NCBI GenBank assembly: GCA_903904755.1
Contig: CAIVDV010000004.1
Location: forward strand, 1-59,668
Source: an uncultured Acidobacteriaceae bacterium
GTDB lineage: Bacteria > Acidobacteriota > Terriglobia > Terriglobales > Acidobacteriaceae
Length of the DNA stretch: 59,668 nucleotides
Direction of reading: 5' to 3'
Made by a program: the position numbers and the translations under genes. Positions 1 to 59,668 of this stretch are shown here, one piece after another; the stretch's first letter is position 1; each line of letters begins with the position of its first letter. The notes beneath the pieces were generated by a model. It did not search any database. It was not told the DNA's origin and saw nothing but the letters and a program-made list of their open reading frames with translations.

Positions 1-145
1 CATCCGCCTCATACCGCTTCGTCCCCAACCAGTCGGAATATGCGTAATACACCTTCCCCGCCGCCGGGTTCCACGTCCCAATCAAATGCTGTCCGCTGAA
101 GACGTTGACGTGCTGGAGTGCGCGGGATGCGTTAAGTTCGTTCAT
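1..145 (-). CDS. RHS/YD-repeat-type protein fragment, runs off left edge
   Basis: The minus frame from an ATG at 145 is open to the window edge and gives 48 residues. They include YYAYSDWLGTKRYEA, which resembles the conserved Y-Y-x-x-D-x-L-G-T-x-R core found near the C-terminal end of RHS/YD-repeat proteins. The same frame is open upstream only to a stop at 203-205, so the many N-terminal YD repeats of a full RHS protein are not present. This is therefore a short orphan tail or the start of a small RHS-derived ORF. No SD is evident. The stretch upstream of the ATG overlaps the tRNA-Pro terminator, which supports start 145 or a decayed gene. Confidence 0.45.
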   Translation of the reverse strand, partial: MNELNASRALQHVNVFSGQHLIGTWNPAAGKVYYAYSDWLGTKRYEAD

Positions 146-185
146 GGGCGGCTCGATATTTGCAATCAGCCTATCGCAGTCTCCC

Positions 186-222
186 AAAAACACAAAACCC
201 CTTCAGCTTTGGGCTGAAAGGG
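186..222 (-). terminator. Rho-independent terminator after tRNA-Pro
   Basis: On the minus strand a stem CCCTTTCAGC / GCTGAAGGG (one bulge) is followed directly by a T-rich run at 197-186. It lies 13 nt past the CCA end of the tRNA-Pro gene. Confidence 0.75.
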
Positions 223-234
223 TATGGAAAAGAA

Positions 235-311
235 TGGTCGGGGCGGAGGGATTCGAACCCCCGACCCTCTGCTCCCAAAGCAGATGCGCTACCAGGCTGC
301 GCTACGCCCCG
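235..311 (-). tRNA. tRNA-Pro(TGG)
   Basis: The minus strand folds as a complete cloverleaf. The acceptor stem is CGGGGCG/CGCCCCG, the anticodon loop TTTGGGA gives anticodon TGG, the T loop is GGTTCGAATCC-like, the discriminator is A and the CCA is encoded. The length is 77 nt. It is followed by a Rho-independent terminator. Confidence 0.97.
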
Positions 312-393
312 ACACAGGCGCTCAACTCTCGCTGAGGCACCTGTTTGATTGTACCGCGACTCCGGCTCGACTGGCGTGGCCCACCCGGTTGCA

Positions 394-410
394 CCGGCGG
401 AATCCGCCGG
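394..410 (-). terminator. Hairpin just downstream of the DUF4112 gene
   Basis: A perfect 7-bp GC stem, CCGGCGG-AAT-CCGCCGG, sits 3 nt past the stop codon of the minus-strand gene. No T-tract follows, so it may be a Rho-dependent end or an mRNA-stabilising hairpin rather than a classical terminator. Confidence 0.35.
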
Positions 411-413
411 CCC

Positions 414-1001
414 TTACGGGCGCAAATGCCCCAGCGCGGCAACAAGCCAGTGCAGCAGCAGCCACACCACCACCAGCGGCAGGGCAAACAGCACCCCCAG
501 CCCCAGCAGCAGAGAGGCGAGAAAAAGCCAGTCTCCCAGAGTATGCCGGTGGGGCGCGGCCAGCGACCGGGTCAGCAGCGCATAGTTGCGCCGGTTCGGC
601 TTCCACCAGATATCAAAGGCGTCTCCCAGAATGGGAATTGTCCCCACCAGCAGCCCGATTCCCAGGTTTGCCGCCATGCGCAGCAGCGTGACCCAGGGGA
701 GCCCGCGCAGCCACCCCGCCAGCGGAATGGCCACCGAAAGCAGCCCGGCCAGCACATCGCCCAGCCCCGGAACCAGCCCGATAATGCCGTCCAAACCAAA
801 TCGTATGCCGGTCCCGGGGATGCGGAAGGCCTCGTCCAGCAGAATCTCCAGCCAGCGCAGCCGGTCGTCGGTGAGCCAGCGGCCCACCGGGCCCAGGCGA
901 AGTGCGGATTGCGGTTCAGGGGGCAAGGGGGCTCCAATGGGCTGTGCCGGCGGGAAATTTCCCCGGCCAGCCCGGCGACAGATGCCGGAAACTGCTTCCA
1001 A
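414..1001 (-). CDS. DUF4112 family membrane protein
   Basis: 195 residues. The central part, with IPGTGIRFGLDGIIGLVPGLGD and later GTIPILGDAFDIWWKPNRRN, is the DUF4112 signature: two glycine/proline-rich hydrophobic segments each closed by PxxGD. A strongly hydrophobic segment follows near the C terminus (about 155-190). The protein is predicted to be an integral membrane protein of unknown function. The longest frame starts at a TTG at 1001, and a GTG at 887 just before the conserved part is an alternative. Neither has a convincing SD, so the first about 38 residues are doubtful. It stands alone, divergent from tRNA-His and convergent with tRNA-Pro. Confidence 0.8.
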   Translation of the reverse strand: MEAVSGICRRAGRGNFPPAQPIGAPLPPEPQSALRLGPVGRWLTDDRLRWLEILLDEAFRIPGTGIRFGLDGIIGLVPGLGDVLAGLLSVAIPLAGWLRGLPWVTLLRMAANLGIGLLVGTIPILGDAFDIWWKPNRRNYALLTRSLAAPHRHTLGDWLFLASLLLGLGVLFALPLVVVWLLLHWLVAALGHLRP

Positions 1002-1023
1002 TGGTACAATCGAAAAGGTTGAT

Positions 1024-1099
1024 GGCGGCTATAGTTCAGGGGCAGAACGCCTGTCTGTGGCACAGGATGTCGTGGGTTCGATCCCCACTAGCCGCCCCA
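1024..1099 (+). tRNA. tRNA-His(GTG)
   Basis: Cloverleaf with the His-specific extra G-1 (1024) opposite C73 (1096). The acceptor stem is GCGGCTA/TAGCCGC, the anticodon loop CTGTGGC gives anticodon GTG, and the encoded CCA is at 1097-1099. A TACAAT hexamer at 1005-1010 is a good -10 candidate for this gene. Confidence 0.97.
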
Positions 1100-1140
1100 T
1101 TCACCCCCTTCCTCTTCCCAACCCCAACAATTCCTGAACG

Positions 1141-2211
1141 GTGCCCAAGCCGATGACTCCTGCTTCCGTTGTGACCCAGACCGAGTCGCGACCGGGTGAT
1201 TCTTCTTCTGCGCCCTGGCTGCGCCCGTTTGTGCCCATGCCGTGGCTTGTGGGCGGGCACCGGCAAACCCTGGCCGGCAACTACTGGCCGCGCCGGCCGC
1301 TGCTGCTTGAGCCGGAAGCCGAAGTGGTGGAGGTCGACCCCGCGGACGGCAGCCGCGTGCTGTGCCATTGCCACTGGCAACCGCAGTTGGTGCGCGCCGG
1401 ACGGCTTACGCTGGTCCTGGTCCACGGGCTTGAGGGCTCTTCCGACTCGCAGTACATCCGTGGCATCACCGGCCTGGCCTGGGCGCGGGGCTGGAACGTC
1501 ATCCGCATGAATATGCGCAACTGCGGCGGAACGGAAAGCTGGTCGCCCACCCTGTACCACTCCGGCCTCTCTGCCGATGTTGCTGCAGTGCTGCAGCACT
1601 TTGCCGGCAGATACAGCTTGCAGCGCGTGGCCATGGCCGGCTACTCCATGGGCGGCAACCTGGTGCTGAAGCTTGCCGGCGAACTCGGCGCGCAGCCTCC
1701 CGCATGGCTTCGCGCCGCCGTCGCGGTGAGCCCCGCGGCCGATCTTGCGCCCAGCGCCGATGCCCTGCACGAGCCCGGCAACCGCCTTTACGAGTGGCAT
1801 TTCCTGCGCCGCCTGGCCCGCAGCTTCCAGGCCAAGGTGCGGCTTTTCCCACAGCGCTATGCCGGGGTACAGCTTGGCCCCGTCCACTCCATCCGCGACT
1901 TTGACCAGGAAATCACCGCGCGTTTCTCCGGCTTTACCGGTGCGGACGACTACTACGCCCGCAGCTCCGCAGCCCGGCTTGTGGAGCAGGTCAGCCTGCC
2001 GACGCTGGTCCTCCACGCCGACGATGATCCCTTCATCCGCCTGACTGCGGAAACCGCAGCCCGGATGAACGCCAACCCGCATATCACCCTGGTGGGCACG
2101 GCAAGCGGCGGCCACTGCGCCTTTCTGGCCGCCGGCCCGGAGCGCCACTGGGCCGAGGGAACGCTCATCCGCTACCTGGCTGCCACCGCGGAGGGTGCCG
2201 ATGGAGTGTGA
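1141..2211 (+). CDS. Alpha/beta hydrolase, YheT/EstB-like
   Basis: 356 residues. The N-terminal GGHRQTLAGNYWPRR and the segment HGLEGSSDSQYIRG are typical of the YheT branch of alpha/beta hydrolases. The nucleophile elbow GYSMGGN lies near residue 168, the acid in HADDDPF near 296 and the catalytic His in SGGHCAF near 324, so the triad is complete. The family hydrolyses esters or lipids in the cytoplasm; the substrate here is unknown. The start is a GTG at 1141 with an in-frame ATG at 1153, and neither has a clear SD. It overlaps the next gene by 11 nt, suggesting translational coupling. Confidence 0.85.
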   Translation: MPKPMTPASVVTQTESRPGDSSSAPWLRPFVPMPWLVGGHRQTLAGNYWPRRPLLLEPEAEVVEVDPADGSRVLCHCHWQPQLVRAGRLTLVLVHGLEGSSDSQYIRGITGLAWARGWNVIRMNMRNCGGTESWSPTLYHSGLSADVAAVLQHFAGRYSLQRVAMAGYSMGGNLVLKLAGELGAQPPAWLRAAVAVSPAADLAPSADALHEPGNRLYEWHFLRRLARSFQAKVRLFPQRYAGVQLGPVHSIRDFDQEITARFSGFTGADDYYARSSAARLVEQVSLPTLVLHADDDPFIRLTAETAARMNANPHITLVGTASGGHCAFLAAGPERHWAEGTLIRYLAATAEGADGV

Positions 2212-2806
2212 CTGGGAGGTTGAGCTGGGTGCTGACGCCCCTGTAATCGATGCCGGCTGGCCGGGCTGGGTTGACCTGCGCACCAATCCGGAGCGCGTGG
2301 CAGAACTGCCCGAGGCCGCGGATTTCCCGGCACTGGCCACCGCACTGCTTGCGCTGAACGCCCCGGCCTCTCCGCTCTGGACCGCCAAGTGCGACCTGTG
2401 GCCCATCGACGACCCCGGCGAAGTGGACACCGACGAACTAGCCGCCGCGCCCGGGGATTGCCTGGCGGCCCTGGCCTGTTATATCGACTGCCTGCCGCTC
2501 GCCAACGGCCTCTTTCCCACCCCGGCTGTGGGCGAAGCCTGGCTGCGCGCCGCGGTAGCGGGTTTGGGACGCATCGATGCGCCGGACGCCAGGGCAGATC
2601 TCGTCCTGCGCCGCGCGGTCACGGCAACGGAGGAGGGCTTCGGCGTCACCGCCTACCTCACCGCCTGCGGCCGAACGGAGTCAGCCGCGCGGGAATCGCT
2701 GCAGCGCGCCCTGGCGGCATTTGCCCAAATGGCCGTGGCAACCCCGCCGCCAGCCGGGAGTCTAAGCAAAGCGCTCTCGGGCTACAATGAATTTGTGGGC
2801 GAGTAG
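2201..2806 (+). CDS. Hypothetical protein coupled to the YheT-like hydrolase
   Basis: 201 residues, not recognised. It is acidic and Ala/Leu-rich without a signal peptide or membrane segment, so it is probably a soluble cytoplasmic helical protein. The ATG at 2201 is chosen over a GTG at 2195 because GGAGGG lies 7 nt upstream. It overlaps the end of the hydrolase gene by 11 nt, so the two are likely co-translated. Unusually, its TAG stop (2804-2806) lies inside the tRNA-Arg gene, giving a 10-nt CDS/tRNA overlap. Reading stays open up to that point with no earlier stop. Function cannot be assigned. Confidence 0.6.
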   Translation: MECDWEVELGADAPVIDAGWPGWVDLRTNPERVAELPEAADFPALATALLALNAPASPLWTAKCDLWPIDDPGEVDTDELAAAPGDCLAALACYIDCLPLANGLFPTPAVGEAWLRAAVAGLGRIDAPDARADLVLRRAVTATEEGFGVTAYLTACGRTESAARESLQRALAAFAQMAVATPPPAGSLSKALSGYNEFVGE

Positions 2807-2873
2807 CTCAATCGGATAGAGCACCGGCCTTCTAAGCCGGGGGTTACAGGTTCGATCCCTGTCTCGCCTACCA
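2797..2873 (+). tRNA. tRNA-Arg(TCT)
   Basis: Complete cloverleaf. The acceptor stem GGGCGAG/CTCGCCT has a G-U first pair, the anticodon stem is CCGGC/GCCGG, and loop CTTCTAA gives anticodon TCT. The T loop is GGTTCGATCC, the discriminator is A and the CCA is encoded. Its 5' end overlaps the stop codon of the preceding protein gene, so the two may be co-transcribed and separated by RNase P. Confidence 0.97.
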
Positions 2874-2916
2874 TCCCCCAAAACCAACATCAGTCGATAT
2901 TTGCATGGAATTCGAT

Positions 2917-2941
2917 GGCCTGCCCCACACGAGGGCGGGCC
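2917..2941 (+). terminator. Hairpin downstream of tRNA-Arg
   Basis: Nine-bp stem GGCCTGCCC / GGGCGGGCC (one G-T pair) with a 7-nt loop, followed by a weak pyrimidine run (TCTTACTGTT). It lies 44 nt past the tRNA and separates it from the respiratory operon. The rest of 2874-3271 holds the CRP-like site at 3136-3151 and presumed promoter sequence; no other gene is seen. Confidence 0.5.
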
Positions 2942-3135
2942 TCTTACTGTTGGCTGCTGCCCGCCACAGGCACATCCACTTCCGGCTCGCCCATAGCCCT
3001 CCACTGGAAACACTCCGGACTCGGGACTGACGGCTCAAATCCATGAAAAAGCTACCGATAGAGGCCATTTCGGGCAATCTCCCCGATACATTCCCCCTCA
3101 TCTCCCAATCGACCGAGTATCCATGCACAAAGCTG

Positions 3136-3151
3136 TGTGAGGTCCGTCACA
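3136..3151 (+). promoter_or_regulatory. CRP/FNR-family binding site upstream of the cbb3/bc operon
   Basis: TGTGA-GGTCCG-TCACA is an exact match to the CRP core TGTGA-N6-TCACA. A TACGAT hexamer at 3170-3175 (and TAGCTT at 3175-3180) could be the -10. With these the palindrome centre would sit roughly 39-44 bp before transcription start, the class II activator position. The first gene of the operon starts at 3272. Confidence 0.6.
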
Positions 3152-3271
3152 ACCAGTTTTATGGGGCAATACGATAGCTTTCCTCTTTCCAAAAGGAATT
3201 GGAGTGAAACGGTCCATAAGCTCAGCCGAAAGGACTTTCGGCGGGCCGGACCGGGCTGGAAGGGGGCAACG

Positions 3272-3511
3272 ATGGACCTGACTTGGATTGCAATTGCCGC
3301 CAGCCTGTTGATGGGGGGCGGGGGACTGCTGGTTTTTGTCTGGGCCGTCCGCAGCCGCCAGTTCCACAGCTTTGAAGATGTAAAGTTCCAGGTTTTCTGG
3401 TCGGATTTCGAGCAGGCGCCCGCAAATCCGGCAAGCACCACGCAAGACAATTCCGCAAAGAATTCGGCAGTCAAGGAGCAAGGGAATGGGAGCAGCACCA
3501 AAGGCAATTGA
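3272..3511 (+). CDS. ccoS: CcoS-like cbb3 oxidase maturation peptide
   Basis: 79 residues. One N-terminal membrane helix (about 4-25) is followed by [20 protein letters not shown], closely resembling the CcoS pattern F-x-W-A-V-R-S-x-Q-F-D-D-L, and then an Asn/Ser/Lys-rich tail. CcoS helps insert heme/copper into cbb3 oxidase in the inner membrane. The ATG at 3272 follows AGGGGG at 8 nt. A longer frame exists upstream (to 3137) but would cross the regulatory site and has no SD. It overlaps the Rieske gene by 26 nt. Being first in the operon, away from ccoGHI, is unusual. Confidence 0.65.
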
Positions 3512-3968
3512 GCCGGCGGAAACGCAGGTGCCACGCAGGCAGTTTCTGATGTGGCTGAGCAGTGTGGGCGTGGTGGGTTCGGCACTGGCCGCCATCTTTT
3601 CCACCTTCGTTTTCATGAAGCCGAGAGCCACCTATGGCCAGCCCAACCGCTTCCGCATTGGGCGGCCTGAGGAGTTCCCGACCGGTGCCCGCATTGCCAT
3701 TGACACCAAGCGCGTCTGCATTGTGCGTGATGGCGACAAGCTGGCGGCCATTTCAACCACATGCACGCATCTGGGCTGCATTGTTGCGCCGTCGGCTACG
3801 GGCTTCCACTGCCCGTGCCATGGTTCGCAGTTTGATGTGGATGGCAACGTCACCGGCGGGCCTGCACCGAAAGCGCTGCCCTGGTACCTGGTGACGATTA
3901 CGCCGAGCGGCGAGCTGGAAGTGGACAAGGATACAGAAATCCAGATGGGAACCTACCTGAGCGTATGA
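3486..3968 (+). CDS. Rieske [2Fe-2S] protein of a cytochrome bc complex
   Basis: 160 residues. The N terminus carries [20 protein letters not shown], a Tat-like or uncleaved membrane anchor. The C-terminal Rieske fold has both cluster motifs, CTHLGC (about 94-99) and CPCHGS (about 110-115), with two Cys and two His ligands. It would transfer electrons from quinol to the c-type cytochrome on the periplasmic face. It is followed with a 4-nt ATGA overlap by the cytochrome b gene, as expected for a bc module. Confidence 0.95.
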
Positions 3969-5242
3969 GCACGGAAAAGAAATCTCTGTGGAAGGACTTG
4001 ATGGACCTTCCGAAGAATATCTACAGGTCCATCTTCCGCAATCCGCTTCCGGCCAGCGACCGGGGACGGGCGGCAACCAGCTTCACCAACTTCTTCCTGC
4101 ACATTCAACCGGTGCGGGTAAACAAGCGCACGCTGCGGCCAAGCTACACGATGGGCCTGGGGCTGATCAGCTTCTTCCTCTTCGTGATTCTCGCCGTCAC
4201 CGGCGTGCTGCTGATGTTCTACTACGTGCCCTCCACCACGCAGGCCTACGATCGCATGCTGGATTTGCGCAGCTCCGTCGCCTTTGGCGTCATCCTGCGC
4301 AACATGCACCGCTGGGCCGCGCACGCCATGGTGGCGGTGGTCTTCCTGCACATGTGCCGCGTCTTCCTTACCGGCAGCTACAAGGCTCCGCGCGAGTTCA
4401 ACTGGAACATTGGCGTAGGCCTCTTCCTGCTGACGCTTTTCTCCAGCTTTACCGGCTATCTGCTGCCATGGGATCAGTTGGCCTTCTGGGCCATCACGGT
4501 GGGCACCTCCATCGCCGGCTATGCGCCGCTCATCGGCCACCAGTTGCAGTTCCTGCTGCTGGGGGATGCCACCGTCGGCCAGGAAGCCCTGCTGCGCTTC
4601 TACGTGCTGCATGTCGTGGTGCTGCCCATCGCTCTGGTGCTGCTGGTTGCAGTGCATTTCTGGCGCATCCGCAAGGATGGTGGCCTGGCCAGGCCTGAGC
4701 CCAGCGAACTGCCCGCACCTGCCGCTGTTGTTGCGCCCGCGGGTGAGGTGGTTGCTGCTCTTCCGGCACGGCGTTTTGCCATCCAGGGCCTGGTCAAGGG
4801 GCCGCTCGTCAAGGTGGGTACGCTTGACGACGACACTGTCTTCAGTTGGCCCAACCTGCTGATTGCCGAGCTCTTCGTTTTGCTGCTGACCGTTGCCGGG
4901 CTCATGGCGGTTTCGCTCTTCTTCAACGCACCGCTGGAGCATCCCGTCAACGTGATGCATCCGCCCAATCCTGCCAAGGCGCCGTGGTACTTCCTCGGTC
5001 TGCAGGAACAGGTCAGCTACTCCGCATTCTGGGGTGGCGTGGGCGTGCCGGCAATCGAACTTCTGTTGCTCGTTCTTGTTCCGTACATCGACCGCAGTAA
5101 AGAGGGCGTGGGGCGCTGGTTCGCCCGCCAGCGCGTCTGGGCCAACACTCTCTTTCTCACCTTTGTACTTGTGAACATCGTCTTGATCGTGATTGGAACT
5201 TTCTTCCGCGGCGCGAACTGGCAGTTCGTGTCACCGTTCTGA
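3965..5242 (+). CDS. Cytochrome b (N-terminal b and C-terminal subunit IV-like parts fused)
   Basis: 425 residues with about eight membrane helices. The N-terminal half has the heme-b His pairs, around [10 protein letters not shown] / VFLHMCRVF in helix B and FYVLHVV / [11 protein letters not shown] in helix D, with [10 protein letters not shown] between them. A hydrophilic Ala/Pro linker (about 240-265) leads to the second half, where [15 protein letters not shown] matches the subunit IV Qo-site region. The single chain would therefore supply both quinone sites. It sits between the Rieske protein and a multiheme cytochrome c, 12 nt upstream of the latter. Confidence 0.94.
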
Positions 5243-5254
5243 GGAGCTGAGGGT

Positions 5255-7057
5255 ATGCGACTGGCTTTGGCCGTGGTGAGCCTGGTGGTGTTGGTTGGAT
5301 CTGGAGTGGTCATCGTTGACCAGTTCCACAGCCAATGGCAAGACCATCAGAAGGCTTATTTCAATCAGGCACTTGGTTTGGCAAAGACGCCCGCAGAGCG
5401 AGCTGCTCTGGACGGACGTACGCCGCGGCTGGAGCAGGTCATCGCTACCGGCTTCGGCGATGCCCGTGTAGACCGGTGCGAGAGCTGTCATATTGCGTCC
5501 GACGATCCCCGCTTTACGCAGGGAAAGGAACCGCTGCGGACCCATCCCTACTCTGCGGAAATGGGCGACGTGCTGAAGGATGGACGCTGGGAGCGCCGCC
5601 ACAAATTCACTGAGTTTGGCTGCACCGCCTGCCACGACGGGCAGGGCCGCGGACTGGACAAAGCGGATGCCCACGGCGAAGAGACCGAGTGGCCTCGTCC
5701 CATGAGCGGCTACACCACCCAGGCCGACTGGGACAAGAACATCGCGGGCCATCTGAAGGGCAAGGAATTCCTCCAGGCCAACTGCGTCCGCTGCCACGCC
5801 GACAAGGACTTCGCCGGCGCGCCGGAAGTGGCCAAGGGCCGCGCGCTCTTCTTCAAGACCGGCTGCTTCGGCTGCCATCGCATTGAGGGCATTTCGTCGG
5901 GCACACTGGGCCCGGACCTGAGCGAAGAAGGCAAGGAGCGCAAGGTTGATTACCTGTGGGGACACATCGTTGACCCGCGCGCCTACACGCCGACCTCAAT
6001 CATGCCGAAGTTCAAGCTGACGGATGATGAGCGCAAGTCGCTGGTCATCTTCCTGAAGAGCCGCCAGGGCGTGGACTACAGTTCCAGCGCAGTGGCCGGC
6101 TACAAGCTCGCCGGCACCACGAACAAGCCGGTGCCTGAGAGCGCAATCGCAGTGGAGTCAACACTCTCAACCAGCCTCACCAGCGCGGCTCGCGGCGAAA
6201 AGCTGATTGAGGGCTACGCCTGCCTCTCCTGCCACAAACTCGACGACCACGACGGCGGAATTTCGCCCGACCTCAGCCGCGAAGGACTCCTGCGCGATGA
6301 GCAGTGGCTCACGGACCACTTCAAGAATCCGCGCTCGCGCGTGCCCGACTCCGACATGCCTGTCTTCGGCCTGCCTGAGAACGACTACCGCGACATGGCC
6401 GCGTATCTGCTGACGCGCAACTCACCCGCGCCGGCGGCAACGCCAGCAGAAACCTACAAGAACCTCTGCGCCCGCTGCCACGGCGAAAAGGGCGACGGCA
6501 AGGGAATCAACTCCACGTATATTGATCCGGCGCCGCGCGACCTTACGCTGGCCGAGTTCATGGCCAACAAGCCGGAGAGCCGCCTGATCAACTCCATTCA
6601 GAACGGTGTCCCCGGAACGTCGATGCCGCCGTGGAGCAAGGTGCTTACGGCTGACCAGACCAAGGGTGTACTGGACTACGTGTGGGCCAGCTTTGTGAAG
6701 ACTCCGCATCGGCAACTGAAGCCGCGCAAGATTCCTGACGTGAATCCCGTGGCCATGACGCCGGAGTCGATTCACCAGGGCGAAGCCATCTATCTCCAGC
6801 GCTGCACCGGCTGCCATGGTCGCAAGGCCGATGGTCACGGACCCAATTCGCTCGACATCTCGCCGCGCCCGCGCAACCTGCGCAATGCCGCATTTGTGCA
6901 GGCGACATCGGACCGCCGACTGCTTGAGTCGATTACCTACGGCGTGGAAGGAACGGCGATGCCCTCATGGATCGATTACGGACTTTCGCAGAATCAGATT
7001 GGCGACATTCTTAACTACATTCGCAGCTTGAATGCAGAACCAAAGACCGGGAAGTAG
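5255..7057 (+). CDS. Seven-heme cytochrome c of the bc/cbb3 cluster
   Basis: 600 residues. One N-terminal hydrophobic helix (about 3-20) acts as anchor or signal. Seven CxxCH heme sites follow: CESCH (about 75), CTACH (122), CVRCH (176), CFGCH (203), CLSCH (322), CARCH (404) and CTGCH (516). The last two lie in separate mono-heme domains of about 110 residues ending in conserved Met-containing GTSMPPW and GTAMPSW motifs. In position it replaces cytochrome c1 and probably carries electrons from the Rieske protein to the oxidase on the periplasmic side. It lies 33 nt before ccoN. Confidence 0.92.
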   Translation: MRLALAVVSLVVLVGSGVVIVDQFHSQWQDHQKAYFNQALGLAKTPAERAALDGRTPRLEQVIATGFGDARVDRCESCHIASDDPRFTQGKEPLRTHPYSAEMGDVLKDGRWERRHKFTEFGCTACHDGQGRGLDKADAHGEETEWPRPMSGYTTQADWDKNIAGHLKGKEFLQANCVRCHADKDFAGAPEVAKGRALFFKTGCFGCHRIEGISSGTLGPDLSEEGKERKVDYLWGHIVDPRAYTPTSIMPKFKLTDDERKSLVIFLKSRQGVDYSSSAVAGYKLAGTTNKPVPESAIAVESTLSTSLTSAARGEKLIEGYACLSCHKLDDHDGGISPDLSREGLLRDEQWLTDHFKNPRSRVPDSDMPVFGLPENDYRDMAAYLLTRNSPAPAATPAETYKNLCARCHGEKGDGKGINSTYIDPAPRDLTLAEFMANKPESRLINSIQNGVPGTSMPPWSKVLTADQTKGVLDYVWASFVKTPHRQLKPRKIPDVNPVAMTPESIHQGEAIYLQRCTGCHGRKADGHGPNSLDISPRPRNLRNAAFVQATSDRRLLESITYGVEGTAMPSWIDYGLSQNQIGDILNYIRSLNAEPKTGK

Positions 7058-7090
7058 ACAGAAAAAGTAGAAGCACGTTAGGAGGGTTCC

Positions 7091-8503
7091 ATGGCAACAC
7101 AGCAAGGCAGTGCATCCGCTGCAGCCCTGGCAAATCAGGACATTCACCAGGACACAACGGTGAAGTGGTTCCTGCTTGGAGCAGTTGGATACTTCGCCAT
7201 TGTCGGCATCATCGCGCTTATCATCGCGGCAAAGTTTGTATGGCCGCAATTCCTCGGCACGATTCCTTACTTTACTTACGGACGCATGCGCCCCCTGCAT
7301 GTCAACGGCATGTTGTTTGGCTGGCTGCTGGCTGCGGACATGGGGCTCGCCTACTACTTCGTTCCGCGCCTCTGCGGCGTAAAGCTGTGGAGCGAAAAGC
7401 TCGGCGTGGCCACCTCAATCCTTTGGAACATCATCATCATCAGCGCCATCTTCACGCTGCTGGGTGGCTACCAGAAGGGCTTTGAATACGCCGATCTGCC
7501 CACACCCGTTGCGGTGCTGGTCGTCATCGCGTGGGTCATGTTTGGCTTCAATATCTTCGCCACCATCCTCACCCGCAAATACAACCAGATGTACGTCTCC
7601 ACCTGGTACCTGATGGGCACCATCCTGTGGACGGCCTTCGTTTACCTCACCGGCAACTTCGCAACTCTGCTGCCGGGCATCACGGGCGTGAACCAGGCCA
7701 ACCTCAACTGGATGTACACGCACAACGCTGTCGGCCTTATCTTCACCCCGGCCGGCCTCGCCGTTGCGTACTACTTCATTCCGCGCGCATCCAACAGCCC
7801 GCTCTACAGCCACAAGCTGTCGATGATCGGCTTCTGGTCGCTGGCTTTTGTCTATGTCTGGACCGGCGCGCATCACATGCTTCACGGACCCATCTCGCAG
7901 TGGCTGCAGACCATCTCCATCGTCTTCTCCGTGATGCTTCTCATCCCGGTGTGGGCAGTGGTCTATAACTTCATCGCAACCATGAAAGGCCAGTGGCATC
8001 AACTCGGCGACAACGTCTCGCTCAAGTTCCTGATGTCGGGCACCATCTTCTATCTGCTCACCTGCTTCCAGGGGCCCATGCACAGCCTGCGCTCCGTAAA
8101 CGCCATCGTCTCCAAGACCGACTGGATTCCGGGTCACGCGCACATGGCGGTGCTGGGCACCTTCTCGTTCCTGGCCATGGCCGGCGTGTACTACGTTATC
8201 CCGCGCATCTTCAAGACCACTCTGCATTCTGAATCGCTGGCGAACTGGAGCTTCTGGCTCTTCCTCATCGGCGGCCTGGGCATGTTCACCGCGCTGTGGC
8301 TCGGTGGCTTCTGGCAGGGCTGGCAGTGGAACAACCCGTCGATTCCGTTCATCGATACGGTCGTCGCGTTGCAGCCTGTCTGGATGGTGCGCTTCCTCTC
8401 AGGAATCATCATCTTCCTGGGTATCGTGCTCTTCATGTTCAATATTGTTTCGACCGCGATCAGTGGCGGACGCAATGCGTCTGAAGCCACGGCGCGCTCG
8501 TAG
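7091..8503 (+). CDS. ccoN: cbb3-type cytochrome c oxidase subunit I
   Basis: 470 residues with about 12 membrane helices. Heme and copper ligands are visible: RPLHVNGMLFG (low-spin heme b), MYTHNAVGL and GAHHMLHGP (CuB region, the latter giving two adjacent His) and IPGHAHMAVLG (heme His pair). Residues KYNQMYVSTWY are typical of CcoN. It catalyses O2 reduction at the high-spin heme b3/CuB site with high O2 affinity. The ATG follows GGAGGG at 5 nt. ccoO follows after 15 nt. Confidence 0.96.
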   Translation: MATQQGSASAAALANQDIHQDTTVKWFLLGAVGYFAIVGIIALIIAAKFVWPQFLGTIPYFTYGRMRPLHVNGMLFGWLLAADMGLAYYFVPRLCGVKLWSEKLGVATSILWNIIIISAIFTLLGGYQKGFEYADLPTPVAVLVVIAWVMFGFNIFATILTRKYNQMYVSTWYLMGTILWTAFVYLTGNFATLLPGITGVNQANLNWMYTHNAVGLIFTPAGLAVAYYFIPRASNSPLYSHKLSMIGFWSLAFVYVWTGAHHMLHGPISQWLQTISIVFSVMLLIPVWAVVYNFIATMKGQWHQLGDNVSLKFLMSGTIFYLLTCFQGPMHSLRSVNAIVSKTDWIPGHAHMAVLGTFSFLAMAGVYYVIPRIFKTTLHSESLANWSFWLFLIGGLGMFTALWLGGFWQGWQWNNPSIPFIDTVVALQPVWMVRFLSGIIIFLGIVLFMFNIVSTAISGGRNASEATARS

Positions 8504-8518
8504 GCGGAGGGAGAATTC

Positions 8519-9088
8519 ATGCTCGGCAAAACCGACAAAAACGCATCCTGGTTTGTGGTCGCAGCCCTTGGACTGTTCTTCATCGGCGGCCTGCTGACGA
8601 CCGTGGCTCCGCCCCTGCTCGACAAGAGCTGGTCGAAGCCATTTGAGAATCACGATCCCGCCAAGGGACCAACCGGCAAACTCGTCGCCTACACCGACCA
8701 GGAGATGCGCGGGTATCGCATCTACATTCGCGAGGGCTGCAAGTACTGCCATACGCAGCAGACACGCACGCTGCTGAGCGACACCAAGCGCTCCGGCTGG
8801 AAGGGCGTTGATTCGCCCGTCTCCACTCCCGATGAGTTCGTCTACGACTGGCGTCAAACCTTTGGCACCAAGCGTACCGGCCCGGATCTCTCGCGCATCG
8901 GCGGCAAGTACAACAAGCAGTGGCACAAGGCGCACTTCAACAATCCACGCGACCTGGTACCCGGCTCCATCATGCCTCCGTTCCCGTGGATTGCCAACAA
9001 CCCGCAGGAACTGGACGATCTCGTCGCCTACCTGCAAACCCGCGGCCGCGCCAAGGATTGGCGTCCCGATAACGACTACGAGCAGTGA
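8519..9088 (+). CDS. ccoO: cbb3-type oxidase monoheme subunit
   Basis: 189 residues. An N-terminal membrane anchor (about 10-32) is followed by a single heme site CKYCHTQQT (about 74-82) in a YIREGCKYCH context diagnostic of CcoO, and a distal Met in PGSIMPPFPW. It transfers electrons from soluble or bc-linked cytochrome c to CcoN. GGAGGGAG lies 6 nt before the ATG. Confidence 0.95.
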   Translation: MLGKTDKNASWFVVAALGLFFIGGLLTTVAPPLLDKSWSKPFENHDPAKGPTGKLVAYTDQEMRGYRIYIREGCKYCHTQQTRTLLSDTKRSGWKGVDSPVSTPDEFVYDWRQTFGTKRTGPDLSRIGGKYNKQWHKAHFNNPRDLVPGSIMPPFPWIANNPQELDDLVAYLQTRGRAKDWRPDNDYEQ

Positions 9089-9096
9089 GGCAGTAG

Positions 9097-9288
9097 ATGA
9101 CCGACTACACCTATCCGAGCGTGTATTTTGCCTACTTCCTTTTTGCGCTGCTGGCGGGCGGGGCGTTGTTTTTCTTCCTCCGCTCGCTCAAGGACGGCTA
9201 CCTGGGTCCCAACAGCGAAGATCCGAAGTATCGCATGATGCACGACGATCCTGACAGCGAGCGGAACCCCGCTCGCCATGAAAAATAA
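9097..9288 (+). CDS. Small membrane protein of the cbb3 cluster (CcoQ position, CcoS-like)
   Basis: 63 residues. One membrane helix (about 8-28) is followed by FLRSLKDGYLGPNSEDPKYR and MMHDD. By position after ccoO it occupies the CcoQ slot, but the tail resembles the CcoS pattern (short basic loop, Pro-x-x-R-M-x-x-D-D). It is probably an assembly or accessory subunit of the oxidase. GAGG lies 6 nt before the ATG. The family cannot be decided by eye. Confidence 0.6.
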   Translation: MTDYTYPSVYFAYFLFALLAGGALFFFLRSLKDGYLGPNSEDPKYRMMHDDPDSERNPARHEK

Positions 9289-9296
9289 CGGAGATC

Positions 9297-9608
9297 ATGA
9301 TGACCGAAAACACGAAATCCGATCTGAAGGAATACGCCGGAGGCTGGATTACGGAGCGCAAGGAGACGGAAATCCCCGGATTTCTGAAGCTGGCGTATCC
9401 AATTATCCTCTGTGCCATGCTGACCTACCTGTTCATCTACATGAACGGGGAAGTCAACCACTCAACGCGCGGCACCTTTGTGCAGCAGTTGAACGCGGTA
9501 ACTGGGACGGCCGATACATTCATGTACGCCGTGGCGGCGATGGTTGTGGTCTACGCAATCATTCTGCTTGCTTTCCTCTTCAGCAAAAAGGAACACGAAG
9601 ACCAGTAG
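9297..9608 (+). CDS. Two-helix membrane protein in the CcoP position
   Basis: 103 residues with two hydrophobic segments (about 30-48 and 75-97) and no CxxCH motif. A normal cbb3 operon would have the diheme subunit CcoP here. This protein resembles at most a membrane-anchor part and has no cytochrome domain. Two in-frame ATGs at 9297 and 9300 share one GGAG at 9290-9293; spacing favours 9300. The preceding 63-aa gene ends 8 nt upstream. Function is unassigned. Confidence 0.6.
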   Translation: MMTENTKSDLKEYAGGWITERKETEIPGFLKLAYPIILCAMLTYLFIYMNGEVNHSTRGTFVQQLNAVTGTADTFMYAVAAMVVVYAIILLAFLFSKKEHEDQ

Positions 9609-9614
9609 GGGAAC

Positions 9615-11573
9615 ATGGCGCAACCGAGCGGGCAATTCGATAGAATCGGCGGGGCCGATTACTGGATGGAGATGGTCAAGTGCCAGCACGCGTGTCCGGT
9701 GCATACCGACGCGTGCGGCTACGTCACGGCGATTGCCGAGGGGCGCGATGAAGACGCCTATCGCATCGCACGCGCCACCAATCCCTTTGCATCCATCTGC
9801 GGGCGTGTTTGCGGTGCGCCGTGCGAAGCCAACTGCCGCCGCGGCAGCCTGGACGAGCCGGTCTCCATCCGCGCCCTCAAGCGCTTCGTCACCAGCCAGT
9901 TCGGCCCGGAGAGCGGAGACGCAAGCCACTATCGCGCGGGTGCAAACCTGAACATGCTGCCGCCCAACCGTGGCGAGTTCGAGAAGGTCGCAGTCATCGG
10001 CGCAGGCGTTGCCGGCATGACCGTTGCGCACGACCTGACCATGCTTGGTTACAAGGTCACCGTCTTTGAGGCCTATCACAAACCCGGTGGCATGCTCACC
10101 GCAGGCGTGCCGGTCTTCCGGCTCCCGCGCGAGCTGGTGATGGCGGAAATCGACGCCATCGTATCGCTTGGCGTGGAACTGAGATGCAACCAGCGCCTGG
10201 GCCGCGACTTCACCATCCAGAGCCTGCGCGCTGACGGCTACAAGGCAATCTTCCTTGGCGTGGGATTGCCCAAAGGACGCAAGCTCGACCTGCCCGGCAA
10301 CGACCTCGGCGGCGTTTACGATGGCATGGATTTTCTGCGCGCTTTCAACGAAGGCAATCCGCTTCCCGTCGGCCGCAAAATCGTCGTCATCGGTGGCGGC
10401 AATGTTGCCTACGACGTCGCCCGCTCTGCCGTGCGCCCGCTGGAGGCGATGAGCAATGAAGAATCCGCCGCCGATATACAGCGCGGCGAGTCCGTTGCCT
10501 ACGATGTTGCGCGCTCGGCCATGCGTCTCTCCGGCGAGCGCGAGGTGCACGTTGTGTGCCTTGAAAGCCGCGCCGAAATGCCCGCAGATGAAATCGAAGT
10601 CACCGAAGGCGCAGAAGAAGGGCTGGTCCTGCACAACAGCCGCGGTCCGCGCGCCATCGTCGGCGTGGACGGCAAAGTTACCGGTCTCAAGACCGTGGAA
10701 TGCACCGCCGTCTTTGATGCCAATCACCGCTTCAGCCCCACCTTCAACGAAGAGAACGTGGATGTGATTGAGGCCGACACTGTGATCTTCTCCATCGGAC
10801 AATCGTCGGATCTTTCTTTCCTGCAGCCGGGCGATGGTGTTGAGTCTGTTCGCGGCCTCATCAAGGTTGATCCCGATACCTACCAGACCACCGCGCCCGA
10901 CGTCTTCGCGTGCGGCGATATCGCGCACGGTCCGCGTCTTTTCATCCACGCCATCCGCTCTGCGCAAGTTGCCGCGCGCTCCATGCACGACTTCCTGCGC
11001 GGCTCGCATACGCAGGTCACCATTGAAACAAGCTGGTCGCCTGCCGCCTACACCATGCGCGAAAACTGGGACCAGTTGAAGCGCCACCATCCCCCCGCGG
11101 TTGCTCCGCAAACGCGTGCCACATCGCTGGCCATTGTTGAGGAGAATTACCCCGAGCAGGAAGCCCGCGCGCAGGCCTCGCGCTGCCTCCGATGCAACGT
11201 TAATACCGTTTTTGACACCGGCATGTGCGTGGCCTGCACGGGTTGCGTTGATGTTTGCCCGGAGAGCCTGATTCGCATGGTTGGCGTGGCCGAGATGTGC
11301 CGCACACCGGAAGGGCTCGATTGGGTCGCAGGGCTTGCCGGCGTTCCCTCTGCAGTCCTGCAGGATGCCGGGACGGAAGAGCTGAACGCGATGGGCAGCG
11401 TGATGCTGAAGGACGAAAGCACCTGCATCCGGTGCGGCATGTGTGCCTCGCGTTGCCCTTCGCGCGCCATCACCATGCAGCAGTTCCACTACGCGCGCAA
11501 GTGCGTGACCGTACCAGGAACCAACCCGCGGCTGCTGCACAGCATTGCACCCGCAGCGGGAGGAACGCTGTAG
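9615..11573 (+). CDS. GltD-like NAD(P)-dependent flavoprotein with C-terminal ferredoxin domain
   Basis: 652 residues. The N terminus has the Cys-rich 4Fe-4S region of glutamate-synthase small-subunit-type proteins (CQHACPVHTDAC, CGRVCGAPCEANC). FAD binding is at VAVIGAGVAGMT (about 128-139) and the NAD(P) site at VVIGGGNVAYD (about 258). The C-terminal region has two ferredoxin motifs, CVACTGCVDVCP and CIRCGMCASRCP. It likely moves electrons between NAD(P)H and a low-potential or quinone-linked partner in the cytoplasm. Just after the NAD(P) motif, VAYDVARSAVR recurs as VAYDVARSAMR about 40 residues later. Its location inside the oxidase operon suggests a redox link, but the partner is unknown. 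Confidence 0.82.
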   Translation: MAQPSGQFDRIGGADYWMEMVKCQHACPVHTDACGYVTAIAEGRDEDAYRIARATNPFASICGRVCGAPCEANCRRGSLDEPVSIRALKRFVTSQFGPESGDASHYRAGANLNMLPPNRGEFEKVAVIGAGVAGMTVAHDLTMLGYKVTVFEAYHKPGGMLTAGVPVFRLPRELVMAEIDAIVSLGVELRCNQRLGRDFTIQSLRADGYKAIFLGVGLPKGRKLDLPGNDLGGVYDGMDFLRAFNEGNPLPVGRKIVVIGGGNVAYDVARSAVRPLEAMSNEESAADIQRGESVAYDVARSAMRLSGEREVHVVCLESRAEMPADEIEVTEGAEEGLVLHNSRGPRAIVGVDGKVTGLKTVECTAVFDANHRFSPTFNEENVDVIEADTVIFSIGQSSDLSFLQPGDGVESVRGLIKVDPDTYQTTAPDVFACGDIAHGPRLFIHAIRSAQVAARSMHDFLRGSHTQVTIETSWSPAAYTMRENWDQLKRHHPPAVAPQTRATSLAIVEENYPEQEARAQASRCLRCNVNTVFDTGMCVACTGCVDVCPESLIRMVGVAEMCRTPEGLDWVAGLAGVPSAVLQDAGTEELNAMGSVMLKDESTCIRCGMCASRCPSRAITMQQFHYARKCVTVPGTNPRLLHSIAPAAGGTL

Positions 11574-11581
11574 GCGAACTC

Positions 11582-12286
11582 ATGAGCTGGAGCGACTTCT
11601 ACCTGATTCTCGCCTTCGGATTTGTCAGCAGTATCCACTGCGTGCAAATGTGCGGCCCGGTAGTGTTGACCTACAGCGTGGCAGCGAACACAGAGCAGGG
11701 CCGGCGGTCGCTTCTCGGCCTTCATCTGGCTTACAACATGGGCCGCACCGCAACCTACATGCTGCTGGGTATCGTTGCGGGCCTTGCCGGCGGAGCCATG
11801 GGCTGGGTCGGTCATCTTGCCGGTATTGAGAACTCTGTCGCCGTCGTTGCCGGCATCGCGATGGTCGTCACCGGCGTGGCCATGCTCGGCTTTGGACTGA
11901 ATCTGAAAAGCTGGCGCGGCTTTGCCATGCCCGGGCGTATGCTGCGCCCCGCAGGCAAGCTTATTGCGTCACCGAGCGTCTCCGCGAAACTGGGCCTCGG
12001 CTTCATCATGGGCTTCCTTCCCTGCGGCCTTGTCTATGCGGCGCTGATGAAAGCCATCGGCGAAGGCACAGCACTTGGCGGCGCGCTCACCATGCTTGGC
12101 TTCGGCCTCGGTACCAGCGTGGCTCTGGTCGCGGTTGGTTTGGGCTCCTCGGCAGCAACGCAGAAAATTGCTCGCTGGGGAACTACGGTATCAGCATGTA
12201 CGGTCCTGGCAATGGGTGCCATTCTGATTGCGCGAGGCGCGCTGGCGGGGCCGTACCACTGCCATATGCACGCCATGGCATTCTGA
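11582..12286 (+). CDS. TauE/SafE-like (cytochrome c biogenesis transmembrane type) membrane protein
   Basis: 234 residues, about six membrane helices. The N-terminal SSIHCVQMCGP motif (Cys about 20 and 24) and GFLPCGLVYAAL in the second half are typical of the UreH/DsbD-like 'sulfite exporter TauE/SafE' family. Members in cco clusters are linked to copper supply for the cbb3 oxidase. The C terminus ends in a His-rich tail (HCHMHAM) that could bind metal. The ATG at 11582 lies 8 nt after the previous stop. Transport of copper is an inference from context. Confidence 0.8.
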   Translation: MSWSDFYLILAFGFVSSIHCVQMCGPVVLTYSVAANTEQGRRSLLGLHLAYNMGRTATYMLLGIVAGLAGGAMGWVGHLAGIENSVAVVAGIAMVVTGVAMLGFGLNLKSWRGFAMPGRMLRPAGKLIASPSVSAKLGLGFIMGFLPCGLVYAALMKAIGEGTALGGALTMLGFGLGTSVALVAVGLGSSAATQKIARWGTTVSACTVLAMGAILIARGALAGPYHCHMHAMAF

Positions 12287-12303
12287 AAGGCGTCGGGCCA
12301 ACT

Positions 12304-13656
12304 ATGTCTTCCATTCCGTCCTCGGTAAAGTCCTCTTCGCCGCGAGTCACCATTCCCGGAACGCGTTTTCACAAGCTGCGCCGCATGGTGCAATCCATCT
12401 GCGTCACCATCTTCATTCTGCTTCCGCTCTTCGATGTCATGCGCATCGACATCACGCGTCAGCGCTTCTACGTCTTCGGTGCGGAGTTGTGGATTAGCGA
12501 ATTCTCCATCCTCTTCCTCACCATGATGTTTGTGTGGATTCTGGTGGCGGCAAGCGCCATGATCTACGGCCGCTTCTACTGCGGCTATCTGTGCCCGCAG
12601 ATGATCTTCTCTGAGGCGGCAACAACCCTTGAGCGTGCCATTGCCAAATGGGTCAAGCACAACATCTCCGGCACGAGCGACGCGGCAAAGAAGCTTGTCG
12701 CGCGCGGACTGTTCTACATCGCTCTGTTGCCGGCCGCGGTCTTCGTAACATTTGTCTTCGTCTCCTTTTTTGTGCCGCCTGCGGATCTGCTGCATCGGCT
12801 GCTGCATCTTGATATCCGCACCGCGCCTGGAATCGTCGGTGCAAGCATCACGCTCATCACCTTTCTCGATTTCGCATTCCTGCGCCAGCGCTTCTGCACG
12901 GCCATTTGCCCCTACGGCTATCTGCAAAACATGCTCGCCGACAAGAAGACGCTGCTGGTGCGTTTCTATGACCCGAATGAGCAGTGCATCAAATGCCAGA
13001 AGTGCGTGCAGGCGTGCCCCATGGGCATCGACATTCGCAACTCGTCGCATCAACTGGAGTGCACGCACTGCGCGGAATGCGTCGACGCATGCTCGGCGAT
13101 TGTCGGCAAACTCGGCCGTACCAGTCTCATCCAGTACGCCTGGGGCGAAGGGGCGGAAGCGGCCACCAAAAAGCTCACGTGGTACCAGCGCATCGGTCTG
13201 CGTGACGGCAAGCGCATCGCCATCATGGTGCTGCTCTTCATCTACGCCACCGGGCTCTCGGTTGCCATCCGCATGCGGCAGCCGGTGATGATTCGTGTCA
13301 TGCCCAATCGCATCACGCTCTACTCCGTTGCGCCGGATGGCCGCGTACTCAACCACTTCCGCATTCTCGCCGTCAATCGCTCGCACGCCGATACGCATGT
13401 CACCCTCTCTGTCACAGGTATTGGTTCGGCCGAGATTGTCGGCATCGACAAGGACGTGTTGCTCAAGCCGGGTGAGAGCCTGCAGCACGATTTCGATGTG
13501 GCTGCCAGCGCAGCCGGCGTTCAGCCCGGAATCAACAAGATGCAACTGCAGGCAGCGGCAAGCGCGGCACAAAAGCCGGCAACCTTCGACGAGAACTTCT
13601 TCGCCCCAACCGACGCGATTGCAACACCGAAATCAGTGCCGGCAACAGCACGGTAG
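12304..13656 (+). CDS. ccoG: cbb3 oxidase accessory protein CcoG
   Basis: 450 residues. Membrane segments lie at about 40-60, 75-95, 145-165 and 180-200. The motif GRFYCGYLCPQ and two ferredoxin motifs, CIKCQKCVQACPMGID and CTHCAECVDAC, come next, and the C-terminal domain is Ig-like (about 350-440) as in CcoG/RdxA/FixG. CcoG is a membrane ferredoxin involved in reducing copper for cbb3 assembly. The ATG at 12304 is chosen because upstream in-frame sequence overlaps the preceding gene and lacks homology features. ccoG-H-I order follows. Confidence 0.95.
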   Translation: MSSIPSSVKSSSPRVTIPGTRFHKLRRMVQSICVTIFILLPLFDVMRIDITRQRFYVFGAELWISEFSILFLTMMFVWILVAASAMIYGRFYCGYLCPQMIFSEAATTLERAIAKWVKHNISGTSDAAKKLVARGLFYIALLPAAVFVTFVFVSFFVPPADLLHRLLHLDIRTAPGIVGASITLITFLDFAFLRQRFCTAICPYGYLQNMLADKKTLLVRFYDPNEQCIKCQKCVQACPMGIDIRNSSHQLECTHCAECVDACSAIVGKLGRTSLIQYAWGEGAEAATKKLTWYQRIGLRDGKRIAIMVLLFIYATGLSVAIRMRQPVMIRVMPNRITLYSVAPDGRVLNHFRILAVNRSHADTHVTLSVTGIGSAEIVGIDKDVLLKPGESLQHDFDVAASAAGVQPGINKMQLQAAASAAQKPATFDENFFAPTDAIATPKSVPATAR

Positions 13657-13685
13657 AATTCCCCATGAGCATCCCCGGAGGTCAA

Positions 13686-13880
13686 ATGGAAGGCAACACA
13701 ACCGAAGCGCAGCGGAAGAAAGTGGCTCCGCTGACCATCGTGCTGGGCATTGTGGTCATCTTTTTCTGCAGCATCCTCATCTTCGTTTACGTCGCCACCA
13801 AGCGTGCCCACATCGTCATGCTTGACCAGAACGGCAAGCCACTCGACAGCGGATCGCAAACCACAGGCGAAAAGCACTAG
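13686..13880 (+). CDS. Small single-helix protein in the CcoH/FixH position
   Basis: 64 residues, one membrane helix (about 16-36), basic N terminus, short periplasmic tail. The ATG at 13686 is preferred over 13665 because GGAGGT lies 4-5 nt before it. It lies between ccoG and ccoI, where CcoH/FixH normally sits, but it is under half the usual CcoH length and no FixH motif is clear. It may be a reduced or analogous assembly factor. Confidence 0.55.
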   Translation: MEGNTTEAQRKKVAPLTIVLGIVVIFFCSILIFVYVATKRAHIVMLDQNGKPLDSGSQTTGEKH

Positions 13881-13882
13881 CC

Positions 13883-16336
13883 ATGCCAGATGCAACTCCA
13901 TGCAGCCTGTGTGAGCTGGCCATTGGCCGCCGCACAGTCATGCGCAACTTCGACGGGGTCGAGTTGCCGTTCTGCTGCATGGGGTGCGCCAATGTTTACA
14001 GCATCCTGCTTGAGAGCGGCGCCATCCAAAGCGGCCAGAATCTGCGTGAGACTGAGATCTTTCGCCGCAGCCGCGAACTCGGCCTCATCTCGCAGCTCGA
14101 CGACGAATCCACGAACCCTGCGCTGCCCACCATGGATCCCTCGCTGCCCACGCTTGAGGCGGTCTACAAAATCGGCGGTATGTGGTGCTCCGCCTGCGGA
14201 TGGCTCATCGAGCACTCGCTCAGCAAGTTGCCCGGTGTCATTTCCGCGGATGTTTTCTTTGCCTCAGACATGGCCAAGGTGCGCTACTGCCCGCAGTATC
14301 TTCCGCCGGACCGCATTCCCGCGCGCATTGAGCAACTCGGCTATCGCGCCACCGAGTACGGAGACGATGATCAACAGGCAAAATCGGAAACCCGCGCGCT
14401 CATGCTGCGTCTCGGCGTTGCCGCATTTCTCTGGGCCAACATCATGGCCTTCAGCACCATCCTCTACGTGGGTTATTTCGAGCAGATATCGGCAACCGCC
14501 AGCCGTGTGCTGCCCTACATTCTCTGGGTGCTCGCCACTCCGCTGGTGTTCTACTGCGCGCATCCCATCCTGCGCACGGCATTTCTCGGCGCGCGCAATT
14601 TGCAAATCCGCATGGAGACACTGCTCGCCGTCGGCATTCTCACGGCGTATCTTCTCAGCGTTGGGCAAACCGTCACCGGCCACACGCACGTCTACTTCGA
14701 TACGGCCGCAGCCATCGTCACGCTTGTGCTCGCAGGCAAGCTGATTGAGCGCGGAGCCAAGAATCGCGCCGCCCGCTCCATCGCAAACCTCTATCGCATG
14801 ATGCCGAGCAAGGTTCGCATCGAAGGCCCTTCCGGCGAGCGCTTTGTTGCGGTGGAGGCCGTGGAGCCGGGCACCGTCTTCCTCGTCAAATCCGGCGAGC
14901 GCATCCCCGCCGACGGCATCGTACTCGACGGCGAAACCGACACCGATGAGTCTCTGCTCACCGGCGAATCTGCACCGATTGCAAAGAAGCCCGGCGACAC
15001 CGTCGTCTCCGGCAGCCTCAACGCAGGCAACGTCATTCGCGTGCGAGCGCTGCGCAGTTGCGACACCAGCTCTCTCGCGCAAATCATCCGCATGGTGGAG
15101 CGCGCACTCGCCAGCCGCGCCCCCATCCAGCGCACCGCTGACCGCATCGCGCAGGTCTTTGTGCCCATCGTCGTGGTGGTCGCCATCGCGGTCTTCGCAT
15201 GGTTGTCTTTCAGCGGCCTCGGTGTCGGATTTGCGCTCATGCGTGCCACTACAATTCTCGTCATTGCATGCCCCTGCGCGCTTGGTCTTGCCACGCCGCT
15301 GGCAATCACTGCCGCGGTGGGTTCAGCTTCGCGGCAGGGGATTCTTGTGGCCGACAGCAGCGTGCTTGAGACGATGACGGGCGTAGACGTTGTGCTGCTC
15401 GACAAGACCGGCACCGTCACCCACGGCGACTTCCGCCTGACCGAATTTCTTCTTCTTGAAGAGGGCAATTTTGAAGACGAGTGGCTGGCGCTGCTGGCCG
15501 GGGTGGAGCGATTCTCGGAGCATCTTCTCGGCCGCGCCATCACGCGCCGCGCAGCACAACTCGGCATCGAGCCGGAAGCCGTCAGCGCCGTTGAAATCCA
15601 CAAGGGCAGCGGCATTACCGCGGAGTGGGAAGGGGGCGCGCTCTTTGTCGGCAATCGCTCGCTGGCGGTTCGGCAGTGCGGGCATTTGCGTGAGGCCGTT
15701 CTGCACCAGGCCGCGCTGTGGCAGGAACAAGGGTGCACGGTCTCCTACTTTGGCGTGGACAGCCGCGTCTGCGGGCTGCTGGCTTTTGGTGACACCATCA
15801 AGCCCGGCGCGGCAGCCATGGTGGAGCGCCTGAAGCATCGCGGCATTGCCGTCAAGCTGGTCTCAGGCGACGCTCCGCTCTCTACCGCGGCGGTGGCGCG
15901 GCAGGTTGGCATTGATGACTTCACGGCCGAGGCCACTCCCGAAGGCAAGGCCGAGATTGTGCGTCAGCTTCAGGGTGCCGGCCACCGGGTGGCAATCCTG
16001 GGTGACGGCGTCAATGACGCGCCGGCGATTGCCGCAGCAGACCTCGGCATCGCAATGGGGACGGGTGCTGAAATCGCCATGAGTGCCGCGCCAATCGTCC
16101 TCGTCAGTGGCGCGCTGGCCAAGGTGGATGAAGCCTTTGGACTGGCAAAGGCTACCACGCGCGTGGTGCGGCAGAATCTTTTCTGGGCGTTTTTCTATAA
16201 TATTGCTGGTATAACGCTGGCTATCACGGGTGTTCTCTCGCCTATCTTCGCGGCTGCGGCGATGCTGCTCTCCAGTACCTCAGTTGTTGCAAATTCCATG
16301 CGGCTTACGCGAGCCCTGCAGGAGGAGAAACATTGA
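13883..16336 (+). CDS. ccoI: Copper-translocating P-type ATPase CcoI/FixI
   Basis: 817 residues. The N terminus has CSLC and FCCMGC clusters typical of FixI-type ATPases, then an HMA-like domain with MWCSAC (about 98-103). The transmembrane copper motif CPCALGLATP is at about 462, the phosphorylation site DKTGTVTHGD at about 507 and the hinge GDGVNDAPAI at about 707. It exports copper across the inner membrane for CuB insertion into CcoN. It starts 3 nt after the small ccoH-position gene. Confidence 0.96.
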   Translation: MPDATPCSLCELAIGRRTVMRNFDGVELPFCCMGCANVYSILLESGAIQSGQNLRETEIFRRSRELGLISQLDDESTNPALPTMDPSLPTLEAVYKIGGMWCSACGWLIEHSLSKLPGVISADVFFASDMAKVRYCPQYLPPDRIPARIEQLGYRATEYGDDDQQAKSETRALMLRLGVAAFLWANIMAFSTILYVGYFEQISATASRVLPYILWVLATPLVFYCAHPILRTAFLGARNLQIRMETLLAVGILTAYLLSVGQTVTGHTHVYFDTAAAIVTLVLAGKLIERGAKNRAARSIANLYRMMPSKVRIEGPSGERFVAVEAVEPGTVFLVKSGERIPADGIVLDGETDTDESLLTGESAPIAKKPGDTVVSGSLNAGNVIRVRALRSCDTSSLAQIIRMVERALASRAPIQRTADRIAQVFVPIVVVVAIAVFAWLSFSGLGVGFALMRATTILVIACPCALGLATPLAITAAVGSASRQGILVADSSVLETMTGVDVVLLDKTGTVTHGDFRLTEFLLLEEGNFEDEWLALLAGVERFSEHLLGRAITRRAAQLGIEPEAVSAVEIHKGSGITAEWEGGALFVGNRSLAVRQCGHLREAVLHQAALWQEQGCTVSYFGVDSRVCGLLAFGDTIKPGAAAMVERLKHRGIAVKLVSGDAPLSTAAVARQVGIDDFTAEATPEGKAEIVRQLQGAGHRVAILGDGVNDAPAIAAADLGIAMGTGAEIAMSAAPIVLVSGALAKVDEAFGLAKATTRVVRQNLFWAFFYNIAGITLAITGVLSPIFAAAAMLLSSTSVVANSMRLTRALQEEKH

Positions 16337-16419
16337 CCATGGGACCAAAGAAGGCAGGGAACCGGGCAAGTGCCGTCACAGAAGAGGCGTGGGGCGCAAC
16401 CGGCCGGAAGGGTTCAGCC

Positions 16420-16854
16420 ATGCAGCTCACCCGCGAAGTGGACTACGCTGTGCGAGCCATGATCTACCTGGCGGCCAGGGCCGAGAACGACCGCGGCCAG
16501 CTTATCGAAATGGCTGAAGCCATTGACGCACCCAAGAGCTTTCTCTCCAAGGTCCTGCAGTCCCTTTGCCGCGCTGGACTGGTCATCTCCCAGCGGGGCA
16601 GCACCGGGGGATTTCTGATTCTTCCGGAAGGCCGCAAAGCCACCATTGCTTCCATCTGCGAGGCCATTGAGGGCCCCTGGAACCTCAACGTTTGCCTCAC
16701 CCCCGGCAACTCCTGCAGCCGCAAGGGCGTTTGCCCGGCGCACCCGGTTTGGGTTGCCGCCCAGCAGGCACTGCTTGAGGTACTGCGCGCGCACACCGTT
16801 CAGGAATTGGCCGCGCAAACCCTGCGCCCCCGCCCTCAGCTCATCAGTCTCTAG
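16420..16854 (+). CDS. Rrf2-family regulator with three Fe-S-type cysteines
   Basis: 144 residues from the ATG at 16420, which opens with MQLTREVDYAVRAMIYLA, the standard Rrf2 N terminus, and has AAGGG 7 nt upstream. A longer frame from TTG 16333 or ATG 16339 would add an atypical leader. The winged-helix region is followed by Cys92, Cys99 and Cys105 (C-X6-C-X5-C), almost the spacing of the IscR cluster ligands. It probably binds a [2Fe-2S] or [4Fe-4S] cluster and senses O2, NO or Fe-S status. Its place directly after ccoI suggests it regulates this operon or is co-regulated with it. The 140 nt up to the next gene contain nothing notable. Confidence 0.85.
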   Translation: MQLTREVDYAVRAMIYLAARAENDRGQLIEMAEAIDAPKSFLSKVLQSLCRAGLVISQRGSTGGFLILPEGRKATIASICEAIEGPWNLNVCLTPGNSCSRKGVCPAHPVWVAAQQALLEVLRAHTVQELAAQTLRPRPQLISL

Positions 16855-16994
16855 CTTTTCCTGTTGATTCCACAAGAATCCTTCTGCCTCTCCACCTTTG
16901 CGACGAGTGCGCTGTGCCCGCAGATTTGAGAGACTGGTGAGTGAATCCTGCTGGTCCCGGGCTGGCCTGTGCCGGCCGGGCAGAAAGCCCTTTG

Positions 16995-19900
16995 ATGCAA
17001 CTCCGCATTTCGCTCCTCTCCCGTTTTGTCGCTGTTGGCGTGGTATCTCTGCTGCCCGGGCTTGCCCATGCAGCCGACCACCACCCCAATCCCCAGGCCG
17101 TGCTGCTCAACAACGCCGGCGTGGCCATGATGAACCAGCAGCAGACCGAGAAAGCTGAAGGCGAATTTGCTGAAGCCGCCAAGCTCGACCCCAGCCTGGA
17201 GCAGGCCGCTCTCAACGACGGCATCGCGCTGCTGGCCCTGCAAAAGCTGCCCCAGGCGCAGGCCACGCTTGAGCGCGCCGCCACCCTGGACCCAGCAGAC
17301 CCACGCCCCTGGTACAACCTCGGCCTCGTGCACCGCGCCGCCAACGAGCTCGAAGACGCCCTCAAGGCATTCGAACAGGCCTCCAAAATCGACCCCACCG
17401 ATGCCGACTCCCTCTACTTCCAGGGCGTTTGCCTGCAGGATCTCAAGCGCCTCGAACCTGCCGTCCTGGTCTTCCAGAAAGCGCTCGCCCAGAATCCCCT
17501 GCACGCCTCCTCGGAGTTTGCCATGGCTCGCGCTCTGCAGCGCTCCGGCAAGGCCGCCGATGCCCACCCGCACTTCCAGCGCTTCCAGCACCTGACTGGC
17601 GCAAAAGTCGCCGCTGCGCTGGGCCTGGCTTACGGCGAACAGGGCCGCTACTCCATGGCTGTCCCCTACCAGGCCACCGCAACTGCCCGACCCACCGCCA
17701 TCCCCGTCCACTTCACGCTGGAGCGTGTTCTGCCCGCCAGCCTCACGCCCCTTGAACCCCTCAAGACCTGGGCCGCCAGCCCCCACACCGGCGGCGCCTG
17801 CATCCTTGACGTGGACGGCGACGGCATACCCGACCTGCTCCTGATGGGCTCCGGTGACCAGGCTATCCACGTCCTCCGCAACAAGGGCACCGGCAGCTTT
17901 GAAGAGCTACCTGCCGAGCCCCTCGGCCTTAAACTCAGCGGCCACGGCGTCTCCTGCGCCGTTGGAGACATTGACGCGGACGGCCTCAACGACCTCGCCG
18001 TTGCCACTGACGACCAACTGCTCCTCTACAAAAACCTCGGTAAGGGCCACTTCGAAAACATCACGGAAAAGGCCGGCATCAAGCACCTCAACCATGCCCA
18101 GGGCATCACCTTCCTCGACTACGACCACGACGGGGACCTTGACCTGCTCGTCACCGGCAGCCCGCTTGCCGAAGGCGGCAACGCCACCATCCTGTGGCGC
18201 AACAACGGCAACAAGACCTTCACTGAGGTCACTGACGCCACCGGCCTCGGCGGCCACGGCCAGACCCGCGCCGCCATCCTCTCGGACGTCAACAACGACC
18301 GCGCCGTGGACATCGTCGTCACCGGCGACGGCCCCTCGCCCACCGTCTACATCAACCCCAGGGAAGGGAAGTACCCTGCCGTGCCCCTCTACGGGCCGGA
18401 AAGCCCAGCCAAACTCGGCACCACTCTCGGCGTCTCCGTCCTCGACTTCAACAAAGATGGCTGGATGGATCTCGCCGTCACCCACGACTCCGCCCCCGGC
18501 CTCACCCTCTGGCGCAACCACGAGGGCAAAGGCTTTGAGCGCGTCCCCCTGCCCATGGACGGCGTAAAGCGCGCCTGGGGCCTGACCGCACTCGACTACG
18601 ACAACGATGGCTGGATCGACCTGGCCGTCCTGGTCGAAACCGCCAGGGGCGCGGCAGTTCGCATCCTGCGCAATCGCGGCGACGGCAGCTTCGAGGATGT
18701 CAGCCACGCCCTCGGTCTCGACAAAATCGCCCTCGCCAGCCCTCGCGGCCTCATCGGCATGGATGTTGACGGCGACGGTGCAGCCGACCTGCTCATCACC
18801 CAGGCCACCGCGAATCCTGTCTGGCTCAAGAACCACGGCGGCGCTGCCAACCACTCCGTTCGCCTCCGCTTCACCGGCTTTGCCGACAACAAAACTGCCA
18901 TCGGCGCAAAAATCGAGCTCGTCTCTGCCGACAACTGGCAGAAGTGGGAACTCCCCGGCGCCAGCGGCTACCTCACCCAGGGCCCGCAGGAAATCGTCGC
19001 CGGCCTCGGCCAAACTCCCTTCGCCGACATGGTTCGCATGCTCTGGCCCACCGGCGTTCCCCAGGACGAAGTCGATGTTCCCCACACCGCGGTCGTCGCC
19101 TACACTGAGGCCGATCGCCGCGGCAGCTCCTGCCCGGTCCTTTTCGCCTGGGATGGCCACCGCTACCGCCTCGTCACTGACACCATCGGCGCAGCCGTCG
19201 TCGGCCACTGGTTCACCCCCGCCCGCCGCAACATCCCCCGTCCTGAGGAGTGGATCAAGGTCGATGGTGACGCCCTGGCACCGGTCGACGGCCGCCTCAG
19301 CCTCCGCTTTACCGAACCCATGGAGGAGGTCAACTATATTGACCAGCTCCGCCTCGTCGCCGTTGACCACCCCGCCGGCACGCAGGTCTACCCCGACGAG
19401 CGCTTCCTCGACGACCCGCCATTCCCCACTGGCAAGCTGATTGTTTCGGCCGCCGCCCGCCCCGTGGCTGCCGCATGGGACGACCACGGCCGCGATGTCT
19501 CCGCCGCCCTGGCCACAGCCGACCACAACTTCGTCTCGGATTTCACAAAAGCCCCCTACGACGGCTTCGCCAACACCCACGCCCTCACCCTCGACCTTGG
19601 CCCAATCCAGCCCGCCAACCCCCTGCGCCTGCTGCTCACCGGCTACGTGGAGTACTTCAGCGCCAGCTCGCTCTATGGCGCATGGCAGGCCGGCATCGCG
19701 CCCATCTCCCCCTATGTAGAAGCCCAGCTTCCTGACGGCAGCTGGCAGCGATTGGGCAAAGAGATGGGTTTCCCCGCCGGCCTCCAGCGCACCATCGTCG
19801 TTGACCTTACAGGCAAGCTGCCCGCAGGCTCGCAGCGCGTTCGCATCGTCAGCAATCTGCAGATCTACTGGGACCAGGTCCTCGTCGACAACGGCCCTGA

Positions 19901-20495
19901 CAGTACCGCCTCTGCCCGCCAAACTGAGGTTCCCATGGACCGCGCTACCATGCGCTTCCACGGCTATCCCCGCCAAATCGATGGCGTCAGCCCCGGCGAC
20001 CTCAACTACAACTACGACGAGGTCTCCCTTACCGGCCCCTTTCAGCGGCAGCGCGGCAATTACACCCGCTTTGGCGACGTCACCCCGCTCGTCTCCGGCG
20101 TCGACAATCGCTTCGCCATCTTCGGCAGCGGCGAGGAAATCGGCACCGAGTTCGACGCCCGCGCCCTGCCCACGCTGCCCACCGGCTACACCCGCGACTA
20201 CTTCTTCTACGCCAACGGCTACGTCAAGGACATGGATTACTACGACGCCTCGCCGTTTACCGTCTCGCAACTGCCTTTCCACGGCATGAGCGCCTACCCC
20301 TACCCGGCGTCCGAAAGCTACCCCGAGGACGACCAGGCCCTCGACTACCAGCTCAACTGGAATGACCGCTACGACCAGGGCCAGCCAAACCACAGCTTCC
20401 GCTTCAACTACCAGCCCCGGCCCTCCACCCCTGCTGATACCGCTCCGCCCACTGCCCCTCCGGCACCCGCGGGCGGCACCGGAGCCAGCCGGTGA
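16995..20495 (+). CDS. Exported TPR + FG-GAP/VCBS + ASPIC/UnbV protein
   Basis: 1166 residues from the ATG at 16995, which gives a clean signal peptide ending LAHA|AD near residue 27. Residues about 35-205 form TPR repeats (34-residue period with Pro-containing ends such as DPADPRPWYNLGLVH). About 250-600 are FG-GAP/VCBS repeats with many calcium-type loops (DVDGDGIPDLL, DYDHDGDLDLL, DYDNDGWIDLA). About 625-690 resemble the ASPIC/UnbV domain, and the rest is a large beta-rich region ending in a Pro/Ala tail. Such proteins are periplasmic or surface-bound and common in Acidobacteria; role unknown. The last 4 nt overlap the amidase start. Confidence 0.85.
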   Translation: MQLRISLLSRFVAVGVVSLLPGLAHAADHHPNPQAVLLNNAGVAMMNQQQTEKAEGEFAEAAKLDPSLEQAALNDGIALLALQKLPQAQATLERAATLDPADPRPWYNLGLVHRAANELEDALKAFEQASKIDPTDADSLYFQGVCLQDLKRLEPAVLVFQKALAQNPLHASSEFAMARALQRSGKAADAHPHFQRFQHLTGAKVAAALGLAYGEQGRYSMAVPYQATATARPTAIPVHFTLERVLPASLTPLEPLKTWAASPHTGGACILDVDGDGIPDLLLMGSGDQAIHVLRNKGTGSFEELPAEPLGLKLSGHGVSCAVGDIDADGLNDLAVATDDQLLLYKNLGKGHFENITEKAGIKHLNHAQGITFLDYDHDGDLDLLVTGSPLAEGGNATILWRNNGNKTFTEVTDATGLGGHGQTRAAILSDVNNDRAVDIVVTGDGPSPTVYINPREGKYPAVPLYGPESPAKLGTTLGVSVLDFNKDGWMDLAVTHDSAPGLTLWRNHEGKGFERVPLPMDGVKRAWGLTALDYDNDGWIDLAVLVETARGAAVRILRNRGDGSFEDVSHALGLDKIALASPRGLIGMDVDGDGAADLLITQATANPVWLKNHGGAANHSVRLRFTGFADNKTAIGAKIELVSADNWQKWELPGASGYLTQGPQEIVAGLGQTPFADMVRMLWPTGVPQDEVDVPHTAVVAYTEADRRGSSCPVLFAWDGHRYRLVTDTIGAAVVGHWFTPARRNIPRPEEWIKVDGDALAPVDGRLSLRFTEPMEEVNYIDQLRLVAVDHPAGTQVYPDERFLDDPPFPTGKLIVSAAARPVAAAWDDHGRDVSAALATADHNFVSDFTKAPYDGFANTHALTLDLGPIQPANPLRLLLTGYVEYFSASSLYGAWQAGIAPISPYVEAQLPDGSWQRLGKEMGFPAGLQRTIVVDLTGKLPAGSQRVRIVSNLQIYWDQVLVDNGPDSTASARQTEVPMDRATMRFHGYPRQIDGVSPGDLNYNYDEVSLTGPFQRQRGNYTRFGDVTPLVSGVDNRFAIFGSGEEIGTEFDARALPTLPTGYTRDYFFYANGYVKDMDYYDASPFTVSQLPFHGMSAYPYPASESYPEDDQALDYQLNWNDRYDQGQPNHSFRFNYQPRPSTPADTAPPTAPPAPAGGTGASR

Positions 20496-21898
20496 GCCAG
20501 CTCGTCCTCCACTCCGCCAGCCATCAGCTTCAACTCCTGCGCTCCGGCGAGCTCTCCATTCCCGAGCTCGCCGAGGCCTACATCACCCAAATCGAGCGGC
20601 TCAACCCCATCCTCAACGCCATCACGGACTTCGACCCTGACCAAGTCCGTGCGCAGGCCCGCACCCTGGCCGCGCAGAAGAGCCCCAAAGGCACCCTCCA
20701 CGGGCTCCCCGTCACCATCAAATCCTCCATCTCCACCGCCGGCTACCGCTGCGAAATCGGCAGCACCCTCAATCGCGGCAGCATCCCCACGGAAGATGCC
20801 CCCGTCGTTGCCCGCCTCCGCGCCGCCGGCGCGCTCATCCTGGGCACCACCAACTGCCCGGAATTCCTGATGGCGTACGAAACCGCGAACCTGCTGCACG
20901 GCGCAACCCACAACCCCTGGGATTTGACCCGCTCCCCCGGCGGCTCCTCGGGTGGCGAGTCCGCAGCCATCGCGGCAGGTCTTTCCGCCGGCGGCCTCGG
21001 GTCAGACAGTGGCGGCTCCGTCCGCCTGCCGGCTCACTTCACCGGAATCTGCTCGCTCAAGCCCACTCCTGGCCGCGTTCCCGGGCGCGGACACCTGCCC
21101 CCCTGCATCGGCCCGTTTTCCACACTCGGCGCAATCGGCCCCATGGCACGAACCATCGCAGACGTAACCCTGCTGTACGACGCCATCTCCGGCCCCGACT
21201 CCCAGGACCACTCCGGCTACCCCATCCCCCTGCACCACCCCACCCCCACCGAACTGCGCCAGCAAACCATTGGCTATTTTGAGGATGACGACCTCGTCCC
21301 CGTCACCCCGGAAACTCGCAAAGCCGTGCGAGACGCCGCCGACTGCCTCCGCGCCCTCGGCTTCCGCGTCGAGCCCTTCCGCCCCAAGGCCCTCGAACCC
21401 CTCCGCAAGCTGTGGTGGACCTTCTTTGTCCAGTGCGGAGCCATGTTCTACCAGCCCACCATCCAGGGCCGCGAATCGGAACTCAGCCCCATCTTCGCCG
21501 AGTTCCTGCATATCGCGCGCGACTCCGGCCCGCTCACCGCAGACTCGCTGCTCACCGCCTGGGCCCAGCTCGATCTCGTCCGCAGCCAGATGCTCGCCGA
21601 GATGGAGCAGTATCCCATCCTTCTCTGCCCCGTCGCCAGCCTCCCAGCCTTCCGCCCCGGCGAGCGCACCTGGGCCATCGAAGGCCGCAGCGTCGCCTAC
21701 CTCGACGCCGTCCGCCATACCCAGTGGTTCAACACTCTCGCCGCGCCCGCCGCCGTGGTTCCCGTGGGCCGCTCGCCTGAGGGGCTGCCCATCGGCGTCC
21801 AGGTGGCCGCCCGCCCCTTTATGGATGAATACGCGCTTGGCATCGTCGGCTGGCTCGACCAGGCCTTCGGCTACCAGCCGCCCCCCATGGCCCTGTAA
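20492..21898 (+). CDS. Amidase-signature family hydrolase
   Basis: 468 residues. The Ser-cisSer-Lys triad region is present: Lys in HGLPVTIKSS (about 76), cis-Ser in SPGGSSGGES (about 151) and nucleophile Ser in GSDSGGSVRLPA (about 175). It hydrolyses amide bonds; the substrate is unknown, and the absence of gatB/gatC makes a GatA role unlikely. It starts at GTG 20492 in a 4-nt GTGA overlap with the preceding gene, so translation is coupled. There is no signal peptide, so it is cytoplasmic. Confidence 0.88.
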   Translation: MSQLVLHSASHQLQLLRSGELSIPELAEAYITQIERLNPILNAITDFDPDQVRAQARTLAAQKSPKGTLHGLPVTIKSSISTAGYRCEIGSTLNRGSIPTEDAPVVARLRAAGALILGTTNCPEFLMAYETANLLHGATHNPWDLTRSPGGSSGGESAAIAAGLSAGGLGSDSGGSVRLPAHFTGICSLKPTPGRVPGRGHLPPCIGPFSTLGAIGPMARTIADVTLLYDAISGPDSQDHSGYPIPLHHPTPTELRQQTIGYFEDDDLVPVTPETRKAVRDAADCLRALGFRVEPFRPKALEPLRKLWWTFFVQCGAMFYQPTIQGRESELSPIFAEFLHIARDSGPLTADSLLTAWAQLDLVRSQMLAEMEQYPILLCPVASLPAFRPGERTWAIEGRSVAYLDAVRHTQWFNTLAAPAAVVPVGRSPEGLPIGVQVAARPFMDEYALGIVGWLDQAFGYQPPPMAL

Positions 21899-21973
21899 AC
21901 ATGCGCTTTCAGAATTAGAAATTGCTAAGGCCTTTCGCCTCTCGCAGATACACCACACACATCTCTCTTCATC

Positions 21974-21997
21974 GAACCCCACTGTTTGCAGGGGTTC
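21974..21997 (+). terminator. Hairpin between the amidase gene and the hya promoter
   Basis: Seven-bp stem GAACCCC/GGGGTTC (extendable over a bulge) with a 10-nt loop, without a T-tract on either strand. It may insulate hya from the upstream gene. The rest of 21899-22161 holds the CRP-like site and promoter sequence only. Confidence 0.35.
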
Positions 21998-22023
21998 AAG
22001 CGATTGAACGTTGCACATCCTAT

Positions 22024-22039
22024 CGTGATATAGCTCACA
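22024..22039 (+). promoter_or_regulatory. CRP/FNR-family binding site upstream of hya
   Basis: CGTGA-TATAGC-TCACA matches TGTGA-N6-TCACA with one mismatch. TACCTT at 22062-22067 is a weak -10 placed so that the palindrome centre is about 42 bp before the predicted start. hyaA begins at 22162, leaving a leader of about 90 nt. Confidence 0.55.
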
Positions 22040-22161
22040 TCCGGTCGTATTCGACCTGTCCTACCTTCGCTTGGAATTTTCACAGCCATCTCCGGCTTAC
22101 GCAGAATCCTGCCAGGCCGATTCAAGATTTGGCATGTGTCCAGGTATCACGTGAGGTGGGC

Positions 22162-23259
22162 ATGGGCGATTCTACGCAATCCATTTGGCAATCAATGCAG
22201 GCAAAGGGCTACAGCCGGCGCGACTTCTTGCAGTTCTGCGGCGCCGCGGCAGCCATGGCGGGGTTGGAGAGGTCTGCCGTCGGGCAGGTCGTTTCCGCCT
22301 TTGATGTGAAATCCAAACCAGCAGTTGTGTGGCTCCATTTCCAGGAGTGCACCTGTTGCAGCGAGTCCTTTATCCGCGCGTCGCACCCCATCGTGGCCGA
22401 CGTTCTGCTGGATGTTCTCTCCCTGAACTACACTGAGACGCTGCAGGCGGCCTCCGGCTTCCAGGCAGAAAAATGCCTCACCGACACCATCAAGAACAAC
22501 AAGGGCAAGTACGTTCTTCTGGTTGAGGGCGCGGTGCCGCTCAATGATGACGGCGTCTACTGCATGATCGGTGGCAAGACCGCCGAATCCATTCTGCAGG
22601 AAGTTGCCAAGGATGCCGCGGCGGTTATCGCCTGGGGAAGCTGCGCTTCCAACGGATGCGTCCAGGCCGCCAAGCCGAATCCGACCGGCGCCACCCCCAT
22701 CAGCAAGCTCATCAGCCAGCCGGTCATCAACGTGCCCGGATGCCCGCCGATTGCCGACGTCATGATGGCTGTCGTTACCCATCTCGTCGTGCTGGGCCAA
22801 CTGCCCGCGCTCGACAATCTCGGCCGCCCCAAGGAGTTCTACTCCCGCCGCGTCCACGACACCTGCTACCGCCGCGCCAACTACGACGCCGGCCTCTTCG
22901 TCGAGAGCTTTGACGATGAGAACGCGCGCAAGGGCTATTGCCTGTACAAGGTCGGCTGCAAGGGCCCCGTCACCTACAACGCATGCTCGGTTGTGAAGTG
23001 GAACGAGGGCACCAGCTATCCCATCCAGTCTGGTCACGGCTGCATCGGCTGCTCAGAAGCCGGCTTCTGGGACAACGGCCCGCTCTACCAGCATCTGCCG
23101 TCCTTCCCGGGCTTCGGCATTGAGAGCACGGCTGACACCGTCGGAACTGCCGTTGGACTGGCGACCATCGCCGGTGTAGCCGCACACGCAGTCGTCACCA
23201 ACGTTCGCAAGCACAAGGTCATCGCCGAAGTGCACGCTGACGACCAGCCCGAAATCTAG
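22162..23259 (+). CDS. hyaA: [NiFe] uptake hydrogenase small subunit, O2-tolerant type
   Basis: 365 residues. A Tat signal, SRRDFLQFCG (about 18-27), is followed by the Fe-S domain. The proximal-cluster region is ECTCCSES (Cys63, 65, 66), then GSCASNGC (Cys161, 166) and VPGCPP (Cys194). The two extra cysteines (65 and 166) correspond to Cys19 and Cys120 of E. coli Hyd-1, which build the O2-protective [4Fe-3S] cluster. Medial and distal ligands lie in HDTC, GYC, GCK and GCIGC segments. A C-terminal membrane helix (about 320-340) anchors the protein on the periplasmic side. The ATG at 22162 follows GAGGTGGG. Upstream in-frame codons cross the promoter and lack a signal. Confidence 0.95.
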   Translation: MGDSTQSIWQSMQAKGYSRRDFLQFCGAAAAMAGLERSAVGQVVSAFDVKSKPAVVWLHFQECTCCSESFIRASHPIVADVLLDVLSLNYTETLQAASGFQAEKCLTDTIKNNKGKYVLLVEGAVPLNDDGVYCMIGGKTAESILQEVAKDAAAVIAWGSCASNGCVQAAKPNPTGATPISKLISQPVINVPGCPPIADVMMAVVTHLVVLGQLPALDNLGRPKEFYSRRVHDTCYRRANYDAGLFVESFDDENARKGYCLYKVGCKGPVTYNACSVVKWNEGTSYPIQSGHGCIGCSEAGFWDNGPLYQHLPSFPGFGIESTADTVGTAVGLATIAGVAAHAVVTNVRKHKVIAEVHADDQPEI

Positions 23260-23288
23260 GCGCAGGCAACAGAGAGGATTTTGTCATT

Positions 23289-25004
23289 ATGGCAACCAGA
23301 ATTGTAGTTGACCCGGTAACTCGAATCGAAGGCCACCTGCGCATTGAAGCCACGGTGGAGAACGGAAAGATCACTGACGCATGGAGCGCAGGCACCATGG
23401 TGCGCGGCCTGGAGAAGATCCTCCAGGGCCGTGACCCCCGTGATGCCTGGGCAATCACCGAGCGCGTCTGCGGCGTTTGTACCAGCATCCACGCGCTGGC
23501 CAGCGTCCGCGCTGTCGAAGATGCCCTTTCCATCACCGTTCCGCACACTGCGGAACTCATCCGCAACATCATGCAGACCACGCAGTATGTTCACGATCAC
23601 GTGGTTCACTTCTATCACCTGCACGCTCTCGACTGGGTTGACATCGTCAACGCGCTCAAGGCCGATCCGGTCAAGACCGCCGCGCTCGCGCAGTCGCTCT
23701 CCAAGTGGGATAAGAACACCCCGGCCTACTTCACCGAAGTGCAGAACAAGATCAAGCAGTTTGCCGCCAGCGGCCTGGGCATCTTTGCCAACGGCTACTG
23801 GGGTCACCCCGCTTACAAGCTTCCGCCGGAAGCCAACCTGCTCGCCGTGGCCCACTACCTCGACGCGCTGGAGTGGCAGAAGGAAATCGTCAAGATTCAT
23901 GCCATCTTCGGCGGCAAGAATCCTCACCCGAACTTCCTCGTCGGCGGCGTACCTTGCTCCATCAACACTGAGGAAGTCAACGCCATCAACATGGAGCGCC
24001 TCAACCTGGTCAAGAAGCTCATCGACCAGGCCGACGAGTTCGTCCATCAGGTCTATCTGCCCGATCTGCTCGCAGTCGCCAGCTTCTACAAGGACTGGGC
24101 CGGCATCGGCGGCGGCTTGAGCAACTATCTCAGCTACGGCGAGTTCCCGACCCAGGGCTACGGCAATCCTGACAAGTTCAAGTTTGCCCGCGGCGTGGTG
24201 TTGAACCGCGACCTCTCCACCGTTCACCCCGTCAACCCGCGTGACTCGCAGGAAATCAAGGAATACATCGCGCACTCCTGGTACGAGTACAAGGGCGGCA
24301 ACGTCGACGGCCTGCATCCCTGGGCCGGCGAAACCGACATCAAGTACTCCGGCCCCAAGCCTCCCTTCACCACGCTCGAAGGCTACGAGAAGTACTCCTT
24401 CCTCAAGACTCCGCGCTGGAAGGAGCAGGCCATGGAAGTCGGTCCGCTCTCCCGCATGATTGTCAGCTATGCCGCCGGCCACACCGACGTGCAGGAACTG
24501 GTGAAGGATACCCTCGGCAAGCTCGGCGCACCGGTCGGCGCGCTCTTCAGCACCCTCGGCCGCACTGCGGCTCGCGGTCTGGATGCCAAGCTGGCCATGG
24601 ACTGGCTCAAGGAGTTCTTCGCCGAACTCATGGAGCGGGTCAAGGTTCGTGAGGTCTCCACCTTCAACAACGAGCGTTGGGAACCCAAGACCTGGCCCAA
24701 GGACGCTGAAGGCGTCGGCCTGGTGGAGGCACCCCGTGGTGCTCTCGCGCACTGGATCAAGATCCACGACGGAAAAATCGACAACTACCAGTTGGTGGTG
24801 CCGACCACGTGGAATGGTTCACCCCGCGATGGCAAGCAGCAGCGCAGCTCCTTCGAGGCGTCGCTCATCGGTACCCCGGTGGCAAACATCGAACAGCCCG
24901 TTGAAATCCTGCGCACCATCCACTCCTTCGATCCATGCCTGGCCTGCGCTGTCCATCTGTATGACTCCGAAGGCCGCCACATCCATCGCGTCACCTTTGA
25001 GTAA
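23289..25004 (+). CDS. hyaB: [NiFe] uptake hydrogenase large subunit
   Basis: 571 residues. The N-terminal nickel motif RVCGVC (Cys61, Cys64) and the C-terminal DPCLACAVH (Cys550, Cys553, His556) supply the four Ni/Fe cysteine ligands. Fifteen residues follow His556 and are expected to be removed by the maturation protease. TRIEGHLRIE near the start carries the proton-path Glu. It splits H2 at the periplasmic face together with HyaA and is exported with it by Tat. The ATG at 23289 lies 29 nt after hyaA. Confidence 0.96.
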   Translation: MATRIVVDPVTRIEGHLRIEATVENGKITDAWSAGTMVRGLEKILQGRDPRDAWAITERVCGVCTSIHALASVRAVEDALSITVPHTAELIRNIMQTTQYVHDHVVHFYHLHALDWVDIVNALKADPVKTAALAQSLSKWDKNTPAYFTEVQNKIKQFAASGLGIFANGYWGHPAYKLPPEANLLAVAHYLDALEWQKEIVKIHAIFGGKNPHPNFLVGGVPCSINTEEVNAINMERLNLVKKLIDQADEFVHQVYLPDLLAVASFYKDWAGIGGGLSNYLSYGEFPTQGYGNPDKFKFARGVVLNRDLSTVHPVNPRDSQEIKEYIAHSWYEYKGGNVDGLHPWAGETDIKYSGPKPPFTTLEGYEKYSFLKTPRWKEQAMEVGPLSRMIVSYAAGHTDVQELVKDTLGKLGAPVGALFSTLGRTAARGLDAKLAMDWLKEFFAELMERVKVREVSTFNNERWEPKTWPKDAEGVGLVEAPRGALAHWIKIHDGKIDNYQLVVPTTWNGSPRDGKQQRSSFEASLIGTPVANIEQPVEILRTIHSFDPCLACAVHLYDSEGRHIHRVTFE

Positions 25005-25024
25005 ACCGGGAAGGAGCGACCATC

Positions 25025-25744
25025 GTGAAAGCAAATGCTGTTAGCGCGGGGCCGGCACCGGCCCCCGGTCACCCGGTCGATTACCGGCGTATCTATGTGT
25101 GGGAGCTGCCCGTGCGGCTCTACCACGGGATCAACGCCGTTTGTCTGGTGGGTTTGATTATCACCGGGTATCTCATCGGGGCACCCATCCGCCCCTTCTA
25201 CGCGGCTGAGGCCTACCAGCTCTACTGGTTTGGCGGCGTCCGCTTCGTCCACTTCATCTGCGCATTCTTCTACGTCTTCAACTTCGCCTTCCGCATCTAC
25301 TGGGGCTTTGTTGGAAACAAGTACGCAGACTGGAAGAACTTTTTCCCAATCACACGGCGGCAACGGCAGGAAATCGTCGATGTGGTCAAAGCCGATGTTC
25401 TGCAGGTCAAGCTCCACGGGCCCATCTCTGCAGGGCACAACTCCCTGGCCGCATTCATCTATTTCTTCACCTTCCTGGCCTTCCTGGTGCAGGCCATCAC
25501 CGGCTTTGCGCTCTACTCCTCCATGAGCAGCAGTTGGCTGCCACGCATGTTCACCTGGATCGTCCCCATCATGGGCGGCGAAATGGGCGTCCGGTACTGG
25601 CACCATCTGTTTATGTGGTTCTTCGTCACCTTTATCATCGTGCATGTGTACCTGTCCTTCTATCATGACTACATTGAAGGACGCGGTACCATCTCTTCCA
25701 TCGTCGGTGGATGGAAGTTTGAACGGGAGAAGAGCGATCAGTAA
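25025..25744 (+). CDS. hyaC: Ni/Fe-hydrogenase b-type cytochrome subunit
   Basis: 239 residues with four membrane helices. Candidate heme-b His are in VRLYHGINAV (helix 1), RFVHFICAFF (helix 2) and YWHHLFMWFF / IIVHVYLSFYHD (helix 4), and GPISAGHNSLA is typical of HyaC. It passes electrons from HyaA to the quinone pool. The start is GTG 25025 with GGAGCG about 8 nt upstream. It overlaps the protease gene at its 3' end. Confidence 0.94.
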   Translation: MKANAVSAGPAPAPGHPVDYRRIYVWELPVRLYHGINAVCLVGLIITGYLIGAPIRPFYAAEAYQLYWFGGVRFVHFICAFFYVFNFAFRIYWGFVGNKYADWKNFFPITRRQRQEIVDVVKADVLQVKLHGPISAGHNSLAAFIYFFTFLAFLVQAITGFALYSSMSSSWLPRMFTWIVPIMGGEMGVRYWHHLFMWFFVTFIIVHVYLSFYHDYIEGRGTISSIVGGWKFEREKSDQ

Positions 25745-26195
25745 CCACGAAAAAACCCTGGTCCTGGGCCTCGGCAATGAACTGATGAGTGATGAGGGAG
25801 TCGGCGTACACGTGGTACGCCGGCTCGCTCAGCAGCAGTTGCCGGAGAACGTAGAGTGCCTCGATGGCGGAACCGGCGGGTTCGTTCTGCTGGAACCACT
25901 GCAGTTGGCGGCGCGCATCATCATGATTGATGCCTCGGCCGACAACAACCCCATCGGCACCGTCACCCGCACCACCCCACGATTTTCTCGCGACTACCCG
26001 CCCACCCTGACCGCCCATGACGTGGGAATCAAGGACCTGCTGGATGTCTTCCACCTCCTCGGTGGCGAGCGCGAAGTCACCCTGTACGCCATCACCATCG
26101 ACCCCCAGCAGCCCATCCTGATGGAGATGTCCCGCGAAATCGCCAAGGCCGCCGATGAGGCTGTCGAACGGATTCTGGCCGAATTGCGCGCCTGA
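25719..26195 (+). CDS. hyaD: Hydrogenase maturation endopeptidase (HyaD/HycI family)
   Basis: About 158 residues. The core TLVLGLGNELMSDEGVGVHV holds the nickel-sensing Glu/Asp of the M52 peptidase family, with later DGGTGG, IDASADN and LTAHDVG segments carrying the other Asp and His. It removes the C-terminal tail of HyaB after Ni insertion. The start is uncertain. No ATG lies close to the conserved part; in-frame GTG (25707) and TTG (25719) lie inside hyaC, and an ATC at 25737 has the best-placed GGGAGA. TTG is used here. The gene overlaps hyaC by at least 8 nt, implying translational coupling. It ends just before a strong hairpin. Confidence 0.88.
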   Translation: MNGRRAISNHEKTLVLGLGNELMSDEGVGVHVVRRLAQQQLPENVECLDGGTGGFVLLEPLQLAARIIMIDASADNNPIGTVTRTTPRFSRDYPPTLTAHDVGIKDLLDVFHLLGGEREVTLYAITIDPQQPILMEMSREIAKAADEAVERILAELRA

Positions 26196-26208
26196 AGATT
26201 CCAACCCA

Positions 26209-26243
26209 GGACGCCGCATCCCGCGCGGCGTCCAGCTTTCTTC
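26209..26243 (+). terminator. Terminator of the hya operon
   Basis: Perfect 9-bp stem GGACGCCGC/GCGGCGTCC with a 7-nt loop, followed by a pyrimidine/T-rich stretch (AGCTTTCTTCC), 14 nt after the hyaD stop. The remaining sequence to 26439 is the hppA leader. Confidence 0.75.
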
Positions 26244-26439
26244 CTCCCTCCTCACACGATTCCCGCAGAAAATCACAAAAACCTCTGGCCTATTCTGAAA
26301 CCGCTGTGGTTAACTTCTCCGTTGCGTGTTCACGGTCACATCCGGACCCCGGGGAGCCATGCTAGGTTTCCCGTGATTGGATTCCGGCCATTGCGGCTTA
26401 CGTGTAAACGCGACTGGAATCCGGGAGGGGAAAAACACA

Positions 26440-28983
26440 ATGGACGTAGTTTCCTATGGGACAGGGTTTGTTTTCGCTGTAAGTGTACTGTCGCTCGTCG
26501 CGGCAGTTTTTTTTGTCCGGCATCGGCTGGCAAAGGCCACCAGGTCGCTTCTCGCTCGACCGTACCTCGCTCTGCTGCCGCTCGCGGCACTGCTGTTGCC
26601 CACCTTTGCGCACGCGGAGGAGGAAAAAGCCGCCGGCGGTGAAGCCTCACTGGTTCTGCCCGACATGTCTACCGTGCATGCCCTGGGCATGACCGGCCAC
26701 GCTCTGCTCCTGATCGGGCTCCTTTTCTGCGCCGGCGGACTGCTCTTCGGACTCGCCATCTACGTGCACCTGAAGAATCTGCCCGTGCACCGCACCATGC
26801 GCGAAATCTCCGAACTGATCTATGAAACCTGCAAAACCTACCTGGTGACGCAGGGCAAATTCATCCTTCTGCTCTGGGTCTTCATCGCCGTCATCATCTC
26901 GCTGTATTTCGGAGTTCTCTCCCCGGTGCCGAACAAGCCCATCTGGGTCACGCTGCCCATCATTCTGGGCTTCTCGCTGGTCGGCATCGCCGGCAGCTAC
27001 GGCGTGGCGTGGTTCGGCATTCGCGTCAATACTTTCGCAAACTCCCGCACCGCCTTCGCCGGCCTGCGCGGCAAGCCCTATCCGCTCTTTGCCATTCCGC
27101 TGCAGGCGGGTATGAGCATCGGCATGCTCCTCATCTCGGTTGAGCTGCTCATCATGCTCTCCATCCTCCTCTTCATCCCCCGCGATTACGCCGGCCCCTG
27201 CTTCATCGGCTTCGCCATTGGCGAATCCCTCGGCGCGGCTGCCCTCCGTATCGCCGGCGGCATCTTTACCAAGATTGCCGATATCGGCGCTGACCTGATG
27301 AAGATTGTCTTCAAAATCAAGGAAGACGATGCCCGCAACCCCGGCGTCATCGCCGACTGCACGGGCGATAACGCCGGCGACTCGGTTGGCCCTTCGGCCG
27401 ACGGCTTTGAGACCTACGGCGTCACCGGCGTGGCCCTCATCACCTTCATCCTGCTCGCAGTCAAGAACCACGATACCCAGGCACTGCTGCTGGTGTGGAT
27501 CTTCGTGATGCGCGTTGCCATGCTCATCTCCAGTGCGGCGGCGTACTTCCTGAATGGCGCCATTGCCAAGGCAAAGTACGAGAACTCTGACGAGATGGAC
27601 TTTGAGGCGCCCCTGACCTCGCTGGTTTGGATTACCTCCATCAGCTCCATCATTCTCACCTTCATCGTCACCCGCCTGGTCATCCCCGACATGGGCGACG
27701 GCACCCTCTGGTGGAAGCTCGCCAGCATCATCTCCTGCGGCACACTGGCCGGCGCGCTCATTCCTGAGCTCGTCAAGGTCTTCACCTCCACCAACTCCGC
27801 GCACGTGCAGGAAGTGGTCACCTCGGCCAAGGAGGGCGGAGCATCGCTCGGCATCCTCTCCGGTCTGGTCGCCGGCAACTTCTCCGCCTACTGGCTCGGC
27901 CTCAGCATGGTCGGCCTGATGGCTCTGGGATACTCCTTCACCGGCGGTACCTCCATGTCTGACCTCATGCTGGCCCCGGCGGTCTTCGCCTTTGGCCTGG
28001 TAGCTTTCGGCTTCCTCGGCATGGGCCCCGTCACCATCGCGGTTGATTCCTACGGCCCGGTCACCGATAACGCACAGTCGGTCTACGAACTGTCCCTGAT
28101 TGAGAACGAACCCAAAATTGAAGCCGAGCTCAAGAAGGAATACGGCTTCGACGTGAAGTTCGAGCGCGCCAAGCATCTGCTGGAGGCCAACGACGGAGCC
28201 GGCAACACCTTCAAGGCCACCGCCAAGCCCGTGCTCATCGGCACCGCCGTTGTCGGCGCAACCACCATGACCTTCTCCATCATCATGGCCCTCACCAAAG
28301 GCCTCACCATCAACAAGGAGAATCTCTCGCTCCTCCATGCGCCCTTCATGCTGGGCCTCATCTGCGGCGGCGCCATCATCTTCTGGTTTGCCGGCGCTTC
28401 CATGCAGGCCGTCACCACGGGTGCCTACCGCGCAGTCGAGTTCATCAAGAGGAACATCAACCTTGAGGGCGCAGAGAAAGCCTCAGTCAGCGACAGCAAG
28501 AAAGTGGTCGAAATCTGCACCAAGTACGCGCAAAAGGGGATGTTCAACATCTTCCTTGCCGTCTTCTTCGCCACTCTCTCCTTCGCCTTCATGGAGCCGT
28601 TCCTCTTCGTCGGCTACCTCTTCTCGCTGGCCATCTTTGGCCTGTACCAGGCAATCTTCATGGCAAACGCCGGCGGAGCCTGGGACAACGCGAAGAAGGT
28701 CGTGGAAGTCGACCTCAAGATGAAGGGCACCCCGCTCCACGACGCAACCGTCATTGGCGACACCGTCGGCGATCCTTTCAAGGACACCTCGTCGGTCGCC
28801 ATGAACCCCATCATCAAGTTCGCTACCCTCTTCGGCCTGCTGGCGGTTGAGCTTGCCACCAAGCTCAGCGCGGAAAACGCCATGCTGGCGCACATTCTGG
28901 CCGTAGCGTTCTTCCTGGTCTCCATGTACTTTGTGCACAAGTCGTTCTACGGCATGCGCATCGACACCAAGGCCACTGACTGA
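26440..28983 (+). CDS. hppA: Membrane-bound proton/sodium-translocating pyrophosphatase
   Basis: 847 residues, about 16 membrane helices, longer than the usual 670-770 because of an N-terminal extension with a helix and a segment ending AHAEEEKAAGGE. The substrate-binding region reads DIGADLMKIVFKIKEDDARN followed by an NAGDSVGP-type Asp motif (about 279-320). A second Asp-rich site near the C terminus is HDATVIGDTVGDPFKDT. GNTFKAT at about 587 has Lys at the position that distinguishes K+-independent from K+-dependent (Ala) enzymes. It couples PPi hydrolysis to ion pumping. The ATG at 26440 lies about 10 nt after GGGAGGGG. Whether it pumps H+ or Na+ cannot be told by eye. Confidence 0.93.
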   Translation: MDVVSYGTGFVFAVSVLSLVAAVFFVRHRLAKATRSLLARPYLALLPLAALLLPTFAHAEEEKAAGGEASLVLPDMSTVHALGMTGHALLLIGLLFCAGGLLFGLAIYVHLKNLPVHRTMREISELIYETCKTYLVTQGKFILLLWVFIAVIISLYFGVLSPVPNKPIWVTLPIILGFSLVGIAGSYGVAWFGIRVNTFANSRTAFAGLRGKPYPLFAIPLQAGMSIGMLLISVELLIMLSILLFIPRDYAGPCFIGFAIGESLGAAALRIAGGIFTKIADIGADLMKIVFKIKEDDARNPGVIADCTGDNAGDSVGPSADGFETYGVTGVALITFILLAVKNHDTQALLLVWIFVMRVAMLISSAAAYFLNGAIAKAKYENSDEMDFEAPLTSLVWITSISSIILTFIVTRLVIPDMGDGTLWWKLASIISCGTLAGALIPELVKVFTSTNSAHVQEVVTSAKEGGASLGILSGLVAGNFSAYWLGLSMVGLMALGYSFTGGTSMSDLMLAPAVFAFGLVAFGFLGMGPVTIAVDSYGPVTDNAQSVYELSLIENEPKIEAELKKEYGFDVKFERAKHLLEANDGAGNTFKATAKPVLIGTAVVGATTMTFSIIMALTKGLTINKENLSLLHAPFMLGLICGGAIIFWFAGASMQAVTTGAYRAVEFIKRNINLEGAEKASVSDSKKVVEICTKYAQKGMFNIFLAVFFATLSFAFMEPFLFVGYLFSLAIFGLYQAIFMANAGGAWDNAKKVVEVDLKMKGTPLHDATVIGDTVGDPFKDTSSVAMNPIIKFATLFGLLAVELATKLSAENAMLAHILAVAFFLVSMYFVHKSFYGMRIDTKATD

Positions 28984-29060
28984 CCGGCGGGTCTGCGCTC
29001 TCTTCGGAGCGCGGGCCGGCTTCACAACCGGCAGCATTCTGGCTGCCACTTTTCATCCAT

Positions 29061-29095
29061 GGGGTGCAACCTGCGAGGGTTGCGCCCCTGTTTTT
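29061..29095 (+). terminator. Terminator of hppA
   Basis: Strong stem pairing GGGGTGCAACC with GGGTTGCGCCCC around a 5-nt loop, followed by TGTTTTT, 78 nt after the hppA stop. Confidence 0.85.
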
Positions 29096-29388
29096 CGGGG
29101 TGGATTTACGGGTAAATATCAAGCTTCGGTGGCCGGATGAAAAATCGCTAACACATGTGATGCCGGATACATTCATAATGTGGTATGCGGATTGAGAATT
29201 TCCGTGAATTGAAAGCGGCGAGGAACGGATCGCTGCGTGTCTGTCCCCGGCAAGTGCTGAAAAATCAATGATTTCCGCTCTTGCTGTCTCGACTCTCCAC
29301 AGAGTACCCGTTCATATTGGGAGTGCTCTATCTGCACCACCCAATGACCCAGGAGATCGGTTCCCCGCCCCCAGCATGGAGGAACAAC
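29096..29388 (+). promoter_or_regulatory. ppdK promoter/leader region
   Basis: No gene is seen here. The region is AT-richer than its surroundings at 29105-29210 and contains a CATAAT hexamer at 29174-29179 as a possible -10. An imperfect CRP-type dyad (TGTGA-N6-ATACA, 29156-29171) is too degenerate to call. A leader of about 200 nt would precede ppdK. Confidence 0.35.
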
Positions 29389-32124
29389 ATGTCCACAACT
29401 GCCATTGAGCCGGCTGCTGCGCCGGTCGCATCGGAAGATAAAACCCCCACAAAATTTGTCTACTTCTTTGGCGGCGGCGCTGCTGAAGGTAAAGGCACCA
29501 TGAAGGACGTTCTCGGCGGAAAAGGCGCTGGCCTTGCCGAAATGACCAATGCCGGACTTCCCGTGCCACCGGGATTCACCATCCAGACCGAGGCTTGTCG
29601 CGAGTACATGCGCGGTGAGCTGGAAGGTGAAGTAGACATCCAGATGATGGCCGCCCTCCATCGTCTTGAAGAGCTCCAGGGCCAGGCCTTTGGCGCGGGC
29701 GACAATCCGCTCCTCGTCAGCGTTCGCTCCGGCGCAAAGTTCTCCATGCCCGGCATGATGGACACCATCCTCAACCTCGGCCTCAATGACATCTCCGTCG
29801 AAGCTCTTGCGGAAAAGACCCAGAATCGCCGCTTCGCCTATGATTCCTACCGCCGGCTTATTCAAATGTTCGGCGACGTGGTCCTCGGCATTCCCAAGCA
29901 CGACTTCGAAAATATCTTCGACGAAATCAAGCGACTCACCGGCTCCATTCTTGACACCGATCTGGATGCGGTTGCCCTTGCTGAGGTCATCAAGAGCTAC
30001 AAGCGCCTCATCCTCGACACCCTTGGCAAGCCCTTCCCGCAGGATCCCGTCGAGCAGCTCGTCATGGCGCGCGATGCCGTCTTTACCAGTTGGAACAACA
30101 CTCGCGCCAAGGCCTATCGCCGCATCAACCACATCGACGACTGGCTCGGCACGGCAGTCACTGTCCAGGCCATGGTCTTTGGCAACCTCAGTGACAAGAG
30201 CGGCACCGGCGTTGGCTTCACCCGCAACCCGGCCACCGGCGCATCCGAGTTCTACGGCGAATTCCTGCTGAACGCACAGGGCGAAGATGTCGTCTCCGGC
30301 GTCCGCACCCCGGTCCACATCAGCGAGCTCAAGCGCCTCATGCCGGAAATCTACGACGAGCTCCACGACCTGACCAGCCGCATGGAAGCCCACTACAAGG
30401 ACCTGCAGGACTTCGAGTTCACCATCCAGGATGGCAAGCTCTACATGCTGCAGACCCGCAACGGCAAGCGCACCGGCATCGCCGCTGTCAAAATCGCCAT
30501 TGACATGGTTGAGGAAGGCCTCATCACCGTAGGCCAGGCGATCTTCCGCGTTGAGCCCAACCAGCTCTACGACTTCCTCGTTCCCCGCCTCGATGAGAGC
30601 GATGGCACTGTCGAAGTCCTTGGCAAGGGCCTCCCGGCCTCGCCCGGCGCGGCTGTCGGCCAGGTCGTCTTCTCTGCGGAAGACGCAGTCAAGTACAAGG
30701 AATCCGGCAAGATGAAGTCGGTCATCCTCGTCCGCCGCGAAACCACGCCGGAAGACATCACCGGCATGGAAGTCGCCTCAGGCATTCTCACCTCCCGTGG
30801 CGGCATGACCTCCCACGCTGCGGTCGTTACCCGCGGCATGGGCAAGTGCTGCATCGCCGGCGCCGGCTGCTGCCTGGTGGAAGAAGACAAGGGCCAGATG
30901 ACCGTTGCCGGGCACGTCTACCACGAAGGCGACTGGATCTCTCTCGACGGCGGCACCGGACGCATCATCGCCGGCCGCAGGCCCGTCATTCCCGCCACTC
31001 CTGACGACCCGAATCTGGTCAAGTTCATGAGTTGGGCCGACCGTTACCGCCGCCTCCGCGTGCGGGCCAACGCCGACATCCCTCGCGATGCCGCCCATGC
31101 CATGCTCTTCGGCGCGGAAGGTATCGGCCTCTGCCGTACCGAGCACATGTTCTTTGACGCGGACCGTCTGCCCCACATGCAGGCCATGATCATGGCCAAG
31201 TCTGAGTCGGAGCGCCGCTCCCGTCTCATGGCTTTGCTGCCCATGCAGCGTGAGGACTTCGTCGGCCTCTTTGAGACGATGGGCGACCTGCCGGTCAACA
31301 TCCGCCTCCTCGACCCGCCGCTCCACGAGTTCCTGCCCAAGCGCGAAGACCTTCTGGTCGAGATCGCCCGGCTCGAACTCACCAATCCCACCTCGCCTGA
31401 GATGCACAAGCTGCACCTCACCCTGGCCCGCGTTGAGGAACTCCACGAAATCAACCCCATGCTCGGCCTCCGCGGCTGCCGCCTGGGCATCGCCTTCCCG
31501 GAAATCACTGAAATGCAGGCGCGGGCCATCTTTGAGGCTGCCGTTGAAGTCAGCCGCACTGGTCACCATCCGCACCTGGAAATCATGGTTCCGCTTATCA
31601 GCGGTATGGACGAGATGAAGAACCAGGCTGAAATCATCCGCCGCGTCGCTCGTGAAGTCTTCGAGCGCGAACAGATGGCCGTCGACTACATGGTCGGCAC
31701 CATGATTGAGCTGCCGCGCGCCGCCCTGATGGCCGGCGAGATCGCCAAGGATGCCGAGTTCTTCAGCTTCGGCACCAACGACCTCACCCAGACCACCTAC
31801 GGCATCAGCCGCGACGACGTCAACCAGTTCCTGCCCATTTACCTCAAGACCGGCATCTTCAAGCAGGACCCGTTTGCGGTACTCGACCAGGAAGGCGTTG
31901 GCCAGTTGCTCAAGACCGGCGTCGAGCGCGGGCGCATTACCCGGCCCAAGCTGAAGGTCGGCATCTGCGGCGAGCACGGCGGCGAGCCTGACTCCGTCAA
32001 GTTCTGCCACCGCATCGGCCTCGACTACGTCAGTTGCTCACCCTTCCGCCTGCTCACCGCCAAGTTGGCCGCCGCCCAGGCTGCCCTGGAAGGCACCAAT
32101 GCACAGGCTGAGGGTACCCGCTAA
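29389..32124 (+). CDS. ppdK: Pyruvate, phosphate dikinase
   Basis: 911 residues, slightly longer than the typical 870-890 because of an Ala/Pro-rich start. The N-terminal ATP-grasp part begins at GGKGAGLAEMTNAGLPVPPG. The phosphohistidine domain has GGMTSHAAVVTRGMG (His about 476), and the C-terminal PEP/pyruvate barrel ends with the catalytic Cys in GICGEHGGEP (about 859). It interconverts pyruvate + ATP + Pi and PEP + AMP + PPi. The ATG at 29389 has GGAGG 6 nt upstream. It directly follows hppA, so PPi made or used here may be linked to the ion-pumping pyrophosphatase. Confidence 0.96.
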   Translation: MSTTAIEPAAAPVASEDKTPTKFVYFFGGGAAEGKGTMKDVLGGKGAGLAEMTNAGLPVPPGFTIQTEACREYMRGELEGEVDIQMMAALHRLEELQGQAFGAGDNPLLVSVRSGAKFSMPGMMDTILNLGLNDISVEALAEKTQNRRFAYDSYRRLIQMFGDVVLGIPKHDFENIFDEIKRLTGSILDTDLDAVALAEVIKSYKRLILDTLGKPFPQDPVEQLVMARDAVFTSWNNTRAKAYRRINHIDDWLGTAVTVQAMVFGNLSDKSGTGVGFTRNPATGASEFYGEFLLNAQGEDVVSGVRTPVHISELKRLMPEIYDELHDLTSRMEAHYKDLQDFEFTIQDGKLYMLQTRNGKRTGIAAVKIAIDMVEEGLITVGQAIFRVEPNQLYDFLVPRLDESDGTVEVLGKGLPASPGAAVGQVVFSAEDAVKYKESGKMKSVILVRRETTPEDITGMEVASGILTSRGGMTSHAAVVTRGMGKCCIAGAGCCLVEEDKGQMTVAGHVYHEGDWISLDGGTGRIIAGRRPVIPATPDDPNLVKFMSWADRYRRLRVRANADIPRDAAHAMLFGAEGIGLCRTEHMFFDADRLPHMQAMIMAKSESERRSRLMALLPMQREDFVGLFETMGDLPVNIRLLDPPLHEFLPKREDLLVEIARLELTNPTSPEMHKLHLTLARVEELHEINPMLGLRGCRLGIAFPEITEMQARAIFEAAVEVSRTGHHPHLEIMVPLISGMDEMKNQAEIIRRVAREVFEREQMAVDYMVGTMIELPRAALMAGEIAKDAEFFSFGTNDLTQTTYGISRDDVNQFLPIYLKTGIFKQDPFAVLDQEGVGQLLKTGVERGRITRPKLKVGICGEHGGEPDSVKFCHRIGLDYVSCSPFRLLTAKLAAAQAALEGTNAQAEGTR

Positions 32125-32150
32125 CCGTCACTCCTCAACCCAACACCACC

Positions 32151-32179
32151 GGGGGCTCTGCGGCAAACGCAGAGCCCCC
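32151..32179 (+). terminator. Hairpin after ppdK
   Basis: Perfect 12-bp stem GGGGGCTCTGCG/CGCAGAGCCCCC with loop GCAAA, 27 nt after the ppdK stop. No T-tract follows, but the stem is very stable. Confidence 0.65.
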
Positions 32180-32217
32180 GGCGCGTTGTACGCGCTATTT
32201 CGCCCGCTCAGACACCT

Positions 32218-32251
32218 TCGTGCGAATCTCCGCACCCGCTCGTAACACGAA
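32218..32251. promoter_or_regulatory. Dyad TTCGTG-N22-CACGAA upstream of the TonB receptor gene
   Basis: Perfect 6-bp inverted half-sites 22 nt apart, with an inner GTGCG-N6-CGCAC repeat at 32220-32235. It lies just upstream of the CRP-like site. It is not the E. coli NikR operator sequence, but a nickel-responsive or other operator is possible because nikR ends 9 nt from the receptor gene. Confidence 0.25.
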
Positions 32252-32262
32252 TGCAAAAAAGG

Positions 32263-32278
32263 TGTGATTCTTGTCACC
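32263..32278 (+). promoter_or_regulatory. CRP/FNR-family binding site upstream of the TonB receptor gene
   Basis: TGTGA-TTCTTG-TCACC matches the CRP core with one mismatch. AATCAT at 32301-32306 is a possible -10, placing the centre about 42 bp before the start of transcription. The receptor ATG is at 32340. Confidence 0.55.
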
Positions 32279-32339
32279 GACACAACCCGCGCCCGTCCCT
32301 AATCATGGTTCCATGCTCGCTATTCGAAAGGGGGGCTTG

Positions 32340-34505
32340 ATGCTGCCCCGCGCTGTCATTTGCCCGCTCCTGCTTGTCGCTGGACTCCTGGGACCCGCTT
32401 TGTCAGTGAGCGGGCAGCAGTCGCAGCCCACCCCCGCCAAGCCCGCCATCCCCACCCGCACTGACACCGTCATCGTCACCGCCGACATCACCCGCATGGA
32501 TGTCGAAGCTCCCGACCCCGCCGTCAAAGTCTTTGCCTCAGAAGATTTAATGGATGCCAATCCCGGCCGACCCGGTGCCCCCATCTCCATCCCTGGCTAC
32601 CCGGTTGAGACTGCCTCCAGCGGCATCAAAGCTCCCCAGTACTTCGCGCCCGGCGTAGCCGGCGATCACGGCGAGCCCATCGCCCAATATCTCCAGGTCG
32701 GCAGTTTCCTCCTCCCCAACAACCTTTCCGCCAACGCCCACGGCAACGGCTATGCCGATCCCAACCTCTTCATCGCCCACGCCATTGAGAGCGTTCAGGT
32801 CGATGGCGGCGCATTCAACGTCAGGGAAGGGAATCACGCTCTCAACCTCGCCGCCATCTATGGCCTGCGCTCCCATCTCGAGCCCTTCCTCACCCTCACC
32901 ACTGACAACCGCGACCTGACCGCAACCGCCGGCCTCAGCCCCTCTGCCCGCTCCTGGCTGGCCGCGGAGTTCTCCTACGGCAACGGCTTCCTCGACCGCC
33001 TGGAGCACCGCCGCCAGCTCAAGCTCAACTACGGCGCAGCATGGCAGCTTCGCCAGCACGCCATTACCCTGGTCGGCATCGGCTACCTGGGCTACGGCTA
33101 TCTGGCCGGCCTGCAGCCCATCTGCGGCTTCAACGCCATCGATGCCGCCGCCGGCTGGCGCACCCTTCCCGACACCATTGACCCCCGCCAGCGCGACCAA
33201 ACCCACACCGCCTTGGTCGCCATCAACGACAACTGGCGCCCCGCTCCAACCCGGCAAATCCAGCTTTCTGCCTTCTTCCGCAGCTACAATCTCTCGCTCT
33301 CGTCCGACTTCGGCCTCGGCCTCATCCGCCAGAGCGAGTTCCGCACCGTCGGCGGTGCCAGCGCCGCCTGGCTCGACGACCTCTCCCGCAGCTTCACCCT
33401 CATGGCCGGCCTCGACTACCAGCGCGAGGCTCCCCGGCGGGTCAATCTCGACCACTACAACTTCTTTGATCCCGCCCGCCCCGCCCTCTACGGGCCCTTC
33501 CACCGCATCGCCGGCAACGATGTCACCATCGCCCCCATCTCCCCCTATCTCGCCGGCCAGGGCACCCTCGGCGCGCACCTGCGCTACTACCTCGGCTGGC
33601 GTCACGACCAAATCTCCATCCAGAACCGCGACCGGCTCATCCCAGCCAACTCCTTCACCCGCTGGGCCGGCGTTGACTCCCCCAAAGCCACGCTCACCCT
33701 CACCCCCGGACCCAACCGGAAGCTACCCCAGCTCTCCGCCAGCTTTGGCAAATCCTATTTCACCGAGGATCCCCGCATCGGCCTCGCCACCAACCCGGCG
33801 CTCCGTCCCCAAGCCATCGAAACCGCGCGCTCCTACCAGCTCGTCGTCAGCGAGGCCCTCCACTCCACCGACCTCAAGCTGACAGTCGGCCACGAAACCC
33901 AAACCGCCGAGTACGGCAAAATCGACGCCGACCAGGGTCTGCAAACCAACCAGGGCCCCGGCCGCATTCTCTTCCTCGCCGCCACTCTCCGTCAGCGCTT
34001 CCCGGCCGGCTCCTTCCAGGCCACATGGGAACAGGCCGATGCCCGCCTCACCCGCGAGCCCACCGCCACCATCACCCCGGAAGCCCCCCGCCAAATCGCC
34101 GACATTTCGGCCACCTGGCAGAAGCTTCCCTTCCGCCTCCAGTCCAAGGCGGAATTCGAATTCGTGGGAAAAAAGGTACTCGGCACAGGCTGCGACTCCA
34201 CCCTGCCCGATGGCGGCGCTGCCTACTGTGTCGGCAAGCCCAACACCGAGTTCCGCTTCGCGTTTGCGCGCAGCTTCGTCAGTGAACGGCTCTCCATCGG
34301 TTTGCAGGGATTGGCCGCCCAGGGCTGGACCGGCCAGACCACAGAGAATTTTGCTTCCGCTTCGGTCTACGCTCCGGGTGCGGTTGGCCTCGGTCCAGAT
34401 GGGCTGGTTAAAGCGGATCCGGTCGCGGAGGCGGTGGGCGTGCGCATCCCCAGCTACCTCAGCCTCACCCTCAACTGGCACATCGGCAGGGGCGCGGCGA
34501 GATAG
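32340..34505 (+). CDS. TonB-dependent outer-membrane receptor-like protein
   Basis: 721 residues from the ATG at 32340, which has AAGGGGGG 6 nt upstream and a signal peptide (LPRAVICPLLLVAGLLG, ending near SVSGQQ). After a Pro/Thr-rich linker with the TonB-box-like DTVIVTADITR comes a plug-like region containing PGVAGDHGEPIAQYLQVG. Alternating hydrophobic strands follow to a C terminus of LSLTLNWHIG, as in outer-membrane barrels. No carboxypeptidase-like domain precedes the plug. It is convergent with nikR and flanked by nickel-enzyme genes, so nickel-chelate uptake is a reasonable inference but not shown by the sequence itself. Confidence 0.7.
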   Translation: MLPRAVICPLLLVAGLLGPALSVSGQQSQPTPAKPAIPTRTDTVIVTADITRMDVEAPDPAVKVFASEDLMDANPGRPGAPISIPGYPVETASSGIKAPQYFAPGVAGDHGEPIAQYLQVGSFLLPNNLSANAHGNGYADPNLFIAHAIESVQVDGGAFNVREGNHALNLAAIYGLRSHLEPFLTLTTDNRDLTATAGLSPSARSWLAAEFSYGNGFLDRLEHRRQLKLNYGAAWQLRQHAITLVGIGYLGYGYLAGLQPICGFNAIDAAAGWRTLPDTIDPRQRDQTHTALVAINDNWRPAPTRQIQLSAFFRSYNLSLSSDFGLGLIRQSEFRTVGGASAAWLDDLSRSFTLMAGLDYQREAPRRVNLDHYNFFDPARPALYGPFHRIAGNDVTIAPISPYLAGQGTLGAHLRYYLGWRHDQISIQNRDRLIPANSFTRWAGVDSPKATLTLTPGPNRKLPQLSASFGKSYFTEDPRIGLATNPALRPQAIETARSYQLVVSEALHSTDLKLTVGHETQTAEYGKIDADQGLQTNQGPGRILFLAATLRQRFPAGSFQATWEQADARLTREPTATITPEAPRQIADISATWQKLPFRLQSKAEFEFVGKKVLGTGCDSTLPDGGAAYCVGKPNTEFRFAFARSFVSERLSIGLQGLAAQGWTGQTTENFASASVYAPGAVGLGPDGLVKADPVAEAVGVRIPSYLSLTLNWHIGRGAAR

Positions 34506-34514
34506 ATCCAGTCC

Positions 34515-34952
34515 CTAGTGCGTATGCACGTGGTTGTGGTTCTTGGCCACGCCCGCGCTCGACAGAACCAGCTTGCCCAGTTCCACCCCGCGCAGCGCCA
34601 GAATATGCTCGGCAATCGCCTTCAGCTCATGGCTCCGCCCCTGCAGAATAATCACTTCCAGGCAGTAGTGGTGGTCCAGATGCACATGCGTCGTCGCCAT
34701 CACCCGGGCACCGTTCTGGTGCTGGGCTTCCGTCAGCCGCTGTGTCAGGTTCGGTACGTGGTGGTCATAGACCAGCGTCAGCGTGCCCACCACGGGCTCA
34801 TTGGCATCCACCACATCGGCCAGCAGCGCATCGCGAATCAGGTCGCGCACAGCCTCTGAGCGGTTGCGGTATCCACGGCGGGCAATCAGTTCATCAAACC
34901 CCTGAAGCAGACTTTGGTCCAGGGAGATTCCAGTGCGGCTCAGGTCGGCCAT
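34515..34952 (-). CDS. nikR: Nickel-responsive regulator NikR
   Basis: 145 residues. An N-terminal ribbon-helix-helix (GISLDQSLLQGFDELI, RNRSEAVRDLIRD) precedes the ACT-like nickel domain, with ligands His64/65 in YDHH, His89 and His91 in THVHLD and Cys97 in HHYCLEV. The C-terminal tail is His-rich (HNHVHTH). It represses or activates nickel-uptake and hydrogenase genes in response to Ni(II). The start ATG at 34952 has AGAGGAA upstream; in-frame codons to 35000 are ignored. It is the last gene of the hox operon, 29 nt after hoxW. Confidence 0.95.
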   Translation of the reverse strand: MADLSRTGISLDQSLLQGFDELIARRGYRNRSEAVRDLIRDALLADVVDANEPVVGTLTLVYDHHVPNLTQRLTEAQHQNGARVMATTHVHLDHHYCLEVIILQGRSHELKAIAEHILALRGVELGKLVLSSAGVAKNHNHVHTH

Positions 34953-34981
34953 GCGGGTTCCTCTAACTATCGCCTGCCCTT

Positions 34982-35446
34982 TTATTGCCCTCGTACCCAC
35001 TCCATCAGCAGGTCGAGCGCAACTGGCAGTGCGTCTTCAACAACCGGTGTCAGCGCTTCGGTATAACCGAGAGACTCGCCGCAAATCAGCAGCAAATCCG
35101 CGCGCCTTGGCCGGGTTCCATACAGCTCCGCAGTCAGCCGCAACAGGCCGGCCGCATCGGTGTGGTGGCTAAGATAGTTTGGCGCAGCTTCGGCAGCTTC
35201 CACAGTGGTGCGCGTCACAGTTCCCGGTGTGCCGTCCAACCGGCAATCCACAAACAGCACGCTGTCTGCCTCGGCCAGGTCGACCGCCAGCTCCGGCGTC
35301 CACTGCTGCTGCGCGATGATTTCCACCGCCTCCGGCAGGCCGGCAATAGCTGCCATTTCAACCAGACGCCACGCTGCCCCATCGTCCCCGCGGCTGGTAT
35401 TGCCGCAGGCAAGGATGAGGCAGCGTGTGTGCGTCGGTTGGGTCAC
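34982..35446 (-). CDS. hoxW: Hydrogenase maturation protease for HoxH
   Basis: 154 residues. CLILACGNTSRGDDGAAWRL carries the M52 peptidase metal-site Asp, followed by FVDCRLDG and a HHTDAAGLL segment with the His ligand. It should cleave the C-terminal tail of HoxH, which starts just after the terminal DPCLSCSTH motif. It starts at GTG 35446, 4 nt after the hoxH stop. It differs clearly from HyaD, consistent with each hydrogenase having its own protease. Confidence 0.85.
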   Translation of the reverse strand: MTQPTHTRCLILACGNTSRGDDGAAWRLVEMAAIAGLPEAVEIIAQQQWTPELAVDLAEADSVLFVDCRLDGTPGTVTRTTVEAAEAAPNYLSHHTDAAGLLRLTAELYGTRPRRADLLLICGESLGYTEALTPVVEDALPVALDLLMEWVRGQ

Positions 35447-35450
35447 GGTC

Positions 35451-36872
35451 TTACCGCCGGACGGTGCTCAGCAGCTCCCGGTTCGGGCCCAGCAGCCGGA
35501 TCTCCAGCGGCATCTTGCCATAGGCATGGGTTGAGCAGCTCAGGCACGGGTCAAAGGTGCGAATCATCGCCTCGCAGCGATTCAGCATCCCCTGATCCAG
35601 CTCGTTGCCGCGCACATACGCCTTGGCCACCTGCAGCAGACCCCGGTTCATGGCGTGGTTGTTCTGGCCGGTTGCAATTACCAGGTTCGACCACCGCATC
35701 AGCCCGTTCACGTCCACCTTGTAATGGTGCATCAGCGTTCCGCGCGGAGCCTCACTGAAGCCCGAGCCTTCCAGCCGATTCACACCGGCGGTTGCCCGCA
35801 CATGCGGCGAAAGAATATCCGCGTCGTTCAGAATCTCTTCCACCTTCTCGATGCCGTACAGAATCTCAACCAGCCGCGCATGATGGAAGTGGAACGAACT
35901 CTGCACCGGCCCGGACTCAAGCTGACGGAACTCAGCCAGCTCCTTGTCCGCTTCCGGCGTGCCCATGTGCTTGCAGATGTTCAACCGGGCCAGCGGCCCC
36001 ACGCGATAGCTGCCCTCAGGGTAGCCAAGCGCCTTGTAATAGCTGAACTTCGTAAAGCTGTACGGCTCCACCGCTTCGCCAAAGACGTTGTCAAAGTCCT
36101 CCGCCGTAATCCCTTCGGCAATTGCCTTGCCCTTGGGATCAATCAGCGTCAGCGTTCCATCGCTCAGCTCAAACATGCCGTCTTCGCCCACCATGCCCAG
36201 AAAGGCCGAGGGCTCGCTGGCAAAGGTCGCGATTTCTCCAGGGAAGTTGGGCAGAATCGACTTGTACCAGTCCAGGGCCAGACGAATGTTCGTCCGCGCC
36301 TCCGGCAGCATGGCCAGAATCTTCTCCCGCTTCTCTGCCGTCAGTGCGTCCGTCACGCCGCCGGCCACAATCCATCCGGTGTGGATGCGCTTGGTGCCGA
36401 GCAACTCGATGATCGTCTGCCCAAACCGGCGCAGGCCAATGCCGGCCTTGCCGATAGCCGGGCTCGCCGCCGCCACGCCAAAAATGTGCCGTGTCGCCGG
36501 GTCGGCGTCCATGCCCAGCAGCAGGTCGGGCGAGCTCAGGTAGAAAAAGCTCAGCGCGTGCGACTGAATCATCTGCGCCAGGTTGGCAATCGAGCGAAGC
36601 TGCTTGGCCGTGTACGGAATCTGCACCGCCATAATCGCTTCCCCGGCCTTGGCCGAGGCCAGCAGGTGGCTTACCGGGCAAATGCCGCATACGCGCGCCA
36701 TCAGGCTGGGCATCTCGTAGAAGGGACGCCCCTCGCTGAATTTCTCAAAGCCGCGCACCTGCGTTACCGTAAACTGCGCGTCCTCAACAACGCCGGCGTC
36801 GTTCAGGTGGAGGGTGATCTTGCCGTGCCCCTCAAGCCGTGTAACCGGATCAATGGTAATCGTCTGGCTCAT
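35451..36872 (-). CDS. hoxH: NAD-linked [NiFe] hydrogenase large subunit
   Basis: 473 residues. Nickel motifs are RVCGICP (Cys62, Cys65) and DPCLSCSTH (Cys443, Cys446, His449), with a 24-residue C-terminal tail to be cleaved. TRLEGHGKIT is near the start. The short length and sequence class fit group 3d (HoxH). It oxidises or produces H2 in the cytoplasm together with HoxY. It follows hoxY after 10 nt with an AGGAGGT-like SD. Confidence 0.95.
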   Translation of the reverse strand: MSQTITIDPVTRLEGHGKITLHLNDAGVVEDAQFTVTQVRGFEKFSEGRPFYEMPSLMARVCGICPVSHLLASAKAGEAIMAVQIPYTAKQLRSIANLAQMIQSHALSFFYLSSPDLLLGMDADPATRHIFGVAAASPAIGKAGIGLRRFGQTIIELLGTKRIHTGWIVAGGVTDALTAEKREKILAMLPEARTNIRLALDWYKSILPNFPGEIATFASEPSAFLGMVGEDGMFELSDGTLTLIDPKGKAIAEGITAEDFDNVFGEAVEPYSFTKFSYYKALGYPEGSYRVGPLARLNICKHMGTPEADKELAEFRQLESGPVQSSFHFHHARLVEILYGIEKVEEILNDADILSPHVRATAGVNRLEGSGFSEAPRGTLMHHYKVDVNGLMRWSNLVIATGQNNHAMNRGLLQVAKAYVRGNELDQGMLNRCEAMIRTFDPCLSCSTHAYGKMPLEIRLLGPNRELLSTVRR

Positions 36873-36882
36873 GATGACCTCC

Positions 36883-37416
36883 TTAGGCTCCGAACCGGGT
36901 TAGGGCGGAAACGTCAACCGGTTTTCCCTCAATCAGGCCGGTCAGGAACGCGTGGAAGGTATCTGCGGCCGGCGGGCAGCCGGGCAAATAGTAGTCCACC
37001 TTCACAAACTCCTGAATCGGGCGCACCGTCTTCAGCAGAGTCGGCACGTAAATCGTCGGCAACTGCTGTTGTGCGCTGGCGTTCTCAAAGTACGCGCGGT
37101 CGGTCACTTCCTTGGCGCTGTACGGATTGCGCATGGCGGGAACGTTGCCGGTAATGGCGCAGTCGCCCATGGCAATCAGTACCCCGGTGTGGGCGCGAAT
37201 CTTCTTGATCTTCGCCTCATCATCGGTCGAGGAAATCGCGCCTTCCACCAGCGCAAAATCCACGTGCTCCGGGTACGTCTTCAAATCCACCAGCGGGCTG
37301 TAGATCAGGTCGAAGTGCTCGGCCAGCTCCACCAGCCGCTCGTCCATGTCCAGGAATGACATGTGGCAGCCCGAGCAGCCATCCAGCCATACGGTTGCGA
37401 GAGTATGTTTGCTCAT
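36883..37416 (-). CDS. hoxY: NAD-linked [NiFe] hydrogenase small subunit
   Basis: 177 residues, the short small-subunit form with only the proximal [4Fe-4S] cluster: [10 protein letters not shown] (Cys14, Cys17), AMGDCAITG and LPGCPPAAD. There is no Tat signal and no medial or distal ligands, so it is cytoplasmic. The proximal motif is the normal CSGC, without the extra cysteines seen in HyaA. ATGA overlap with hoxU. Confidence 0.95.
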
Positions 37417-38132
37417 TGCTGCTCCCTCATCATCTGCAGTGCAGGTAGAAACTCAGGATACTTCGGATGCGGTGAACCGACTTTGCTCTTGTCAAACAGA
37501 GCGCCCGTCGGGCACACCTGCACACACTTGCCGCAGCGCGTGCAGGCTGATTCGCCCCACGGCTGATGCAGGTCCGTGATCACCATGGAGTCGATGCCCC
37601 GGCCCATCACGTCCCAGATATGCGCGCCTTCCACCTCGGCGCAAACCCTGACGCAGCGCGTGCACAGGATGCACCGGTTCTGGTCCAGCGTAAAGCGCTC
37701 GTGCGATCCGTCAATCTCCAGCTTCGGGTTGCGGTACGGCAGCCGGATGTGCGTCAGCCCCTGCTCCTGGCCCAGGGTCTGCAGTTCGCAGTGCCCGTTG
37801 GCCACGCAGACCGAACACACATGGTTGCGCTCGGCAAACAGCAGCTCCAGAATCGTCCTCCGGTGCTTCTTCAGCCGGTCTGAGCTGGTGGTCACCACCT
37901 GCCCCTCTTCCACCGTCGCCACGCAGGCCGGGAAGAGCTTGGGCGTGCCGGCAATCTCCACCATGCACAGCCGGCACGCGCCGACATCGCTCAACCCATC
38001 CAGGTGACACAGCGTCGGAATGGCGATGCTGTTCTCCCTCGCCACCTCAAGAATCGTCTGTCCTGCGCGGGCAGAGACTTCCTTGCCGTCGATTGTGAGT
38101 GTTTTGATATCCACTGCAGGTGCGGGGCTCAT
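37413..38132 (-). CDS. hoxU: Hydrogenase diaphorase Fe-S subunit
   Basis: 239 residues. The N-terminal [2Fe-2S] domain ([15 protein letters not shown]), the NuoG-like [12 protein letters not shown] motif and two ferredoxin motifs ([23 protein letters not shown]) appear in order, as in HoxU/NuoG N termini. It conducts electrons between HoxF and HoxY. The ATG at 38132 overlaps the hoxF stop (ATGA). Confidence 0.94.
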
Positions 38133-39781
38133 GCGGTCACCTCCACGGCCTTGCTCATGGCGCAAACTCCCGCCGAGCAGTGCTTGTGTTCAATGTGCTC
38201 GATATACTCGTTGCGGAAGTACCGCAGCGTGCTCAGCACCGGGTTGGGAGCGGTCTGGCCCAGTCCGCAAAGGCTCGTCTCCTTGATCGTCGCGGAGAGA
38301 TCCACCAGCAGGTCCAGATCGTCCATCGTGCCCTCGCCCTCGCAGATGCGCGTCAGCAGCGTGTAAAGCTGCGCCGTGCCCGCGCGGCAGGGAATGCACT
38401 TGCCGCAGGATTCGGTCATGCAGAACTCGATGAAGAACTTCGCCACATTCACCATGCAGCTGGTGTCATCCATCACGATCATGCCGCCGGAGCCCATCAT
38501 CGAGCCCACTTCAATCAGCGACTCGTAGCTCACGTTCAGGTCCAGCAGGTGCGCCGGAATGCAGCCGCCCGAAGGTCCGCCCGTCTGCACAGCCTTGAAG
38601 GTGTGGCCGTCGGGTACGCCGCCGCCAATGCCTTCAATAATCTGCCGCAGCGGAATGCCCATCGGCACTTCCACCAGTCCGGTGTTGGCAATCTTGCCGG
38701 TAATCGCAAAGACCTTGGTGCCCTTGCTCTTGCCGATGCCGATGCCCGAGAACCACTCCCCGCCCTTGCGCAGAATGGGAGGCACGTTGGCGAAGGTCTC
38801 AACGTTGTTGATCAGCGTCGGCTTGCCCCAGATGCCGCTCACCGCCGGATACGGAGGCCTCGGCTTCGGAGTGCCGCGCCGGCCTTCAATGCTGGCGATC
38901 AGCGCTGTCTCTTCGCCGCAGACAAACGCGCCCGCGCCGAGCCGAATCTCCACATCAAAGCTGAAGTCGGAGTTGCAGATGTTGTTGCCCAGCAGCCCCT
39001 TGCGGCGTGCGTCGCGGATGGCAGCCGTCAAACGGCTGACCGCCAGCGGATACTCGGCGCGCACGTAGATGAAGCCACGGCTCGCGCCCACTGCGTAGGC
39101 CGCCAGCGCCATGCCTTCCAGCACCCGCTGCGGGTCGCTTTCCAGCACGCTGCGGTCCATGAATGCGCCAGGATCGCCCTCGTCGCCGTTGCACACGACG
39201 TACTTGGGATCGCCCACAGCCTTGGCCACCGTCGACCACTTCAGGCCGGTCGGATAGCCGCCGCCCCCGCGTCCGCGCAGGCCGCTCTTCATGATCTGCT
39301 CAATCACTTCAGACGGGGTCATCTCCGTCACCGCAGTCACCAGGCCCTCGTAGCCGTCCCGTGCGATGTAGTCTTCAATCTTCTCCGGGTCAATGTGGCC
39401 GCTGTTTTCCAGCACCACATGCACCTGCGACTCAAAGTGCTCGCGCAGATCGCACTGCAGCTCCGCCACCGGAGCGCCACCCAGCGCAGCTGCAATCTTC
39501 TCAGCGTGCTCGGGGCCCACATGGTCGTACACAATCTCGTGCTCGCTGCCCTTGTTGGTCAGCAGCAGCAGCGGCCCGGCAGCGCACAGGCCCATGCAGC
39601 CCGTACGGCGCACAAACGCGTTCTTCCCGCTCGCCGCAACCGCCTTGGTCAGCGCATCCTTGATGGTGTCGCTGTGCTGGCTCAGGCAGCCGGTGCCCAT
39701 GCAGATGTTGATTTCGTGGTCGAACTTCGCTTGTTCGTCACGGGTACTCGCGGCAATCTGTTTCAGTTCTTCCAGGTTCAT
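38129..39781 (-). CDS. hoxF: Hydrogenase diaphorase NADH/FMN-binding subunit
   Basis: 550 residues. The N-terminal thioredoxin-like [2Fe-2S] part has CMGTGC and CMGLCAAGP. The FMN/NADH domain has [16 protein letters not shown] and the acidic [12 protein letters not shown], and the C-terminal [4Fe-4S] has [13 protein letters not shown]. It carries the NAD(H) site of the Hox complex. The ATG at 39781 overlaps the hoxE stop (ATGA). Confidence 0.95.
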
Positions 39782-40275
39782 GCCACTTCCCACCTTTCCA
39801 GTTGTGCAATGACCTGTTCACTGGTCAGTTGCCCCACCAGTTCGCCATCCACCAGCACCACCGGCGCGCGGCCGCAGGCGCCCACGCAGCGGGCCGTCAT
39901 CAGGCTGATCTCGCCGTCCGGCGTCGTCTTGCCCTGCGCTATGCCGAGATGCTTTTCGCTGTCTGCCAGCAGTTTGTCCGTGCCCTTGATGTAGCAGGCC
40001 GTACCGGTGCAGATGGTGAGCGTGTGCTTGCCGGGTGGCTTCAGGCTGAAGTGGTGATAGAACGTCACCACCCCATACGCCTGGCTCAGCGGCACGCGCA
40101 GACTCTTGGCAATGAATTTGATAGCCACGTCGTCCAGATAGCCGAAAGAGGACTGGGCCGTATGAAGGGTTTCAATCAACGCGTGGCGGGCAAATCCATG
40201 GCGTCGCATGGTGCCGTTGACAATCTTCCAGCGCTTGTCGTCAGAGGGTAGGGGTGGTGGTGCCAGGCTGATCAC
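39778..40275 (-). CDS. hoxE: Hydrogenase/NuoE-like [2Fe-2S] subunit
   Basis: 165 residues. The thioredoxin-like [2Fe-2S] fold has CTGTAC and CVGAC ligand pairs, as in NuoE/HoxE. GTG 40275 is chosen because AGGAGG lies 5 nt before it; upstream in-frame ATGs (40326, 40392) lack SDs and would overlap the CRP-like site. It is the first gene of hoxEFUYHW-nikR. Confidence 0.9.
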   Translation of the reverse strand: MISLAPPPLPSDDKRWKIVNGTMRRHGFARHALIETLHTAQSSFGYLDDVAIKFIAKSLRVPLSQAYGVVTFYHHFSLKPPGKHTLTICTGTACYIKGTDKLLADSEKHLGIAQGKTTPDGEISLMTARCVGACGRAPVVLVDGELVGQLTSEQVIAQLERWEVA

Positions 40276-40338
40276 GGGGCCTCCTATTTGGGGTGCGTCG
40301 CCTTGCTTCCTTTCTAGCCGCTCCATCGTAAGACAGTC

Positions 40339-40354
40339 GGTGATAGTCGTCACA
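40339..40354 (-). promoter_or_regulatory. CRP/FNR-family binding site upstream of the hox operon
   Basis: Read on the minus strand, TGTGA-CGACTA-TCACC has one mismatch to TGTGA-N6-TCACA. TAGAAA at 40316-40311 is a possible -10, which puts the centre about 42 bp upstream of the start. The flanking segment 40380-40440 is AT-rich. hoxE starts at 40275. Confidence 0.55.
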
Positions 40355-40488
40355 AGATGAACCGTATCCCGAAAGGGAATACCACTATGCAAAACGGGAA
40401 AACGCTATCTCATTGATTTTTAAGGACTAATTTGGTCCGATTCGAACCGGGAATCGACGGGAAGTGACTGAGCAGAAAGCTCTTGCAG

Positions 40489-41232
40489 CTACTGCAGGCT
40501 GGGCAATAGCGATGACGATCCAGCCAGGAAAACTATTCCTATCCCGCAGCTGTAAATCGCACCGCCCCACGCAAAAATCCGGTAAAACCCCGGGCTCAGG
40601 CGCTTCATCCCAAACAGTCCGGCCAGGCTCGCCGTCATCAGCGCATTCATCAGCACCAGTCCGGCGGCAAAGGCACCCAGCCCCCACAGCCCTTCCACCG
40701 TGCCGCCCAGCTTTGCCGTCAGCAGAAACAGCGCCACCTGGCTCGGGGTCTCTGCGCCGATGCCGTGCAGCATCCCAATGGCAAAGACGCTGGGGCCGTT
40801 GTAATTCCACGCAAACAGGGCTGGCCGCTCCCGGTTCGGTTCAAACAGCGCCAGGAACCGCCAACAAAGATGCCTCGCAAGGTTTATGCCGGCCGCTATC
40901 CGGCTCTGCATCCGCTCCGGGTGCGCATGCGGATGCAGCATCCCGGCCACCACCGCTATCCCCAGCAGAATCAGCGTTGCGCCAATCAGCCGCTCGGTCA
41001 GTTGGTCCACCCAGGCCGGCATCGGCAGGTGCAGGGAAATCACCACCACGCCCATGGCGCACACCATAAATGCGTGCCCCAGCGCGTACAGCACACCCAG
41101 CCGCACCGCCTTCAGCTTGCCCGGCTGCACCGCCGTAATGTCGCTGATTGCCGCCAAATGGTCGTAGTCGAACCCGTGCCGCAATCCAAGCACCAGACAC
41201 GCCGTCAATGCTGCTTCCAGCTTCCAGTTCAC
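40489..41232 (-). CDS. NiCoT-family nickel/cobalt transporter
   Basis: 247 residues with about six to seven membrane helices. The signature HX4DH metal motif is present as RHGFDYDHLAAI (about 19-30), with LGHAFMV and the helix GMLHGIGAETPSQ typical of the family. A His-rich loop (HPHAHPER) lies near residue 101. It imports Ni2+ for hydrogenase assembly. It is divergent from hypC and sits between the hyp and hox operons, all consistent with nickel supply. Confidence 0.9.
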   Translation of the reverse strand: MNWKLEAALTACLVLGLRHGFDYDHLAAISDITAVQPGKLKAVRLGVLYALGHAFMVCAMGVVVISLHLPMPAWVDQLTERLIGATLILLGIAVVAGMLHPHAHPERMQSRIAAGINLARHLCWRFLALFEPNRERPALFAWNYNGPSVFAIGMLHGIGAETPSQVALFLLTAKLGGTVEGLWGLGAFAAGLVLMNALMTASLAGLFGMKRLSPGFYRIFAWGGAIYSCGIGIVFLAGSSSLLPSLQ

Positions 41233-41299
41233 GCTCGGTGCCGCTCCTTCGTGGTCGCTTCTCTATCGTACAGCTTCGCTAAAAACTCTTTGCCCTCGG

Positions 41300-41315
41300 A
41301 GTGACCTGTGTCACA
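41300..41315. promoter_or_regulatory. CRP/FNR-family binding site between the NiCoT gene and hypC
   Basis: AGTGA-CCTGTG-TCACA has one mismatch to TGTGA-N6-TCACA. On the plus strand TAACAT at 41337-41342 is a good -10, so a start near 41349 puts the centre exactly at -41.5, the class II activator position. On the minus strand TACGAT (41270-41265) could serve the NiCoT gene at a longer distance. hypC starts at 41364. Confidence 0.6.
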
Positions 41316-41363
41316 TCGAACGTATTAGAGTGTACCTAACATCGACCCAGAGAGGTCACTCCA

Positions 41364-41687
41364 GTGTGTCTTGCAATTCCCGGCAAGCTGCTTGCCAACT
41401 ACGAAGAAAACGGTGTTTCCCGCGGCCGCATTGAATTCGGCGGCATCATCCGGGAAGCCTGCATGGATTTCCTTCCCGAAGCCGAAATCGGCGACTACGT
41501 CCTGGTTCACGTCGGCTTCGCCATCTCCCGCATCGACGAGCAGGACGCCGAGGAAACCCTCGCCTACCTGCGTGAGCTCGGCACCCTTGAGGAAGAACTG
41601 GGCAACCTGCCCGAGCACACCGTGGAAAACTCCCCGCCGGAGTCGCAGGGCCTTTTCGCCGCCAAACCCGCCGGAGTGCAGCAATGA
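41364..41687 (+). CDS. hypC: Hydrogenase maturation chaperone HypC
   Basis: 107 residues. It begins [10 protein letters not shown] with the essential Cys2, and has [12 protein letters not shown] and a conserved DEQDAEETL. The C terminus is about 20-30 residues longer than typical HypC, acidic then Pro/Ala-rich. It carries the Fe(CN)2CO group from HypD to the large subunit. The start is GTG 41364. Its stop overlaps hypD (ATGA). Confidence 0.95.
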
Positions 41688-42817
41688 AGCATCTCGACGA
41701 ATACCGCGACGAAGCGCTGGCCCGCGCCCTGGTCGATCGCCTTACCGCCGTCGCGCATCACCCTTGGGTGCTGATGGAGGTCTGCGGTGGGCAAACGCAC
41801 TCTCTGGTCCGCTACGGCATTGACGGCCTGCTCCCGGCCGGCATGGAGATGATTCACGGCCCCGGATGCCCGGTCTGCGTCACCCCGCTGGAAATCATCG
41901 ACAAGGCCATCGCCCTCGCCAAAATCCCCGGCGTCATCCTCGCCAGCTACGGCGACATGCTCCGCGTCCCCGGCTCCCAGTCGGACCTGCTCCACGCCAA
42001 GGCCGAGGGGGCCGACGTCCGCATGGTCTACTCCCCGCTGGACGCACTCAAGCTGGCCCGCGAAAACCCCACCCGTGAGGTCGCCTTCTTCGGCATCGGC
42101 TTTGAAACCACCGCCCCTCCCAACGCCGCCGCCGTATGGCAGGCCGCGCGCCAGGGCATCCGGAACTTCTCGCTCCTTGCCTCGCACGTCCTTGTTCCGC
42201 CTGCCCTGCGCGCCCTGCTCGGCGCGCCCGGCAACCGCGTCCAGGGCCTTATCGCGCCCGGCCACGTCTGCGCCATTGTCGGCCTCGAGGAGTACCAGGC
42301 CATCGCCCGCGAGTTCCACATCCCCATCGTCGTCGGCGGTTTTGAGCCTGTTGATCTTCTGGAAGCCATCGTCATGCTCGCCGAGCAGCTCGAAGAAGGC
42401 CGCGCCGAAGTCGAAAACCAGTACACCCGCTCGGTCCGCGTCACCGGCAACCCGCTCGCCCAGAAGATGCTCACCGACGTTCTCGAAGTCTGCGACATGA
42501 AGTGGCGCGGCCTCGGCGAAATCCCCAAATCCGGCCTCAAACTCCGCGCCGACTTCGCCGCCTTTGACGCCGAAATCAAATTCGCCCTCGCCCACAACCC
42601 CGTTGACGAGCCCGCCGAGTGCATCAGCGCCCTCATCCTGCAGGGCCACGCCAAACCCGCCCAGTGCCCGGCATTCGGCACCCGCTGCACCCCCGAGCGG
42701 CCTCTGGGCGCACCCATGGTCTCCACCGAAGGCGCCTGCTCGGCCTACTACCAGTACCGCCGCCACGACATTGAAGCCGCCCAGGCCGAACTGGCAGCAG
42801 CAGGAGCCAGAGCATGA
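41684..42817 (+). CDS. hypD: Hydrogenase Fe(CN)2CO assembly protein HypD
   Basis: 377 residues. VCGGQTHSL and [10 protein letters not shown] (N-terminal, catalytic Cys region) precede the C-terminal [20 protein letters not shown] and GACSAYY Cys motifs of the [4Fe-4S] site. It assembles CN and CO on iron with HypC and HypE in the cytoplasm. Both gene junctions are ATGA overlaps. Confidence 0.97.
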
Positions 42818-43860
42818 CGACCCCCGCCCTCGCCTGCCCGCTGCCCATCCCCGCCGACCAGCTCATCGTCCTCGGCCACGGCTCCGGCGGCCGTCTCTCT
42901 GCCCGGCTCACCGAGCAGGTCTTCCTCCCCGCCTTCCGCAACGCCGCGCTGGAGCAGCTTGACGACCAGGCCATCGTCCCCGTCCCCGGCGGCCGCATCG
43001 CGCTCTCTACTGACAGCTACGTCGTCAAACCCCTCTTCTTCCCCGGCGGAGACATCGGCGAGCTCGCCGTCTACGGCACCGTCAACGACCTCGCCGTCGG
43101 CGGCGCAATCCCGAAATACCTCACCGTCGGCTTCATCCTCGAAGAAGGCCTGCCCATCGCCACCCTGCAGCGCATCGTCGAGTCCATGGCCCAGGCAGCC
43201 CAGCGCGCCGGCGTCCTCATCGTCACCGGCGACACCAAGGTCGTCGAAAAAGGCTGCGGCGATCAGGTCTTCATCAACTCGGCCGGCGTCGGCTTCGTTC
43301 CCAACGGCCTCACCCTCGGCGCACGTCAGGTCCGCCCCGGCGACCGCATCCTGCTCAACGGCTCCCTCGGCGAGCACGGCATCACCATCCTCTCCCAGCG
43401 TGAGGGGCTGGAACTCGCCGGCGACCTCCGCTCCGACGCTGCACCGCTCAATGAACTCTGCGCGGCCATCGTCGCCGCCGCGCCCGGTCTGCACGCCATG
43501 CGCGACCTCACCCGCGGCGGCCTCAGTTCCGCGCTGAATGAAATTGCCACCTCCGCCCAGGTCGGCATCGAAATCGATGACCGCGCCATCCCCGTTACCG
43601 ACGCCGTTCGCGGCGCATGCGAAATCTTCGGCCTCGACCCCCTCTACGTCGCCAACGAGGGCAAAATGATCGCCTTCGTCCCAGAAGAGCAGGCGGCGGC
43701 AGCCCTGGCCGCCATGCGTGCCAACCCCCTCGGTGCCGACGCCCGCATCATCGGCACCGTCACCGAAAAGCACCCCCGCATGGTCACCCTCAGGACTCGT
43801 CTGGGCACCGAGCGCATTGTGGACATGCTCGCCCAGGACCAGCTCCCCCGCATCTGTTAA
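42814..43860 (+). CDS. hypE: Carbamoyl dehydratase HypE
   Basis: 348 residues. GHGSGGRLS at the start and the AIR-synthase-like fold motifs ([20 protein letters not shown]) are present, and the chain ends PRIC with the C-terminal Cys that receives and dehydrates the carbamoyl group to cyanide. It works with HypF. It is separated from hypA by a 226-nt repeat-filled gap. Confidence 0.97.
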
Positions 43861-43862
43861 CG

Positions 43863-44058
43863 CGAAACCGAACCAACCAAGCATTTTGAAGGGCAGGGGC
43901 CTTAGCCCCTCAAGTAAGCGACTCAATCAACCAGGCATTGTGAAGGGTACGGGCTTCAGCCCGTACATCCAGGCGACTCAATCAACCAGGCATTGTGAAG
44001 GGTACGGGCTTCAGCCCGTACATCCAGGCGCCAAAGAAAAAGAGGGGCTTCAGCCCCT
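43863..44058. repeat. 55-bp tandem repeats with GGGCTTCAGCCC palindromes between hypE and hypA
   Basis: Two identical 55-bp units (43918-43972 and 43973-44027) each carry the 20-bp perfect hairpin GTACGGGCTTCAGCCCGTAC. A diverged first unit (43863-43917) has AGGGGCCTTAGCCCCT, and a last palindrome AGGGGCTTCAGCCCCT lies at 44043-44058. The units share GCATTTTGAAGGG/GCATTGTGAAGGG-type leaders. They look like REP-type dispersed repeats that have multiplied locally and could form mRNA hairpins inside the hyp operon. Confidence 0.9.
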
Positions 44059-44086
44059 GAGGGAAGCAGCAAAACTGAGGTTCCGC

Positions 44087-44455
44087 ATGCACGAACTGGC
44101 CCTGGCCGAATCCATCGTCGACGCAGTCCGCACCGAGCTGGAGCGCTATCCCGGCGCCATCCCCATCCGTGTCGGCGTGCGCATCGGCGTCATGGCCGCG
44201 GTCGACCTCGACGCCCTGCGTTTTGGTTTTGATATCGCCGTCCGCGAATCCGGCTTTCCCCGCCTCCGCCTCGACGCCCGCATCATCCCCGGCCAGGTCA
44301 CCTGCCTCGCCTGCGGAGTCGAAACGCCGGCCGAAAGCACCGTTTTTGATTGCCCCCGCTGCGGCTCTGCCCAGACCATGCTCAGCGGCTCTGACGAACT
44401 TGATCTGGATGCCCTGGAGGTAGAACGCGATGACGACGGAACAACTCACGTTTAA
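44087..44455 (+). CDS. hypA: Hydrogenase nickel-insertion protein HypA
   Basis: 122 residues. It begins MHELALAESIV, with nickel ligands Met1/His2/Glu3, and has the zinc site CLAC...CPRC (about 74-100). It delivers Ni to the large subunit with HypB. The longer in-frame sequence upstream runs through the repeats and is rejected. It overlaps hypB by 26 nt. Confidence 0.95.
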   Translation: MHELALAESIVDAVRTELERYPGAIPIRVGVRIGVMAAVDLDALRFGFDIAVRESGFPRLRLDARIIPGQVTCLACGVETPAESTVFDCPRCGSAQTMLSGSDELDLDALEVERDDDGTTHV

Positions 44456-45131
44456 GCAAAAGGTGCTGGCAGAAAACCAGCGCATCGCCGCCAGCCTGCG
44501 CGGCCGCTACCAGACCGCCGGCCTGCTCTGCGTCAACCTCATCTCGTCCCCCGGCTCCGGCAAAACCGCCCTGCTCGAAAAGACCCTCGAAGCCCTCGGC
44601 CAGGAGTCCCCGCGCCTGCGCGTTGCAGTTCTTACCGGCGACATCCAGACCGACAACGACGCCCGCCGCCTGGCCCGCTACGGCTACCCCGTCAAGCAAA
44701 TCACCACCGGCGGCACCTGCCACCTCGACGGCACCATGATCGAGCGCCACCTCGCCGACTGGGACTTGAATGACCTCGACATTCTCTTCATCGAAAACAT
44801 CGGCAACCTCGTCTGCCCCAGCAGCTACGACCTCGGCGAACACTCCAAGATCGTCCTGCTCTCCGTCACCGAGGGCGACGACAAACCCCTCAAATACCCC
44901 TCCATCTTCTTCAAATCCGACCTCTTCCTGCTCACCAAAATCGACCTGCTCCAGTACGTCCCCTTCGATGCCGACGAGGTCGAGCGCAACGCCCGCCGCA
45001 TCCACGAGGGGATGGAAATCATCCGCAGCTCCGCCACCGCCCCCGGGGGCCTGGACCAGTGGCTCACCTGGCTCCACGCCAAACTCGCCGCCGTGCGGGC
45101 TGGTGAGCCGGCACTGGCGACAAAGGCCTGA
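44430..45131 (+). CDS. hypB: Nickel-incorporation GTPase HypB
   Basis: 233 residues. P-loop SSPGSGKTALLEK (about 39-51), TGGTCHLDG with the Cys/His metal site of the G domain, and NKID equivalent TKIDLL are present. It lacks the N-terminal His-rich stretch and the CxxCGC high-affinity site found in some HypBs, so it probably relies on other factors for nickel storage. It uses GTP to drive Ni insertion. Confidence 0.95.
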   Translation: MTTEQLTFKQKVLAENQRIAASLRGRYQTAGLLCVNLISSPGSGKTALLEKTLEALGQESPRLRVAVLTGDIQTDNDARRLARYGYPVKQITTGGTCHLDGTMIERHLADWDLNDLDILFIENIGNLVCPSSYDLGEHSKIVLLSVTEGDDKPLKYPSIFFKSDLFLLTKIDLLQYVPFDADEVERNARRIHEGMEIIRSSATAPGGLDQWLTWLHAKLAAVRAGEPALATKA

Positions 45132-45145
45132 GAGAGTAGGCCGGG

Positions 45146-47437
45146 ATGGCCATGTTCCCCAACCCGCCCCTCCACCGCTCGGCCGTCCGCGTTCGCGGCC
45201 TCGTGCAGGGCGTCGGCTACCGCCCCTTCGTCTACCGCCTTGCCCTGGAAGAATCCCTCGCCGGCTGGGTCTCAAATGACAGCGAAGGCGTCCTCGCCGA
45301 GGTCGAAGGCCCCCAGCCCCGGGTCGACCAATTCCTCCACCGCCTCCGCACCGAAAAGCCCCCCCTGGCCCGCGTGGACTCGGTCGAGGCCACCCCGCTC
45401 CCTGCCACAGGCGAACAAGGTTTCACCATCCACCTCAGCCACCACTCCGGCCAGGCCCGCACCGGCATCCCTGCCGACGCCGCCACCTGCCCGGACTGCC
45501 TCCGCGAACTCCTCGACCCAGCCGACCGCCGCTACCACTACCCGTTCCTGAACTGCACCAACTGTGGTCCCCGCTTCACCATCACCCGCCGCGTTCCCTA
45601 CGACCGCCCACAGACATCCATGGCCGTCTTCCCCATGTGCCCGGCCTGCCAGCGCGAGTACGACGACCCCGCAGACCGCCGCTTCCACGCCCAGCCCAAC
45701 GCCTGCCCCGTCTGCGGCCCCACCCTCACCTTCCTGGCCGCCGACGGCACACCCTCATCCGCCGCTCCCCTCGAAGAAACCGTCCACCGCCTCGCAGCCG
45801 GTCAAATCCTCGCCATCAAGGGCATCGGCGGCTTCCACCTCGCCGCGGACGCCACCAGCGAGGTCGCCGTCCAGCTCCTGCGCCAGCGCAAGCACCGCGC
45901 CGGCAAGCCCTTCGCCATCATGGTTCGCGACCTCGCCGCCGCCCAGGCCCTCTGCGAAATCTCCCCCGCCGAGGCCGACCTCCTCACCTCCTTCGAGCGC
46001 CCCGTCGTCCTCCTGCGCAGCCGGGAACACACGCCCATCGCCCCATCCGTCGCCCCCGGCATCCCCTGGCTCGGCCTCTTCCTCCCCTACGCACCGCTCC
46101 ACCACCTGCTCTTCGCCGATGGCCGCATCCATGCCCTCGTCATGACCAGCGCCAACCTCTCCGACGAGCCCATCTGCATCGACAACGACGAAGCCCTCAC
46201 CCGCCTCACCGGCATCGCCGACGGCTTCCTCTTCCACAACCGCGAAATCCTCCAGCGTTGCGACGACTCCGTGATGGCAATCGTCGAGGGGGCCCCGCAG
46301 CTCCTCCGCCGTGCCCGTGGCCACGTCCCCCTGCCCGTCCCGCTCCCCATCAGCGCCGCGCCCCTGCTCGCCGTCGGCGGGCAAATGAAGCACGTCTTCA
46401 CCCTCGCCCGCGGCCTTGAAGCCTTCCAGAGCCAGCACATTGGCGACCTCGAATCCCGCCCCGCGCTGGAATTCTTCGAGCACGCACTGGCCCATCTCCA
46501 AACCACCTTTGAGGTCACCCCCACCGCCGTCGCCCACGACCTCCACCCGGAGTACCTCTCCACCACCTGGGCGCAGGAGTTCGCCGCACGCCACAACCTG
46601 CCGCTCATCGGCATACAGCACCACCACGCCCATGTCGCCGGCTGCCTCGCCGAGCACGGCCTCACCACCCCGGCCATCGGCCTCGCCCTTGACGGCACGG
46701 GTTTCGGCACCGACGGCACCATCTGGGGCGGGGAAGTCCTCCACTTCGACCTCCGCGAATTCACCCGCACCGCGCATCTGCGCCCCATCCCCATGCCCGG
46801 CTCCGGCATCGCCGTCACCCAGCCCTGGCGCATGGCCCTCGGCGCAGTGGCATCCCTGCTCGGCCCGGAAGCCACCGCCAACCTCGGCTTTCCCCCAGCC
46901 GAAACCGCCATCCTTCTGCAACTCATCGCCCGCAGCCGCTCCGGCCCACTCACCTCCAGCTTGGGCAGACTTTTTGATGCCGTCGCCGCCATCGTCCTCC
47001 ACCGCCACACGGTCGATTACGAAGCCCAGGCCGCAATCGAGCTGGAAGGCATCGCCAGCCCCGACGATCACGGCACCTACCCCGTCTCTCTCACGCCCGT
47101 GGGCGACTCCTGGATCATCGAGCCCGCCCCCATGCTCGCCGCGCTCCTTCAGGACCACCACGCCGGCCAGCCCGCCTCCCACATCGCCGCCCGCTTCCAT
47201 CGCTGGGTGGCGGAAAGCTTCGCCGCCGCCGCCCAGCGCACCTCCCAGGCCTCCGGACTCACCACCGTCTGCCTCTCCGGCGGCTGCATGCACAACCGCC
47301 TCCTCTCCCGCATGTTGGTCCAGGAGCTCGAACACCTCGGCCTCCGCCCACTTTTCCACCGCCAGGTCAGCCCCGGCGACGGAGGCCTCAGCTACGGCCA
47401 GGCCGCCATCGCCGCCGCCCGGCTCGCCTCGCTTTAA
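45146..47437 (+). CDS. hypF: Carbamoyltransferase HypF
   Basis: 763 residues. Domains in order: acylphosphatase (VRGLVQGVGYRPFVYRLA, 10-90), two zinc fingers (CPDC...CTNC and CPAC...CPVC, about 110-195), a YrdC-like domain (about 200-385) and a Kae1-like carbamoyltransferase with HDLHPEYLSTTWA and GIQHHHAHVAGC near residue 470-500. It makes the thiocarboxamide on HypE from carbamoyl phosphate. The start is ATG 45146, with a second ATG at 45152. Confidence 0.96.
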   Translation: MAMFPNPPLHRSAVRVRGLVQGVGYRPFVYRLALEESLAGWVSNDSEGVLAEVEGPQPRVDQFLHRLRTEKPPLARVDSVEATPLPATGEQGFTIHLSHHSGQARTGIPADAATCPDCLRELLDPADRRYHYPFLNCTNCGPRFTITRRVPYDRPQTSMAVFPMCPACQREYDDPADRRFHAQPNACPVCGPTLTFLAADGTPSSAAPLEETVHRLAAGQILAIKGIGGFHLAADATSEVAVQLLRQRKHRAGKPFAIMVRDLAAAQALCEISPAEADLLTSFERPVVLLRSREHTPIAPSVAPGIPWLGLFLPYAPLHHLLFADGRIHALVMTSANLSDEPICIDNDEALTRLTGIADGFLFHNREILQRCDDSVMAIVEGAPQLLRRARGHVPLPVPLPISAAPLLAVGGQMKHVFTLARGLEAFQSQHIGDLESRPALEFFEHALAHLQTTFEVTPTAVAHDLHPEYLSTTWAQEFAARHNLPLIGIQHHHAHVAGCLAEHGLTTPAIGLALDGTGFGTDGTIWGGEVLHFDLREFTRTAHLRPIPMPGSGIAVTQPWRMALGAVASLLGPEATANLGFPPAETAILLQLIARSRSGPLTSSLGRLFDAVAAIVLHRHTVDYEAQAAIELEGIASPDDHGTYPVSLTPVGDSWIIEPAPMLAALLQDHHAGQPASHIAARFHRWVAESFAAAAQRTSQASGLTTVCLSGGCMHNRLLSRMLVQELEHLGLRPLFHRQVSPGDGGLSYGQAAIAAARLASL

Positions 47438-47535
47438 TTACCTCCAGGAGCGCACCCCCGCCAGTCCGTACCGTGTTGTCCTTCGCTCCACCGCCGAAAT
47501 GGCGATTAAGACGCAACTACGTCCGGAGAACAACC

Positions 47536-48189
47536 ATGAGCACATCGGCCACCTTGCCGCTCTCGAGTGTTGATTTCAACGGCGCGAATTCGCTCCCTCC
47601 GCAGCAGACTGTCTTCAGCAACCTGCTCGGCCAGCTCTCACAGGCCATCCTCGCCGGTAACCTCACCCAGACACAGACCTACCTGAATGCTCTATCGGCC
47701 ATGTCGCCCTCCACCATGAGCGCAACCGATGCCAGGGGAACCTTCCTGAATGGCGTCGCAACCGCGCTCGATCAGGGCAGCATCGCCGGCGCCCGGCAGG
47801 CTCTTGCCGTCTTCCAAAGCACCGCTCCCGCTGCCGCGCCCGCACCCACCCTGGGCTCCGATACGGCCAGCTTCAGCGCGGCCAGCGCACGCATGGCCAG
47901 CGGCCTGGTCATCGGGCGAATCCAGACAGAAACAGTCACTACCCTACTCGCCAGCCTGAGCAGTAACCCTGCCCCCGCGCCAGCCGCAGGCATCAACGCC
48001 CTCATGAACATACTCAGCGAGGCCTATCCTGTCGGAAACGCATCCACCATGTCGCCCGCCACTCCAGCCTCCCCTTACCAGTCGCTGGTCTCCGCAATCC
48101 AGGCCAACCTCGCCGCCGGGACCAACCCTGCCGACACTGCACTGGCTTACCTCAACTCCACCGCCAGCCTCATCAACACCATCGCCTAG
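47536..48189 (+). CDS. Hypothetical Ala/Ser/Thr-rich protein with two short helical repeats
   Basis: 217 residues, not recognised. No signal peptide, no Cys. Two related segments, LLGQLSQAILAGNLTQTQTY (about 30-50) and a similar SLVSAIQANLAAGTNPADTA near the C terminus, suggest duplicated helical units separated by a Pro/Ala-rich linker. Such L-x-x-A-I-x-x-G-N/D-L patterns recur in acidobacterial proteins. GGAG lies about 8 nt before the ATG. It lies 98 nt after hypF and before a strong terminator, so it may be co-transcribed with hyp. Function unknown. Confidence 0.65.
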   Translation: MSTSATLPLSSVDFNGANSLPPQQTVFSNLLGQLSQAILAGNLTQTQTYLNALSAMSPSTMSATDARGTFLNGVATALDQGSIAGARQALAVFQSTAPAAAPAPTLGSDTASFSAASARMASGLVIGRIQTETVTTLLASLSSNPAPAPAAGINALMNILSEAYPVGNASTMSPATPASPYQSLVSAIQANLAAGTNPADTALAYLNSTASLINTIA

Positions 48190-48210
48190 CTGCCACGCAC
48201 AAATCAAAAA

Positions 48211-48252
48211 GCCCCCGCTCCTCCATCTCAGAGGAGGGACGGGGGCTTCTTT
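48211..48252. terminator. Bidirectional terminator between converging genes
   Basis: Long stem pairing GCCCCCGCTCCTCC with GGAGGGACGGGGGC around ATCTCAGA. It is followed by TTCTTTC on the plus strand and by TTTTTGATT on the minus strand, so it can end both the upstream plus-strand gene and the large minus-strand fusion gene. Confidence 0.9.
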
Positions 48253-48271
48253 CATCTACCGCCGCAACCGG

Positions 48272-51200
48272 CTACTCGATAAGACTGTCGGTCGCCTTGC
48301 TCATCTTTGCCGTGCGCGCAATCTTGTCCCAGTTGAACGGCCGACCGTCAATTGCCCGCTTGATGGTCTTGAACAGCACTACGCTGAAGACCTGCCGGTA
48401 GGCAAACCGCTGCAGCCAGATGTGGAACAGCAGCCACCCGTCGCCCTTGTTCGCCTTGTGTCGCGGCTCCAGGCTGAACGCCACTGCCGAGGTCACAAAG
48501 TCAATCACCATGAAGGTCAGGAAGTACGCCAGCAGCTTTTCAAAGCTGGCCATGCTCGCTGCCTCAGGATGATAGTGACGGTCCAGGAAGAACTGCACAA
48601 TCCCGTACAGGAACATCAGGTCAATGAACGGCGAAACCAGCGGCAGCAGCATCTGGAAGATGATGATGTTGGGCAGCGCAAACAGCCCCATCGCCTTGTT
48701 CCGCACAAACGCCGCGCGATGCTTCCACACCGCCTGCAGTGTGCCAAACGACCACCGGAACCTCTGCCGCATCAGCCCGCCCGCATCAATGGGAGCCTCA
48801 GTAAACGCCAGCGAACGGTCTTCGTACACCACCTTCAGCTTCTGCTCCAGCAGGCTCATCGTCAGGTCGGCATCCTCGGCCACCGTGTTCAGCGGATACC
48901 CGCCCGCAGCCTTCACCGGCTCGGTCCGCCACGCGCCAATCGCGCCCGGCACCACCGTCACCACATGGAACAGATCCAGCGCGCGCCGCTCGAAGTTCTG
49001 GCTGGTGATGTACTCCAGCGCCTGCCACCGGGTCCACAGATTTACCCGGTTGCCCACCTTCGCGTTGCCTGCCACCGCACCCACCGTCGGATCCATAAAG
49101 TGCGGAATCAGCTTGGAAATCGCATCCGGCGCAATCACCGTATCCGCATCAATGCCCACGTAAATCTCTTCGGTCAGGTGCTCCAGCGCAAAGTTCAGCG
49201 CCGCAGCTTTCCCGCCGTTGGTCTTGGTCAGCACCGTCACCCGCCCTGCCGCAATCTCCTGGGCATAGGCGTCGGTAGCCACCTGCAGCGTATTGTCCGG
49301 CGAACCGTCATCAATCACAATTACCCGCAGGTTCTCGTAATCGCTGTTCAGCACGCTCCGGATGGTGCGCACAATCACCGTCTCTTCCTTGTACGCCGGC
49401 ACCAGCACGGCCACCCGCGGCTGGTAATTCGGGTCCGCATGGATGTACGGCTTCAGGCGGTCGATAATCGCCAGCACGCCAATCAGCAGCAGCCGCGCGC
49501 TCATCAGCACATCGCCTACAAAGAACACGCCCACCACAAAGTGACCCAGCAGCCCCAGCAGCGAAAACGCAATCGAGTCCGCCTGCGCCCGCAGCATCTG
49601 CCAGCGCGTAATCCGCGGCATCACGTCATCCCGCGTCTTGCCCAGCAGCGCCGACACCGGCACAATCTGGTAGCCATGCGCCCGCAGCGTATCAATCAGC
49701 ACCGGCAGCGCAGCCACCGTCGGCGCGCGGTTGCCGCCGCCATCGTGCATCAGGATGATCGACCCCTTGAACTGCGGCTTGTTCTGCATCATCTGCAGCC
49801 AGTCCAGCACCGTCTGGGTAATCTCCTGCGGCGACTTCACTGGCCGCTCGCTCCAGTCGTCGGTGTCAATTTCGTTGCCGACGATGGTGTAGCCCATCTG
49901 CTCAATGTGCCACGCCGGCGCGGCCTCGTCATCCGTATCCGGGTCCTGGTCAATCGCGTACGGCGGACGGAAGTACAAGGGCTGCATCCCCAGCTTTGAG
50001 GCAAACAGCCGCTCCGTCAGGTTCAGCTCCAGTTGCAGTTGGCGCTGCGAAATTTCGCTGATGTCCGGATGCGTGTAGGTGTGGTTCCCAATTTCGTGGC
50101 CTTCCCGCACAACCCGCTGCATCAGCCCAACATTCTCCTGCGCCGCCTCGCCAATCATCATGAAGGTGCCCTTCACGTTCTTGGCTTTCAGAATGTCCAG
50201 AATCTTTGGCGTCCACGTCGGGTCGGGGCCGTCATCAAAACTCAGCGCAACCTGCCCCGGATGGTACCCGTACTTCTCCAGCTTGTAGCTCAGCGGGTAC
50301 TGGTCCATGTGTTCGTCAATCACCAGCGCGCGCCGAGGGTCCTGCTCGTCGGTATCCATCTCAATCGTGCGCTTGCCGGCCTTGGCCGGCCCGCTCACCT
50401 GGATGACATCGCCAATACCCTCTTCATCCAAATCATGCCCCGGTGGCACCGCATTCAGTGCCGCCGGCGAGTCCGCACTCGTCGGCTTGTCCCAGATCGC
50501 CCACAACGACCTGTCTTCCGCGCCCAGCCGCCACAGCGCAAAGGTCTGCAGGCCCAGCTCGCGTGCGGCCCGCATCTGGTCCAGCCCCGTCACCCCGTCC
50601 AGGAACCACACCACATGCCGCACATGCGCATCCTCGTCAATGTACGAGAAGTGCGGATTCAGCGAATCGTAATCCAGGTCCAGGTCCGCATCCGCGTCTG
50701 AGGCGCGCTGCCAGGCTTCCTGCACGGTCAGCACCTCGCTGCCCACCACATGCGCTTTCGGCGCTTTGCGGTTCTTCGGGTCGGGAATGGAAATCTGCCA
50801 CTCGTACCCGTAGTTGCCCAGTGCACAAATCAGCTTTTCCTTCGGCACCACCTTGATGGCCCGCTTCAGGTTGTTCACAAACCACGTCTGGGAGGCAATC
50901 GGCCCCGGCTCGCTCTGGTCCTCGTGCTCGTCGTAGTTCATCAGCACAATGCCGTCGGAGTTCTGCGCCAGCACCTTCAGGTCTTCATCATCCGCCGAGG
51001 GCGCCGTGTCAATGTACAGCCGCAGGTTGCGCGCATGCAGGTCGCCGTACAACTCGCGCACAAACTGCACGTAGGCAGGGCCCGCTTCATCGGGCAGGTT
51101 TTCTATGTCCAGGGAAAGGCCCCGGTAGGCCGGCAAGGCGGTAAAAAACTGCACAATCTGCTGCCGCAGGTTTGCCCGTCTCGCCGGATCCATCAGCAGC

Positions 51201-51799
51201 GCGCCAAACGCCGGGCTGAAGCTCTGCGAGACCGAGTCGTAGCTGGTCAGATGCGGGAAGATTTCCGTGTCTTCGTGCGATGCGCTGATCACGTGCCGGA
51301 TGCGCCCGTCAGTGTCCGGGTCCTGCACCTTGCCGTGCGCGTCAATCACCGGGTACATCGCATTTGCACTGTTCGGCGCCAGCAGCACGCCGTCTGGCAG
51401 CGAGACATGCAACCACTCCGGAAACAGCATATCTATCTGGTGGATGTGCTCCTTCAGCGACGAATAGCTTGAGGCATCCTCCGGCGTATACCAGGCTCCG
51501 CGCAAGCCTTCGCCAGAGTTGAAGGGAATCTCCGACGGCTTGCGCGTCGTTTTCCTGCGCGCTGGCCGCTCGTATGCCTTCTCCGCCCGCTCGCGCTCGC
51601 TCTGCGTATCCCGCAGCGGCCTGTAGTTGTGCTTTGGCGTGTTCAGCAGGAGCTCTGGCAACTGCTGCTGGCGAAACACATTGAAAATGAAAATCGCGAC
51701 AACGACGGTAAACGTCAGCGCGGCAATGTCGAGAATGCGGCGAAGTCGCTTCCAGCGCTTCCGCTGCGGGTCGAAAAATATCTGTCGTTCTGGCGTCAT
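48272..51799 (-). CDS. Membrane GH18-like / polysaccharide deacetylase / GT2 fusion
   Basis: 1175 residues. A cytoplasmic basic start and one membrane helix (about 20-42) lead to three domains. A GH18-like barrel (about 90-430) has YRGLSLDIENLPDE near 228, with Asp and Glu retained. A NodB deacetylase (about 510-720) has ALSFDDGPDPTWT, the metal-His GHEIGNHTYTHP and LMHDGGGN. A processive family-2 glycosyltransferase (about 785-1110) has VAVLVPAYKEE, GIDADTVIAPDA and the QRFRW motif, followed by membrane helices. It probably makes and modifies an extracellular N-acetylhexosamine polymer in one polypeptide. Start ATG 51799, with AAGG upstream. Divergent from the next gene. Confidence 0.88.
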   Translation of the reverse strand: MTPERQIFFDPQRKRWKRLRRILDIAALTFTVVVAIFIFNVFRQQQLPELLLNTPKHNYRPLRDTQSERERAEKAYERPARRKTTRKPSEIPFNSGEGLRGAWYTPEDASSYSSLKEHIHQIDMLFPEWLHVSLPDGVLLAPNSANAMYPVIDAHGKVQDPDTDGRIRHVISASHEDTEIFPHLTSYDSVSQSFSPAFGALLMDPARRANLRQQIVQFFTALPAYRGLSLDIENLPDEAGPAYVQFVRELYGDLHARNLRLYIDTAPSADDEDLKVLAQNSDGIVLMNYDEHEDQSEPGPIASQTWFVNNLKRAIKVVPKEKLICALGNYGYEWQISIPDPKNRKAPKAHVVGSEVLTVQEAWQRASDADADLDLDYDSLNPHFSYIDEDAHVRHVVWFLDGVTGLDQMRAARELGLQTFALWRLGAEDRSLWAIWDKPTSADSPAALNAVPPGHDLDEEGIGDVIQVSGPAKAGKRTIEMDTDEQDPRRALVIDEHMDQYPLSYKLEKYGYHPGQVALSFDDGPDPTWTPKILDILKAKNVKGTFMMIGEAAQENVGLMQRVVREGHEIGNHTYTHPDISEISQRQLQLELNLTERLFASKLGMQPLYFRPPYAIDQDPDTDDEAAPAWHIEQMGYTIVGNEIDTDDWSERPVKSPQEITQTVLDWLQMMQNKPQFKGSIILMHDGGGNRAPTVAALPVLIDTLRAHGYQIVPVSALLGKTRDDVMPRITRWQMLRAQADSIAFSLLGLLGHFVVGVFFVGDVLMSARLLLIGVLAIIDRLKPYIHADPNYQPRVAVLVPAYKEETVIVRTIRSVLNSDYENLRVIVIDDGSPDNTLQVATDAYAQEIAAGRVTVLTKTNGGKAAALNFALEHLTEEIYVGIDADTVIAPDAISKLIPHFMDPTVGAVAGNAKVGNRVNLWTRWQALEYITSQNFERRALDLFHVVTVVPGAIGAWRTEPVKAAGGYPLNTVAEDADLTMSLLEQKLKVVYEDRSLAFTEAPIDAGGLMRQRFRWSFGTLQAVWKHRAAFVRNKAMGLFALPNIIIFQMLLPLVSPFIDLMFLYGIVQFFLDRHYHPEAASMASFEKLLAYFLTFMVIDFVTSAVAFSLEPRHKANKGDGWLLFHIWLQRFAYRQVFSVVLFKTIKRAIDGRPFNWDKIARTAKMSKATDSLIE

Positions 51800-51885
51800 C
51801 TTGGCCTTAAGGGGATTTACGCGCCGGCCCGTGTGTATCATGCGGGCTTACGACGATGCTGCCCGGGCAGCTACACTCGAATCCT

Positions 51886-53385
51886 ATGAAGTCAACAACC
51901 GCGCGTCAATCGGGAAACAAAGCAGACAGCCAACAGTTGCCGCCGGCAGGGAAGTTCCTTCATCGCGCTCTTTCCAGTGTAAGCTGGCTGGGCTGGCGCG
52001 CGGTGGCCGCGGTCCTTGGCGGCATCGTTTTGCGCCTCTGGATGCGCCACGCCTTCCCGCAACCCGACATCGACGCCCAAATCTACGGCGACATGGCCCG
52101 CAACCTCCTCCAGCACGGCCAGTTTGCCGTTACCGCATCCGATGGCTCCCTCCACTCCACCATCATGCGCCTGCCCGGCTACCCGCTCTTCATCGCAGCG
52201 GTCTACGCCCTCTTCGGTGTCGGCAATCTGCTCGCCGTCTTCTATGCGCAAATCGCCGTGGAACTCGGTGCCTGCCTGCTCCTCGCAGACTTCGTCCGCC
52301 GCACCGTCAGCCTCCGCGCCGGCTACAACACCCTCTGGATTGCTACCCTTTGCCCATTCACCGCCATCTACACCGGAGCGGGTCTCGCGGAATCGGTCAC
52401 CATCAGCGCCATCATGGCCGCCCTCTGGGCACTCCAGCGCCATCAGGACTGGGCAGGAATCGCCCACACTGGAAGCCCCACCGCCCGCCGCTGGGCCTTG
52501 GTTTTCCTGCTCCTCTTCACTGCCGCCATCAGCTTCGCCGCCCTGGCCCGTCCCGACGGCGCTCTCGTCGCCGTCGCCCTCTGGCCCGCGCTCCTCTTTT
52601 CCCGCCCCGCCGGCATGCGGTTCAAACCCGCCTTCCGCCGCGCCATCCTCTGCGGACTCCTCGCCGTCTCCCCCTTTGCCGTCTGGACCGTTCGCAACTG
52701 GCAGGTCTTCCACATCTTTGAGCCTCTGGCCCCCCGCTACGCCACCGACCCCGGCGAACCCACCTTCCCCGGCTGGGAGCGCTGGACCCGCTCCTGGTGC
52801 CTCGACTTCACCTGCACCTACGAGGTCTACTGGAACGGCAACGACGACCTGCTCGATTTCAACAACATGCCTGCATGGGCCTTTGACTCCCCCGACGAGC
52901 GCGCCCGCACCGCACAGCTCTTCGCCGACTACAACCTCACCAAGACCCTCTCCGACGACATCGACGCCCGCTTTGGCGCGCTGGCCGACGAGCGCAACGC
53001 CCACCACCCCTGGCGCACACACCTCTTCCTGCCCATCGGCCGCTTCCTCGACATGGCCTTCCGCCCCCGCGTGGAAAACATGCCAATCGACCTCCACTGG
53101 TGGGAGTATTCGAAACATTACGCCGAAACGCGCTTCAGCTACGCCTACGGCGCGCTCAACCTGCTTTTGTATGGATTGGCAATCGTCGGCATCGGGTTGC
53201 GGCCAAAATACTGGCCCTATATGGCCGCGTACATTCTCATGCGCTCGCTCATGCTCCTCGATGTTGAAGCCCCGGAGTGCCGCTACACCCTGGAGTTCTT
53301 CCCCGTCGTCTTCGCGCTCGCCGGCCCGGGCCTTTGGCGCATCTTCCGCCGCAAACCTCAGTTGGCCGCCACGTCAGGGGCCTAG
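51886..53385 (+). CDS. GT39/ArnT-like membrane glycosyltransferase
   Basis: 499 residues with about 10-11 membrane helices. An early acidic loop, DIDAQIYGDMARNLL, and a periplasmic loop domain (about 275-400) fit polyprenyl-phosphate-sugar-dependent glycosyltransferases of the GT39/GT83 type. Substrate unknown. The ATG at 51886 is preferred, with a possible -10 TACACT at 51871-51876. It is divergent from the GH18/GT2 fusion, suggesting a shared polysaccharide or glycan role. Its stop overlaps the opposite gene's stop by 2 nt. Confidence 0.7.
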   Translation: MKSTTARQSGNKADSQQLPPAGKFLHRALSSVSWLGWRAVAAVLGGIVLRLWMRHAFPQPDIDAQIYGDMARNLLQHGQFAVTASDGSLHSTIMRLPGYPLFIAAVYALFGVGNLLAVFYAQIAVELGACLLLADFVRRTVSLRAGYNTLWIATLCPFTAIYTGAGLAESVTISAIMAALWALQRHQDWAGIAHTGSPTARRWALVFLLLFTAAISFAALARPDGALVAVALWPALLFSRPAGMRFKPAFRRAILCGLLAVSPFAVWTVRNWQVFHIFEPLAPRYATDPGEPTFPGWERWTRSWCLDFTCTYEVYWNGNDDLLDFNNMPAWAFDSPDERARTAQLFADYNLTKTLSDDIDARFGALADERNAHHPWRTHLFLPIGRFLDMAFRPRVENMPIDLHWWEYSKHYAETRFSYAYGALNLLLYGLAIVGIGLRPKYWPYMAAYILMRSLMLLDVEAPECRYTLEFFPVVFALAGPGLWRIFRRKPQLAATSGA

Positions 53386-54095
53386 TGGTTCTGGATTGCC
53401 GTACCCGACGCCGTGTGAATCTGGAAAGCATCTCCCGGAACCGCCCCATTCAGCCTCAGGTTCTTGTACGTCACTTCCCGGTAATTCCCATCCGGGCTTA
53501 GAAACCGCTGACGCACGGCCACAGCGCTGTCCAGGTTGAGCCACAAAATCGCCTTGGTCACGTTCTTCTTGACCTGCTCGTCCTTGGGAATCAGCTCCAG
53601 CCGCGCCACCGAAACGCCGTTGAGAACCTCAATCCCGCCAAAACTCACCCCCCAGGCCTTCTCCAGGTCACGCCCGCTCGCACCAAATCCCAGCGTCAGC
53701 AGCGTTTCAAACGCCGCACGGTTGCTGCCCGCCTGGTACACGCTCATCCGCTTCTGCTGCGGCTCATAAAAGCTCAACGCCCCGCCCGTGTATGCCACTT
53801 CCTTTACGTAGGGCTTCCCGTTTTCCGTCTTGATATGCAGCGCCACGCTCAACTGCCCGCCCTTGCGCTCAAACACGGCGTTGCCGGTCTGCGTGTCCTT
53901 GTCCGGCAACGGCTCGGTCTGCACGTTGTCCCACACAATCTCGGCCTCGGCGCTCTTGAACTTCAGGGCCGCCGCATCCAGCCGCCGCAGTGCTGCGTTC
54001 AGGTCGTCGGCAGCCTTGGCGTGGGCTGTCGCACACAACAGAAACAGCAGGCAGGCTGCCACTGGTATTCGGAGAACCCTGGAAAATCTGTACAT
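53382..54095 (-). CDS. LolA-like outer-membrane lipoprotein carrier family protein
   Basis: 237 residues from ATG 54095 (a GTG at 54110 is possible). The signal peptide ends CATAHA|KA near residue 27. The rest is a single beta-rich domain with LNAALRRLDAAALKFKSAEA at the start and a regular sequence of short strands, typical of the LolA/LolB-like half-barrel. It is probably periplasmic and binds a lipid or lipoprotein chain, but it lacks strong LolA signature residues, so a distinct family is possible. It converges with the GT39-like gene; both stops overlap. Confidence 0.65.
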   Translation of the reverse strand: MYRFSRVLRIPVAACLLFLLCATAHAKAADDLNAALRRLDAAALKFKSAEAEIVWDNVQTEPLPDKDTQTGNAVFERKGGQLSVALHIKTENGKPYVKEVAYTGGALSFYEPQQKRMSVYQAGSNRAAFETLLTLGFGASGRDLEKAWGVSFGGIEVLNGVSVARLELIPKDEQVKKNVTKAILWLNLDSAVAVRQRFLSPDGNYREVTYKNLRLNGAVPGDAFQIHTASGTAIQNH

Positions 54096-54152
54096 AACCT
54101 TTTCAGACACCTGCCGACGAATTTGGTTGTTTGGCCCCAGCCATTTTCACCT

Positions 54153-54527
54153 TTAGCGGTGCGCCTTCACCCGCCAGGCCACCGGGTGACCCTGCGCATC
54201 CGAGACCGTGTCCCAGCCTACCACCGCCACCGTGTCGCCCGTAACCGGCTCAATCGCATGATGCAACACCTTGCGCACCTGCCGCTCGGTCATGCCGGCA
54301 TCCACCTGCACATCCCGCGCGCTCACCGTCACCAGCAGCGTGTTGTTCGACAGGCTCGTCACGGAAATCGGATCCGCCAGCGGCCCAATCTTCGTCGGCC
54401 GGTCCCCGTAGTTCCACAACTGCGGCGTAATGAAAATAAACAGCAGAATCAGCGTCACCATCACGTCGTAGTGGAAACTGCCGCGCGAGTGTGTCCAGAA
54501 GAAATAGCTTTTTAAGACCTTGTTCAT
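54153..54527 (-). CDS. Hypothetical single-helix membrane protein
   Basis: 124 residues. Membrane helix at about 22-38 after the basic Trp/Phe-rich start SYFFWTHSRGSFHYDV. A soluble part of about 80 residues follows with RQVRKVLHHAIEPVTGDTV. No known motif recognised. It lies 78 nt downstream of serS and 57 nt upstream of the LolA-like gene on the same strand. Confidence 0.6.
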   Translation of the reverse strand: MNKVLKSYFFWTHSRGSFHYDVMVTLILLFIFITPQLWNYGDRPTKIGPLADPISVTSLSNNTLLVTVSARDVQVDAGMTERQVRKVLHHAIEPVTGDTVAVVGWDTVSDAQGHPVAWRVKAHR

Positions 54528-54605
54528 TCCTGCCTCGTGTCTCTGTGGCCCGGTGCATCTCTCTTTCCGATGTCGCCCGGGCTGGGAAGATTCACTCCCG
54601 TTGCC

Positions 54606-55949
54606 TTACCCCTGCTCTGGCCGAATCACTTCCAGCCCGCCCATGTACGGCTTCAGCGCATCCGGCACCCGCACCGTTCCATCGGCCTGCTGGTAGTTCT
54701 CGAGGATTGCCAGCCACGTACGGCCCACGGCCAGCCCGCTGCCGTTCAGCGTATGCACAAACTCGTTCTTCTTCCCGCCCGCCGGCTTGTAGCGGATATT
54801 CGCCCGCCGCGCCTGGAAGCTCTCAAAATTCGAGCAGGAAGAAATCTCCCGGTACAGCCCCTGGCCCGGCAACCACACTTCCAGGTCATAGGTCTTTGCC
54901 GCAGAAAACCCCGTATCCCCGGCGCACAGCAGCATCCGCCGGTAGGGCAGCCCCAGCGTCTCCAGAATCAGCTCGGCATCCCGCGTCAGCCGCTCGTGCT
55001 CCGCGTCCGAGTCCTCAGGCCGCGTAAACTTCACCAGCTCCACCTTCTGGAACTGGTGCTGGCGGATAATCCCGCGCACATCCTTGCCATACGCGCCCGC
55101 CTCGGCCCGGAAGCACGGCGTATACGCCGTATGCCGAATCGGCAGCTTCGACTCCTCCAGAACCTCGTCCCGGTACAGGTTCGTCACCGGCACCTCCGCG
55201 GTCGGAATCAGCCAGTGGTCGTTCTCCCGGTACTCGCCCGGCACAAACGCCGGCGTGTCGTCGCAGCGGAAGAGGTCATCGGCAAACTTCGGCAACTGCC
55301 CGGTTCCGAACAGGCTCTTCGAGTTCACCATGAACGGCGGCAAAACCTCGGTATACCCACTCAGCCCGGTCGCCGCATCCAGCGGTCCCGTGTGCCGGTC
55401 CAGCATAAAGTTGATCAGCGCCCGCTCCAGCCTGGCGCCTGCGCCCTTGTACACGGCAAACCGCGCGCCGCTCAGCTTCGCCGCCCGCTCCAGGTCCAGA
55501 ATCCCCAGCTTTTCGCCCAGTTCCCAGTGCGGCAGGGCAGGGAAATCAAACTCCGGCTTTCCGCCCCAGCTCTCGACCACCACATTGTCGGCCTCGCTCT
55601 TGCCCGCCGGAACCTCGTCCCGCGTCAGGTTCGGAATGCGCGCCAGCGACTGCCGCAACTCGTCATCCAGCGCTGCCGCCGCCTGCTCCAGCGCATCCAG
55701 TTGTTCCTTCAGCGCGCGCGTTTCATCCATCAGCGCGGTGGCGTCGCCGCCCGTTCGCTTGATCTGCCCCACCTGCTGGCTCAGCTCATTCCGCCGCGCC
55801 TTCAGGCTCTCGCTCTGGGTAATCGCCTCGCGGCGGCGCTGGTCAAGCGAGTGGAAATCCCCCAGCAGTGCGGCTGGGTCGGCCCCACGGGCGCGAAGTT
55901 TCTCTTCCACAAGCGGCAGGTTGGCGCGGACAAATCCAAGATCGAGCAT
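54606..55949 (-). CDS. serS: Seryl-tRNA synthetase
   Basis: 447 residues, family length. The N-terminal coiled-coil arm (about 25-105, [19 protein letters not shown]) is followed by the class II core: motif 2 [20 protein letters not shown] and QFQKVE, and motif 3 with [20 protein letters not shown]. It charges tRNA-Ser and likely tRNA-Sec if present. It lies 25 nt downstream of the fucosidase gene, same strand. Confidence 0.97.
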
Positions 55950-55974
55950 AGCTCTACCAGTTTAGCCGATGCCG

Positions 55975-57324
55975 CTATCGGCTCAGCTCCAGTACCGGTA
56001 TCCCATCGCTCCACATCCCCTTGTCCAGCTTCACTTCCAGCCCGGCCTGGGTCGCCTTCAGCGCAACGCTCTCCCCGGTCGCCAAAAGCCTGGCCCGGGC
56101 AAAGGGCTGCTTCAGTCCCTTCAACCGCAGTGCCGTCGTCTCCGCATCCATCACAAACACATACACCACCCCGGCCCGCTCCGTCGTCCGAATCCCCTCC
56201 TGCCCCTGGATCGGCCCATAGCTGCTCTCATAAATTGCGGCGGCATTCCGGTGCACCCACGCCCCCACCGCCCTCAGCCGCTCCTGGAACTCCGGCTGAA
56301 TCTGCCCATCCGGCTGCGGCCCAACATCCAGCAGAAAATTCCCGCCCCGGCTTATCACTTCCACCAGCGTCCGAATCAGCGTCTCCGCCGACTTGAAATT
56401 CCGGTCCTTGCCCCGGTACGCCCAGGTGTCGTTGATCGTCATGCAGCTCTCCCACGGCTGGAACTCCTCCGGCTTCGGCACCGTAATCGCCGCATGGTCG
56501 GCCGCCGCGTGGTCCGGGCTGTCCAGCCGTATCCCCTTCACCGGAATCGCCTTCGGTACAAACTGTTCCGGCGTCACAAAGTCCCCCGGCACGCCAATGC
56601 GGTTGTTGATCAGCGCCCCCGGCTGCAGCCGCCGCACCACGTCCACAAACCGCTGCCCGTCGTAGCGCGCCTGGGTATCAGCATCGTCAGAGTCAAACCA
56701 CACCTCCGCCACCCGCCCATACCGCGTCAGCAACTCATGCAGTTGCAGCTCCATGTAGTCCAGATACAGCGGCCACTCCGCCCGCTCCGGCTCGCCCCGG
56801 TAGTTGGCCGCAGCCGGCTTGCTCGTATCCCGGAAGCCCGGATGATTCAAATCCGGCGGCGAGTAGTAGAAGCCCAGCGGAAAGCCCCGCTTCTGGCACG
56901 CATCCGACAACTGCCGCACAATGTCCTTCCCGTAAGGCGTCCGCGTCACCTTGTAGCCGGTGTACTGCGAGTCAAACATGCAAAAGCCGTCGTGGTGCTT
57001 CGTCGTAAACACCATGTACCGCTGCCCTGCCGCCTCCGCCAGGTCAATCCATGAATTCGGGTCAAAGCTCACCGGGTTAAATCGCTGCGGCAACGCCCGA
57101 TATTCCGACTCGGTAATCTCAGGCCCCGGGTTGATAATCGGCCACGAGGCCTCAACCCCGGCCACCGAATACGGCCCCCAGTGCACAAACATCCCAAACT
57201 TCGCCCTCCGCTGCCAACGGATACGGTCCACCTCCGGCTCAACCTGAATCGCCCCCAGCCGGCGGGCCAGGGGAAGGGAAGTGGCGGCAACTCCAGCCAG
57301 GAAACTGCGGCGTGTGACCAACAT
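55975..57324 (-). CDS. Alpha-L-fucosidase-like GH29 protein, Tat-exported
   Basis: 449 residues. Tat signal TRRSFLAGVAA at residues 4-14. Barrel motifs are FGMFVHWGPYS (about 43-53), TTKHHDGFCMFDS, GFYYSPPD and VAEVWFDSDD with the nucleophile Asp near 211. The C-terminal part is a beta-sandwich. It should act on fucosylated glycans in the periplasm or outside. Linked to serS only by position. Confidence 0.88.
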   Translation of the reverse strand: MLVTRRSFLAGVAATSLPLARRLGAIQVEPEVDRIRWQRRAKFGMFVHWGPYSVAGVEASWPIINPGPEITESEYRALPQRFNPVSFDPNSWIDLAEAAGQRYMVFTTKHHDGFCMFDSQYTGYKVTRTPYGKDIVRQLSDACQKRGFPLGFYYSPPDLNHPGFRDTSKPAAANYRGEPERAEWPLYLDYMELQLHELLTRYGRVAEVWFDSDDADTQARYDGQRFVDVVRRLQPGALINNRIGVPGDFVTPEQFVPKAIPVKGIRLDSPDHAAADHAAITVPKPEEFQPWESCMTINDTWAYRGKDRNFKSAETLIRTLVEVISRGGNFLLDVGPQPDGQIQPEFQERLRAVGAWVHRNAAAIYESSYGPIQGQEGIRTTERAGVVYVFVMDAETTALRLKGLKQPFARARLLATGESVALKATQAGLEVKLDKGMWSDGIPVLELSR

Positions 57325-57396
57325 GGGCTAACTCCAATCGCTGCCGCTCGCGGTGCATTTCACCCCACAACGGCATTCGCAAAGAAGTCTATCGCG

Positions 57397-59668
57397 TCAC
57401 GGGTGTGTCTCCACGCTGAAGCTCAAACTTCCCGCATTCCCCGTCGCCGCCAGCCCCTGCAAGCTCGTCGCCGTATTCGCCATCCCCAGCGGCACTATCG
57501 TCACCGTCCCATCCAGCCCGGCCGTATACGCGGCTATCTGCCGCTGCAGCAGTTGCGGCTGGGCACACCGCCCATGCGGCTGGCACGGCGGCTGCCACGC
57601 ATACAAGGCCTGCGCCACAGTCACCGTTCCACCAACCATCGGATTCCCGTTCATATCCAGCACCCGCACCACCACCGCTGAGGCCGTCTGCCCCACCGGC
57701 AGCGATTGCTGCGTTCCAGAGATCGCCAGCAGAGTTGCAAACTCCGGCCGCGAACCAAACACATTCACTGCCGCGCACACCTGGCTGCCCGTCAGGCAAA
57801 CCTTCGTCGTCAGGCTCTGCCCCGCCGCCAGCGGCCCCACCGTCACCGTCCCCATCGCCACCCCGGCCGCATTCGTTGTCCCCGTCACCGCCGTCACTCC
57901 CGTCACCGCCTGCCAGCTCACGGATTGACCCGCCACCGGGCTTCCATTCACCAGCACCAGCGCCTGCACCGGCCAGCTCACCGTCGCTCCCGCCGCCACA
58001 TACAGCGCCGGCGTCAGCTCTGCAATCTGCGGCGCAGCTGCCCCCGAAAACTGGCACTGGATTGTCGCCCCGTTCGCCAGAGTCGCCCGCACCGCCGCCA
58101 GCGACCCGTTCATCGCCGTCACCGTCACTGTCGCGCGCCCGTCGCCCCCGGTCATCGCTGTGCACATCGGCTGCCCGCAGCCCAGTTGCGCCGCTCCCAT
58201 CGTCACGGAGTAGCTCACCAGCACCCCGCCTGCCGGCTTCCCGTTCGCCCCCAGCGCCAGCACCGTAAAGCTCTGCGGAACCCCCATCGGCACCTGCCCC
58301 ATCGGCGAGCTCACAATTCCCAGCGCATCGCCCGTCCCAGCGTCATAGCTCAATCCCCCAGGAATCACCGCCGTCGCATTCAACTGAGCCTGGTCGTTCA
58401 CCACCACATCCGCGCTTCCCGCCGCTCCCGCCGGCGCAATCGCTGTAATCTGGTTCGGCAATATCCCCAACACCGTCGCCGCTGCACCACCCACCGTCAC
58501 CGTGTCGCCGGCCCGGAACCCAAGTCCCCGAATCGTAATCTGCCCGCCAGTCACAGGCACCCGCGCCGGGATCACCTGGTCCGCGTACAGCAACCACCCC
58601 CGGTACACATAATCCGGCCGCCCGTCGCCGCGCTGGTCCGCTACCGCCAGCCGCACCACATCGTTGCCCGCCGTCGCCACCTGCAGCCACGTCTCTCCCA
58701 CAGCATTCCCGTTGCCCGCTCCGGCAAAGCCCACCGCCGCCGATCCCACCAGGTCATATCCATCCCAAACCCCAATCGCCGGCATCGCCTTCACCGCGCT
58801 CGGGCTTCCCGTCTCATCCAGCGCCTGCGTCACAACCGTAAAAATCCGGTTCCCCCGCACCGGCAGCACAAACCAGTCCGCCTGCCCCACCACGCTCAGC
58901 CGCCCCGTCCAGCTTCCCGTCGCCGGCATCATGTTCGTCCGCCGCACTCCCCCCACCGCGCACGCCGTGCCCGCCGTCGTCGCCGACCCCGCCGCCGTCA
59001 CTGTCAGGTGCTGGCTGCTCCCGGCCGCCATCCACGGCACCGTCACCGTCGCCAGAGTCCCCGAAGGCGCAGGCGACCCCATCCCGTACGGTCCCACTGA
59101 ATTCGCCCCCATCCACGCCGGATTCACCGCCTCAAAACTCACCTGGTAGCTCGCCATCGTCACCCCCGGCGGCAGCGGCACCGCGCTCAGGTCAAAGTAC
59201 CCCTGCATCGCGCACTGGTTGCTCCCCCAGTTCGTGAGCGGATTTCCATTCCCATCCACCATCCCCGTCACCGGGTTTCCATGATTTCCCCCAAAGTATC
59301 CGCCGCTCACAAAGCTCACCGCATACTGCCACATCGGGTTCCCGCCCGCATCCAGCGGCCGCGCCACCACATTCACCCCCTGCATCCCCACCCCGTTGCG
59401 AAACTGCACCGTCCCCTGAATCGACACCGTCGCCTGCGCTGTCACCGTCTTCCCCGGCCAGCAACTTTGGTCCGCCGCCGTTACCGGATACAGCCGGCTC
59501 AGCGCCGCCACATCGTCATATCGCAGCCCCAGCCCGCCCGGCAGGCACGCTCCCCCGCTCGCCCCGCACAGCCCCATACCCGGCTGCATCACCGGCCACC
59601 CCAACAGCCCACCCGGCTCCTGAGCCGCCTGCGTCAGCGCATTGGGATTGACCTGCGCAAAGTCCAGC
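57397..59668 (-). CDS. Large secreted matrixin-tail / IPT / Ig-like protein, N terminus outside window
   Basis: The frame is open across the right edge, giving 757 residues with no start in view. The first visible part ends with LGLRYDDVAALSRLYP, the usual C-terminal element of acidobacterial matrixin-type zinc-protease domains; the zinc-binding HExxH would lie outside the window. Following segments include beta-rich modules, an IPT/TIG-like domain (TIRGLGFRAGDTVTVGGAAA, about 380-460) and at least two Ig-like repeats with Cys pairs and Gly/Thr/Val-rich composition. It is probably an extracellular protease or adhesin. Its end lies 72 nt from the fucosidase gene start. Confidence 0.75.
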   Translation of the reverse strand, partial: LDFAQVNPNALTQAAQEPGGLLGWPVMQPGMGLCGASGGACLPGGLGLRYDDVAALSRLYPVTAADQSCWPGKTVTAQATVSIQGTVQFRNGVGMQGVNVVARPLDAGGNPMWQYAVSFVSGGYFGGNHGNPVTGMVDGNGNPLTNWGSNQCAMQGYFDLSAVPLPPGVTMASYQVSFEAVNPAWMGANSVGPYGMGSPAPSGTLATVTVPWMAAGSSQHLTVTAAGSATTAGTACAVGGVRRTNMMPATGSWTGRLSVVGQADWFVLPVRGNRIFTVVTQALDETGSPSAVKAMPAIGVWDGYDLVGSAAVGFAGAGNGNAVGETWLQVATAGNDVVRLAVADQRGDGRPDYVYRGWLLYADQVIPARVPVTGGQITIRGLGFRAGDTVTVGGAAATVLGILPNQITAIAPAGAAGSADVVVNDQAQLNATAVIPGGLSYDAGTGDALGIVSSPMGQVPMGVPQSFTVLALGANGKPAGGVLVSYSVTMGAAQLGCGQPMCTAMTGGDGRATVTVTAMNGSLAAVRATLANGATIQCQFSGAAAPQIAELTPALYVAAGATVSWPVQALVLVNGSPVAGQSVSWQAVTGVTAVTGTTNAAGVAMGTVTVGPLAAGQSLTTKVCLTGSQVCAAVNVFGSRPEFATLLAISGTQQSLPVGQTASAVVVRVLDMNGNPMVGGTVTVAQALYAWQPPCQPHGRCAQPQLLQRQIAAYTAGLDGTVTIVPLGMANTATSLQGLAATGNAGSLSFSVETHP

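Follow-up and report, generated by a model that had tools for sequence, protein, structure and literature searches.

Five palindromes related to TGTGA-N6-TCACA, found in a 59,668-nucleotide stretch of DNA from a soil acidobacterium (hereafter the window), are probably operators bound by a single global activator from the Crp/Fnr superfamily. This activator, probably the protein encoded on contig C48, outside the window, would act as a low-oxygen, FNR-type switch with CRP-like DNA specificity. The most likely picture is that a single oxygen-sensing protein switches on the H2-using enzymes and low-oxygen respiration together. The evidence, all obtained by computation, comprises the motif, its intergenic placement and conservation, promoter geometry, the neighbouring genes, and the conservation of a recognition helix and a set of cysteines. 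A first-pass annotation had proposed that one CRP/FNR activator couples respiration to hydrogenase synthesis. Conservation, phasing and the helix support that proposal, but the activator looks FNR-type rather than a cAMP-CRP. The sites and the genes behind them are as follows.

3136-3151: site 1, TGTGAGGTCCGTCACA, a perfect match; TAGCTT at 3175-3180, 31 nt from its centre; centre about 128 bp from the ccoS start (picked by eye)
3272-9088, plus strand: ccoS-Rieske-cytb-cytc-ccoNO operon (NCBIfam and Pfam), with ccoS 3272-3511, Rieske protein from 3486, cytochrome b from 3965, multi-domain cytochrome c from 5255, ccoN from 7091 and ccoO from 8519
22024-22039: site 2, CGTGATATAGCTCACA, one mismatch; TACCTT at 22062-22067; centre 130 bp from the hyaA start (picked by eye)
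22162-26195, plus strand: membrane-bound uptake [NiFe] hydrogenase (Pfam), with hyaA 22162-23259, hyaB 23289-25004, cytochrome b 25025-25744 and maturation protease 25644-26195
32263-32278: site 3, TGTGATTCTTGTCACC, one mismatch; TAATCA at 32300-32305; centre 70 bp from the receptor start
32340-34505, plus strand: TonB-dependent receptor-like protein (weak Pfam match, 24.2 bits against a cut-off of 27)
34515-34952, minus strand: NikR-type nickel regulator (Pfam NikR_C and RHH_1)
35451-40275, minus strand: bidirectional-type hydrogenase hoxEFUYH (Pfam and gene calls; hox names from domain content and order), with hoxE 39778-40275, hoxF 38129-39781, hoxU 37413-38132, hoxY 36883-37416 and hoxH 35451-36872
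40339-40354: site 4, GGTGATAGTCGTCACA, one mismatch; TAGAAA at 40316-40311 on the minus strand; centre 72 bp from the hoxE start at 40275
40489-41232, minus strand: NicO-type nickel/cobalt transporter (Pfam NicO), divergent from hypC
41300-41315: site 5, AGTGACCTGTGTCACA, one mismatch, between NicO and hypC; centre 56 bp from the hypC start
41338-41343, plus strand: TAACAT, candidate -10 box of hypC, starting 30 nt from the centre of site 5
41364-47437, plus strand: maturation operon (Pfam and gene calls), with hypC from 41364, hypD from 41684, hypE from 42814, hypB from 44430 and hypF from 45146
44087-44455, plus strand: small gene in the hyp operon, hypA by position only

The FixS/CcoS match behind the ccoS assignment is weak, yet above the cut-off. 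For the hya enzyme, the closest solved large subunits were 3myr and Hydrogenase-1 chains. A role in nickel uptake may be supposed for the TonB-type receptor from the adjoining NikR gene. On re-examination, the coordinates and mismatch counts given for the five sites in the first-pass annotation were all correct. All five are intergenic and keep the GTGA-N6-TCAC core intact. With at most one mismatch to TGTGA-N6-TCACA, the window holds six matches, against a mean of 1.13 in shuffled sequences (0 of 100 reached six). The sixth, at 10065-10080, had gone unlisted; it lies inside a coding ORF with a broken GTGA core, and was set aside.

The search was extended to the whole genome (4.22 Mb, from an assembly 97.5% complete), the scan for GTGA-N6-TCAC taking in sites with either the outer T or the outer A. 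There were 43 oriented matches to GTGA-N6-TCACA, corresponding to 34 distinct sites, compared to 3 for the reversed control; for TGTGA-N6-TCACA with at most one mismatch, the numbers were 61 and 23. By called gene starts, 33 of the 34 sites were intergenic, in fetched DNA of which 83% is coding sequence (binomial p ~2e-24). Coding DNA, with a single site, is thus far from the equal density that would have spoken against the motif. For 8 sites, those at hya and hox included, the open frame of the neighbouring gene extends back over the site and the choice of start decides; 25 of the 34 are intergenic whatever the start. Five of them fall in the window, which is 1.4% of the genome (p ~1e-4, computed after the fact).

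The genes next to these sites include those for cytochrome bd (cydA), multihaem cytochromes, usp, hemB, lactate permease, PFK, GAPDH, phosphoketolase and a polyferredoxin. Others are off an oxygen theme (MutS, an S1-type protein, SAICAR synthetase, DAHP synthase, glycosyl hydrolases), and among the 30 neighbours scanned there were 4 without a Pfam family. As a whole the set looks FNR-like. The sites had been placed at promoters of H2-oxidation, nickel and cbb3 genes; this placement holds, but the set extends beyond H2 and cbb3 genes.

The base composition of the sites bears on a second reading, that they are boxes for Rex, a sensor of NADH/NAD+. The Rex box TTGTGAA-N4-TTCACAA does contain TGTGA-N6-TCACA. 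Rex boxes look alike (PMC2883068), and the low-O2 stress response of Acidobacterium capsulatum has been attributed to an NADH/NAD+ imbalance (PMC11636273). However, at positions 6 and 11 Rex requires A and T, respectively. These were present at only 3% each in the symmetrised set of 34 sites, where C occupied position 6 in 53%. This composition disfavours Rex, which we regard as very improbable.

Conservation was then assessed in relatives. At hyaA, a site lay upstream in 22 of 26 family loci, the window included, and none was found inside or downstream of the gene (all 26 loci, site score cut-off 14). The four loci without a site at a score of at least 14 were those of G011 and G112, a single copy of the two in G075, and a locus of G016; the last has no upstream DNA, and G112 has a weak site. 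Counted at hyaB, 16 of the 20 close loci that were named and had a full promoter carried a site, compared to 3 of 46 more distant ones. For hox, 21 of 26 hoxF loci had the site, again including the window (26 of the 30 loci fetched were scored, four at 54-55% identity being left out). For hyp, it was found upstream in 17 of 30 hypD loci, the window among them, and not upstream in the other 13, the sample being the best 30 of 59 positive genomes. The sites are thus kept at hya, hox and hyp in many genomes of the family.

The cbb3 site could be footprinted in only two loci, the window and G110, where it occupies the same place in the operon and the cytochrome b shares 80% identity. Cytochrome-b paralogues at 49-55% identity had an upstream site in 0 of 12 cases (one with just 455 bp upstream, one with an intragenic site). 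We assign these to different operons and have not scored them against the cbb3 site; 14 of the 30 cytochrome-b loci fetched were scored, and 16 partial matches were left out. No homologue of the TonB receptor was present in the nine stretches read from relatives, six of which contain hox or hyp.

The position of the sites relative to promoters is equally regular. In relatives, a TAnnnT box started 29 or 30 nt from the site centre at 46 of 136 sites (null mean ~1.5, maximum 7), which places sites near predicted starts. In the genome itself, a -10-like box lay 28-31 nt from the centre at 7 of 36 sites (null mean 1.2, maximum 4). The null was taken from other offsets, a mirrored control having been rejected because it was contaminated by sites counted in both directions. 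As computed from predicted -10 boxes, this phasing corresponds to the class II activator position, near -41.5. Rex, for its part, is usually a repressor, which does not fit such phasing. At hyp, the centre had been placed exactly 41.5 bp before the start: -41.5 fits, but so does -42.5, depending on the start base. The other four sites each have a TA 29-31 nt from the centre.

About one match per window is to be expected, so that the palindromes could in principle be chance matches. The excess of sites across the genome, their intergenic position and conservation, and the phasing with promoters leave a negligible probability for this. It is refuted for the hya, hox and hyp sites, a verdict that does not extend to the TonB site.

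Which protein would bind these sites? Three proteins in the genome scored above the HTH_Crp_2 cut-off, one on contig C48 and two on contig C74. The first (G000:C48:9012-9725) has both domains above cut-off (PF00027, 67.3 bits; PF13545, 75.2 bits), which places it in the Crp/Fnr superfamily. It is the only one of the three with an R-E-x3-R recognition helix, a CRP-like feature (aligned E. coli CRP helix, CSRETVGRIL) that is invariant in 55 of 55 homologues, the best one having been taken from each of 55 genomes. The search for CRP/FNR homologues advised earlier thus gave one with the right helix, and the C48 protein is probably the regulator sought.

Another Crp/Fnr protein might bind instead, either one of the C74 regulators or one encoded in the missing 2.5% of the assembly. 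Two further members are indeed encoded, but the helices of the C74 proteins read T-R-S-R-V-S-F and lack the E and the second R of CRP. In relatives the C48 family is found next to the motif, in a comparison that covers the surroundings of C48-type genes. We consider such a binder unlikely.

A site flanked the regulator gene, at most 500 bp upstream or 200 bp downstream of it, in 29 of the 55 homologues (score threshold 12.5 in one scan, 14 in another). Several site-bearing homologues adjoin usp-, cydA-, ScdA-like and cytochrome genes (29 of 55 loci viewed, mostly with a site). Autoregulation of the C48 gene is not seen in the window's own lineage, the flanking site being present in 0 of the 15 closest homologues (at least 69% identity, own included). 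Among 120 genomes, a regulator homologue (E <=1e-30) was found in 24 of 24 hya-positive genomes, compared to 81 of 96 others (Fisher p = 0.03). In G027 and G035, relatives at the level of the order, the homologues share this helix, yet the motif has 0 and 1 matches, which does not exceed the control; the helix by itself does not, therefore, predict the motif.

The cysteines of the C48 family point to an FNR-type sensor. C14, C17 and C65 are Cys in 54 of 55 homologues and are lost together in L081; C26 is Cys in 50, and four of the five exceptions have Cys at the column of FNR C29. An FNR-type N-terminal triad (C14, C17, C26) is thus present. A fourth Cys at the position of E. coli FNR C122 was not found in the family: the nearest, C113, lies three residues off. 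C65, in contrast, is a conserved Cys of the beta-roll.

These features have to be weighed against a classical, GlxR-like cAMP-CRP regulon, in which the box would follow cAMP or carbon status, with H2 and respiration among many energy genes. cAMP-CRP and GlxR recognise the same DNA box, and the helix residues R-E-x3-R are those of E. coli CRP. 4cyd, 3r6s and 3d0s, Crp/Fnr regulators that we take to be cAMP-type GlxR/Cmr proteins, are among the best PDB sequence matches of the C48 protein, and they rank ahead of FNR (9qly, 7.7e-13). PFK, GAPDH, lactate permease and glycosyl hydrolases among the site neighbours would also suit a carbon regulator. However, the residues by which CRP contacts cAMP are not kept in the C48 family: R82 is replaced by H or Y, S83 by E in 50 of 55, T127 by V or A in 50, and S128 mostly by F or C. 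A class III cyclase was not detected in the genome at E 0.001 (the control was positive in 5 of 14), and a cAMP sensor would have no evident use for the conserved CxxC-x8-C and C65. We therefore rejected this as the main reading, and judge it quite unlikely overall.

The FNR-type reading was compared to known systems. E. coli FNR governs a low-oxygen gene set with class II geometry at -41.5, as proposed for the acidobacterial sites. The two proteins share the Crp/Fnr fold; C20 and C23 of FNR align with cysteines of the C48 family, and the third lies three residues on from C29. FNR recognises TTGAT-N4-ATCAA with E209, S212 and R213 (PMC4505428). The C48 family differs in its R-E-x3-R helix, in having Cys near C122 in just 30 of 55 compared to 54 of 55 for C65, and in its sites, which are GTGA-N6-TCAC. 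The Bacillus Fnr box, TGTGA-N6-TCACA, is like the acidobacterial sites, and Bacillus Fnr is a [4Fe-4S] FNR with ligands unlike those of E. coli, as is proposed for the C48 protein. In B. subtilis these are three C-terminal cysteines and an aspartate (PMC3520743), whereas the candidate ligands of the C48 family are N-terminal cysteines plus C65. In Rhizobium leguminosarum UPM791, the Crp/Fnr regulator FnrN controls hypBFCDE as well as fixNOQP under microaerobic conditions (PMC11784457), and thereby couples maturation of the hydrogenase to the cbb3 oxidase at low O2, as is proposed for the C48 protein. It differs in binding the anaerobox TTGA-N6-TCAA, and in the acidobacteria the structural-gene promoters (hya, hox) carry the box too.

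We infer that the C48 protein binds the sites and carries a cluster, with oxygen as its signal and activation as the outcome. Under low oxygen or reducing conditions, it would hold an Fe-S cluster on C14, C17 and C26 together with a fourth cysteine, for which C65 is the likeliest candidate. The cluster-bearing dimer would bind GTGA-N6-TCAC through its R-E-x3-R helix, like E. coli CRP, and from about 41.5 or 42.5 bp upstream of the start would exert class II activation. One low-oxygen programme would thus include high-affinity respiration through cbb3 and cytochrome bd, multihaem cytochromes, the two hydrogenases with their maturation genes and probably nickel uptake. In a study of acidobacteria (PMC8407424), cbb3 transcripts of A. 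capsulatum drop as O2 drops and cydA rises, while cydA of Edaphobacter sp. TAA 166 was undetected at any O2. The cbb3 trend in A. capsulatum is the opposite of a simple FNR switch. The candidate regulator, together with a scored box and the listed promoters, makes the reading directly testable, and the relocated cysteine, if true, would add a cluster architecture to the FNR family.

It is conceivable, as a tentative extension, that these proteins form a distinct FNR class of the Acidobacteriaceae, with CRP-type specificity, a cluster on three N-terminal Cys and C65, and a built-in feedback partner without HTH. Such a partner could form inactive heterodimers with the regulator and so set the oxygen threshold for H2 use. 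A gene on contig C8 of the same genome encodes an HTH-less copy of the sensor domain without cysteines, and lies behind the same box; similar HTH-less genes were found directly 3' of the regulator in 6 of the 29 loci viewed.

The five CRP-type palindromes of the window (3136-3151, 22024-22039, 32263-32278, 40339-40354 and 41300-41315) were confirmed in position and mismatches. All are intergenic, before ccoS (cbb3/bc), hyaA, the gene of a TonB-type receptor, hoxE and hypC, respectively, and all keep an intact GTGA-N6-TCAC core. A sixth one-mismatch palindrome, at 10065, was rejected because it falls within a coding ORF and the core is absent. A tRNA-Arg (tct; 2797-2873) stands immediately ahead of the cbb3 promoter region. 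The interval 26377-32124, downstream of the hya operon, encodes a PPi-linked energy pair between the hydrogenase and TonB genes, consisting of a membrane H+-pyrophosphatase and a protein of the pyruvate phosphate dikinase type.

The genome holding the window (contig C4, 1-59668) comprises 4.22 Mb in 83 contigs and is 97.5% complete. It contains 61 one-mismatch palindromes, compared to 23 for the reversed control; for GTGA-N6-TCACA there were 26+17 matches, compared to 1+2, and 34 distinct sites. Genes were called on the fetched stretches (264 kb) with a hexamer caller, first trained on the window and then retrained on those stretches. The refuting condition of the first-pass annotation, equal site density inside coding regions, did not hold: 33 of the 34 were intergenic, while 83% of the 264 kb is coding. 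At eight sites the frame of the adjacent gene is open across the site, and an earlier start would place the site inside the gene; 25 are intergenic without such doubt. The window, 1.4% of the genome, holds 5 of the 34 sites, a cluster with P ~1e-4 (calculated after the fact).

All five window sites have TA-hexamers 29-31 nt from the centre, as the first-pass annotation suspected for four of them (not cbb3): TAACAT (hyp), TACCTT (hya), TAGCTT (cbb3), TAATCA (TonB) and TAGAAA (hox). In relatives, 46 of 136 non-redundant directed sites have a TAnnnT starting at 29 or 30 nt from the centre, against a mean of 1.5 and a maximum of 7 for other offset pairs, which served as the null (hyp 13/29, hya 19/50, hox 9/28, regulator loci 4/27, cbb3 1/2). 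In the genome itself, 7 of 36 directed sites have TAnnnT at 28-31 nt (null mean 1.2, maximum 4). The 29/30-nt spacing is that of class II promoters activated by CRP and FNR.

Three proteins of the genome exceed the HTH_Crp_2 cut-off, and none is on C4, in agreement with the absence of a CRP/FNR regulator gene from the window. Two, on contig C74, have the recognition helix TTRSRVSFF; the third is:

Contig C48, 9012-9725: Crp/Fnr-type protein, recognition helix TSRETVTRLL

This helix aligns with CSRETVGRIL of CRP and LTVETISRLL of FNR, and its R, E and R are invariant across 55 homologues; the C48 protein is a likely binder of the sites. It has homologues in 105 of the 120 family genomes, including all 24 with hya (Fisher P = 0.03). 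Helix and motif are not coupled everywhere: in G027 and G035, two genomes of the same order that encode homologues with the R-E-x3-R helix, the motif has 0 and 1 matches, compared to 4 and 3 for the control.

Judged from the alignment, the putative sensor design is unusual for an FNR. C14, C17 and C65 are cysteines in 54 of 55 homologues (all three are gone in locus L081) and C26 in 50, whereas C113, the position nearest to FNR C122, is a cysteine in only 30. Bacillus Fnr, by contrast, relies on C-terminal cysteines together with an aspartate (PMC3520743). The cAMP contacts of CRP are not conserved in the family, and a search of the genome for a class III cyclase found none.

Conservation was assessed with a matrix built from the 34 sites (score of at least 14; counts include the window's own locus). 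An upstream site was found at 22 of 26 family hyaA loci (inside 0, downstream 0), 21 of 26 hoxF loci (inside 0, downstream 1) and 17 of 30 hypD loci (the best 30; inside 0, downstream 3); the cbb3/bc operon has it in the window and in its one close orthologue. Of the four hyaA loci without a site, one has no upstream DNA and another, in G112, has a weaker site. In G011, of the same genus, the hyaA protein is 86% identical and the promoter (L120/L316) has no site at a score of at least 12; its hox promoter keeps one. Eight hypD matches (G098, G085, G135, G078, G133, G141, G119 and G114) contain one in-frame stop, probably from alignment beyond the gene end. All 80 named contigs were examined, and loci with a full promoter were counted. 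With HyaB identity of at least 78%, 16 of 20 had the site, mostly at nearly one position, all 20 being labelled Acidobacteria, Acidobacteriota, Acidobacteriales or Acidobacteriaceae; among more distant loci only 3 of 46 had it, all three Acidobacteriota. The organism is accordingly an acidobacterium belonging to, or close to, the Acidobacteriaceae, and the predicted switch is characteristic of that group.

A Pfam scan of 30 proteins adjoining the other sites (no family in four) gave a set weighted to respiration, haem, Fe-S and central carbon metabolism: cytochrome bd subunit I with a divergent radical-SAM protein, several multihaem cytochromes, a membrane ferredoxin, universal stress protein, delta-aminolevulinate dehydratase, an Fe-S biosynthesis protein, phosphofructokinase, GAPDH, phosphoketolase, L-lactate permease, cation efflux and a lone cNMP-domain protein. 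Others are off the oxygen theme (MutS, ribosomal S1-type, SAICAR synthetase, DAHP synthase, glycosyl hydrolases), and targets are ambiguous because several sites sit between divergent genes. The first-pass proposal, that one CRP/FNR-family activator joins high-affinity respiration to hydrogenase synthesis, was right in substance: a candidate binder exists, but the gene set is broader than H2, nickel and cbb3 genes, and FNR-like.

R. leguminosarum FnrN governs hypBFCDE and fixNOQP (PMC11784457), a shared logic with a different box, TTGA-N6-TCAA. Acidobacterial hydrogenases and oxidases were catalogued by Eichorst et al. (PMC5900883); among open-licence PMC full texts, no title concerned an acidobacterial FNR or Crp/Fnr regulon. 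As oxygen falls, cbb3 transcripts go down and cydA up in A. capsulatum, and cydA was not detected in Edaphobacter sp. TAA 166 (PMC8407424); some uspA genes go up (PMC11636273). The word hydrogenase is absent from both main texts. Given the opposite cbb3 response in A. capsulatum, the cbb3 box may need an additional signal, such as starvation, or be missing from that strain.

The regulator gene itself has a site nearby, within 500 bp on its upstream or 200 bp on its downstream side, in 29 of 55 homologues, with none among the 15 closest. At threshold 12.5 the site was upstream in 11 and downstream in 8 of 30 loci; at threshold 14, in 3 and 15 of 25. Genes that follow a downstream site often resemble usp, cydA, ScdA-type Fe-S repair, a multihaem cytochrome or a sensor domain without HTH (names assigned by eye; sensor domains are BLAST matches). 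A protein of the latter kind is found in the genome itself:

Contig C8 (locus L031, 3472-3906), minus strand: cNMP-domain protein of 144 aa, without HTH and without cysteines

A GTGA-N6-TCAC site lies 106 bp upstream of its gene, and the protein is a possible feedback partner of the C48 regulator. In six loci of relatives (L072, L074, L075, L302, L304 and L305), an HTH-less sensor-domain copy lies directly 3' of the regulator with the same box ahead; that of L074 is a weaker match, and that of L072 retains the N-terminal cysteines and a VFMLC resembling C65.
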